From Cliona cf. orientalis (lineage: Eukaryota; Porifera; Demospongiae; Clionaida; Clionaidae), in NCBI GenBank assembly GCA_963930775.1, contig OZ005689.1:4402001-4466000 (forward strand): DNA of 64,000 nucleotides. Reading direction: 5' to 3'. Position numbers and translations under genes: made by a program. Positions 1 to 64,000 of this stretch are shown piece after piece. Numbering within the stretch: the first letter of the stretch is position 1; each line of letters starts with the position of its first letter. The notes under the pieces were generated by a model. The model worked only from the letters and a program-made list of their open reading frames with translations. It had not been told where the DNA came from and did no database searches.

Positions 1-806
1 TAAAATTTAATAATACTCTCTTCTCCACCCTCTTATACACTCTTGGTAATACAGAGTGGGATATCTCCATCTTTACTAACATTGAGCTTAATTATGACAG
101 GTTGGGTGGAAAGAGAGACATACTACTAGTAAACTGTCGGCAAATACATGTACATGAACAAAAAAAGGTACATCATAGCATTTAGTACTGTTTATCTAGC
201 TATAATAGATGAGCATCTCATCATAATCCAATAACAGCCACCCAGCATATCACCACACTTATTATTATGTCCATGGATAACCATTATCACTGTATACTGC
301 AGTCACAGACACATTCAACATCACAGTATTAATATTATGCTTTGAATATTCAGCTTCTGTCTGCATTAATTTTAATAACCTGTTCAAGAACACTGACCTT
401 CATGGGTATCAATCCACTAGCATAACTGAGCGGAAAATTGAATACTAATTATACAATGGCTGCAGTGCGCACAGGGAATGCTCTAGATCTAGGATTTTTC
501 ATAGCCTTTTCCAACTTCACAAAAAACGTCAATATGAAAAATTGTACCAGACATGCACTTTATGACTTAATGATTACTACCTGCGCTGAATTCAAACATG
601 CATAGATGAATTAGCAATCTTGCTAGACGTAGTCAATAGGCACGGCCAACAATTGTATTGCTAAATTCTGTAGCACTTATAAAGGAGCAGAAGGTGATAA
701 CACTACTTGACAATCGTGATGCAAGATTTGACAATTTTCAATAACAGATGACACATAACTGATCGTTTTACACCTCGTGCATGCACACGGGGTAATGATG
801 CTGAAA
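1..806. other. Intergenic, no gene recognised
   Basis: AT-rich sequence beyond the stop codon of the first TilS-like gene. I see no convincing open frame, splice-bounded exon, RNA gene or clear repeat. The part next to position 807 presumably includes the 3' UTR of that minus-strand gene. Confidence 0.5.
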
Positions 807-3800
807 TCAATAAATAATACAATCTAAATCTTGTACTAGAGGAATCAAAGGGTCAAAGGCTATGTCACAGTCCACGCCATAGGAGTGATTAATTATCTTA
901 AAGTGAGGAGCCAGTACCACATCCCCACTCTTGGTACACACGACTGGCAGTCCAAGCAAAATCCTGGTATAAGGAGGGATGTCACATTCGCTAGTTTGCT
1001 CTTTCCCCCAGCACTCTTCTAACTTCATATTCCTCACATAGAACAGTTCCTCATTTTGCATTGTTCTATCTGAAGCCTGTTTGTCACCATCTCGCTCATT
1101 TAACTTGTCTAGTGGCTTAAGAGTGATTTTCCACCGCTTATCCCAGTGAACAGTCTGCCCTACAGATATTGGGATCCATTTCTGCTTTGCTGGCTCTGGG
1201 GGAGCTCTTCCCATGATCATTGTGTCACTGTCCGTTTCTGGGAAGAATACAATGCAGTTATGTAATACTGCTATCCTTCTGTCTCGGCTGAGTACCTTTC
1301 TCTGGAACCTAGCGAAGGTTATGTTTCGATTCAACGATCGTCGTGCCCCACCAATGTGAGCAGTAAGCAATTGTATCACTTTCGCCATGATAATGGGCCG
1401 CAGGGACAATAGCTTGCTAATGCTGAAGGACAGGTAGCCATACTCTTGATTCACAGTCAGGTCGATTCTGCTCAAACTTTCATTGGCTGTAAAATAAAGC
1501 ATAACATGATTTCAATACAGAGTTTAAATTTGATATTTTTACTATAATAATATTATAGCGGGAAATTTTCAAGGAAGTTCATTGATAAGCTGCTGTCTGT
1601 GAAAATGAAATAAGCACGGTTGTACCGTGTACCGTATATAATCACATATGTCTGTGAAAGTGAAACTGCGAGAAGAAGACTGGTCATTTGTGAAAAAATG
1701 GACCCCACGAAAATTTCCCGCTATGCAACATTACACATTCTGCAAACAAATTTTGGCGAAGGTTGTCATAATGCACAATCACGCTATAAAAGGGAATAGA
1801 ATGGGCATACAGCTTAAATATACTGCATATTTACTTTTAAAACAGAAAGCTTACAGGTGACTACAATGCATGACCACTTTCAATTTAACAGTACCATATT
1901 ATTTTAACCCGGCCATATGTTTCAGCTGCCGATATTGTACATAGCAATGGTGACCCTTACCGAATGAAACCTAGTCCTAGGAACAATACCTTGATATCTC
2001 AACTCTCTTCTTGCATCTTGGCAGGTTTTCATTAGTCTTGTGATTCCAGGGACTAACTCTTCATTTTCCTGTACAATCTTGTGGATACGCTTACGAACGC
2101 TACCATCTAGCTGGTCCTCAATCCACTCCACACCATCGCCTTGACACACCTCCTGGAGATCTGCCTTCCGTGCCTCAAGCAGAGGTTTGAGAATATTCAC
2201 TTGGGGAAACTTGGTCCGCACTGTACTAAGAAACCTGCCTCCTAGGTCATCGATACTACTTCCTAATGACAGGCGGAGAAGGAAGGTTTCTGCAGAAGTA
2301 GAATTCAAGTTTCCAAGATTATGCCATGGTGCCATGGTGTCATGGTGAAGTCGCTTGCATGGGATAAACGTACGGTCCTGCAAATAATATGCCCCCTCCT
2401 ATAGCGTTTAACAGCGTTCATACATGAACATGGGTACTTTTCTCTTGTGCGTATAAAGCAACTCCATTATTTTCTAGGTATAAAATGGCTATCAAACATG
2501 TACATTGTATATGTGGTCCATACACGCAGTAGCTACAGACAGTAGACTAGCCATATCACTTTCTTTGGTTTTTTTCCTATCAGCAGCCAAAGGTCATGCA
2601 GCACTAATTATTGTCTCATGCAGAACTATCACTTTTCTGCATAATAGTTGTACTCATAATTGGGGGAGGGGGGGGGAGTTTTTTTGATCCAGCAGGGCTG
2701 ACTTTATCATTTCAAGAAAAAAAAAACGTGGTGATGATCACTACGACAGTGCAGGCAGCATTACACACGAGCATGCTGGCACTTTGTTAGTGAAATGTAG
2801 TCTTAAACAGGAAAGTATTAACGATAAGCTTAGTAGCATAATGCTTTGCTGTGGGGATCCCAGGTTGCCCCTTACTGGCTTACCAATCTGGTCTTCCAGA
2901 TGATGTGATATCATGAGTGTTCTGATCTTCTTCCTCTGGCAGAAATTGAGCATGCTTAGATGCTTCTTTTCCGTAATAACGAGTGATCTTGGAGGGACAA
3001 GCAATTTCCATCCCCTTCCTCCTCCTCCTCCTTCCTTGCCCTTCCCCCAGTCGAGGCTCACGATGTGATGCTCCACTCCCAAGCTCCTCACCAACTCTCC
3101 TGCTCTTTCAGCCTCCAAAGTGTTTTCTTCACGAAGCCTAATCAACAGACAATAAGGATTAATGTGGATCAAAAATTATATTATTACGTGTGACAACCAT
3201 TACTGACACTTGGAGACTGTTGGTAAGGGTAATTAGGCATGCTGAGTTTCTAGGAGGTACATAACAAACTGCAGTAGGATATTTAGTTATTGATAGTGTT
3301 TAATACTGAGCAGGACTTGAAATTCCCCCGAGTACGGATAAAAGATAGTCTCATGTGCCACACCCCCCAATCCGAGGGAAAGAGAAGTCTGGTGACCATG
3401 TAGTTATTCCGGCGGAATGCACAAAATATCGGGTAACTGTGTGTGCCGCTAGCAAATCATTGCTAAGCAATAAAATCTCGAATCTGATTGGATGCAACCA
3501 AATCTTGTCGCTAGCTAGCTGTATGCAGACCCTCTTTCTCTTGAGATTGAGGGGTGTGCTCGTGGCTAGCGAGACTAGATAAAAGATTGCCTATCCGAAA
3601 AACTTCTACTATACAATAATATAAAACCAATGCTAACCTGTGATCAACTGTGATACCAATGACTTTCTGGAAGGTCTGTTTAGCCAGCAGAGTCAATGCC
3701 AGACTATCACTACCACTCGTCACTACGACAGCTAAACCAGGAACATCATCAGTACGTGACTTAATAAAATTTGGAGATTATTCCTCACCAACTGGTGCGT

Positions 3801-3855
3801 CTGCAGTAAGTCCCATCCTTTGGATCGCTCTTGTGAACACCTGTCTAGCTGCCAT
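807..3855 (-). CDS. tRNA(Ile)-lysidine synthase-like protein, copy 1 (5 exons)
   Basis: Exons, in transcript order: 3855-3789, 3731-3638, 3137-2884, 2289-1990, 1486-807. All introns are GT-AG and all junctions keep frame, giving about 464 residues. TilS is an N-type PP-loop ATPase that converts C34 of tRNA-Ile(CAU) to lysidine; a eukaryotic copy would act in mitochondria. Evidence: a PP-loop in exon 2 (TSGSDS, where the family has SGGxDS), then ITVDHRLR, then HHLEDQIETFLLRL across the exon 3/4 junction, matching the family HHxxDQxETFLLRL. Exon 4 carries a KADLQEVC...VEWIED stretch like the family DL...C...W.EDPSN. The last exon fits the C-terminal substrate region. The start MAARQVFTRAIQR is short, basic and amphipathic, as a mitochondrial presequence could be. 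The first two small P-loop residues are altered (S to T, G to S), but Asp and Ser are kept. It is probably the functional copy (inference). Confidence 0.8.
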
Positions 3856-4075
3856 CGATCATCGACAGCCTCATTCTCAGCAACAAAACGTGACAGGGTC
3901 AAAGGTTATAACCGTTTTATGCGCATGCGTTATTCCAGCCTCCAAAGTATTAATGTTCCAGTTTGTGTCTTTGCTGTTGCTGTACTGGTTGATTGTCATC
4001 AATAAATAATATCTATCGTGAAAACTTGTAATATATACAAGAGGTGCACATAATATTATACTATAATCACAATTT

Positions 4076-7004
4076 TTAGTGAACAAGAGTATCTGGGTCC
4101 TGTCTTAGTGGTAGCAGAGGGTCAAAGGTCACGTCACAGTCGACACCATAGGAGTGATTGATTATCTTAAAGTGAGGAGCCAGCACCACATCCCCACTCT
4201 TGGTACACACGACTGGCAGTCCAAGCAAAATCCTGGTATATGGGGGAATGTCAGCGTAAGTCCATTCTTTAGCGATAGATTGGTCCTTTTTCCCCCAGCA
4301 CTCTTCTATCTTCATATACCTCACATACAACAATTCCTCGTTTTGCATTACTCCACCTGAAGCTTGTTGGTCACCATCTCGCTCATTCAGCTTTTCTAGC
4401 GGCTTAAGGGTGACCTTCCACCTCTTGTCCCAGTGAACAGTCTGTCCTACTGATATCGGGATCCAATTCATCTTGGCTGGCTCTGGGGGAGCTCTTCCCA
4501 TGATCATTGTGTCATTGTCCTTGTCAGGAATGAATAAAAAGCACCCACCAAGCAGCTCTGGCCTTGGGTCTCGGCAGAGTAGTTTTCGGTGGAATCTTGC
4601 AAACATTTCGGTTGATCTTCGTGTTCCACCAGTGTGACCAGAAAGTGATTGTATCACCTTGTTCATGACCACAGACGGTAGGGACAACAGCTTGCCAATG
4701 GTGAAGGACAGATAGCCGTACTCTTGATTCACAGTCAGGTCGATTCTGCTCAAACCTTCATTGGCTGCGAATTGAAGTTTCATAATAATAATAATATAAA
4801 TACGATTGTACATGTATATAGTTCTAAAATTTTTTTGCATTACTAGGAGATATACTATTCCCAAACAAAGAGGCCTCATTTGAAGTCAAATACAGTACCT
4901 ATTTTGGCCAGAAGGAAATTGTTGATAAGTTTGTTCATCAACTACTCATGGTAAAATTTTATTTTCTTGCCAGAGTACGTACCAGTGACCTTACAGGCAA
5001 AAATTAGTTCCCAAAAAATGTTTAACTAGTAAATAACTTATCCTCCCACAAAATTAAACAGGTACCTTGCTGTTCCAAGTGTCTTCGTCTCTCTCGACAT
5101 GTCTTTAGTAGTCCTGTAATTCCAGGGACTAATTCTTCATTCTGCTGTATGACCTCACGGATATTCTTATAAATATTGCCATCTAACTGATATGACGGCT
5201 CCTCAATCCACTCCACTCCCTCGTTTTGACACACCTCCTGGAGATCTGCCTTCTGCACTTCGAGGAACGGTCTGAGGATATTCACTCCGGGACATGCTGA
5301 CCGTACTGTGCTAGGGTACCAGCCTCCCATAATATCAGTATCACCATCTCCTCTTGCCACGTGGAGAAGAAAACTTTCTGCAGATACATGTAGTAGAAAT
5401 GAGATTCAAAGAGTACTGTGCCATGGTGACGTTCAGTCACTTGGGACTATTAAATTCTAGCTGTGACAGACTAATTATCATAATACCGGTATTATAATTG
5501 TATCATTCCGAAATAAGCCCCCTCCCCCCATTTTACCAGTAGACAGGGCTTGCAGCAGCTTACCAATCAGTGTGTCCAGATGATGTGCTGTCATGAGGCT
5601 GCTGATGTTCTTCCTCTGGCAAAATTGAAGCATGTTCAGGTAGCTCTTATTTGCGACTTGAGACAATTTGGGAGGAAACACTCCACGTATTCCTTCTTTC
5701 TCCTTCTCCCAGTTGAGGCTCACGATGTGATGCTCCACTCCCAAGCTCCTCACCAACTCTCCTGCTCTTTTAGTCTCCAAAGTATTCCATTCATGAAGCC
5801 TAAAACGGCAAACAGCAAACAATGCATAATACACGTACTACCACTGTACAGTAACTGTTATCAATCTGATTATGATAACAAGCAGTAAAGATGCAAAGCA
5901 CAGGAAGAGTTATCTGAGGAGGAATTAAGTCTCCTGCCCAGCCTTCTTCATGCACGCACGAGAAAGGGTCTGGGGAATCGTGCACATCCCAGTGGAATGC
6001 GTGACCCATGCAGAGCATAGTCAATAATTGAATGTTTTTGGTCAACGCGTCATGTGCGTTGCGGCTCTGAATGTTACTAACATTGCATGAAATTAATTGC
6101 ATTCTGTACGTTCTTGAGCTGTCATGTGCCGTGTACTGCAATCTGATTGGTGCCTGGAAATTCCTAACAGGAACAAGCCGGATGTGCACGATACCCCAGA
6201 CCCTCAATCTCTCTCCAGGTGCATAGGAGGGGCTGGGTACGAGACTAGGAGGAGTTAGAGTCTCTATTGGCCCACAGTCGGTTGCAAAAGAAAGCAAATG
6301 TTGGTAGGGAATGAGAGAGATGAAACAAGACACCAAGAGTATACTATAGCCAATATTACAAAATCTGTATATCACATGACAATGACTGTGTGGGAGGGGC
6401 TCCTTTTATGACATCATGTTGATATTATGTAATTTGTGAGCTATAATAAGATTTCTTCTCAGTTTTGAGTATAGTAAAACACACACATACACACACACTG
6501 AATCTTTAAATAGTGCAGTATACAGCTACTTTACTTACCTGTGATCGACTGTGATACCAATGATTTTTTGAAAAGCCTGTCTTGCCAGCAGAGTTAGTGC
6601 CAGGCTTTCACAACCTCCACCCACCGAAATAGCTGCAGAGGAATAGTCAAATTCAATATTATTTTGCCAGGGCAGAGGAGATCGAGTGGCGCTGCATAGC
6701 TCTACTCAGTGTGTCCATTCCCTTTGATGCGGTCATTGGAATGTATACAGGAATGTTTAAACCTTCAATTTTTGAACAAAAATTATGAGCAAGAGCACTC
6801 AGAATTTCAGGGGGAATCCTTGGAGGGTTGTAGCCCCAACCGCCCACCACACCCTCTCATGCACCCGCCCAAAGCAGATATGCATACACACGTATTGAGA
6901 GCGTAATATATTATCATGATCAACTATTTCTCACCAACTGGTGTGTCTGCAGTGAGTCCTGTCCTTTGGATCGTTCTTGTGAACACTTGTCTAGCAGCTG
7001 CCAT
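4076..7004 (-). CDS. tRNA(Ile)-lysidine synthase-like protein, copy 2, eroded active site
   Basis: Exons in transcript order: 7004-6935, 6632-6539, 5799-5564, 5377-5066, 4764-4076; frame is kept throughout, about 466 residues. It is a tandem duplicate of the gene 220 bp downstream, with the same five-exon layout and intron phases. The last exon is nearly identical over long stretches (both contain GRAPPEPAK and PPYTRILLGLPVVCTKSGDV). The N-terminal catalytic half has diverged. The PP-loop reads GGGCES, so the conserved Asp of SGGxDS is Glu, and the HHxxDQ motif reads HHLDTL, so both the Asp and the Gln are gone. It keeps EWIEEPS near the family DPSN site. The open frame and splice sites are intact, so it is not an obvious pseudogene. 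It could be a pseudo-enzyme, a partner subunit, or recently inactivated. Confidence 0.75.
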
Positions 7005-7372
7005 ATCCCCCAGTACTATCAACGACCATTACCAAATCTTGTCGACCCCGTACCCTATGAGCTAGACAACGGCCATGGTGCCAAACATGCAGTCCGTATT
7101 CCCCTGGGCTATATATTTCATCAGCAAGAGGGTTTAACTTATTTGCTCTACTATACTACAGTTCCTTTAAATTTCAGCTAGCACATCTGTACTGTAACAA
7201 TGCAATGCCAATGGTACAATCACAATAATCAGACGATCGATTAATGAGTGACCCATTTTAACAATAGTATACAAGACATCCTTCAAAATATTATACCTAG
7301 TATTATAGTAACCTGTTGGATACACATATCATTGATTTGCATAAGAGTATTCAATACTATTGTCAAAAAGTG

Positions 7373-14741
<7,369 letters not shown>

Positions 14742-15213
14742 ATCGTTGGTTTGATGGCGGCGATCGTTGTTCAACCACGTGGTCAAAATTTTTTTGCAAA
14801 GATAGTGGGCGTGGCTAGGGGTTGCATCATGCACACATCGCATGGCTGTATGCGCATGTGCACTGAAATCTGATCACAACATATTAAAGATTGTATAAAG
14901 GGATCAATGGGAGTGGGGAGAGAGGATATTATTGTGATCACATTTAGCAGCAACATCTGCTATCATACAGTTCCATACATACATGTACAACAATTATTGA
15001 ACAAATTATGTCATAGTACATACATACATACATACATACAATGATACTACAAAAAAGATGGTCCTTTATGACAGTTCAATAAAACCCATTACACAGTAAC
15101 AATTATTGAATGACCAGTAGTGCGAGCGCAGCTGTGATGAATGTATAGCATGGTGTGGGATGGCATGACATTGAGTGATGTCATCATGAGTGAAAAGTTT
15201 GCTGATAGGCTAC
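14742..15213. other. Gap between TOM70 and the next minus-strand gene
   Basis: Holds the TOM70 promoter region, including a TGCGCATGTGCA stretch near 14849-14860 that resembles an NRF1 half-site pair, and a short CATA microsatellite at about 15018-15041. No gene is seen. Confidence 0.45.
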
Positions 15214-15993
15214 TTAAAAGAAATATTTCAAGACTAGGGCAACAACAACAGCAACAAAAATTGGGTACACAAGGAGAAACAGAACAATCAAGGCAATCAC
15301 AATTCCACTTCGACCGGAAAGCAGTGTCGTCATATCTGTCCCACCGAGAGAGAGATTTCCAAACCACCCAGCAACGCGAACTTTTCTCGACAATTTCTCT
15401 AAACTCAAACCGGTAGCACTGGCCTTTTTTATTCGACTGATAACTTGCTCTTTCAGTTGCTTCCAATTACTGCAGTAGCTCAGCGACGACATGCAGAACT
15501 CCTTGGAAAATTCGACACAGTCACTGAGTAATGCATTGTAGCGATGAGGTGCAGAGCGAAGGGCAGCAAATTGAAATGCTATGGGACAGACTTCCTTATA
15601 CATTCCTATGTAGTAGGATCTATCAATTTTTCCTTTGATGTTCTTGAATAGGTCGAACTCTTTCCTGATCTTGTACATCCGCAGCTCCGGATGCTCGAAA
15701 CAGAGCTCGTATCTCCAGCAGAGTTGGACTTCTGGGATTTGAAGGGGATCTTTGCTCAAAACGTCATCGAACAGCGGATCTACAGGTCCACAGGGAACGC
15801 ACAGGACAAAGGCGTGGGCATGTTTGTTGACGCAGATAAAGACATCAAAATCATTCTTTCCTCTAGAAAGGAGCTGTGATTCCTTCTGCTTGTCCTTGTT
15901 CCTGTGAGCGCTGACCACCTCCGGGTCCAGCTCAGATATATTGTTCACGTGGTAGGCAAGGGGATCGTACGATTTAATCGTCCCCTCCGTCAT
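15214..15993 (-). CDS. Tail-anchored protein of unknown function, possible permuted papain-like fold
   Basis: Intronless frame of 259 residues with an ATG at 15993, 126 bp from the divergent RING ligase start. The last 25-30 residues are a strongly hydrophobic segment (GIVIALIVLFLLVYPIFVA) followed by ALVLKYFF, as in a C-terminal membrane anchor; there is no signal peptide. The soluble part has a His-rich strand (VNKHAHAFVLCVP, residues 55-67) and later YNALLSDCVEFSKEF with Cys159. That Cys motif recalls the NxxNCxxF motif of permuted NlpC/P60-like or LRAT-like thiol hydrolases, but the order and spacing do not prove membership. I do not recognise the family. Lack of introns may reflect an old retrocopy. 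Confidence 0.7.
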   Translation of the reverse strand: MTEGTIKSYDPLAYHVNNISELDPEVVSAHRNKDKQKESQLLSRGKNDFDVFICVNKHAHAFVLCVPCGPVDPLFDDVLSKDPLQIPEVQLCWRYELCFEHPELRMYKIRKEFDLFKNIKGKIDRSYYIGMYKEVCPIAFQFAALRSAPHRYNALLSDCVEFSKEFCMSSLSYCSNWKQLKEQVISRIKKASATGLSLEKLSRKVRVAGWFGNLSLGGTDMTTLLSGRSGIVIALIVLFLLVYPIFVAVVVALVLKYFF

Positions 15994-16004
15994 TTAATGT
16001 TGCA

Positions 16005-16119
16005 TCTCCAGACGGATCGTTAGTAATTCATTGCGCATGCGCAATATCGTACGTATGACGTAATACCTCTTGTTTGGGGGTGGGGCTCGAGTGTGCGTTT
16101 GAGTGTTGAAGTAAAGACC
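16005..16119. promoter_or_regulatory. Divergent promoter with NRF1-like palindrome and CRE-like site
   Basis: The starts of the minus-strand gene (15993) and plus-strand gene (16120) are 126 bp apart. Between them lie GCGCATGCGC (16033-16042), the palindromic core of the NRF1 consensus, and TGACGTAA (16056-16063), a CRE/ATF-like octamer. Both are seen directly; their function is inferred. Confidence 0.5.
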
Positions 16120-17478
16120 ATGAAGATCCACTGGTGGACAGACTTCTGTGTATTGGTCCTGCTACTATTCTGCCATCAAAGAAGATCCTTAGCACAACTC
16201 ACAGTGGACATCCTCAAGTTTGAAGACAATCAGAAAACCTTGAACAACGCTTCAGTCTTGGCAACACACTCCTTTCCCACTGGATTCTCCAACCCTCTTG
16301 ATTGGTTCATTGAACCCTACGCCAACATACCCTCAGATAGTGGACTCATTGGCCTCCTCTATCACCCAGTGCCCCACAACGCCTGCACACTGATCTTCGA
16401 ACGAAGACAAAGAGACTGTGCTTCAGTTTGCAACGCAAGTAGCACGGATTTACCCTCTGGTACTGACTCACCATTTCAGTCCCTAATGAACGGTTTATTA
16501 TTTAACCTATCAAGGATTGCTCTGGTGGATGACTATCACGTATGCACGGGAAAGAAGTTAGAGTACACTCAAGCAGCTGGATTTGATGGGTTGATAACAT
16601 TCACAGGTGATAATGAAAACCGAAACGTAAACAACCGTGTGTACGATAACACGGCAAAAATAAATATCGATGTGGTGGCTTCACAATTCCCTGTGGCCGT
16701 TGTTAGCAAAATATTTGCACAAACTCTCATTCAGAATGCCACATGTGAGTGTATAACACAGTCAGAGTGTGAACAGTGGCAATTGTTGACTGTAGTTAGG
16801 GTCAAAGGTGATTCAACGAGGCAAGGCTGGATCCAAGTTGGTATTGGAATCGGCTTAGTCGTTGTGGTCATTGGTGTCCCACTAATCACATGCATTGTGG
16901 TGTGTATCTGCTGTGTCTGGTGCTGCACATCATGTCGGAATACAAAGAGATACAGTGAGGACGATGAATTTGGGGAAGACGATGCAATGTCGTATGGGTG
17001 TTGTGCCAAATGTAAAGACCGTTGTATTCAAAGCTGCGAAAAGTGTAAGAAGTCGGGAGTCTATGAAGTACATGAACTCCAGCATCAGGTACTCGGACCG
17101 AATGATGATGAAGTAGCTGGGCCGGTGAGGTCAGCCACAGGACAGTCTTCAAGGAGAGAGGAATTCTTGAGAGAGAGGGAACAAAGTTTGCATAATCTGA
17201 GACGGAGTGAAGTTGAAAGTGAAACGGCGAATTCGCAATTTAGGAGAACGTATGAGACCTCTATGTTCAATGAGAGAGAGTACACCGAAAGTGAAAAAAC
17301 GAAAGAGAGTTCTAAGACTTGCGCAATTTGTTTGTGTGAGTTTGAGGTTGGTGAAAAGGTGTGTGCTCTGCCCTGTGATGATAGTCATATCTTCCATACT
17401 AAGTGCATAGAACAGTGGCTGGAGACTAACAGTGTGTGCCCGGTCTGTAGAACATTCGTTGCTCTTCCAAATCACTAG
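16120..17478 (+). CDS. PA-TM-RING E3 ubiquitin ligase (RNF13/RNF167-like)
   Basis: Intronless frame of 452 residues. The ATG at 16120 is chosen because it directly starts a signal peptide (MKIHWWTDFCVLVLLLFC...SLAQ). Layout: lumenal region with a protease-associated domain (about 55-190, including the FDGLITFTGDN stretch) and several N-glycosylation sequons, a transmembrane segment at about 239-268 rich in Val/Ile/Cys, then a Cys-rich juxtamembrane region. An acidic and Ser/Arg-rich linker leads to a C-terminal RING-H2 domain (401-444). The RING reads CAIC, LPCDDSHIFHTKC, IEQWL, CPVCR, with all eight zinc ligands of the C3H2C3 pattern present. Family members ubiquitinate endosomal and lysosomal targets. 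Vertebrate family genes have introns, so the intronless state suggests retroposition or intron loss. Which subfamily it belongs to is unresolved. Confidence 0.9.
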   Translation: MKIHWWTDFCVLVLLLFCHQRRSLAQLTVDILKFEDNQKTLNNASVLATHSFPTGFSNPLDWFIEPYANIPSDSGLIGLLYHPVPHNACTLIFERRQRDCASVCNASSTDLPSGTDSPFQSLMNGLLFNLSRIALVDDYHVCTGKKLEYTQAAGFDGLITFTGDNENRNVNNRVYDNTAKINIDVVASQFPVAVVSKIFAQTLIQNATCECITQSECEQWQLLTVVRVKGDSTRQGWIQVGIGIGLVVVVIGVPLITCIVVCICCVWCCTSCRNTKRYSEDDEFGEDDAMSYGCCAKCKDRCIQSCEKCKKSGVYEVHELQHQVLGPNDDEVAGPVRSATGQSSRREEFLREREQSLHNLRRSEVESETANSQFRRTYETSMFNEREYTESEKTKESSKTCAICLCEFEVGEKVCALPCDDSHIFHTKCIEQWLETNSVCPVCRTFVALPNH

Positions 17479-17831
17479 TTGTATCATGCCATGTCTCTTA
17501 GCGGCATGTGTTGTTAACATTGTGCAAGCAAGCATGATCCTCAGTCAGATAATGTATCTTCAGTGTTGTCATGAATTCATGATTCTGTTATCATCTATTT
17601 TGATATTACACTCTGCAATATTAGCTACCGTGTTACTAATAATTATAATATTATTATTATTGCTCAGTTTGTTGCACGGCAGCATAGTAGCTAGCTACTC
17701 AGTAACTGTACCCGATTAGCTTTGATTGTGGGAAAATTAGCGGCACCAAATATTATAGCTAGCTAGCTATGAGTACATAGTATATTATAGTTAGTTTGAT
17801 AATCACCAAGATACCAAGATTAAAATTAATG
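17479..17831. other. 3' flank of the RING ligase gene
   Basis: AT-rich sequence with short ATT/TAT runs and repeated GCTAGCTA. It probably contains the 3' UTR; no other feature is seen. Confidence 0.4.
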
Positions 17832-19128
17832 CTATATATTATGGGGGGTGGATAGTGTCAAAAGTATAGTCAGTGCTCTGGAGGAGGGTGACTTCACTGA
17901 GGAGGGGGGTGGTTTCAACTGGAGGGGGTGCTTTTCAGTTGGAGGATACCACTGTTTGTGGAGGAGGGGTGCGTTTTGATCTCGAGGAGGGGGTCTAGCT
18001 CATCTGGAGTAGGGGGTCATAGTTCGCTGGAGGAGGGGTGCGTTTTGATCTCGAGGAGGGGGTCTAGCTCATCTGGAGTAGGGGGTCATAGTTCGCTGGA
18101 GGAGGGGTGCGTTTTGATCTCGAGGAGGGGGTCTAGCTCATCTGGAGTAGGGGGTCATACTTCGCTGGAGGAGGGGTGCATTTTGATCGCGAGGAGGGGA
18201 TCATACTTTCGCTGGACAAGGGGTACATTTTGATCTCGAGGGGTCTGCTACCTCCACTGGAGGAGGGGCATATTTGAAGCAATGGAATGGAGCTAGCAGT
18301 TGCCGATAGATGCCGTTTGTGTCTATGTGGGTGAGGCACATTTCGCGCATGCGCATATAAAATCTTCGCGTCATGTGGCATGGCCTGTGTGCTTTGAATT
18401 TGGACGTGGCTATAGATATAGGCTGGGAAGCTAGTGGCGTGATTCTGGACTGCTATAGACGTACTACTGGTGTCTCTTGTACAAAGGTGCTACATTTATT
18501 CAATGAAGCGCAGATATTTGATAATTTGTTCGTAGCACATACAATTATTGAACCTTTGTACGACAGGAGACACCACCAGCACATTTATAGTAGTCCAAAA
18601 CAACTCATTTCCAAGCGACTTGCTTCCCAGCACACGTTCCGCACCATCATGGTACCAGCACATAGCGCGAAGACTAAAATAATGTTAACAGATTTGCGCA
18701 TGCGTAAAAATGTGCCACACCCACAATATTCTGTTCGGTAGTCGGCTCCTCGATATCAAATGCATCCTCGTCCAATCAGAGTATCACCCCCTACTTCAGA
18801 TGAACTAGAGCCCTCCTTGAGATCAAAACACACCCCTCCTTGATCCTCCAGCAAAAGTGTGTGATTCCCCCCCCCCCCCCCCCTACTCCAGGTGATGTAG
18901 ACCCCCTCCTCGAGATCAAATGCACCCCTCCCCAGCGAAGTATGACCCCCTACTCCGGATGCGCTAGACTCCCTCCTCGAGATCGAAACACACTCCTCCA
19001 CAAAAACTGGTATCCTCCAACAGAAAAGTACCCCCTCCAGTTGAAACCACCCCCCTCCTCAGTGAAGTCACCCTCCTCCAAAACAGTGACTGTACTTTTG
19101 ACACTATCCACCCCCCATAATATATAGA
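17832..19128. mobile_element. 1.3-kb foldback element with long, internally repetitive arms
   Basis: The termini are inverted copies (left TATATTATGGGGGGTGGATA, right its complement ending CCCCCCATAATATATAG). The arms continue inward for about 450 bp with matching blocks. The left arm carries three tandem copies of a roughly 64-bp unit (about 17974-18170) rich in CTGGAGGAGGGG and GTTTTGATCTCGAGGAGGGG. The right arm (about 18750-19110) carries the complementary motifs. The central part (18290-18740) is also a loose inverted repeat with TGCGCATGCG-type segments near both ends. There is no transposase. It ends 190 bp before the start of receptor A, so it may affect that promoter. Open frames in it are repeat artefacts. 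Confidence 0.85.
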
Positions 19129-19317
19129 GGTACTAGTGAATATAATTAAATTTTGTGTGACTGTCACATGACGATAATTATACGTGGGAGGGGCTCCTGA
19201 TTGCTACCTCAGCACAACTTGTTCAGCCTAGCTTGCTTCGCCGGATAGAAATCAAATTTCAACAGTCATATTCTACTCACATCTAACTATTAACTAGCAC
19301 ACGGAGCAGCCGCGAAG

Positions 19318-22300
19318 ATGGTGGTCCACCGGACCTCTACAACTGTACTAGGAGTGATCCTTGTTGCTGGATTCTTGGATTTTTCATACGCTGGTAAGCC
19401 GTGGGAGTCTGCGTCGTTGCACAGTTTATGATTCACGGTTTCCATACCTGGGCCCATGCTTCCAACTTGAAGTAGCTATGGCTGCTAATAATAATCATAG
19501 AGTCGGTAGACTCTATAAGTAGGGATGGCACGGATACTCCATATATATAATACATTACAAAAATCCAAATATCTCAAAACAGGTAACTTTTTGAACTTTC
19601 TAAGCGTCAAAATCAGAATCTACAGCAAATTATCTATCTAACAAGACCAAGATCATCCATCAACTCAATTGTATATGCCAGAACCAGATGTTCAAAAAAA
19701 TAGCCATTTGTCAATCTTTCTTTCTTTCTTTCTGTTTTCCTGGGCTAACTCAAGACTATCATGACCGCTCACCTTAGTTTGAGTATAAATCCACTCCATT
19801 TTGGAGCGCGCATGTCTGTGGCACGCTCATTTTGTGTTATCAGGATAGCGATTTAATTGTGGGTGTGTACAGCGCGCGTTTTGCGAGTGGGTGTGTCCAA
19901 TTAGCCATTTTGTCATATAATGCGCATGCTCATTTGTTGTTGCCATGGTGAAGTCATGTGACCGATGTAAGTGGCGCGCGTGCGCCGGGCGCGGCCTGCT
20001 CGCCGGATCGCTCAGTAGCCTAGTCTCGTCCCCAGACCCCACCCCCAAAAGGAGGAAAGGGTCTGGTACACATCGAGCGCTTTTTGGGGCGCACAGGATG
20101 CAGCAGGTCATGTGATCGTCATGACAACGCATCGTATAGGCATGGCAACGCATCAGCGGCTCTCACGTGCAGCAATAGGCGGCTAGCGCGCGGGGTCACA
20201 CGATAATCACATGCAAGCCACATGGCGTGAATCTGATTGGTGCGACAGAATTCAGACATGCCAAGTCAGCAAGACCCAAAAAGCGCTCGATGTGTACCAG
20301 ACCCTTTCCTCCTTTTGGGGGTGGGGTCTGGGGACGAGACTAAGTAGCCTCGTACCCAGGCCCTTTGAGGAGGAGGAGGAGGAGAAAGGGCCTGGTACAC
20401 ACTGTGTGCGCATGCGTTATTTTCCCAGTAAAAGCTGGGAATTCGTATTTTTGTCCGCTTATCTGTCCGTAAACGTGAACCTTGACCTCAGGTATATGCC
20501 TAAAAATCCTTTTTGCTGGCAGCGTTTCGGGCTCAAGACGCCTACTGTGACCAATTTAGCTATCACAAGCGAGCAATATCGACAGAAGAATAATAAAGAA
20601 GCTATGAGAAGGACATCGACTCACGTTTAGTCGACTTTTTATGAAAAAAATGGAAGTATCGACACCGAGGCAGTTGTCCAACGGCAGCGAAGGGACTTTG
20701 TCAGATCTCTGAAGCTCAAGAAGGTTTGTTTAAAGTCAAATGAGAGCGAAGAAAGTCTTCCGTACGATATTCTTTAGAAATATCCAGTCTGTAGGCTTCA
20801 CCGACTTCGGATGCCATGGGATGCTTAGTATACGTTGTCCGTACACGTCCGACCGCGTGGTAACGCCAATATCCGGCGAATTATACTAGAAAATGCTCAG
20901 TAAACTTCGCGCATGCGCGTACAGTGTGTACCAGGCCCTTTCTCCTCCTCCTCAAAGGGCCTGGGTACGAGGCTAATCGCTCAGCTGATCAGCTCAGTGA
21001 ACTGTCGATCATAGTGGCTACTTACCAAGAGTAAGCGTACTGGCCTATAAAATATGCTCCTGAAACAGAATGTTTTCGTCGCTACTTGGTTCTAAACAGC
21101 CTTCTTTCAAGTTTGCCGGTCGAGTCAGCCAGCTTCAGGATCGAGATAACGAGGGGCGTGGCTTCATTCGCAGGTCAGCTAGTTACCTGAGCTGTCTCGA
21201 GAACCCCACTGATGCACGTTCAATAGTGTGTGATGCAAAAGAAGACGTCCTAGCAAGCTATCAAAAGACAGCCTGAATTTGCACTTCTAGTACAGCCTGG
21301 AGTATTCAAGTTTGAACTCATGGTGTCACGGTTGGGGCCGGTACCATAGCTGCCTGACTCAAAGGCTAAGATCACACAAACATGGTGTACTTGCTTCCCT
21401 ATAATAATATTGTATTTATTGCTGGAGCATGGTTGGATCGATGTAGCTATATAGGTCCAGAAAAAATGTTTGAAGTAGCTAGTTCCATGCATTAAATTTT
21501 AATATTAAACAATCACGGAATAGGCAAACCGGTCGCCATGTAATATGTATACATGTAGTCTCATGCCCAGCCTCTGTCCCCACGATATTATTCAGCTAGG
21601 TGGCATTGATGAAAATTAACAACTACCAGGCCCTGAGGGCACTAAAAAAAGAACAGTAACAAGTATAAAAAACAATTGAATAAAATTAAAGGATGAAGTA
21701 GGGATGGCAGTGCCAAAAAATACACAAACAAGATTCGTAGGGATAACGTATCACATCCACTATACATCCCTACGCTTGCTTTTTGAGTAGCCGTGCACAC
21801 ACATAATATTATATTTGGGGCACATGCATGCAGGAATGGAAAATCAATACTGTATACACCCAGGGATCAATATCAATAGTATAGTGACACTTTTAAATTA
21901 CATGCTGAATCAGATTTGTATGAGAAAAGCAAGCGTAGGGATGTATAGTGGATGTGATACGTTATCCCTACGAATCTTGTTTGTGTATTTTTTGGCACTG
22001 CCATCCCTACTTCATCCTTCAATTTTATTCAATTGTTTTTTATACTTGTAATTATGATGACTCTGGTGTTCATATGGAAGCTGCTTTTTGTTTTACATGC
22101 ATTTAAAACTAGGCTAGCTAGTCTTGCCCCAGTGCAGGAGTGGTTCTTCCCTTGGGTATGGGTCCGGCTCCATGAGACTAGATTTTTCAAGCCGATACAA
22201 ACTGAAAATAGGGCGGCCTGGGAATGAATAGCTACTTTCATCAGTGGCGATGGTCCTAGTATATCCATATACAGAACAGCTACTTTTATCAGTGGCGATG

Positions 22301-25300
22301 GTCCTAGTACATACATCCATATACAGATCAGGATGCTTGATGAGTGGATGAATCTTAGACTGACAGCGATGGCCAGTGGATACACTTAGCCTATAAATAT
22401 GGCACTGAGGGTTATGCATTCATACACATCTTATATTAATCTTTACAGCAACCAGTGAATTTCTCCTTCCTCCAAACACGGGGTGTGTTTGTCCTGGAAG
22501 TGTGTTGATCTACACATGTACTGCCATTGGTACTGGAAATACACTGTGGACAGGAACTGCTTTTGATTGTGCTACAAATGGGATCATTTTACGGCATGAG
22601 CGGTTTGCTCAGTCGGGACGTGCAGTCGGGGAATGCAACAATGGTGCTATAGACGGTCGGAGTGTAGGAGTTGAAAACAACTGCTACACTTCAGAAATTG
22701 CTGTCACAGTTAGTGCTACCTTTAACAACAAGACTATACAGTGTATCCATAATTCGGGCTCAGGAATAATTACAATTGGCACATCAATGATCACTTTTTT
22801 TGAAGGTTTGTCGCTATCCATTATTTGCTCAAACTCTCTATTCATGCTGCTTTTTACAGCCCCGTATCCACAACCTAACAATGTTCGTCTTATTGATGCC
22901 AATCAAGAAATGCTTACGTTTGGCTGGGAATCCTTGGGTCCTAACTGCGAGTCAGTAGTGTATGACATCTCTTCCACCTGTGGTTCATGTGGCCCCATGT
23001 CAACTAATGCCACAATGGTTGACTGTTTTGGTTTTCAGTTGTCAAGCAATGAGTCCACGTGCACTTTGAGTGTTAATTTCATGCTCTGTGGTAATACTGG
23101 GCCATCAAACACAGTTATGGTTACGTTGAAAGGTACACAGCACTAAAATGACTACTACTGATTGATTATTAATTATTATGTTGAATTTTTAGTACCAGAT
23201 ATTCCCAGAGCAATAATTACACCAGTCTATTCTTCTGACAAGACGTTGCTAAGCATTGGACTGGTACTGTACCAGGAAGTAAGTCTTGAATCAAAATGAA
23301 GTTACATACTTTTCAGTAGTTGTAATTCTCATAGGATTCTTTTGATATCGTTGATGGAATATCTGGAGCTGTTTTGAGTTACACCACATACTTTAATTCT
23401 GGTTTATCTCACACAAATTCAGCTTGTGGGACTGGTGTATGTGAATATGCAGTGAATTTACCCCTCTCCATTTGCGATTCATCAGCAATTATCAATGTAG
23501 CTGTTTCGGCAACTAACAGACTGGGAGAAGGACTTTCTTCCGACCCTTTTGTAGCCGGTATGGATACATGAATAATCTTAATTTCTGCAGAGATAATATT
23601 ATTCCGATAGTTATTTGGGGTGTGTATAGAGGACGATATGCATTGAGCTAAAGTGTTTGATAATATTACGTATGTGTATGTGTGTGAATAATAATTATGA
23701 CATTGTTTGTCTGTGTATGGGAGTGAATTTGTATAATCACCTCAATCATTCTATGGTCTTCCCCTATATATACCTCTTTCTTTTGCAAACTTAATGGTTA
23801 TTATGTACACTGTATAACATCGTTCCATTACTATTGTAGAATGTACCAATCAGTTTATTGAGGTTCAATATGACTCCACCACTTCTACCATCTCGTGTGT
23901 GTTCCTAAATGAGCTGGATACTTCTGAGAAATCGTGTAGCATTCGGTATGGTCTATGTGGTCAGGAACAGACCGAAGTGCCTGCTGATAATACTATCACC
24001 AGCAGTGTAATGTTAAACCTGGACTTGACTAGTACTGACACAAGCCGTATGTATTGCTACTCTATTACGGCAAGAAACAGAACATATACTGTAATTGTGG
24101 ATGGAAGGATTAGTAAGTCATGCATACATACATACATGTAGTTATGACCATTATAGTATTGACAATGTCTACTGGTAAAGTATTATCATACAAGGTCACA
24201 TGATTATGTGGGAAAGAATCTGATATGATAGATAGTTATGTTATAGTTAATACACCCCTACTAGTGCTGTATGGAATATAATGCACGAGTGCAGTAACCA
24301 CATACAGCACGAGGGCGAAGCCCGAGGGCTGTATGTGGTTACGCACGAGTGCATTATTCCATACAGCACTAGTAGGGGTGTGTTAACTGGTTTGTATCCC
24401 ACTGTTGACTTAGCACTACAAGTGTGGTGTCTGAGCCTGACCACTGGGCCAGGTACCTGTAGTAGTCAGCTGTACCACAGGGCAATATCATGATATTGCC
24501 CTAGCCACAGGGCAATATCCAGTATACTGCCCTGGTGGTAGCTTTGATCTAGGTCATAGGTGGGATACAAGACAAGATACCAGTATACATTATTATTGTA
24601 CTTAATGTGGCATGACAATGAATGCATGTACATTCTTGTGGTTGCTGACTTAGTTGATACTATAGGCAATGAACAAACACAACAATGAGGTTTTATTATT
24701 TTGGAGAGTAATACTGAGCCACATGACATGTCATTGATCTACAGCTACGTGATTATTAATAGTAGCTTCATAATAAAGATATGTGCTTATGCCTTGGTAA
24801 AGGGATATTGCAAATTTGCGATTAGAGTTTACAACACTTGTACATATTCATGCTCTGATAATCATTGTACAAGCTCAATAATATTTTTACCATAGATATC
24901 GTCGGTGGTAGTTCTTCAATCATAGCAATTGTTGTTCCAGTGATAGTAATCGTCATCACAGTCAGCCTGGTGATTGGCGGGATTGCCGTCCTGACAATCC
25001 TTATTGCTCGAACAAGACAAAAGAGATGCAAGCTGAATGGTTAGCATTTACCATGCATGCATGCTATGTCATGTTGTAACCGTCACTGTAATTATGATCT
25101 TAGATTCAGAGTCTGGTGCTGAATTGCTTGACATCAGAAATAGATTCACCGATGATCATTTGTCTGGTCTGAAACTGAAAGCAATTGATGAAAATGAGTG
25201 GATTATTTTGAAGTATGAAGTGGAAAGTGATTGTTCACTCAAGCAGCTCATTGAAAAGCAAGAACAGATCTTCAAGAGAGGCCGTGCACTCTATGAGTTC

Positions 25301-27787
25301 ACAAATGAAGCCGAAAGTGTTACAGAAGACCTGCAGCTGATATTTTGGGAAATTGTATATTTATTATTATTATATTATGTACACTATTAACATAACTTAT
25401 TACAGGAATCAGGCAAATTCTTCAATCTAGAAGCAGACCCTAAGGAATTACATGAGAAAGGCTTGTTTGGTGAAATGGTATTACGACCATCACTGAGCAA
25501 ATACAAGGTATTTGTTCAAAGTACAGGTTTAGGAGCAAGACATCTACCAGGTGGCAGTACCCTTCTTTACATGGTATGTTATTGTATGACATATCCTAGG
25601 ACTAAACTTATATTAATTATTATAGAAACAAAGACCACATCCACTGTGGAATGTTGATCCAACACAATTTAAGGAGCTACAGATAGAGAAAGACTGTACA
25701 CTACGAACATTCTGTGAGGAGCATCGACTTGATCCAAACAAACATAGCATGTATATTGAATGTGATGATTTTCAAGTGAAGCAAAAGATAGGTGACGTCA
25801 TAGTGATGGATAAGGTAAATTATACAATGAATGCATAATTATTATTATACTAAGCACTGAAGTAATTGTCAGATATACAATCTTTCACTGTATATAGGAT
25901 ACCGAGAAATATTTAACAGGTCCTTATGCATTTCATATGGTGAAGGAAAGTGCTGAAGACAGCATAATTATAAAGCAGAAATGGAGAGTGTTTTTGTGGC
26001 GTGCCTTTGACGAAAAGCAGTGGCTTAAGAGAGAAAAAACAGTTCTCTGCATGGTATATCATTATAATAATGACGTGAGCATTTTAGAACATTGTCACTT
26101 ATATAATTACAGGAACAAGATCAGGAGCACCGTAGTCGAAAGCAACAGCAACAAACATTATCAAGCACTATGAAACCTCCACTCATACGTATTAATTCTG
26201 ACAGTTCACAATTTGTAATGAAAAAGTTGGAGAGAGACTATAATGACTATAACGAGTTTCGAAAGTTACCCTCAGTCAGTGTTGACCTGAATGAGAGGAA
26301 TGTGTTTGTGGAAGCAGGTTGGACTAAGATGGATGGACTATGCACAGTTGATATGATCCTGTTTGACAAGGTTAGGGTGCTAGCTCCATGGCATTGTTTA
26401 AAAGTTACTATAGCATTATCCAGCTCCTTGTGAATGATTATCTCGCTTTTTCAGGACACTGGAGAATTCTATACAGGTCCTTCTGCATTTGAGGAAACTA
26501 AGAATTATAGAAGTAGCAGGAACAGTAAAGATAAAGATGTAGAGGAGAAAAAATTTAAGGCATTACTTCTAAGTGATGTCGATGGCAAAGAACTTTTGAA
26601 AAATGCATCAGTTTTGCACCGAGTAAGCAAGTGGCGTATTTGACTACTCTAACAGCATAGTGTCATCATAGATTCTACTGATGTCATAGAATGGTTAATG
26701 TTGAGCCAATTTATAGGACTGCATTCAGTAGATTTAGATAATTTGATGTGTTCTACTCCATTATAGGTGCATAAGAAGCAGTGGCAGGCTGAGGCTTTGG
26801 TGCCTATTTCGTCAAAATGGTTAAAGGAGATGACTATTGAAAAAAAGTGTGAAGTTGGTGAATTCTATCATAAGGAAAAGTTAATCAGAAAAGAGCACAA
26901 GTATATATTTGTGGAACGTACATATTTTCCGCAAGATGAGCACATAGATGATGTGATTCTGATGGAGAAGGTCATTTAAAATATTTGTTAAAGATAAAAT
27001 ACACTTAATTCATAATAATTTATTATGACATTGTTATACAGGATTCCAAAAAGCTTTTTACTTATCCTTGTTCACGGCGCATGGTTCGTAAATGGCTGAC
27101 TGGTAAAGATGGTAAAATCCGAGATGAAATTCAGGAAAAATGGAGAGTATTTGCTGTATGTAAGCCTAAGAAAGAATTTGTATTTGGAGAAGATACCCCT
27201 GTTTTAGTTCAGGTACGTTAGTAATAACTATTAGTAAATATTGCAAGCTCAATGACATGCCTGCATGCATGCATCTTGACCCTTATGCTAAATGTGATCA
27301 CACAGGATCCTAAATATTATACTGAGAAGTTTCATGTTCTGAAGGTTGACAAGAATAATATCAGAATGTCCGAGTTCATTAGGATAAAAATTGGTTCATT
27401 TGAGAATGGAAAAGCCTTTTATGAATTTAAGGAACCTGAAGATCTTTCTTATTACAAGGAAGTTGTTTATGTACCAATGACTTTAATTGATCGATTAACA
27501 ATGGAGCAGGTAATGCATATTATTATTATTGAATGTGGCGATTAGTACATTACAATGTGGTATAACATTGTGTTTGTTGTCCACAGAAATCTGAGACTCC
27601 AGCAAACACCAAATTTCTGCAGTGTAGTAGCTTTGCTAGTGTTGATTATTATTATAAAATTCCCGGAGCACCTGGCCATGAAGTCAGGCCACCACCATCA
27701 TCAATGAACAAAGTGTTTGTTCAAAGTACATCACAAGGGTCTAGGTGTCTAACAACTGGAATGGTGATACTTTATAAAATACAATGA
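19318..27787 (+). CDS. Receptor A: Ig-FN3 type I membrane receptor with long modular cytoplasmic region
   Basis: Seventeen exons: 19318-19393, 22449-22805, 22860-23132, 23193-23278, 23335-23557, 23840-24112, 24896-25039, 25104-25354, 25406-25573, 25626-25814, 25898-26053, 26113-26370, 26455-26622, 26767-26970, 27042-27212, 27306-27509, 27587-27787. Frame is kept throughout; 1133 residues. Exon 1 is a signal peptide (MVVHRTSTTVLGVILVAG). Exon 2 is a Cys-rich Ig-like domain (CVCPG, LIYTC, TLWTGTAFDC, ECNNG, KTIQC). Exon 3 is FN3-like (LTFGWESLGPNCES). Exons 4-5 form a second FN3-like domain and exon 6 a further beta-type domain. Exon 7 is the transmembrane segment. Exons 8-17 each encode one cytoplasmic module with phase-0 borders, in the order X-Y-A-B-A-B-A-B-X-Y. 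X has a G-A-YEF core, Y has VFVQST-x-G-x-R, A has CTL--F and ends ID-V-L-D, B has a TG-A and W-VF core. I know no family with this cytoplasmic layout. Intron 1 (3 kb) is filled with transposons. Confidence 0.82.
19497..19990. repeat. Dispersed repeat Y, copy 1
   Basis: From GAGTCGGTAGACTCTATAAG to the GTCATGTGACC region, this matches 35480-35940 in reverse orientation, including the segment around CAGAACCAGATGTTCAAAAA. One copy lies in intron 1 of receptor A, the other in intron 1 of receptor D. Type unknown. Confidence 0.65.
20021..20341. mobile_element. MITE with TA ends in intron 1 of receptor A
   Basis: Near-perfect terminal inverted repeats of about 68 bp starting TAGTCTCGTCCCCAGACCCC and running inward past CGAGCGCTTTTTGGG. 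TA at both ends suggests a Tc1/mariner-type target duplication. No coding capacity. Confidence 0.85.
20345..20975. mobile_element. Second TA-ended MITE, next to the first
   Basis: Inverted termini TAGCCTCGTACCCAGGCCCT and its complement, extending through the GAGGAGGAGGAG tract and TGTACCAGGCCCTTTC, with a TGCGCATGCG-type motif near both inner ends. About 630 bp, non-autonomous. Confidence 0.85.
21070..21660. repeat. Dispersed repeat X, copy 1
   Basis: This segment reappears in reverse complement in the sixth intron of receptor D, in two pieces (about 48225-48440 and 48890-49080) separated by an insertion. The part next to the MITE at 21661 also matches 47340-47430 in reverse. It includes an open frame of 68 codons that is broken in the other copy. 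Type unknown. Confidence 0.65.
21661..22047. mobile_element. MITE family Z, copy 1
   Basis: Inverted arms of about 140 bp: AAGTATAAAAAACAATTGAA, then GGATGAAGTAGGGATGGCAG and GTAGGGATAACG inside, closing with the complement. Related copies occur at 34660-34995, 47215-47325 (one arm) and 55534-55905. Confidence 0.85.
24246..24570. mobile_element. Two adjacent hairpin MITEs in an intron of receptor A
   Basis: 24246-24386 is an almost perfect palindrome opening GTTAATACACCCCTACTAGT, with a GAGGGCGAAGCCCGAGG centre. 24392-24570 has ends TTGTATCCCAC and GTGGGATACAA and an inner GGGCAATATCATGATATTGCCC-type palindrome. Both lie in the intron before the transmembrane exon. Confidence 0.8.
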
Positions 27788-28190
27788 AAAGTAAGTACAT
27801 GTGTATTGTTAATTAATTTTAACTATTGCGTGCCTGTATCACATAAAATGTCATAGTTTTTGAACCTACAAAAATTAATCAGCACTGAAGTAACAGCTAG
27901 CTACTTTTTGTGATGCATGACATTATAGCATTATTATAATATTATGCGTGATTGTTGTATAATAGCTAGTGGCTGAATAGAATTATTATTGATAATGATG
28001 ATAATATCCAACTATGTATAGATGTTAATTTTACTATAAAGTGGTTCAGAATGAGGATCATGACAAGCCTCTTCAGGTGCACTGCTATACTTAAATTCTG
28101 AATAAAATTGGAAATCATGGTTATATGATATTAGCAGGAAGTAGCTATCTCTCCTTCACTCCCTCTTCTAGATCTCTCTCTCACTCTCTC
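27788..28190. other. Convergent gap between receptors A and B
   Basis: The 3' ends of A (plus) and B (minus) face each other. AT-rich, with AATAAA at about 28100-28105 on the plus strand that could serve A; no gene. Confidence 0.4.
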
Positions 28191-30275
28191 TCAGCTCCCT
28201 CCCTCCATAAATTTACCATGTTTAGCATTTTTCTGTATGTATGTTTTAACTTTCTCTTGTACTTTCTCAACCTCTTGCCATGTTGGCCGACCATAGTGAT
28301 TTCTTAACCAGTACTTTAGTACTTCAATGAGACATTGCTCCTCAGTATATTGCTTCAGCTCTTCGAGACAATCTTCAGGTACTCCAAAAGCCAGTCCAAG
28401 AGGATACCACTCTATGCTTGCTTGTCTTTGAAATCGACATAGCAAGGATGTTAGATCTGGTGGTCGCTCGTGCATTGTACCTTGTTTCTTTAATAATATA
28501 TTTAGTTCAATAAGGGCATAAAAGAATCAGTTATAATTAACTTACCTCGAGCGCATCTTGAGCATCTTCGACACCGTATACACCTTTATTCTATAATTAC
28601 GCACAGTTGTGTGTGCATTACGTTCAACTTGCCACTCAGTAGTTAGGTTTTAATTAGCACATCATATACTAATAATAATATTAGTTTTAAATCATGAGTA
28701 TATACATATATATGTATTTGGGCTGGGAAAGTATAAAAATGAAAGTGAGACCATTCTCATTGTATATTATACATGTGGCAGCTCCCCCCAGTCTTGATGT
28801 ATGCGTATTAGTATATATGAAGCAACCATAATGTCCTGAACTAAAATTAATGTTATGGTGTGGTAGTGGTGTATTAAGTATATACACATATCATGTGCAT
28901 GTGCATGATAGTAATATGCAATCTCATAAAATTAGTACCTTGTTATCAAAAATTTTGATAGTTGAATATTCATCATCTCCAGTTGTTTTGCCAACACAAG
29001 CATAGATACTGTCAACCTATAGTATTGGTAATAATCATCATAAGTCCATGCACTAAGACCTATAGTATACTGCTTTCCTGTCGGTGTGATGTTGTAGGCT
29101 GTTGATTTTGTTGATTGTGGTTTAGCTTTCTTCCGACTCTGCCAGAGCTGTAAGCATAAATATGATTAACACAATAATTGTAATAATATTACATGCACAC
29201 ATGATAAGCTTACCAAACTCCGGCAAACCTTATGGTGAAGAATATTCCAAGAGTGACAACAGAAGTTGTCAAAATGATACCGAATAGAACTCCAGCAACT
29301 GCATACAAGACTGTATGATCAGCTAAATACAAATTCATAATAATAACTGGTGGTATGGTTGATTTATAGGCATCTGTACATACCTTTATAATCTAGTTGC
29401 ACACTAATATCTGATTCCCGTATCTTGTATCCACAAATGAAAATTTTTATTATAAATGTACATGTGCCACCGTTAGTAGGCACGTCAGTACATGTAATGG
29501 TGGTGTGATTGGTGGTAGTGGGGCAGCAGCCACAGTTTGATGCTTGAATATTGTATTGGATAGCAGGACACTCAGGTGCTATTTCTGTCCAGTTAAAAGT
29601 AATCTCTCTTGATTCAACGTTAGCTACTTTATCAATATTTGGTGGTGGAAAAAACTCTGGTAATGAATAATAAAAGATGATATACAAATTTAATAGCTAA
29701 CACTAGAAGATCAAAGTTGTATCAACTCTATATACCTTCTATATGGAGAGCTTCTTCACCTACTCTCATGAGAGTTGTGTTATAATGTAAACACTCAATG
29801 GTCTTTCCAATCAAACTATCACTCATGGTAATGTTGAGTTGAGAGACATAAGTATCATTTTCGACTCTGAGAATCTGTGCCACTATGGAGCCATTGTTAC
29901 ATGCTCCATTTGGACGTGCATGTATGTTGCTTTCTGTATAGTATAGACTATGTTGAAGGGTTATCTCATTATCTCTCCTAGCACAGTCAAAAGCACTTCC
30001 ACTCCAGACTGTTAAATCAGATCGAAATCCCATCACCTCACACTCATAAGTCAATGTGTAGTTGCCTTGACAGGTGCTGCTGCAGTAACTTGTCAGTTTT
30101 AATCTGCTTTCAGAAGAAGATCCTTTTCCTATAGAAATTATGATGCATAATAGACATGCATTACTACCTCATCATCTGTGTATGTATACATCACTCATAA
30201 CAATGTATTATTATTACACTTACCCAAGTGAAATAAGGATAAGATCAGCAACTTGAAGGAAGAAAGCGATACCAT
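28191..30275 (-). CDS. Receptor B: Ig-FN3 receptor with ITAM-like tyrosines and C-terminal Death domain
   Basis: Exons in transcript order: 30275-30224, 30128-29736, 29656-29384, 29322-29219, 29147-29071, 29008-28939, 28590-28546, 28487-28191; about 436 residues. Exon 1 is a signal peptide (MVSLSSFKLLILSLFHLG). Exon 2 is the Ig-like domain (TYEC, LTVWSGSAFDC, ACNNGS, KTIEC). Exon 3 is FN3-like (REITFNWTEIAPECPA, CGCCPTTTNHT). Exon 4 is the transmembrane helix (LYAVAGVLFGIILTTSVVTL). Exon 6 has HIYACV, eight residues, then YSTI, close to the ITAM pattern YxxL/I-x6-12-YxxL/I. Exon 8 is a Death domain: IEWYPLGLAFGVPEDCL, CLIEVLKYWL, GRPTWQEVEKV. The donor after exon 4 is uncertain: GTTTGG at 29218-29213 keeps frame, whereas the better-looking GTAAGC 5 nt further breaks it. 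The exon 5/6 junction was chosen because it keeps the tyrosine motifs and Death domain in frame. Confidence 0.75.
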
Positions 30276-30998
30276 GACTAGTTTGTTGCTAAGGCTTTAG
30301 ACTAGTGCACAGTACGTATACTAGTGCTAGGTGTTCGCCCCAATATAATATCAGTTGCACGATCTAGCAAATCAGCAATCTACACTGTCACTTAGCTTTC
30401 CCAAATTGTGCTTGAATGTACTTTGGGAATTAACCTTTGATAAATCATGTGTACACGATGATTAATTTATATATAATGTCATGTTATAAACAGCCAAATC
30501 AAGTATGTTGTTTACCGGCGTATATAATACCATACAGCCAATTTATAGTATGAAAAACTTGACCATGCCCTCAGTAGCTGCATAGAGGAAAATTTTGTGT
30601 GGTAAAGGTCGTCAATATAATGGGTTCACTGTACTATACAGTACGATGCTGGCGCCTCTGCCGTCGCTGCTCGTCAGAGAAGGCAACACGTTGCTTGTAA
30701 GGTATTCGCTGGATACACGCGCAAGATACTCTACATATTTCACTGAATTTCAAGTCCCAGAAGGGCTCCATCGAGGCCCTGAATTTTCCCTCATAGATTA
30801 CACCATAGCTATAGGTTTCATCATAATTAACGCATAATTACCTGCAAAAAGTAAATTGCTACTGAGTGCATAAATATTATATGCATGTATTATAGAACAA
30901 AGATAGCTACATAAATGGTGTGACTATTAAGTATTTACTACACAATTAGCTATAAGCAATGTTTTCACCCGTATTGAAGTGTTTCAGTGATGATTCCA
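30276..30998. other. Gap between receptors B and C
   Basis: Promoter region of B plus the 3' flank of C. About 30598-30840 is a dispersed repeat (starting GGTAAAGGTCGTCAATA) whose parts recur near 45170-45235 and 46255-46375. 30956-31010 partly duplicates the last coding part of C (see receptor C). Confidence 0.5.
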
Positions 30999-32224
30999 TT
31001 ACAATATTATTTTATTCTCATAAGCAATGTTTTCACCTGTATTGATGTGCTCCAGTACACGTGATGATGCCATTATAATAATATCATTATTCTCATAATA
31101 AGGTATTTCTCGATCTAAATCTGTAGCAATTGGGGTTGCTGGTTCTGGTATAGACTCCTGTTTCATAACAGTTACTCTCTTTTGATAACATGTAATCGCC
31201 AGTGTGATTACTAAAGCAGATATACTTATCATCAAGCCAGCAGCAAAGATACAGGCCAAAGCTATAGATACCTCATTATGAGCATTGCTGACGTCAGATG
31301 TTGTTAATGAAGGTGATTCTTCCAAAAACACAATGATTGGACTACTTAGTCTCCCAATTACAAAGTCACAGATTATTGCCTGAATGGCAAATGTACATGC
31401 ACTCGTATTGTTAGCACTTTCACTGGTTCCAATTGGTACATCAGTACAAGTGGCATTTGTTTGGTTGGTGGTAGTGGGGCAGCTGCCACAGTTTAATGCT
31501 AGGATGTAATATACAATGCTTTGACAGCCAGGAGTAACTGGACTCCAGGTGAATGTGATTTGCCTCGACACAGTGTCAACTAGGCTGGTATAAATTGTGC
31601 TTGGTGGTGATGGCAAAGAATCTGCATACATGAATGCATCCATGCAGTAATAGTCATACTCGCTAAAATAAATTAACTTACCAGTAATGATGTTTATTGC
31701 ACCTACTAATTGTAAGGTTGTTGTGTTTGAATCATCATAGTAGCATTCAATGCTCTTTCCAATCACTTTATCACTGATAGTGATGTTTAGTTGAGAAGTG
31801 TAGCACATACTATCTGCTACACTGAGGCTCTTCGCTGTTATGAGACCATTATTGCACTCACCGTATGCATGTATGACTGAAGTTTCTGCATAAGCACTAT
31901 GAAGGAGGCTTATTTCACCACCAGTGCAGTCAAATGCAGTCCCGCGCCACACTGTAGTGCCTAATTGACTCCCTATTACTGTGCATTCATATGTCAGGAT
32001 ATCACCTGGGCAGATGCAGTGATCATCTGTCATTAGAATTAACTTATTTTCTAATAGTCCTTCACTGGCACCTGCACAAGAATATTAGTATCGATTTATT
32101 ATTATACTAGTGCTAGTCTACCTGATAGAATCTGATATGCATACAGCAGTAGAAGATTCACAATGTTGGAGAGGATGTTCTGTTGTCCAATCAGTTCACA
32201 TGCCTCAAGGTACAGCAACATCAT
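30999..32224 (-). CDS. Receptor C: short Ig-FN3 receptor with NIAY tyrosine tail
   Basis: Three exons in transcript order: 32224-32122, 32071-31682, 31621-30999; 371 residues, frame kept. Exon 1 is an N-terminal hydrophobic leader (starting MMLLYLEACELIG, then NLLLLYAYQILSG). Exon 2 is the Cys-rich Ig-like domain (CICPG, LTYEC, TTVWRGTAFDC, ECNNG). Exon 3 fuses the FN3-like domain (RQITFTWSPVTPGCQS, CGSCPTTTNQT), the transmembrane segment (IALACIFAAGLMISISALVITL) and the tail in one exon, unlike A, B and D. The tail carries PYYENND and NTGENIAYENK; YEN matches the YxN pattern bound by GRB2-type SH2 domains. Just past the stop codon about 55 bp repeat the NTGENIAY-encoding stretch, so the tail was once partly duplicated or is now truncated. 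Exon structure matches receptor E. Confidence 0.8.
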
Positions 32225-34234
32225 GATCACACAAAATTAATAACCAATCTGATGCATGTGATACTGTAACAGCAACTTTAACTATAGATCTAGATACAGC
32301 GGCTGCTATATAGTCTGCCAAAGATCAGTTAGCAAAGAAAATTAAATTATGTGCACCTTATACTGTGCTGCACGAGAATAATGACGTACGTTTTCCATAT
32401 ATAAACTAGAGCTCTGTAGAGCACATACCCCGCGCGCTCTGTAGCCACTGTAGCGTAGTACTGCAACACTCTGCAGCAGAGCTGTTTCATGACCTGACGA
32501 CCTTTTCCAACACTGAGCTTGAGCATGCGCAGTCGCATCAGCATGCTAAAAGAGTGGGTGTGGTCGATAAACCACAGGCATGTTGAACAGAAAATGCACG
32601 ATTTGTAGCACTAGTAAGCCTTTTTGAGCAATTCGAAGCCCGTATAAACCAGTTTTTCATTGATATCTATCGATTGGATGTGCTTATAGCACGCACAGAC
32701 GCCTAGAACTCGAGATCTGGCGATTTTCGTGCCGACGACGACAACAACGACGACAACGACAGACGGACAAACCGATTGCTTTACCCCTTGCGCATGCGCG
32801 CGGGGTAATTAATGTATTTGGCTGGCTTTTCAGCTATAGATAGCTGTAAAAATTAATAATAATGTGCTTACAAAACATAGATTGACACATCACTATAATT
32901 ACTCATAATAATAGCCAATAGCTAACAACTTTTGACGTTAATTTTGGGAGAGTTACATCAAATGTGTTATTTTACAAACAAGATCAACTTTTGTTTGGCA
33001 CACAAGTATAATATGCTTTAGTTTCAGTGTGCATGTAGCTGTGGCTAACTGAATAATCACTTGCAGCACTGGGTATTCAACTATAGTACATTGTGCATGG
33101 CATTGAAAACGTGGGAGTGGCCTGGGAACAAGGCTAATGCTACTGTATGCTCTAGCTAGCTAGCTAGTTATAGCTATAGCTAGCACTTTCTATCCATAAT
33201 TTTCCGCTTGAGATGCATGCATGGGCAGCTAAATTAATTCTCTACTTTAACTGAACAGTGAAAATTTAGCTACTTAGCTCCATATGATGAGCACACCTTG
33301 ATTGATAATAACCTTTACACTAAATTGAATACTGTACATGCATTCATTGAAAAAAAGAAGCATGCTGTACGGTACCTGACTTGAACAATGTCATGCTATC
33401 CCAAACTATCAGATTCACCCTCTGAGTGCATGGTAGCTAGTGCCACTGAGGAGGGCTGCATCCTCACCTCTGAGTCTAACTATATAATTTAGTCATGATA
33501 CCTAGCTTTATAGCTAATTAGGAAGTATATAGCTACTGGCTTTCAGTTCATTGAGAAGTATTCTCATGCGAATTACCACCCTCTAGCTATCTGTTCACAT
33601 AAAATTACATCTGAGTATATGAATTATGAAAACAGATGCACACTGTGTAAAAAGTATATTAGCTATAAGAATAATGACTTGTCACTAGCCGCTGCGCATG
33701 CCCCAATCTCACGTGAGAGTATGCAAGAAAATTTGAGCCAGTCAACTGGCTCAGTCAGTGGTTAGCACCCCTTGTCACTTCAGAGTAGGTAGGGTACACT
33801 ATTTAATATTCCTATCCTACCATACATCCAGCACCAATGTGTAGCTGTCTGCTAACCTGTGCAGACCTTGGGATTAACATGATTAAATTGCAGTCATTGC
33901 GAGTCATGCATCAGGTAGATATTATTATAGAGACCCTAGTCTCATTTGTGCTATGATTTTCCCAATTAGAGCACCATTCAACGTCGTCAGCTCCACCCCC
34001 TCGTACGTGTAGTACGTAGTCTCGCTCCCAGACCCCGCCCTGTTGTATAGCGCATGCACGGCGCAAGGCCGCCACCTCTTCACGTGTCTGTCAGAGTCAG
34101 CTAGCAAAACAATTTGACTAGCTACCGGTAGCCATTTAGGCTTTTAGGACGGTGAGTATCAGTAACACATTGGGACCAGTATTGCTACAGTAACTAAATT
34201 TTATCTTCTTCAGAATCAATAATTGCTGAATCAG
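32225..34234. other. Divergent gap between receptors C and D
   Basis: Holds the promoters of C (minus) and D (plus). About 32580-32815 looks like a dispersed repeat, with a GACGACGACAACAACGACGA tract and TTGCGCATGCGCGCGGGGTA at its end. A probable 5' UTR intron of D runs from the GGTGAGTAT donor near 34150 to TTCTTCAG at about 34212. The rest is AT-rich with many AGCTAGCT runs; no gene is seen. Confidence 0.45.
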
Positions 34235-37200
34235 ATGAGGAGATCAATTATGGGTGCACTGCCTAGAGATTCTGAAATTCCGCTACTTATCGTGATCATG
34301 GTGGTCGCCTTCAATTTACAAACATCTGAAACGGGTACATTTAATAAGTTCAATGATTATTAATATACCTTAGCCATTTAGCTGGTGCCTGAGTCCCATT
34401 CTTTGGCATTAATTGTGCTAGATGCCATGAATGAAACTATAGACTCAAAAGAATCTGGCTACACTCCTTAGTAAGGACTCTGCAAGCTGTACTCGGTTTA
34501 GTGATCCCAATGATCATGAGGGCATGTGATAAGTCAGTGTCATGGCATCCTATACAAACCGATCTGACACCCTTAGAAAGATCTGAGCCTCGTGTGCCTT
34601 CTCTCTCTATACTCCTGGACATGTGACTAACCTTGGAATGCTTGTTTGTGTTCTTTTTAAACAAGTATAAAAACAATCAAAAAGTACACGAACAAGAGAT
34701 AATCGTATCTACTATACATGCCTACGCTTGCTTTTCTCGACTATTATGCACCTATTAATGTCAACGTGTTTGTTGAGTGCGGTATGTGGGAGATATTCAG
34801 GTTATTCCCTAGTTGTCACAATGGTTCGAGTTTATCAGTTTTGATTCAATCGCATTATTACTGGTTATTTTTGAACCCCTCAAAAAGTAAGCGTAGGGAT
34901 GTATAGTAGATATGATTATCTCTTGTTTGTGTACTTTTTGATCCTGCCATCCGTACTTCATTCTTCAATTTTATTCAATTGTTTTTATACTTATTTTTGT
35001 TCTTTTTTATTGTACTTAGTGTAATTTAATTATCAATGCCATCTTATCATAACTTCTGTCCAGTGTAATTAAGTGGAAGATAGGAGGTATCAAAATTTGT
35101 AGCTACGCCCCTCATTAACTTACGTTCATATTATGCCTATAATAGTATTGTTTAGGCGGCCCATGAGACTCCACTTAGGGAGAAAATCGAGTTCTAAATT
35201 TTATTATTGGCAGCAGCTAGCTCAGTACCCGGCATAATTTTTATGATCTGTACGTTACCACTCCTCACTGACCCTTGTCGGAGCCTTCGTATGATAGTAT
35301 GATATATATGATTGATCCAGCGGAGCACTATATTATAGCGCTGCACGCGCTAGCGAGTAGCTCGCCTATGCCTGGCGCCTTACCGCTCCTTGAGCCTTGC
35401 ACCTTCATATCCATGATTGATCCAGTGCACTGCTGCACGCGCTAGTAGCTAGCTCGTGATCGCCTAGCTAGGGCACGGCCAGGTGCTGTCACATGACTTC
35501 ACCATGGCAACACATTCCGATCATGTGCATTATATCACAAAATGGCGTATCAGATACACCCAATCGTTAATGTGCCGTTCACACCCACTATTACGTAACT
35601 GTCGAAATAACGCCGAACTAGCGTGCCACTGCACTGTGCACTACAATTTAGAGTGGATTTATATGAGAACTAAGGTGAGTGGTCCAGACAGTCTTGAGAG
35701 TTAGCCAAGAAAGAATGAGAAATGGCCATTTTTTTGAACATCTGGTTCTGGCATGTACAATTGATTTGATGAATGATCTTGGTCTCGTCAGATAATTTGC
35801 TGGAGATTCTGATTTTCACACTTAGAAATTTCACAAAATTACTTATTTTGAGATATTTGGGTATTTGTAATGTATTATATATATGGCACATCCGGGCCAT
35901 CCCTACTTATAGGGTCTACCGACTCGATGATATCCACATGTCACTTCGTGTATGTGATAGCTATAACATACGCTGCCGATGATCAACCACCAAATGTATC
36001 ACGAATAGAACTCCTCACCCGTAGGTCATATGATCATGGAACTTGCACCAGCTGAATGAGCATCCTTTACCCGTCCAAATGGTGCCTGTTTTGACGTGTA
36101 TGTATTATTGACTTTACATATACTCTACATATAAGTTAGACACTGAAGCCAAGGGATCTATATGATTTAGAATACTGAAGACACTGATATAAAATCCTGA
36201 AGGCGAAGCCTGAGGGTTTTATAAGTGTCTGAAGTATTCTAAAGATTGTAGATCCCATTGGCTAAAGTGTCTAACTTCTAGCATGCTATTGCTTAGTAAC
36301 TTCTTGTATGTTGTTGCCTAAAGAACTAGCCTTCTAAGTAGAGGGATTCTAAGTAACCAATCAAATCAGACAACTAGAGTCTAACTACAGTCGAGCCTCC
36401 GAACAAAGGACACTTTGGGAACGGGCCTCTTGTCCTTTGTTCGGAGGTTGTCCCTATCTCGGAGGTTCATGATTTCTCAACCCATTTTGATTGTAGCTAT
36501 TATCCTTAACAAGTTAGTAAATGCATGATAAGAGCAGTAGAGATGATAATCAAGTGGTTGGTATGTTCAGTCTTCAGTATCAACATAGCACAGACTGAAT
36601 TTTTTTGTTTCTGAAGTACTGGCTACTCCAAATCGTTATCTGGATTCAAGGCTAATATTATTATCGCGCATGCGGCACAATATCGCGATCGCCTAGATTG
36701 CGGCAAAGGTGGGCGTGGCATCGTTAATTTAAGGGCGTGGTTTCCGGATGTCCGCTATTTAGAGGCAGTTTTGCATTGAAAAGTCACGTTGGGAGCTTGG
36801 ATCTTGTCCGCTGTCCGGAATCGAGAAGCGTCCGCTTCTCGGAGGTTGCTAATGTACTATAACTATGCTAAATTCAATCGGTAACACGGCACTTGTCCGC
36901 TGTAGAGAGGTTGTCCGCTTCTCGGAGGGTCCGTTATCGGAGGCTCGACTGTATACATCATTTTATTGACCTCTGAGAATACCTGAAGAAATATTAATAA
37001 TTTATGTCTTAATTGGAATTCTGTGTATGCCCACTTATTTATCATGCTTCTACCCCAACTTTTGTCACTACTGATAGAGATCACAGATTGCAAACTCATG
37101 CACGTAATATGTATACTCGTACTGTGATTACCACTAGTACACCTTGTGTGTGCTATTACTGAGACTATGGCTATGATGCTGAACCAGATAAGAATTATGT

Positions 37201-40200
37201 ATGCTATTTGTATATTGTGCATCAATTTTGTCTAATATAACCTATGTAAATTTATCAGCAACATGTAATGTTAATTTTGCTATGCATCTATACAATCTCT
37301 GCTTGTAATTTCTTTCCTAGCTTACATTGAGCTAGGCTATGTGTCTGTTTAATGTATAGAACATGTGTTCGTAGCAGCTATTTAACATAATATTATCTTA
37401 TTGAACGCTTTTGGACTTTGTATGTCTCAAATTCAGGCTTTGTGAGTCAAAACATAATGATTTTGGGTTGCTTAAAATAGATCTGTGCTAAACATAACAT
37501 GTATCTGACTCATTGTAGTTTGTCTAATTAGGTACTTGTATTAGATAACCGATAATGAATCACGAGTTTCATATTCCTCCAAGTATTGTTCGTAGTATCC
37601 ATGACTATTGTGTTCATACGCTTGTGTATCTTGATCCAGAAGGCACCTGCAATATCTGTAATATCCTTTATTAGTATAGCTACACTTTGAATTGAAATAT
37701 ACACCAGTTATGAGGGATGTAAAAGCGCTCGACCCGAGGGTTAAAGGTAGCTAGTGCGTATATCTGATTTAATGTTTGAACAGCAATTTTGTCATAGATA
37801 TGACACGAAATAACACTATAGCTATGACTCACTAATGCTCATCACACGAGGAAGCAGTGTAAACAAGGGTGTTTACCTATACAATGTAGGTTAATAGTAT
37901 AGTACTGTTATGCTTGCTTGCATTATATCCATTGTATCTTATAGGCCTATTTGGTAGCAGTTATCATAGCAGTACATGTAGCAATAGATGCATGATGTGG
38001 TATAGTACGGTGGCCGAGAAGGGCCATTCCAAACTTCCAATTTCTCTATTTCCATTTCAGAATTGATCATTTCCAAACTCGTATTTCTAAAATTGTCATT
38101 TCAAAATCTTTACTTGAACCTTTATTTTAGCCAGCAGCTAGAATACTGTATTTAATGGTAGCTTCCGTGAACTTCGTGTCTTTGAGGATAGGTAGAGGAT
38201 AGAGCGAGCACTCAAACCAGATAGCATACCGCGTCATACTCTAATGCTGGCGCGCAGGCTAGGGGTCAAAGGTCAACAGTAACGTGTTCTCGTCGAGTCG
38301 ATATCTGTTTCTGAAGTAACGATTTCCAAATCCTCGCTGTGCTGTATTTCCAAAATCTTCATTTCTAAAGTTGTACATCGTAGCCTTGTTCTCAGGCCAC
38401 TCCCAGTCAGCGTGCAACTGGGTGTGGCCTGGGAACGAGGCTTGATACATCCCCGATAAAATCCTAGCTCTAGCCAGCCCCTCCCATTAATTTAAAGACT
38501 ATCTGTTTGCGTTCTAATTTTCATATTAATTTTGTTTTCATCATTATTGCATTAGTAAGCTTAAGGCTCTTCTGTCACCATCAGCGATATTAAATTTAAT
38601 ACTGTCTACCATGCATGCGCTTCATAGATAGGTGCGGGGCTTGGACACGCAAAGGTTCACATTCCTGTGCGCATGCGCCCTGTGTAACTCCCTGAGAGTT
38701 CGTGGAAGTAAGAAGGAAGGATGCAAACGTTATGTAGCTAGAATGAAATAGGAAATGCCCAGGATTGGAAATCGTCAATTCAGAAATAGAAATCGAGAAC
38801 CACGTAGTGTTGACCTTTGACCCCCTAGTCCGCGCGCCGATACAATTTGGAGTATGAGTACTACTATGACGCGGTGTGCTATCTGGTTTGAGTGCTCGCT
38901 CTGTCTATGCTCAAATTTAAGACGGGTACGCACAGTTCGCAGAAGCCATTAAGCACAGTAGTCTGATTGCTGGCTAAAATAAAGGTTTAAGTAAAGATTT
39001 TGAAATGACAACTTTAGAAATGCGAATTTGGAAATGACCAATTCTGAAATGCAAATTGAGAAATTGGAAGTTTGGAATGGCCCTTCTCGGCCACCGTAGG
39101 TATAGAGGATTGATAGCTTTTCAGAAAGGAATGCTCCAAAGAATTAACATTATACTCCTCCTACATCATAGCATTGCTAAAGTATAATAGCAGCATTGAA
39201 TAACTTTTAGCTATAGAGAAAGGTATACTGTGTGTGGTTGCATGAATAATATGAATGATTGAGTATATAAGCTTCATGAATACCACGACTGTAAAGTCTA
39301 GTTCTGCTTATTAAGTGCAAACCTTTTGATTTTTAATTTTGCTGTTATTAAGTATTGTCTATTAAGCGCATGCACCCAATAAAGACGACAATAATATTCA
39401 CCGTTTGATCAAGAGTATTCCATGCTCTACATCGCTAGAACATATTTCCATTCAAGTTTGGATAGCTAGCTGCACGAGATAGGCTACACTGAACACTATG
39501 ATGTTTTACTGAGACGGATTTGCAACTCTTGACCTTGACTCAAAGTGAGTCTTGCCAAAAAAGTCAGCTATTTTTCCATGGTTTTCTTCCAGCAATGGCT
39601 TCTGATCATACTCCCATGAACTATTACATAGCTTATTCCAAGAATCGCTGTGTTCATAACTTGCTAGCTTTGTAATTGAACGTGCTGGCAGTGGGCAGAG
39701 CCAAAACTTCGTCTAATAGGCGCATGTTTCCTTACCACCAATAGTGATAAGCGCATGCGCTTATTAACCAGAGTTTATGGTACTGTGTATCATATGGTAC
39801 CATGAGCAATATTCATAATTCATACTGTATTGTAACCATACCTGCTCATCATATTAAAAATGAACTGTTGTGTTTTCATAGCTCGCTGGTAATACAGTGT
39901 TACACCTGGGGATCTGCAAGGACCATGCAACAGCTATTAAATTTTATCTGCCCTGCTGTCACCACTTCTGCTTGCTAAGTTCAGTGCCATTTGCGAGCTC
40001 AATTCCTGTTAATTAGTGGGCATTGCTCAGAATTTTGTGCCCACGCACTGTTTTATTACCTTCCCCCCTCACCTTCAAAATACTTCCAATGCCTATGACT
40101 GTAGCTCATGAGAAGATATCAAATAGTGTCTAGTGGATTACGTTGTGGTCAGTAAATACCCTACATAATCTGTTAGGGATGGTTGGAACTGTAGTGAACG

Positions 40201-43200
40201 TGAATTTCTAGGGATTCAGTGCAGCTGTGCACTCTTGGCTGATGCTAATATAGCTAACTTTGATATGCACTTTATCTAAGTACGAGATACTTCCCCTTTA
40301 GAACAACACATTTCTAGTTCCTATAGGTGTAGAATGATGTTTAGTCATGTAAAGTGCACCCAAATATGGAGCACTATTTTGACTCAATAGCCTCAGTGCA
40401 GGTAGTCTCTATTCAGTGGACTGCACCACTGGACTGGAATACGGGACTCACCTTTGACCCGAAATTAAAAACTTAAATGAGCATTTTGTAGCTACCCCTA
40501 AAATGCAGTTATGATCCTATGTCAGTACATACATGTACATGCAGTGGACTTCCTAATAATATATATATATATTGGGTCATCAATTTTAGTCAGCTTAGCA
40601 AACAAGTGAATTCTTCATGGCTCTTCCTGGGCCAATCACACCTACCCTCTTCAATATCTACAGACTAATACTGGGTTGGCTCTTTGCTCCTGCACTTTTG
40701 TCACTTCACTTTTTATAGCTAGCTACCTCACACTACTGTATACAACAGTTACTGTTGTCCACATCCATATCTAGACTAGAGCTAATAGAGTGATTGTGTC
40801 TTATCCAACATGGATAATAATTTTTTTTATATAAACCTTGTTTAGCAATACTGCAGGGATACATACAAGCACTAAAATGGCTTGAATTAAATGCATCCAT
40901 GGTATTATAATAATACTATATTAGTTAGGTAGTAATAGCTAATAATTTCCTTTTAAAAGACCACAGAGAATCACATTCCAATATCTCCTTTGGTAGCTTG
41001 TTCCAATTACTGATTGCAGATGGAAAAAAAGATCTTTGGTATGCAGACGTCTTGAAGGGAAATAGATTGAGAGATTGTGCATTTACGTATCGGTTACGGT
41101 ATGGAATTACTCTGTTGCTTACTGGAGCCTCTGGAAAGTCAGTAATATTGTGGATAATCTTATACAGATGACAGAGGGATGCTTGGACACGTCATGTCTG
41201 AAGGGATGGAAGTGATATCCTACTGAGTAGAGCATTATAGTCTGAGTCCCATGACTTGGTACACACTCTCAGGGCAAATTTCTGCACTTTCTCGAGTGCT
41301 TCAATTTCACCTTTCAAGTGTGGGTTCCAGACAGCTGATGAATATTCAAGATTACTAGAGGCATATGCTATAGTATTCTTCCATGGCCTTTGAGAAAACC
41401 ATAACATGGGGGGAGGTGCATGACTCGGCCATGCTTCTTGGCCGCCTAGCTATGCTGGAGATAGGGCCCAGAACACTTCTCGACCGTTTGACCGATCCCC
41501 AAGAAGTGTCTTGACTCTTTGACTGCATTTTGACCCCAGTCGCAGCTCTGGACACAGCACCTATGGGAGTGATTCCTCACCCTTGGGGACATTGTGAGGA
41601 CTTGTTATCTGCGGCTGCAATTTTATGTAGAGCTAACTAGTGTCATAGATAATTTAGACTATGAACACGTAGTCTAAAATTTATCTATGCTAGCGTGAAT
41701 TCGAATTCTCTGTGTGAAGCCCGTCTTTGCTGAGAGGGTCACATATTATTCGCGGAACACTATCCCGTACTATTAAGACTAGATTGATCTTAATAGCAGG
41801 CTGGATTTGTCACAATTATTCACAGCATTGCTATAGGAGGGCTAATTTAAGCTTTTTGTATGCTATTTTTGGGGTCAAAGGCTAGTCCAGTAGTTTAGTC
41901 CAGTGGTCCAGTCCAGTGAATAGAGACTGCATGCCCTCAGTGCATTATAATTTTACCTTGCTACATCAGAGTAACGGCTTGCTTAGAGCGCTGATGTAGT
42001 GAGGCAAAATTATAATGCACTGAGACTGTTTCACAATAGTGCTCCATATTTAACATGATATGACCATTACTATTATAAGATATTATCCTACACCTATAGC
42101 TATAGGAACTAGAAATGTGTTGTTCTAAAGGGGAATTATCTTGTACTTATATAAGGTAGCTACACACCAAAGTTATATTAGCATCAGCCAAGAGTGCACA
42201 GCTGCACTGAATCCCCAGAAATTAATTTTACAACCTAATGTTCACTACAGTTCCAACCACTATATAGATTCACCCAGTGGGAAGATATAGGATGTTTACT
42301 AGTAAGTCGTCATGAAAGGAGCTTGGAGCGGCTGGGGATGACCTACACGTATATGGCTAGTCATGAGGTCAGAGTTGAACCTGCATGATGTGAAGTATAG
42401 ATTGATTGAGTTGGACCTGCATGATGTGAACTATAGATAGATCATAGTTCATGATATGAAAGTGCACAAAATATTGTGCGCCATGGGTGTATTCATTCAC
42501 TGGACTGGACCACTGGACTGGACTGGACTATTGGACTGGACTGGACTACTGGACTCACCTTTGACCCCAAAAATGGCACAAATGGGAGCTCAATTTAACT
42601 CTCTAATTGAGGATTTAATACCCAGACCTTCCATTTTCACCACAGTGATTTGATTCATATTTTTACTGTTATAGCTAGTTGCTTTGCTAGTACTGTGTAG
42701 CTATGCCAGTACTATTAGCTTGCTGTCCGGTCTGATGTTGCCAAACTGGCTTAATTATGCAGCAAGATAATGTAGCTATTCCGTAATAGCCAGCTGTAGG
42801 GACATGGATAGGTGGAGAGTTGGTCTTAGCATGAATTAGAATGCTGATCTTCAACAGCTGATAATACAAAGGTCCTCCCACCCGGCCCCCAGGCCATGGC
42901 CATTCAGTTAATAGCTAGCTTGTTTCCTCTAGCTGCCAGTGACTGTCTTATGTTTGCATGGCAAATGATCATCGATGATAGGAAATTTTTCCATCTCTAT
43001 CTACATAACTACCTTGACCATTGATATTATTATCATCGACTGCTATTTTCTTAGCCATACAGACTTTTTCATCTTCACCCAATACCGGATGTGCTTGTGC
43101 TGGTGACACATTGACCTATGGTTGCACTGCTGTTGGACCTGGAAACACATTATGGGAAGGAAATGTTTTTGATTGTGTTGCAAAGTCCATTGTTCTACGT

Positions 43201-46200
43201 CACAGCCTATATGGTACAGGAGGTGCCTCTGGAGTTTGTAATGGTGGAAATATAACAGCAAGAAGCATTGAAGTTAACAACAATTATTGCTATATTTCAC
43301 AACTTAGTGTCAGAGTCAGCTCTAACTTCAACAATAAGACAATTAAATGCACTCATGACTCGACTATGGGAATGAAAACCATTGGTTCATCAACTCTGAC
43401 AATTCTAGAAGGTCAGTATACTATTATAATATAGCAGTAAAATTTGAGGGAGAAAGCTTTCATGGATCATGATCATTGGTGTAGAAAACTTTTGCGGGTG
43501 GCTTTCAAACCATGAAATTCATGAAGTTTTGTCCCTCAGAAATTTCCTGCTATAATGTATAAAAAATTGTGGAGAGAAGTAGGAATGGTAGGTTAGAGAA
43601 ATAGAGGCAAACAGGAAAGGATTGTATCACAGATTAGCATGGTAATTTGTATAGAAGCTACTGCATTGTCCCCATGAAATGTAATGCACATAGGCACTTA
43701 CCTGCATGGGAATTGCCTGGGACGCAATGGTATAATTATACGTTCTATTTTTAACCATACAATTTTGTTACTGGCTTCAGGTTTAGCCTTCAACAACTTT
43801 ATTATTATATTGCTCAATGCAGCTTTTATGCATTATCTAGCAATACTCTGTATTGCAGCTCCTTATTCATCTCCTGATAGTGTTCGATTGACTGGCGTTA
43901 AAGAAGGATTGCTCACGTTTAGCTGGGACTCACTTGGTCCAAATTGTGAATCTGCCAACTATCGTGTCATATCTGACTGTGGTGGCTGTCCCAATAGCAC
44001 AAATTTGACTGAAATCAATTGCACTGACCTCCAGCTATCTACTGAAGCAAGAGAATGTAGTGTCAGAGTTTACGTTGTTCTCTGTGGTGATGTTGGAAAT
44101 CTAAGCAGTCCAGTGGCAGTAATGTTAAAACGTATGAGTGCATGGTATTGATTATACTGTACCATAACCCTCGTGCATGCGCTGAGGGCTAAATATGCGT
44201 GATCCATGTGCTTATAAAAAAGACCAGTTATCTATGACACCATCCAGGCTTTCTAGAGAGGATCTGGATTTGAGACTAGTGACATGCAACCACTTGGGCT
44301 AATATGCATGCAGCACATGATGATGGTTTGAGCTTAACAGCAAGTACAAAATATGCATACTTGAACGATAGTGCTTCATTCCTTAAGATACTCTTGTTAC
44401 CGCTAGCTAAGCACATGTGCATAATAAATAATCCAAGTGTATGACAGTATTAATATGCTATACATTCATAGTTCCCGATGCTCCCAGCACACAATTTGTA
44501 CCTCGTTTCTCTGGTGATACTGGGCAGCTAACTGCACTCCTTGCAGCTATCTCTCAAACGGTAAGAGTGTACATAACTCCAATTGGTGATCAATGCATGG
44601 ACCAGGTAATATTAGCATATTGTAGCTATTACATGTTACACATATTTGCAGGACACTTATGCTATTGGTGATGGTATTCCTGGATCTGTGGTGTCCTATA
44701 TTATGAAGATAATGTCAAATTCTGAAGTTTTATTGAATTCATCCCTTGCTCCTATGATGTGTGATGAAATAACTTGTGAAGAATTTGTTAGCGTTCCCTT
44801 TCAATGTGTCTCATTAACTGACATCAGTGCGACTCTTTCAGCAGCCAACAAACTAGGAGTAGGACCAGCTTCAAATCCAGCAAGGATTGGTTAGTAACTT
44901 TTAATATTAATGATATCTGATTATGTACATTTATTAGACAGTTAGTTCCAGTGTAAGAGAGACTGACTCTCAACCTTGATAGTGACAAGTTTTGATGCTT
45001 CAATCACAAAGTTGATCTCGACATGTAGCGCAGTACAGCTTCAGAATCTGAACTTCAGATCAGTCGTGGCATGGCATGCTGCATGCATGATATGTGCTAT
45101 AGAGCGCAAACTGGCTTTGTGCATCCATGGAATTACATAAGCCAAGAGAATGCATGAAGTTTGGCCGGTGGTATTAGTTAGAGAAGGTAACACGCTGCTT
45201 TTAAAGTATTTCCTGGATATACACATACCATATTTTTTTCGAATAGAAGCAATTCAAATGCATCTTATAATTCTATAATAGGGAAGATGACTATTATTAT
45301 TTATGTTCTACTCTAAAAGCTGGTCTGGGGGTGCTTTGCCAGATGATATTACCGTACCCTCGCGAAAAAGGGCCCACTATGGAAAGTCAGCCCACCCCTC
45401 ACTTTGAGCTCAATTTCCATGAACGTTTTCTGCAATACAAAGATAGCTACTTTAAATTTTTATCCAGCGAAATTTTTCACGTGTACGGTATGTCAATTAG
45501 CTATATCATTAGTGAACAAACTGTTGTGGCACACTACTATAACATTCACTAGAATCCATGTACGTTGGGATGTTAATATAAGATCATTATGATAACCCCA
45601 GTATATATTATAGCTATATATATGTGATGGTCATTTAGATCTTTACGTAAAAGTAGGAAAATTGCCATGATTCTATCATGGGAAGATTTTATGTGACTTG
45701 TCCCTTGGGTTAATCATGGGGAGATTTTACGTGACTTCTACCATGATCTAATCATGGGAGGATTTTACGTCACATGTAAAGTATTCCCAGTGTTTACATT
45801 AGTTACTTTATATGGGAAGATTTTACGTAAGGTCAAAGTTTTTACGTAAAATCTTCCCATGTAATACTGATTTACCAACACAATAATCAGTGGGTGATTT
45901 ATGTATGACCTCTGACCTCACGTAAAGTCTTCCCATGTAGTATTGACTTACCAACACAATAATCAGGGGGTGATTTATGTGTAATAAACTCATTTTCTTA
46001 CTTTTACGTAAACATCTGTAGGACCGATTAGTAGAGCTAGAAATAAGCAGCAAAACCAAGCCAAGGACCCTTTTCTGCCATATTTTTGGCTCGAGCTTGG
46101 CTTGCGATCGTGGCCACACCCACTTATTGTGTTCACACATGCAGCTACTATTTGAGGGCGGCTACTAATCGGGACGCAGTATCTATTTGAATAAATACAG

Positions 46201-48827
46201 TATATAAGGGTCTGTGGTGCTCTAGTATACTTCGACTGCTATTCGAATAAATACGGTATAAGATACTCAACATAATTATTGATTTTCAAATCTTGGAAAG
46301 GTTCCTGAATTTTCTTATGATCACCTCATAGATTGTACTATAGCTTTTGTCATAGATTATACCATAATTAGCTACCTCATAATAACCGAAAAATGAAATG
46401 CTTCTGTGCCAATGCATACGTTTAGATTGTACCAACAAATTTGTGGAGGTGAAGTATGATGAGTCCGCTTCTACCATCACCTGTACTTTCCTTGACCTAC
46501 CAGAAAGTACAGTATCTGTCAGATCATGCCAAATTCGATATGGAGGTTGTTTATCCGATCTAGCTGAATTATCACGTGACAGTACTACTACTACAAATGA
46601 AGTTGTATTGAATGTGCGATTGACTGAACCAGGTCAAGAGTACTGCTACCTTGTTACAGCAAGCAATGGATTGGATATGATCATGGTGGAGGGTAGAATT
46701 AGTAAGTGTATTTGTGCATACAGACTCAGTTTGCTAGTATGTGAAGGGCTGCTTGGCTCTTAATAGTATTATTGTATTGAGTGACAAAATATTTGCTAAA
46801 AGTAAGCCTGGGATTCTATTTCTGGAGACCCAGCATACAAAATGGCTGGCCGTGATTCTTCTAACAGTGTGGCACTGTGCAAACGATGATATAATTGATA
46901 TAATACTTTTGAATCCGGCTTGGTTTCTTTGTCACTGAGCCACAGTTGCAAAGAAACTGAAAATTAATAGTACAGGCTAGAAGAATGCCCGAGTAAGCCA
47001 TCAGCTGGATGACAGCTTGCTATCACTGAGAATAGTTGGCTGAGCTTCTCGATGTTTTGGCTATGTACTTAATCACCATAGGTAGACTGGCTAGTCAACC
47101 ATGAAAATAAAGGAAATGAGCACCCCACAAAAATATACAGTATTGATTTTCCATTCCTGCATGCATGTGCATGCTCCATGTATAATATGTGTGTGCATAG
47201 TTATATACTCAAAAAGTAAGTGTATAGTGGATGTGATACGTTATCCGTACAAATCTTGTTTGTGTATTTTTTGGCACTGCCATCCCTACTTCATCCTTTA
47301 ATTTTATTCAATTGTTTTTATACCTGTTACCGCTGTTCTTTTTTTAGTGCCCTCAGGGCCTGGTAGTTCATGATTGTCATTAATTATCATCAATGCCACC
47401 TGGCTGACTAATCTCGTGGGGACAGAGGCTCGGCCAGGAGCGCATAATTGAAAAAAAAGGGAAGGGGGAGGGAGCGTGAAACGACCACGCATTTGATTAA
47501 AATCCCAGTTTTTACCCACGCTAGTCGTGTTACTAAATTTAGCATGTTTATTTTAAGACGAAGGCAGAGAAGCTTGGAGTTTCGACTTGTACAGCTAGAT
47601 GACAAGGCTTTGGGAGCCTTCCCGTGGATCTGAGATCGTGTCGAAGCTTACCGAAGGTCCAAAGAACAGACTTAAAGCTTTTGATGGAGTTTTGAGATCG
47701 TCTATAAGTTGTTCTAGCCGCGCCGGTTCAGCCATTCGCGTCGATCGGCCAGAAACGATGCTTGATGGTCAGTTCTAGTAGCTTTGATGACTCTAAGCTC
47801 TCTTTCAAGGGAGCCAAGGGTCGAGGCTATGCTAGAAGAACGATCAAACATCGTTTCTGGCTGATCGACGCGAATGGCTGAACCGGCGCGGCTAGAACAA
47901 CTTACAGACGATCTCAAAACTCCACCAAAAGCTTCAAGTCTGTTCTTTGGACCTTCGGTAAGCTTCGACACGATCTCAGATCCACGGGAAGGCTCCCAAA
48001 GCCTTGTCATCTGGCTGTACAAGTCGCTTCTCTGCCTTCGTCTTAAAATAAACGTGCTAAATTTAGTAACACGACTAGCGTGGGTAAAAACTGGGATTTT
48101 AATCAAATGCGTGGTCGTTTCACGCTCCCTCCCCCTTCCCTTTTTTTCAATTATGCGCTCCTGGCTCGGCATGAGACTATATTCATTGTTTAATATTAAA
48201 AATTTAATGCATAGAACTAGCTACAATTTCAAATTTTTTTTCTACACCCAACCGTGCTCCAACAATAATACAATATTATTATAGGGAAGCAAGTACACCA
48301 CTTATTCAGCAAGTTTGTGTGATATCTTAGCCTTTGAGTCAGGCAGCTATAGCTATGTACCCCTAACACACCGTGAGTTCAAACTTGAATACTCCTGTGA
48401 GTGCAAACCCAGACAGTCTTTTGATAGGTAGCTAGGACCAAAGGGGTAGGAAGCAATAAACAAGTGGAGGGGCGACGCAGAATAGGTTGGGGCCGAAGGC
48501 CCCTGCTTGCAGCTCTTCTAGGGGGGTCTGGGGGCATGCTCCCCCAGAAAATTTTGAGATTTTAGGTATTACCAGATGCTTTCTGAGGCATTTTGGGGAC
48601 TAAAATTTGAACTGTGTAATTAGGCTCGTTCAGGCAGAAAGAAAATTTACCTCAACAATGCATGATAGCTATAAAATACACAAAGGAAAATTTGGTATAT
48701 ATTTGATGATGAAAACTTTTGAATTTGCACTTTTAATTACACAAGCCATTATGAATTCCTAAATTAGCTAATTAGTATCAGACTCAAACTCAAAAAGTGG
48801 AGGGGCTATGCCCCCTCCTAGAAAAGT

Positions 48828-48868
<41 letters not shown>

Positions 48869-51800
48869 GATTGGCCCCCCCCCCCCTGCTCCTACCCCTC
48901 TGACCTGGACATCTTCTTTTGCATCACACGCTATTGAACATGCATCAGTGGGATTCTCGAGACAGCTCAGGTAACCAGCATCTAGATTGATCTACGAATG
49001 AAGCCACCCCCCTCGTTATCTTAATCCTGATGCTGGCTGACCGGCAAACTTGCAAGAAGGCTGTTTAGTGCCAAGTCATTCTGTGAAGAATCCAGAGTTA
49101 TAAGCAAGAGTTCTTAGTTCTTCTAAAAACCACATAGAAACTAGCCATCATGATAACTTGATAAGTGAGTAATGCAGATGGTAATTATTGCCATTCAGAT
49201 AATGCGTATGCATGACCGTGATGCGATACCCGGTAATTAAGAATCAGCAAGCATACCGAAAACATGGAGTGGTAAAACTGCCATTGATCTAGTACATAAA
49301 AGAAATCTACGTTGCATTCAGAAGTAGTTAACTTCTTCCTATAGCCGTCATTATAGAGATCTCTCCACTGCTAGGCTATTTGCATAGGTGCACTAACTCA
49401 AAGATGCTTAATAATACTGCATGGCAAGAGAAGCTTCATTGCATGTATGTAGCTAGTATTGAGTATTGCAGTAATTATTATTTGTTTGTTTCAGGCACTA
49501 GTACTGCTGGTGGTCTTCCTGTTGTTACAATCACTATTGTAGCCATAATATTATTTATCATGGTAGTTGCAATCATTATCACGACAACTTTCGTACTTTA
49601 TTTCAAGTTATGGAAGAAGAGCGACTATCATAGTAAGGCCTGTCTGCTGAAACATGAAGCTACTAATTTTGTATTATGCTTTGTAATAGGTATGGGAGTA
49701 CCTGAAGAATATCTTGGACATGTTCCTCTCAATACTCTTAATACTGCTGCACATTCTGAGGACAACAAATCTGCTGAAAAGCAGAGAATTGACAATCGTT
49801 TTAATCTAAAGAGAATAAATTTGGATGATATTGTCTTTTTTAAACTGAAAACTAGCTATCCTATTGAACTTAAAACCCTTGTGGAAGGTGCCTTAAAGCC
49901 AAGGAAGTTTGAAAGGGGATGTGCCTTTTATGAATTTTTATACAAGGAAGATATATCTGACGTTCAAGAAATTGTATTTGTGAATGTATGTGATGTTATA
50001 GTAATATTTTGTTTTGCATGTGTAATGGTTGATTGTATTGTATCATATAGGAAGATGGTGAATATTTTTTTCCTGACATTGGCAAGGACAAACTACATGT
50101 TGAAAAACTCATTGGTGAAGACTTATTGCCACCAAAGTTTGAGGGTTACAGAGTATTTGTTCAGAGTACAGGATCAGGAAGGCGGTACATACCAAAGGAG
50201 AGTATGGCATTATACAAGGTAGCATTGAAAGATTTCTCTGAGTTACTTTCATCTAATCGTTTCATATAGCATTTTGTGCGAATAAAAAAGCATCCATTAA
50301 TTCATGTCGATGCATCAAAACTTGCACTAAGAAGGGTTCCCAATGACTGTACACTGAAAAAGTTCTGTGAAAATTGTAAACCCAGAGCTAACATAAATGC
50401 TGTATATATTGAGCTTGATGTCATTGAGGATGTTGGCAATATACTTGATGTGATGCTGTTGCATAAGGTTGTTGTGAGGCTTTGGCAGGAGATGCTGGAT
50501 GTAATATTAGCTGCATTTTTTATCTAGGCCACGGACAGGGTATTCACTGGAACGTCTGCTTTGAATATGGTGAAGGAACACTATGATAAACATCAGTTAA
50601 AAAAAATCGATGATAGGCACTGGAGAATGTATGTATTTAAAGAATTCGGAGAAATGTACCAGATGAGGAAGGATATGTATATCTTGTATGAGATTCAATT
50701 TGAGGTTTGTTACATAACCTGCTTCCAATCTATGCAATTAACTACGTTGGTATTATGTATACCACTAGACCCTACACATGCATGTATTAAATTACCATAG
50801 AATCCCGCAATTATGCCCCCTCATCAATAGCTAGACCCCTGCACTTTCAGCCCAATTTGCTACACATAGCTAAGCCAGCAGTTTTGTCACATGTATAAGC
50901 TCCTCCTCTCCTCTAACTGTGAAATGTAGAAGTTAGAGTCCAAGAGCCAGTAAAAGCAGAAGCTAGAGCTAGCGTACTAGCCATTTGTGTGTATATTGTC
51001 TTTTTTTTTAAATTCTGCCCATCATACAGCCAGAGAAAGCGCAGAGTTTGGCTCCCACGTGGCATTTGTCGGTTGATTATGGTCATAAAGTGGAATTGTT
51101 ACGATCCCGCGTGTAAGTGCCCTCAAGCTCCCTGGTTTTACCCAACGCTGCCATGCAGAAGAGGGAGGATAATTACGGGATTCTATATTATTACATGCAG
51201 TGGCTGGGACTTAGTATAATTAACAATCTTATTGCCCATTGTTCATATTTACTGCAGGTACAAAGAGAGGAGTGGCCTCTCCTAGATATAAAACTACCAC
51301 TCATTTGTGCTGATGGTACACCATTTATCCAAGAAAGAATTGAGAAAGCTTGTACCCTTGAAGCTTTTCGTGATAAGTATGATTTGGATACCGATGTTCA
51401 TAATGTGTTAGTGGAGTCGTCACGATTTTCTGAAAGTGACTTGGAGAGTGCCCAAATATTTGATATCATTATAGAGGACCTGGTTAGTTATCTACTTCAT
51501 CCTTGTATCTTAGGTAACGGGGGTAAATTCTAAGTGATAAAATCGCTTGTCTTATGAGAATATAGGTGACCAATGTGTATTAATGCACTACTCATATAGC
51601 AACAAGACCACTGATTCGTACAGTGCTATATACTATGGAGAGTGGCTAAGGGAGCCATTGTTTATACATGCAGGTGCAAAAAGCGGGCACGCTAAGTACT
51701 ACTACTCAGCAAAAATCTATTTAATTTAGTTATCGCTTATCACGTACCAGTATAGTGTGTGCACATGCATAGCTATATAGCCAATAATAGCTAGCTACTA

Positions 51801-54800
51801 CACTGGCTAGATGAAGTTTTAGAACTAGGTGGTATTCCCTTCAAGAAGCTACTTCAGTACTGACACAAAGGAAAGAAATAGTCCGGAAATGCAGTTTACC
51901 AATGGCAGCTACTGTGCCACGAAATTCATATCGTGGGGTGCTCTACTCTACTTCACGTTCGGAGTATGATGGCACATGGAGGTCTGTTCTTTGTCATACC
52001 TGTCAGTAGTCCGGTAGCAATATTCAAGCAGAGCGAGAATGTCGCCATTGCACACTTAGTTGGAGCTGCTTGCTATGGGGGGTGTGGCCTTTGCAACCGC
52101 TTCCATCTGCGCATGCGCACGGTACTAATGGGCAATCTTGCCCAGGCAGGATACTGTTTGTGTATGAACTACGTCTCTATGTTTTGTGAGCATGTACTGT
52201 TAATAGATGATCATCACATGCATACTAGCCACATTTTCCCATGATTGTGACATTAAACATACTTGTTGCTATGAGTAGGATATACGTATAACATGTCACC
52301 ACCCTCGGGATTGGGTGCATGGTTAATCCTGGGTGACCATGGTATAACTCTAAATTTATTATCATAAAGTGACAATTCATCGTTTTGGCCTTAGCACTCT
52401 ACACACACTTAACTGAAGGGGCTTAGGTATGGTTAGTGCGGCAGTAGTCACTAAAAGTATCATAGATACTGGTTATAAAAGTGCATGTGATTATAATCAA
52501 AACTTGACTAAAATACAAAGCATGGACTTAATTAAAACATGGTAGGTGGACACCTAACATGCCTATAGGCGACCTTGATGGATACTTAGCACAATGCATT
52601 AATGTGTTAATTAAGAATTTGAGCCCATATCTATGGTATGCAGGCTTGAGAACAGAAATTGTTCCATAAGGGTTATGATAACATTTAGTATGATGAAGAA
52701 ATAGGCATGCATAGATTAATATTTTCAACATTAGTTACCATTTGCTATATTTATCACCAACCTATAATTTCAACAACTGTGCTTATTAATTAATTTTTAG
52801 TATTCCTCATTATCGGATACACATGCAGTGTTTCAACATTAAGTGGAGGCATGTACTTAATGCAAAGATTAAATAAAATTAATGTGGTTTCAGCATTATG
52901 ATTCTGATAATTAAGGTGTTTTTCCAAATGAATAATAGCAAGTATAGTGTTATTAATTACAGATGAATGAAAATACATTCTATACGTGCCGTGCTATTTG
53001 GAGTATTATCAAAGTTTACATCAAGGAGAAACACAGATGGAGAGTGTACATACTGAGGGAAATGGGACCAACGTTTATGCTACCGATTGATATTTGGGTT
53101 TTATATCGGGTGAGTTAATATTTATAAACCAAAAAACGAGAAAGAAGCCCGGATCAGCATGCTAGTATGCTTTTTGGAGTGCTCTACAGATGGCTCGATC
53201 GATGGACAAGACTGCCAGCCAACTTTTGATGCCTCACGCTCTTGAATCTCATACAGTGCCAGTGAGTTGACTGCCATGATCCAATGATGATCGTTCTCAG
53301 AGATTCAAGAGCGCCAGGCATCAAAAAGTTGGCTGCCGGGCAGTCTTGTCCATCGATAGAGCCATCTGTAGAGCACTCCAAAAAGCCTACTAGCATGCTG
53401 ATACGGGCTTCTTTCTCATTTTTCCTTTTTTTGGACTCTCATACTTGGACACACTGGACACTGAACGCGTCATCAGTGTCCACACGTGATCAAAGCCTCC
53501 CTGGCTCTCCCCCTTCCTTCTCACAGAAAATCATTTCGCGTAAATATAATCGCGTGTATAAAATAAAGAGGAAGGGGAGAGCCTGGGAATGAGGCTACTC
53601 TGATGCCTTCTCGATTGATCAGATGCCCGAGGAATTTGACTCGGTCTCTTCCGAATTCACATTTGCCTGAATTCAAGAGTTACCTCATATAGCTGCAGCA
53701 GCTTCTTACCTCTTCATCACGGCTTGTAGGCGGGCATCATACTCCATTTGGTTGGTTCCGTACACCAACACATCGTCCATCTGGCAAAGGACTCCTCCTG
53801 GCCCTTCCAGGATAACGTTGATATGATGTTGGAACAAGTTGGGTGCACTAGATATCCCGAAGGGAAGTTTGTTAAAATAGTACCTGCCGAAGGGCGTGAT
53901 AAAAGTCGTGAGGGGCCATGATTCTTTGTCTAGGGGGATTTTCCAAAGTCTGCTGTTTGCATCAAGTTTTGAGAAGATCTTTGCCCCAAGGCTTGAGCTA
54001 TCATCTTATCCACCTTTAGGATGGGGTACAGTATGCTTTCGTTGAGCGGCTTTAAGTCGACACAATTGCGAACGGCTCCAGAGCACTTCGGTACGACTAC
54101 CATTGGTGTGCACCAGGGAGTAGGTTCTTGGGTAGGGGAAATTACTCTCATAGCTTCCATTCGGGTAAGCTCTCCGTTCACCTTCTCACGGAGGAGGATG
54201 GGTACATTTAAGGGTGAAAAAGGCGTAAGAAACGGCTCCTTCTTTCAACTTATTTGGTACTCATCTCCCATGTTGCCCAGACCTGAAAACACTTTGGGAA
54301 ATTCCAGTCGCATGTTTCCTCCTATATCAACACTGTTCACTCGGTAGAAGAGGTGGATGGAGATAATTGCTGAAGTCCTAGTAAGTTATTCCGTAGTCCA
54401 CATATGACAAATACGGCTTGTTGCAAGGTGTTGCTCTGGTGTTCCAGGGTAGCTGTGAACTGATCGAAGACATTGAGTATCTATCTTGCCGGACCGAACA
54501 AGACATTGGATGGCTGTTTCAGTTTAGGTTGGCCCAGCCTCTTGTACATCTCTGAGATAGCAGTAACCTCTTCTCCTGTATTTAATTTAATGGAGGTTTC
54601 CACCATACTGAGGAGTAATTTGGTCATCCACAGAGATCCTGGGTTCGCTCTCACAGTTCCCAGGAATGCTGTGTCCAAGTTGAGCTCATTGGTATTAACA
54701 GTGGCTACTGTCTTAGAGAAGCATTGGCTGCTGTATAGTCCCTCGTAATTACAGATGGCATCTTTAGCTAGACACCTGACTCCCTTATCATATTTCTGTT

Positions 54801-57800
54801 TGCCACATCTCATACATGTTTGCTTTGTTGCAGGTGCTGTGGTACTACTGGTGCCTCCTTTAGCTGATAATGATCGATCTCCCAGTGTGAGTTCTCCTCG
54901 TTTGAGGTTTCTTTGGTAGGGTGATACCTTTGACCTGATCAACAACTATGGATGTTTGTTTACTACCATCGCTTTTGCAGCTGCTGCTATGCTCAGATAC
55001 TGTGACAGCTTCTCGTTTGGCGCACCTTCTTCTTGGCCTTTTTGAGGGTCAAATCATGCAGGTACTCAGACAGAACAGCATCCCTGATGTCCACAATGAT
55101 GCGGTCTTGTAGCATCCAAGCTTTTTTTAAGTGCTCCATACTTGCAGAAGTCTACAAGACGATAGAGAGCAGTGATATACTGTTCCATTGAATCTTCTTT
55201 GAGCTGGTGACATTCTTCTTCACTTGGAAGAAGGTATCGAATTTCTCGAGAACCATTGCATACTTTTTCTTGCCTTCTGCTATGATACTGGTGGAGGCGA
55301 GGACATCGTCAGCTTCCTCGCTGAGGCAGTACAGCAGTGTATTAACTTGCCTCGGCTCGTCCTCTTTGGCAAGTCCCGAAGCAACCCAAAATTGCTCAAA
55401 CTGCTTCTTCCATTTAGGCCAATTTTCTGACGGCTTGAAGTCAAATGGTTCGGGCGTTCTTATAGTTGTAAGTTCGCTAGAGCCATACCCGCCACCTGCC
55501 ACCATGTGGTGGTTCTTAATATTGACTTCTTAAGAATTTAAAATTAAAGGATGAAGTAGGGATGGTAGGACGAAAAATTACATAAAAAAGATTTGTAGGG
55601 ATAATCACATCAACTATATATCCCTACACTTGCTTTTCTCAATTATCATGCGTGCATGCACCTAATTTGTTGTTGACGTCAACAATGTAATACTCTTGGG
55701 TCAAATTATTTTGACATTCTATTTTTACTAGTGATGAATGTCGGGTTACCGGTTAGTTTAATATCTGTATAATTAAAGCTACTCAAAAAGCAAGCGTAGG
55801 GATGTATTTGATGTGATTATCCCTACAAATCTTATTTGTGTAATTTTTGGTCCTACCATCCCTACTTCATCCTTTAAGTTTCAATTCTTTTTATACTTGT
55901 TACTGTTACCTTTTTATTGCACTCTGGGCAACTAATGATTCGTAATAATGTTTTGCAATTATACCACCTTGCATGGTTTGTCCATTAGACTATCAACTTC
56001 ATTGTCAATGGTTAAAACTACCATGATCAGATTCAGTCTCGGTGTATTTCCATTGTCACCGGCCATGCATCTTGTACCAGTCTATGATGTGTTACTTTAT
56101 GTATGTGAGTGCATGTGTATGCTGTGTCTCATAATTATTATAGCTAGTATGTTCAGGAGAACCGGGCAACTTTTAAAGCTCGAGTCAGTTCCTGCATCAG
56201 CATCAAAAGGTTGGCCTAGTACCGGCATACATTTTGATTTCAGGTTATGGGACTATCAGAAGACCCCGGAGTGCATGGCAACACTGGTAGTACTGACCAA
56301 GAACAATCTGGTACCATGAAGGCTAATATTAAATTTTGTACATTCAACTTCCACAATCATAATAATACAAAGGTCCTGTAATTAATTTCATTTCACAGAG
56401 GTCCGAATAACAACAATAATACAAAATTTAAGAGGGTTGAACACACGTCAAAAATTCTGAAATATGTTGAAATGAGGATCCCTGCAGATAGTGGCAGCAG
56501 CAGGAGAGCTGTTTTACACAACCTACCTCAGGACAACTCTTGAAACGACTGCGTATAGCTCATAATATAGCTAGTTGTTTCAACCAGTGCTTGGCTCAAA
56601 ACCCTTCGCTCAAAACCCTTGGCTCAAAACCCTTCGCACCGACGTTGCTGACACGTACCGTCGACTCGAGTTGACCGCCTGTTCTGTCAGCCATGTTGGA
56701 ATTCGCCCATACAAAATCCCCATAGTGTAAATTAACTTCCGGGTGCGTGATTCACTTCCGCGCGAATAAGAAATTTTATAGTAATAATATTCTGTGCCAT
56801 AATTATTTTCTTCACCTAAGACCTTCTTTGAACTTGTCTATGTGGTGCAGTTCATCCTAGTAACCAGCACTTTGTTCTATTCTATGTAGGCAAAAGCAAG
56901 TCAATTTAGTGACACCAGCTTGATGCCAATTGTCTCAGAACGATTTCATATAGTAACCCCCTCTAAAAGTTGTACATTGGATGAATTTAGAAACAAACAA
57001 CCTCAAAAGTGCAATATTTTCCTTGAGTTTGGTTACCTGCAGAACGATAAGAACATGATTGATGTTGTCTTGATGGAAGAGGTAAATTAAACCAAAGATA
57101 AAGAGTGATTATAATTCAATGTGAAGTTCATATTGTGATATGTCCAAACCTATTGCTTACTGTTTGTATAGGCTACAGAGAAGTTGTATTCTGGTCTTTA
57201 TGCACGTGATTTATTAAAAAAACACTTTAGTGGTGCCAAAGTGCTAGATGATGTCAAATGGAAGGTATTTGTCTTCTGCAAATTTAAATCAAGTTTGCGG
57301 CTTACCAGTACGACTCAAGTATTATGCCAGGTAATTATTACTGCTGTTACATGTAAATTATATTGTAATCCTTACAGAAATTATTACATATACATAGTTA
57401 TATACCTTTAGTTAAGCCAAGCTCTCATATATAGCCCTCTTGCTGTCACCTGACCCTCTACGATAGCAAGTGCACAACTCATCTAGACTAAGTGTGTTTG
57501 TTTTCTAAAGGGTGACTGTCATTGAATTAGCAGTTGCTTGATGATCTTTTTTTTTCCCTCTCCCAACAGAATGCACAAAGGACACATGAGGCTAATACAA
57601 TGCATGTACCCTATTTTGCACTAACGTTTGGATTTAGATCTGGTTTTGAATGCTATTAGGGTCCATCTGAAGGAATTTAGAGCACTTATGCTTGATAAAA
57701 TTTAAAGTACTGTTCATTCCCAGGCCCTCTTCCCATAAAACTGAGCATATTATGTTAAGTTTTTTTATAATACTAGGATTGTGGCCTGCTGGCTCAAGAA

Positions 57801-59179
57801 TTCCGTGTACTCAAAGTGGATGAAGAGAATGTGCGGATGTCAGAGTTTGTTAAGCAAGAAGTTGGTGACTACAAAAAGGGTGAAGCATTCTATGAATTTA
57901 CACAAGAAGAAGATCTTGCCTTTTATAGAGAGATTTTGCATGTACCCAATGATTTACTTGAACATGAAGATGAAAATCAGATTGTAAGTATAATCCTAAA
58001 GCTATAATTATACCGTAAAGTCTGGTTAATAAGCGTATGCGCTTATCACTCTCGGTGGTAAGGAAACATGTGCCTATTAGACAATATGTGCGTAATAGAG
58101 AGTGAAGTTTTGGCCCCGCCTAGCTACTGCCAACATGTTCGAGTGCTCAGTCATAAAGTTAGCCTAGCAAGTTATGAACAAGTGATTCTTGGACTAAGCT
58201 CTGTAATAGTTCATGGGAGTATGATCAGAAGCCATCGCTGGAAGAAAACCGTGGAAAAATAGCCGACTTGTTTGGCGAGACTCGCTTCAGTCAAGGTCAA
58301 GAGTCCAAATCCGTCTCAGTGGAACATCACAGTGTTCAGTATAGCTAGCCGATCTCGTGCAGCTGGCTTACCGAAAATAGGTTGGTCGAGGTTTCGATAA
58401 AATATTGTGCACAATAAAGCGTACAAAACTGTGCAAAATTTAATAGTGCACATCATGGGCTAATCACCTTATAATCTGGTGTACATAGCTCTGTAATACT
58501 GCTTGTAGTGTATGCATTCTTAAGCTAGCTAGACCGTGAAAATCCTTAAGGCAAAATTTTTGGGGTGTGAGGTGAATGAATAATCCATAGGGAGCCCTTT
58601 TTGTGAGACTGTGTGTTAAATCCTATGCTGAAAATTTGACAAACGATGCCGATAATTGTTAAATCAATTATACAAATATCTATATAACTCAGGTCAGTGG
58701 TGAAGCAATGATTTCTCAAACACCACAGACTCAGCAAGAAGCAGTGGACAAGAAGGTACTGATAATAACTTTTAGACTCAGAAGAGGTATAAGAGAATGA
58801 ATTCTAAGTTGTCAAATGTGTCCAAAAAAGTGGACTGACTAGGCATGGTTATACGAACATGTAGCTAATACATTTATAGTATGTGTATCTTCATTAGATT
58901 TTTGATCAATTATATTCTAGTTACTCAAGTTGAAATCTGATACAACATTCTTTTATGACATTTCTGGAAAACGTGGTCGGAGACTCGGAATCAAACCTCC
59001 AAATATACCTGGAAAGAGAGTTTTCATTCAGTGTACATCACAAGGATCGAGATGCCTCAACAAAGGAATGCTAATTCTCTATAAGGTATATATAACAAAA
59101 GTAACGGTATCATTTACGTAGTAATTGGAATATACTTTGTGCTTCATATTAGGTGGAATGTGGAAATCAGAGTGAGTAA
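34235..59179 (+). CDS. Receptor D: paralogue of receptor A with the same modular cytoplasmic region
   Basis: Nineteen exons: 34235-34334, 43055-43411, 43859-44131, 44472-44560, 44652-44889, 46426-46701, 49495-49632, 49690-49985, 50051-50218, 50270-50467, 50528-50704, 51258-51482, 52963-53109, 56890-57081, 57172-57330, 57777-57983, 58693-58755, 58921-59085, 59153-59179; 1164 residues, frame kept. Exons 2 and 3 have the same lengths as in A (357 and 273 nt). Domains: signal peptide, Ig-like (CACAG, LTYGC, TLWEGNVFDC), FN3-like, second FN3-like, a further beta domain (SVRSCQIRYGGC), transmembrane helix (VVTITIVAIILFIMVVAII), then X-Y-(A-B)x3-X-linker-Y and a short tail. Y modules read RVFVQSTGSGRRYIP and RVFIQCTSQGSR. 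Exon 1 is 8.7 kb away and is assigned by signal-peptide content and matching phase 1, so it is the least certain part. Introns 1, 6, 12 and 13 contain most of the mobile DNA. Confidence 0.78.
34660..34995. mobile_element. MITE family Z, copy 2
   Basis: Inverted arms containing ATACATGCCTACGCTTGCTTTT and GTAAGCGTAGGGATGTATAG, ending in CAATTTTATTCAATTGTTTTT. Intron 1 of receptor D. Confidence 0.8.
35480..35940. repeat. Dispersed repeat Y, copy 2 (inverted relative to copy 1)
   Basis: Reverse-complement match to 19497-19990, including TTTTTTGAACATCTGGTTCTG and GGGTCTACCGACTCGATGAT. It shows sequence sharing between first introns of receptors A and D. Confidence 0.65.
36133..36277. mobile_element. 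Hairpin MITE with GGCGAAGCCTGAGG centre
   Basis: A palindrome of about 145 bp with ends AAGTTAGACAC and GTGTCTAACTT and a centre like that of the hairpin at 24246-24386, so probably the same class. Confidence 0.8.
36386..36953. mobile_element. Pogo/Tigger-type MITE
   Basis: Ends TACAGTCGAGCCTCCGA and TCGGAGGCTCGACTGTA: the inverted termini start CAGTCGAGCCTCCG and are flanked by TA, as in pogo/Tigger derivatives. Several internal TTGTCCGCTTCTCGGAGG-like subrepeats. No transposase. Confidence 0.8.
38006..39098. mobile_element. 1.1-kb foldback element in intron 1 of receptor D
   Basis: Inverted ends TACGGTGGCCGAGAAGGG and the complement CCCTTCTCGGCCACCGTA. The arms match over at least 130 bp, and blocks further in (TAGCATACCGCGTCAT and ATGACGCGGTGTGCTA) also pair. 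A smaller hairpin with GGCCTGGGAACGAGGCT sits at about 38385-38445. No coding capacity. Confidence 0.85.
39281..39782. mobile_element. Dispersed element W, copy 1
   Basis: Left end TACCACGACTGTAAAGTCTA and right end GCTTATTAACCAGAGTTTATGGTA are imperfect inverted copies. The right half matches 58011-58370 in reverse, including the GCGCATGCGCTTA motif and the CCATGGTTTTCTTCCAGC segment. Non-coding. Confidence 0.7.
40181..42258. mobile_element. 2.1-kb foldback element carrying a LINE fragment and a small palindrome
   Basis: Arms of about 300-390 bp (40181-40490 and 41865-42258) are inverted copies, starting GGTTGGAACTGTAGTGAAC and including TGCAGCTGTGCACTCTTGGC. Inner ends carry ACTGGACTGG-type subrepeats before CCTTTGACCC. 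The right arm is interrupted at about 41936-42023 by a small palindrome (CATTATAATTTTACC...). A LINE piece lies in the loop. A further ACTGGACTGGA minisatellite follows at about 42495-42555. Confidence 0.75.
40955..41410 (-). pseudogene. LINE (non-LTR retrotransposon) ORF2 C-terminal fragment
   Basis: Minus-strand frames read SSNLEYSSAVWNPHLKGEIE, ALEKVQKFALRVC and, after a frame change near 41190, CHLYKII, RYVNAQSLNLFPF and SAISNWNKLPKEILE. These are the typical end of LINE reverse transcriptase ORFs (LEYasxVWnPhl...WNxLP). It is truncated at the 5' side and frameshifted, so dead. Confidence 0.85.
44890..46425. repeat. Long intron of receptor D with repeated TTTTACGT hairpin motifs
   Basis: The intron between coding exons 5 and 6. 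Between about 45640 and 46015 the motif GGGAAGATTTTACGT or its complement ACGTAAAATCTTCCC occurs about seven times in both orientations, so the region can fold extensively. Flanking parts (45170-45235 and 46255-46375) match the dispersed repeat at 30598-30840. Confidence 0.6.
47215..47430. mobile_element. MITE Z arm plus part of repeat X (inverted)
   Basis: 47215-47325 matches one arm of the Z MITE (GTGATACGTTATCC, GGCACTGCCATCCCTACTTC). 47335-47430 continues as the reverse complement of 21560-21660 (GTGCCCTCAGGGCCTGGTAG). The other Z arm is missing here. Confidence 0.7.
47434..48166. mobile_element. Large near-perfect inverted repeat (foldback)
   Basis: Arms of about 325 bp (47434-47765 and 47845-48166) are nearly perfect inverted copies: outer end GCCAGGAGCGCATAATTGAA, inner end around CCAGAAACGATG. 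The loop is about 80 bp. It is inserted into repeat X material. Long open frames on both strands are mirror images and not genes. Confidence 0.85.
48225..49080. repeat. Repeat X copy 2 split by a G-rich insertion with a 40-nt G run
   Basis: 48225-48440 and 48890-49080 are reverse-complement matches to about 21240-21470 and 21080-21265. Between them (about 48440-48905) sits an insertion with GTGGAGGGG-type motifs and a run of 40 G at 48828-48867, followed by 12 C at 48875-48886. This lies in the intron before the transmembrane exon of receptor D. Confidence 0.7.
50797..51186. mobile_element. MITE with ATAGAATCCCGCAATTATG ends
   Basis: Ends ATAGAATCCCGCAATTATGC and ATAATTACGGGATTCTAT are inverted copies of about 25 bp. 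About 390 bp, in the intron between coding exons 11 and 12 of receptor D. Confidence 0.75.
51483..52962. other. Long intron of receptor D (between exons 12 and 13)
   Basis: 1.5 kb of AT-rich intron. One local GCGCATGCGCAC motif near 52108-52120. No exon, repeat pair or RNA gene recognised. Confidence 0.4.
53131..53600. mobile_element. Two hairpin MITEs upstream of the Gypsy remnant
   Basis: 53131-53426 has inverted arms of about 120 bp (GAAAGAAGCCCGGATCAGCA and GCTGATACGGGCTTCTTTC), including TGGAGTGCTCTACAGATGGC. 53487-53597 is a second hairpin (CCTCCCTGGCTCTCCCCCTT and AAGGGGAGAGCCTGGGAATG). Both are in intron 13 of receptor D. Confidence 0.8.
53640..55510 (-). pseudogene. Degenerate Ty3/Gypsy retrotransposon, gag to reverse transcriptase
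   Basis: Broken minus-strand frames in gag-pol order. 55505-55152 is gag-like (FDFKPSENWPKWKKQFEQFW, CLSEEADDVL). 54945-54481 has a Cys-rich knuckle (CMRCGKQKYDKGVRC) and a protease-like site KLNTGEEVTAIS, where the catalytic DTG is NTG. 54181-53640 is reverse transcriptase: PWCTPMVVVPK, VRNCVDLKPLNE, then after a frame change FITPFGRYYFNKLPFGISSA and CQMDDVLVYG. Several frameshifts and no integrase or LTR seen. It sits in the same transcription-opposed intron of receptor D, between a B-module exon and the third A-module exon. Confidence 0.9.
55534..55905. mobile_element. MITE family Z, copy 4
   Basis: Inverted arms with GGATGAAGTAGGGATGGTAG and CTACCATCCCTACTTCATCC-type ends and GTAGGGATAATCACATC inside. 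It abuts the gag end of the Gypsy remnant. Confidence 0.8.
55906..56889. other. Rest of intron 13 of receptor D
   Basis: AT-rich. A short TCAAAACCCTTCGC tandem repeat at about 56596-56638 is the only structure I see. Confidence 0.4.
58011..58370. mobile_element. Dispersed element W, copy 2
   Basis: Starts TACCGTAAAGTCTGGTTAAT and matches 39440-39782 in reverse complement through the GTTCAGTATAGCTAGCC region. In the intron between the second X exon and the linker exon of receptor D. Confidence 0.7.
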
Positions 59180-61615
59180 CTGTACTGTTACAGTAAATTA
59201 CTCAACTGTAATGATAATTTTGATAATGAAGCATTTGTGAGCTATAATAAATAACTTGTATATCTTAATTCTTGTATATGCATTGGAATTGTATTATTTA
59301 AGAGAAAAAATGTTTGTACGCAATGTGTGTAATGTGTGTGTGCTCTGCTTTCCCAATCAACACTAGTAGTTTATACTTTTGGATATATTATAGCTGTGAC
59401 CTGATTTAAAATATATACCATCTGAATCAGGGATTCTAAAAAATTAATGGAATTTTCAGGAGAAAGATAATTCTGATGATAATTCAAAATCATCACATGG
59501 TCACCCCTTAGCAGCAGTGCATGGGACAACAAGCTTAATTGAAATCCAGGAAGGCTTAGACTTAAGCCCCGTTTACACGTACTAATCCGGATTAGTTAAC
59601 ATGCATTCACATGTGAAATAATAAACCAGGTTGAGGATGTGGTGCACATGTAAACACAATTATAGATTGTGACTTGAGTAAAACCAGTCACCTGAGGTGC
59701 TCAATATTAAATGTGGAAAAGCAACAAAGATCGATGCTTGGAAGACCAAGAGGAGGGCTCGATGGTTCATTTAACAGACAAGAACAGGTTGGTAGGTACT
59801 AAGTATTCGTTGGTACTGTTGTTTGTGTGGGGTTTGAGCATGCACACAGGGGTTATGATTGTCTAGTAACGACTTGGAAATGTACAAGAATCACTATAGA
59901 GTCTTTTGCTGTTGCTGTGGTAGTTTGGAACATTCTGCTGAAAAGAAGACATAGGGCCGCTAAGAGATTGGAACTGGCGAATGAAAGAGGAGAGCTAGGA
60001 GAAGGTACAGCGAGCATTTTTGAGAAAGCAGGCTATGGAGCGTATGATGTTTCTTATGTTCGTGAGTTGTTACAATCTGACACCAGAAAGGACAATTTGG
60101 ATAAAAGAGAGATTCTAAAGTAGCCATTAGTCACTAAGTCTTAGTACTTGGCATATCAAATTCTACTGTTTATTTGGTGTCCAAGGATGTGAGTTCTGCC
60201 ATCATAAAGAATCTAGATCTGCTGCCTCACTACATAAGATTTTCTGCTGGAACAGCTTTAAGGGAGATTATTGATGTTTTAAGCGTGATCTGGGTATTCC
60301 TCAGTGTGCAGGAGCAGTTGAGAAAGGATAATATGCATATTTTGTATGGGATAGAGGTTTGTTGTATAAATTTCATACCTGCTTCCAATGGATATGTTGA
60401 ATTATATACCACTTGATAAGTATAATAAGCCATAATTAAATTCAGTATCAAGTAATAAAGAATGTTAGCTTCAAGTTAATATCATTGATACTTCCAATTT
60501 AATTTCAGTTTCATATGTGGAAGGGAAGAATCCTCAATTCAAATAGCTAATGAACTTCAAGCTAGCATATTATGATCAATAATGCTAGCTAATTGCTATA
60601 CACATCATGAATAATATACTGAGCTTGACATTAATTTTGTGAAATGCTACTAGCTATTTCATAGTCCTGAGAGCAGTTATTGAGTGTTTATAGTGCCTTG
60701 GATTAGTCACATACTCAAGTTACCCCAGTTTACACAAATTTTATGAGTCTCAGATTAGACACATTATTTCATGACCTGACCATGCTATCATGATCTACAT
60801 GTATCCTGAAACGTTGCTTAGGTGGCGTTTTATACATGTCAACCCATGCAACAGTGCATGCATCCCTATATATAATAAATAAATAGAGCTACGTAAAGCT
60901 ACTGAAATATCATAGCTATATAATAGAGAAACAAGAAGATACTTCATGGGTCCACTTGACAGAACCCTGCATCAGTTTGAGGCATTTTTCATTCAGTGAA
61001 GGCAAGCAAGCGTTATAGACAGTTATTGAGCAGCTCCAAGAGTGGTAACTTACTTGTACAACAAAAAGCAGCGGGATTACAATTTTATATGAAAACACTA
61101 TAGCTATAGTTCAAGTGTGGTCTATATAGCTACACAGTACTTAAATTGATTCTAGACTCAAATCCAGCTCATATCCTGCTTTCCTGTTGACTCTTTCTCC
61201 AGTCACCTCTGCAAATGCTAGCTTGCTAGCTATATCATGTGTAGACTAATTTTAAAATCGTATTACGTAAATTATCTCCGCTTCTATAATTTAAAGGGAT
61301 AACCTCCAAAAGGCCTGCTCCCAACGTGTCCGTTATTCGAAACTTCTACTGTACTAGCTATATCCTGCGCATGCAGTACATGCTGCAAGTTTTTGACACA
61401 AGATTTTTTCCCAAACAGGTCTAGCTAGCTAAATGTTTTTTATTCAGTTTCGATGAGTGTACATAAACTCGAGATAAATTGGGAAACTTATCAATAACAA
61501 TAACATTTTAATCATCATAGGTAGAGCTGAGTATAGTGTATAGAACAATAATATTACCATTCTTAACATTAATTTATACTCTAGCTAATTGGTACAATTA
61601 TTAATCAATTTACTA
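59180..61615. other. Convergent gap between receptors D and E, with receptor-gene relics
   Basis: Mostly AT-rich 3' flank. The ORF-like stretch at 59827-60123 has no ATG start or recognised domain. 60290-60420 matches a module-B exon and its donor intron (separate entry). No active gene is seen. Confidence 0.4.
60290..60420 (+). pseudogene. Decayed copy of a receptor D module-B exon and its following intron
   Basis: The stretch reads EQLRKDNMHILYGIE, then GTTTGTTG and CATACCTGCTTCCAATGG. The exon 11 end of receptor D (50640-50770) reads QMRKDMYILYEIQFE, then GTTTGTTA and CATAACCTGCTTCCAATC. Both exon and intron are similar, so this is a genomic duplication relic and not a retrocopy. The upstream part of the module is no longer recognisable, though 60184-60290 is open. 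Confidence 0.65.
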
Positions 61616-61897
61616 TTAATTTTCGTAATGAAGATTGCATCTGAATAAACCTTGAGTGCACATGTATGGTATATCTACGACAAGGCTCAGCATAAGTGGC
61701 TTGTACTCTTCAGGTGTGGTACACGTAACTGTGATATCAAATTTTCTAGCTTGCAGAGCCTCCATGACTTTTTGGGACTGCTTGAAATGTCCTGCCAGGA
61801 TTAAAGGAGGTGTCCCGATTTCAGGCCTGGGGTAGCTGGGGCCATAGTATCTGTTATGGGAGATATCGATGTCCTTGTTTCTGCGGGGTGTCCTTAA
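61616..61897 (-). other. Coding-like open stretch without assignment
   Basis: A 93-codon minus-strand stretch between stops with coding-like composition (GPSYPRPEIGTPPLILAGHF, QSQKVMEALQARKFDITVTC). It has no good start codon. It lies just downstream of receptor E on the same strand. It could be an exon relic or the last exon of a transcript I cannot trace; I do not recognise it. Confidence 0.3.
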
Positions 61898-62055
61898 TCA
61901 TAGACGAGGTTCCACTATTATACTCTATAGTACCAAAAAATTTATTATTATCGGATTCTATACAAAGAGAATCAATGCTTACATGTAGTTATTGCTGCTA
62001 TTAAAATGTGTATGTGTACAAATGGGTTCTTGTTATAATACAAAATGTTAGCAAA

Positions 62056-63254
62056 TCAACAGGTATGTACTTGACCATAGGCAATGTTTTTTCCTGTATC
62101 AATAATTACACCAGACGAAGATGCCTGATGCTCTACCACCTCATAGTTACTCTCAGCCGGTAATTGTTGTTTAGTAGGTAGAAATCTTTTATTTTTTTTC
62201 AATTTTACTAGCATAACTAGGAAAATGAAGGTAAAGATTGAACCACATGTTAAGAACATTATAGCAAATAAACTAGTTGATACAATGACTCCTGTGCATT
62301 TACATTCGGAATCCTGTTTTGGACTTCCCAAATATAGTGTTATTGAATTACTTTCATTCCCTGCAATGAATCCACAGACCACTGTCTGAACAGCGAATGT
62401 ACATGTGCTACCATTTATTTGTACATTAGTGCAAGTGACTGAGGTGTGGTTGGTGGTAGTGGGGCAGCTGCCACAGTTTGATGCTAGGATGTTGTAATGG
62501 ATAGCTCGATCAGGACATTCGCTGATTGCCTTGCTCCAGTTGAAGGTGACTCGCCTTGATGTAAAGTCAGCCTTACTGATAAACAGTGTATTAGGTGGTG
62601 GTAGTGGATCTATGATACAATAATGTATGTCATTGATTTACACAGTACGTGGTGGGCAATCAGTACTAGTATGCTATGACAATCAAGTCTCACCTTCAGT
62701 GGCTACTATCAATGTACCAATTACACTTTCTATAGATGTATTATCGTAAACACATTCAACAGTCTTTCCAATCATATTAGTAGTGACAGTGATGTATAAC
62801 TGTGATGTATAGCAGTTACCTTCTACTCGAACACTGTGTGCATGTATGGAGCCACTGTTACATTCTCCAGCAGCTACGGTACTAGATTTAGATCCAAATA
62901 AACTGTGAATCAAAGCTATCTCATTGTTAGCGCTACTACAATCAAAAGCACTCCCTCTCCAAACTGTAGCATCACCAGGTCGACCAGATCTTCCTTTCAC
63001 TGTACACTCAGCAAAGGTCATATCGTAGCCAGGACAAATGCAGCTCATCTTCAGTGCTAGGCTACTATTTGATGCACTACCTATACATTATAATATTATT
63101 ACACACAACACTCATAGCATGTTCAATTTTAGTACTAACCTGGCAAAATCACAGCAAACAAAGCAAAAAGTACATGGCATGCCCACCTGAATGTATAAAC
63201 CATTTCTGACCACGATCTTAGATACTGACTCAGTGAGTAAGCTTGCATGCTCAT
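62056..63254 (-). CDS. Receptor E: short Ig-FN3 receptor with two ITIM-like tyrosine motifs
   Basis: Three exons in transcript order: 63254-63140, 63080-62694, 62609-62056; 351 residues, frame kept. Exon 1 is a leader with a hydrophobic stretch (HVLFALFAVILPG). Exon 2 is the Cys-rich Ig-like domain (CICPG, ATVWRGSAFDC, ECNSGS, KTVEC). Exon 3 carries the FN3-like domain (RRVTFNWSKAISECPD, CGSCPTTTNHTSVTC), the transmembrane segment (VIVSTSLFAIMFLTCGSIFT...IFLVMLV), a basic KLKKNKR stop-transfer and a tail with SNYEVV and IAYGQV. Both tyrosines fit the ITIM consensus S/I/V/L-x-Y-x-x-I/V/L. DTGKNIAY matches NTGENIAY in receptor C, so C and E are closest relatives and share the three-exon layout. 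Inhibitory function is inference. Confidence 0.8.
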
Positions 63255-63876
63255 AATGCTCTATTTAAATAGGTAGTGCTTTGGGAATATTTTACATAAT
63301 GTCATAATATTATGTTATTGACTGTATTAGTTTTCAGTCATACTATGGATGACTTGCTTACTAAGGTATTAAAGCTTATAATTGCATGGTTGCAAAATCA
63401 TTAATAATAATTAGGGGTAAATAATATCTGAATCATCTTTCACTTCACCCGATAAATCCCAGAAGCACCACAATAGCATTTATTAATGGACTAGATTATT
63501 GTTACGAACCAAATGAATCTTGTCAAATCCTTAATTGTGTCATAATCTACAACAATAATTTCTAGATAGCAGGATCAATGTGACACATCACTGCTATAGT
63601 TACTAACATTAATAAGGTTATCAAACAACTACAAGTAATTAATATAATCACCACTTGCATACAAAAACAACTGACACTCATTATGACATAATATATGCAG
63701 CCAGCAACTATCGCCGTAGAAATACCAATAATTATAGGCCGGAAATTAACAATACTTAGTATGTTCCTGCACCCATGGACTCCTATAATACCCGGGACGC
63801 TACAGTAATACATTTCTACATTTTCCAAAAACCAAAAAAAAAAAAAACCCTACAATGTCATTATCCACTTTTATAC
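63255..63876. other. Gap between receptor E and the terminal gene fragment
   Basis: Promoter side of receptor E and an intron or 3' region of the next minus-strand gene. A T-rich tract (minus strand) followed by AAAATGTAG at about 63824-63832 could be the acceptor for a short last exon of that gene. Nothing else is seen. Confidence 0.4.
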
Positions 63877-64000
63877 CTTATTGGCAGCCTCTAGCGACGA
63901 GATGAATTTCTCTAGTTCATCTTTAGAGAGCTCCACATTCTTTGATTCACCGCCTTCACAAAGGTCAAAGTCAACACGGATACCATCAGCTGCTGGATGG
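63877..64000 (-). CDS. Partial exon, COMM-domain-like C-terminus
   Basis: The open frame runs in from the window edge and ends at a GTATAA donor after AATAAG. It reads GIRVDFDLCEGGESKN, then VELSKDELEKFISSLEAANK. This resembles the end of a COMM domain (ELSxEELxxxLxxLE), found in COMMD proteins of the Commander complex. Only about 40 residues are visible, so the family call is tentative and the member cannot be named. Confidence 0.5.

Follow-up and report, generated by a model that had tools for sequence, protein, structure and literature searches.

What kind of receptors are encoded where neighbouring genes share the exons of their extracellular parts and differ in their intracellular tails? 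The window, a stretch of 64,000 nucleotides from the demosponge Cliona cf. orientalis, holds five such genes (A to E), which a sequence-only reading had likened to a paired immune-receptor complex. Across this locus and its relatives, closely related ectodomain exons adjoin different tail exons. Judged from sequence, the five genes are probably divergent members at the border of a large superfamily of germline-encoded receptors that has three tail classes and a putative role in recognition, either immune or of self.

Structure of the five genes

Gene models derived from the sequence place A and D on the forward strand and B, C, and E on the reverse strand. As had been claimed, the five genes lie in mixed orientation and have common exons, namely a phase-1 leader, a Cys-Trp-Cys (Ig-like) exon, and a Cys-rich FN3-like exon. 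Gene A (19318..27787, +) has 17 exons whose internal junctions are all AG/GT and in phase, giving 1133 open amino acids. The leader (19318-19393), Ig-like exon (22449-22805), and FN3-like exon (22860-23132) are followed by a second module (23193-23278 and 23335-23557), a third module, hereafter T3 (23840-24112), a transmembrane (TM) exon (24896-25039), and five cytoplasmic repeats of two exons each (25104-27787). Gene D (42896..59179, +; the end is a stop codon placed by eye) is colinear with A, at 35% identity over 1188 aligned amino acids, with its Ig-like exon at 43055-43411, FN3-like exon at 43859-44131, second module at 44472-44560 and 44652-44889, T3 at 46426-46701, TM exon at 49495-49632, and again five two-exon repeats (49690-59179). 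Its leader is ambiguous, either 42896-42938 or 34235-34334 (+), the latter implying an 8.7-kb intron. The long modular intracellular region reported earlier for A and D is thus borne out as five repeats in each, and to it we add the two further extracellular modules. The D intron at 53110-56889 contains retroelement remains (a reverse transcriptase fragment, 53706..55529, −), and a decayed repeat exon at 59803..60416 (+), recognized by eye from open reading frames and sequence, is a possible relic of another long-tail receptor.

Gene B (28191..30275, −) has eight exons and encodes 436 amino acids: leader (30224-30275), Ig-like (29736-30128), FN3-like (29384-29656), TM (29219-29322), three tyrosine exons (29071-29147, 28939-29008, 28546-28590), and a Death-like exon (28191-28487). 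The donor of exon 4 is weak; by eye, a stronger-looking donor 5 bases on breaks the frame. Genes C (30999..32224, −; 371 amino acids) and E (62056..63254, −; 351 amino acids) have three exons apiece, a leader (C, 32122-32224; E, 63140-63254), an Ig-like exon (C, 31682-32071; E, 62694-63080), and a single exon that joins the FN3-like domain, TM segment, and tail (C, 30999-31621, with a tyrosine tail; E, 62056-62609, with SNYEVV and IAYGQV). A search of two neighbouring genes against NCBIfam matched no family.

Identity of the ectodomain

Aligned across A to E, the Ig-like exons have 25 invariant columns and the FN3-like exons 16, with A and B standing far apart (35% and 31% identity, respectively). 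Among 22 Ig-like members, C23 and C98 are invariant and W33 occurs in at least 90%, which agrees with the Cys (B strand), Trp (C strand), Cys (F strand) pattern of the Ig superfamily under our own assignment of strands. Variability is highest at both ends of the exon and in the loop between 'HxRF' and 'CNNG'. None of the 22 members matches a Pfam Ig family. The 22-member profile finds PDB chains weakly (best E-value 0.33), and the seven chains listed are all what we take to be Ig-superfamily proteins; a five-member profile is also weak (best E-value 0.093, with Ig-superfamily proteins as 7 of the 10 listed). For the FN3-like exon, Pfam fn3 matches 1 of 17 members weakly (E-value 0.088), a five-member profile finds titin in PDB (E-value 0.0064), and a 17-member profile finds a p53 chain first (E-value 0.97) and an FN3 protein at 1.2. 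The labels Ig and FN3 reflect cysteine and tryptophan patterns and weak matches, and not a significant Pfam match.

A genome-wide family with a dense array

At least 150 scored genome matches were obtained for the Ig-like exon (of 391 candidates) and at least 150 for the FN3-like exon (of 345). On the same contig as the window (C1), a 200-kb stretch carries 64 loci of each kind, every one on the same strand, with a median Ig-like spacing of 2275 bp and block repeats of 83-97% identity among the 25 longest matches listed. The raw matches number 70 Ig-like and 65 FN3-like, near-full ones 57 and 58, and 54 of the 57 near-full Ig-like matches are paired with an FN3-like one. This array has grown by tandem and block duplication. 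It also contains split matches, which are fragments, and 6 of the 54 paired genes are missing the TM segment. Over 24 disjoint gene pairs (48 of the 54 genes; 45 of the 54 for the tail class), dN/dS is 0.56 for the Ig-like exon, 0.34 for the FN3-like exon, and 0.52 for the TM segment plus tail. With 0.56 overall and no Ig-like window that significantly exceeds 1 in these pairs, strong positive selection across the whole exon is unsupported. A tree was built from 18 of the 54 array genes, the five window genes, and five others; in the FN3-only tree B, C, and E group with a gene at C1:4532652 (hereafter B') with a support of just 53.

Three recurring tail classes

The recurring tail classes are three: a two-tyrosine tail (array, C, and E), a Death-like tail (B), and long repeats (A and D). 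The two-tyrosine pattern D-N-[VIM]-A-Y-G-H has 66 exact genome matches, 61 and 4 in two C1 arrays and 1 on C7, and its backwards control has none. (The silicatein-like motif CGASYAF, which points to a demosponge, has three clustered genome matches and none in its control.) Both tyrosine motifs are kept in 43 of the 48 array genes that bear a TM segment, from the 54 paired genes in total. The tail of E fits the array-tail profile clearly and that of C marginally (10.1 bits; best shuffle 9.7), so we reject the earlier proposal that C and E are distinct signalling types. As for the ITIM-like character claimed for E, its tail has two sites of the consensus [IVLS]xYxx[ILV], as do 0.2% of shuffles; there are none in C or B, and at least one in 19 of 48 array tails. 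Both sites of E recur at C1:4.534 Mb, in the E-like tail of a gene with broken frames.

An opposition of activating and inhibitory tails, also part of the sequence-only reading, is not upheld. The strict ITAM, Yxx[IL]x(6-12)Yxx[IL], is found in 0 of 48 array tails and in none of B, C, and E, and no charged residue lies in the TM core of any of the 48 array genes. The relaxed ITAM occurs once in B and not in C or E. The B pair reads YxxV...YxxI, and the corresponding exon of B' lacks the second tyrosine; we therefore reject an ITAM in B. No TIR domain was matched among the tail pieces scanned.

The Death-like exon of B itself matches neither Pfam Death nor any Death-fold chain in the PDB searches. 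That of B' reaches an E-value of 0.00092 and 19.7 bits against Pfam Death, below the cut-off of 22.6, and Pfam Death matches above the cut-off overlap with some of the relatives of B in the genome (e.g., C4:805110, C2:12541194). Of the 150 Death-like matches listed, 17 (B included) have an Ig-like or FN3-like match on the same strand within 3 kb upstream, as against 1-3 in six shifted controls and 6 in the downstream or antisense control. The lists behind this count are the best 150 each for the Ig-like, FN3-like, and Death-like exons; entered were 84 of the Ig-like matches (the 83 that fall beyond C1:2.74-3.02 Mb plus one of the 67 that fall within it), 64 of the FN3-like matches, hand-chosen likewise, all 150 Death-like matches, and all 63 T3 matches. 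The Death-like class thus comprises B and up to 16 other genes.

B' offers one likely case of tail exchange between receptor classes. It is 71% identical to E in the Ig-like exon and 76% in the FN3-like exon; its TM exon is separate, without a BLAST match to that of B, and by eye is followed by an exon with 'TIKIFDN' as in B. A Death exon 10 kb beyond is 53% identical to that of B. An E-like ectodomain beside B-like tail exons points to exchange, the exons at this locus being putatively joined. Related ectodomains beside differing tails in one cluster, as claimed earlier, are supported.

Queried with the long-repeat exon of A, the genome gives 21 matches at an E-value of 1e-3 or better, all on C1, and we reject a long tail restricted to D and its copy, D'. 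The 21, of 31 repeat matches overall, formed the basis of the pair analysis; T3 lies upstream within 4 kb in 12 and within 14 kb in 18. The cytoplasmic repeat has no usable Pfam match, and 4 of its 5 listed PDB matches are Rab4-type GTPases (best E-value 0.034), which we take as chance.

A and B, a long-tail gene and a Death-tail gene, form a convergent, tail-to-tail pair, and this layout recurs. Where the nearest Death-like exon lies within 5 kb of a long-repeat or T3 locus (two same-gene cases set aside), 10 of 15 pairs are convergent, 4 on the same strand, and 1 divergent; on C1 all seven are convergent, with an Ig-like or FN3-like match within 3 kb for just four of the seven Death exons. 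Extending the distance to 12 kb gives 15 convergent, 7 divergent, and 7 same-strand cases. Because the C1 pairs could all have been copied from a single ancestral pair, the convergent counts are not independent.

Interpretation and alternatives

The Ig-like exon would bind microbial ligands or ligands carried by other sponge cells. Once phosphorylated, the tyrosine tail (YE[DE]x ... N[VI]AYG) would dock SH2 and PTB proteins; Death-domain adaptors would be brought in by the Death-like tail, and the long repeat tail may serve as a scaffold. That the tail-to-tail layout recurs suggests that A-type and B-type genes are expressed together and act as partners. A more ambitious version is possible, if on balance doubtful: a leukocyte-receptor-like complex on one demosponge chromosome, in which the convergent scaffold and Death-domain receptors are the working unit, related ectodomains form one recognition complex beside the huge tyrosine-tail array, the Ig-like domain is one unreported by Pfam, and ectodomains have been exchanged between tail classes.

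In a classical paired-receptor complex, E and C would inhibit through ITIM-like tails and B would activate through its ITAM-like and Death parts, all on common ligands. The two ITIM-consensus sites of E, kept in the E-like tail, and the likeness of E and B' in ectodomains and not in tails speak for such a complex; the distance between the A and B ectodomains, the absence of ITIM sites from C and B, the second tyrosine missing from B', and array tails with neither ITAMs nor charged TM cores and with ITIM sites in 19 of 48 make it improbable. Equally improbable is an expansion of plain adhesion molecules that have no part in recognition and are kept by drift. Adhesion proteins commonly combine Ig-like and FN3-like domains, dN/dS is below 1, and the array has its fragments and TM-less genes, but the ectodomain is short and the conserved tyrosine tail, Death-like tails, and recurrent convergent pairs argue against this view. 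Allorecognition receptors, equivalent in sponges to the Alr complex of Hydractinia, would be a special case of the superfamily that we favour. This reading draws on a large, linked, single-pass Ig-like/FN3-like family with tyrosine tails and block duplication; still, it is an unlikely one, with no Ig-like window significantly above a dN/dS of 1 and, in the main text of an Amphimedon graft transcriptome, no occurrence of 'immunoglobulin' or 'receptor' (PMC5450542).

Among known systems, Hydractinia has 41 Alr genes (PMC11999971) and the Podocoryna complex 22 (PMC13119343), and ITAM and ITIM domains are reported among Hydractinia candidates (PMC12065747). The sponge genes resemble Hydractinia Alr as linked, duplicated receptors with Ig-like domains and differ, compared by description and not by sequence, in an Ig-like exon followed by an FN3-like exon and in Death-like and long repeat tails. 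Botryllus fester and FcoR likewise are two receptor kinds encoded side by side as partners (PMC12065747), but with Ig and sushi domains and ITIM/hemITAM tails, whereas the convergent pairs here have Death-like and repeat tails. Vertebrate paired receptors (LILR/KIR, Siglec-11/16, CEACAM) also combine similar ectodomains with different tails; unlike them, the sets scanned here lack both a strict ITAM and a charged TM core, and the A/B ectodomains are distant. Against the near-identical ectodomains of vertebrate-type pairs, those of E and B' share 71-76% identity and adjoin unlike tail exons. Sponge Ig-TIR receptors (PMC12909245, PMC6208332) join an Ig surface part to an intracellular signalling domain, as here, but with a TIR that the scanned tail pieces do not match, and number 6 in Dysidea avara, whereas the Ig-like exon here has at least 150 matches.

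The surveys of sponge receptors cited here screen largely through Pfam domains, such as SRCR, NACHT/LRR, TIR with Ig, and GPCR (PMC12909245, PMC8242945, PMC6208332), and since no Ig-like member of the 22 matches Pfam, the family could escape such counts. A literature search, with most subscription journals beyond its reach, found no description of it. As candidate receptors, these genes bear on how sponges discriminate self from non-self and recognize microbes, and their tail motifs and gene pairs are directly testable by expression and grafting. A further question that they touch is whether animals evolved clusters of receptors with exchangeable tails more than once.

Gene models

The five candidate receptor genes (19318..63254) comprise A and D on the plus strand and B, C and E on the minus strand of contig OZ005689.1, hereafter C1, of which the window spans C1:4402001-4466000. 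The 17 exons of gene A are consistent in phase and run in the order leader, Ig-like, FN3-like, second module (two exons), T3 (the third extracellular module of A and D), transmembrane (TM) segment and repeats. The cytoplasmic part of A (25104-27787), like that of its paralog D (49690-59179; 35% identity over 1188 aa), consists of five repeats of ~125 aa, with two exons per repeat. Gene A's repeat matched nothing in Pfam up to E 10 and nothing convincing in PDB, and as far as those databases go it appears to be an undescribed domain. Gene D extends to 59179; one of its introns holds the remains of a retroelement, and its leader has two candidates, 42896-42938 (intron of 116 bp) or 34235-34334. 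Gene B has eight exons, the last Death-like, with a weak donor at exon 4 (donors compared by eye). Three exons make up each of genes C and E, the last encoding FN3, TM and tail.

Several other features surround these genes. An open frame of 483 aa 5' of gene A (16027-17478, plus strand) carries a RING-H2 finger (Pfam E 6e-14) and, by eye, a hydrophobic stretch. A short ORF at 11749-12210 (minus strand) has a T5orf172/MUG113 domain (Pfam E 4e-10), and its start resembles a signal peptide by eye. An apparent tandem duplicate of a multi-exon gene occupies 807-5837 (minus strand), where ORFs 807-1511 and 4076-4885 are similar over long stretches by eye; neither matched Pfam at 0.01. MITE-like copies, also recognized by eye, lie in introns and intergenic sequence at 21.7-22.0, 34.7-35.0, 47.2-47.3 and 55.5-55.9 kb, and an end similar to the MITE-like sequence adjoins a Death exon at C1:4521.2 kb (by eye).

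Domain identity

The sequence-only reading had named the shared ectodomain exons Ig and FN3; their cysteine and tryptophan pattern fits these names, but Pfam profiles lend them no significant support. Among 22 Ig-like members there was no Ig match, and 17 FN3-like members gave one fn3 match (E 0.088). The 22-member Ig-like alignment keeps both core cysteines without exception and the tryptophan almost without exception. Against PDB, the 22-member profile listed seven chains (best E 0.33), all seven of which we take to be Ig-superfamily proteins; the 5-member profile reached E 0.093, with seven of its ten listed chains presumably of that superfamily. A 5-member FN3-like profile found titin at E 0.0064, a match not recovered with 17 members. 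A cluster of canonical I-set Ig domains at C15:7.87-8.06 Mb is separate from the listed loci of the Ig-like family.

No Pfam family matched gene B's own Death-like exon. We call it Death because the equivalent exon of B', a paralog of B outside the window, matches Pfam Death (E 0.00092, under the curated cut-off) and because relatives of B's exon in the genome coincide with Pfam Death matches.

A genome-wide family with a dense array

Searches of the 216.8-Mb assembly with consensus exons returned at least 150 scored Ig-like matches (from 391 candidates) and at least 150 scored FN3-like matches (from 345). Among the Ig-like matches listed, 67 lie in a dense array at C1:2.74-3.02 Mb, and the 83 outside it are spread over 12 contigs, C1 included. 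The stretch analysed, C1:2740001-2940000, holds 70 Ig-like and 65 FN3-like matches, all on the minus strand, or 64 loci of each once fragments are merged. Near-full Ig-like matches in the array have a median spacing of 2275 bp; block repeats reach 8.9 kb, with 83-97% identity in the 25 longest matches. For 29 of 54 array genes a leader-like exon was found no more than 700 bp upstream, against 5 of 54 in the antisense control.

Disjoint array pairs (n=24) gave dN/dS ratios of 0.56 in the Ig-like exon, 0.34 in the FN3-like exon and 0.52 in the TM and tail; the Ig-like exon evolves faster than the neighbouring exon. The ratio in 12-codon Ig windows reaches at most 0.98, with no window significantly over 1, and these values do not prove diversifying selection on the Ig-like exon.

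Elsewhere in the assembly, a degenerate pattern for CGASYAF, a silicatein signature, has three exact matches, clustered on C12, with one CGACYAF match on C19; read backwards as a control, the CGASYAF pattern has none. We accordingly regard the host as a siliceous demosponge.

Signalling tails and their likely exchange

A TM segment is present in 48 of 54 paired array genes. These 48 carry N..Y in 45 cases, N..Y together with Y[EQ][DEN] in 43 and an ITIM-consensus site in 19; scans of the same genes for ITAMs and for charged residues in the TM core found none. The DNA pattern for DN[VIM]AYGH has 66 exact genome matches (control 0), 61 in the dense array, one on C7 and four in another array, at 15.2 Mb. 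Against an array-tail profile, the tail of E scores 21.7 bits, that of C 10.1 (narrowly over its own 200 shuffles) and that of B 1.6, while the best shuffle of the C and E tails reaches 9.7 (n=400). On these scores E's tail is a divergent version of a single two-tyrosine tail, and C's perhaps is too. The tail of E has two ITIM-consensus sites, a number that 0.2% of shuffles reach.

In an Ig+FN3 tree that took in 18 array genes, B, C, E, the C1:4532652 gene and a C8 gene cluster away from array genes (bootstrap 78), E is sister to the C1:4532652 gene (100), and B is nearer these two than C is (89). The Ig-only tree supports the same nodes at 79, 98 and 85, and one array gene there joins A and D; in the FN3-only tree, support for B, C, E and C1:4532652 falls to 53, and the C8 gene is placed among array genes. 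The C1:4532652 gene shares 71% identity with E in the Ig-like exon and 76% in the FN3-like exon. Its TM, on a separate exon, has no BLAST match to that of B, and one of its exons ends in TIKIFDNE, which resembles B's TIKIFDNK by eye. On the same strand, 10 kb further 3', is a Death exon with 53% identity to that of B, and we infer that this gene and this exon are joined as B'. An adjoining gene has an E-type tail (70% identity); it is probably a relic, because its pieces do not share a reading frame and a further 1 kb showed no recognisable Ig-like exon. The order long (plus), Death (minus), tyrosine tail (minus) is seen in A-B-C and in D'-B'-relic, D' being a copy of D outside the window, and D and E keep its first and last members.

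Death-tail and long-tail gene pairs

B's Death exon has at least 150 scored matches in the genome; among the 150 listed, 17, B included, have Ig/FN3 upstream on the same strand at 3 kb or less; six shifted controls gave 1-3, and 6 matches have Ig/FN3 downstream or antisense. For T3 the count is 24 of 63 (controls 1-3; downstream or antisense 6). With an exon of gene A's repeats as query, 21 matches reached E 1e-3, every one of them on C1, and ten fell short of it, some of these outside C1. Of the 21, 12 have T3 no more than 4 kb upstream and 18 have it no more than 14 kb upstream. An earlier repeat query, a gene D exon, had found only D and its 95% copy D'. C2:11.0-14.0 Mb holds dozens of sequences related to B's Death exon, none with Ig/FN3 within 3 kb upstream among the matches listed; these are possibly another Death-domain family.

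Across the 65 long/T3 loci, with T3-only loci assumed to be long-tail genes, the Death-like exon that lies closest, at 5 kb or less, is convergent in 10 cases, on the same strand in 4 and divergent in 1, an excess of convergence over one in four (p 0.0008); 2 further cases are apparently the same gene. A and B form such a pair, with 0.9 kb between matches. All 7 C1 pairs within 5 kb are convergent, but only 4 of their Death exons have Ig/FN3 within 3 kb. Copies of one ancestral pair would equally yield this excess. Such pairs also occur on C10 and C18, an argument that the layout is old at the very least. The excess is less marked when the limit is set at 12 kb, with 15 convergent, 7 divergent and 7 same-strand cases (p 0.07 for convergent versus divergent).

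Parallels are known in the Alr complex and in the fester/FcoR pairs of Botryllus (PMC12065747, PMC11999971, PMC13119343). The parts found in this sponge fit a candidate role as germline-encoded surface receptors with a variable outer exon and interchangeable signalling parts.
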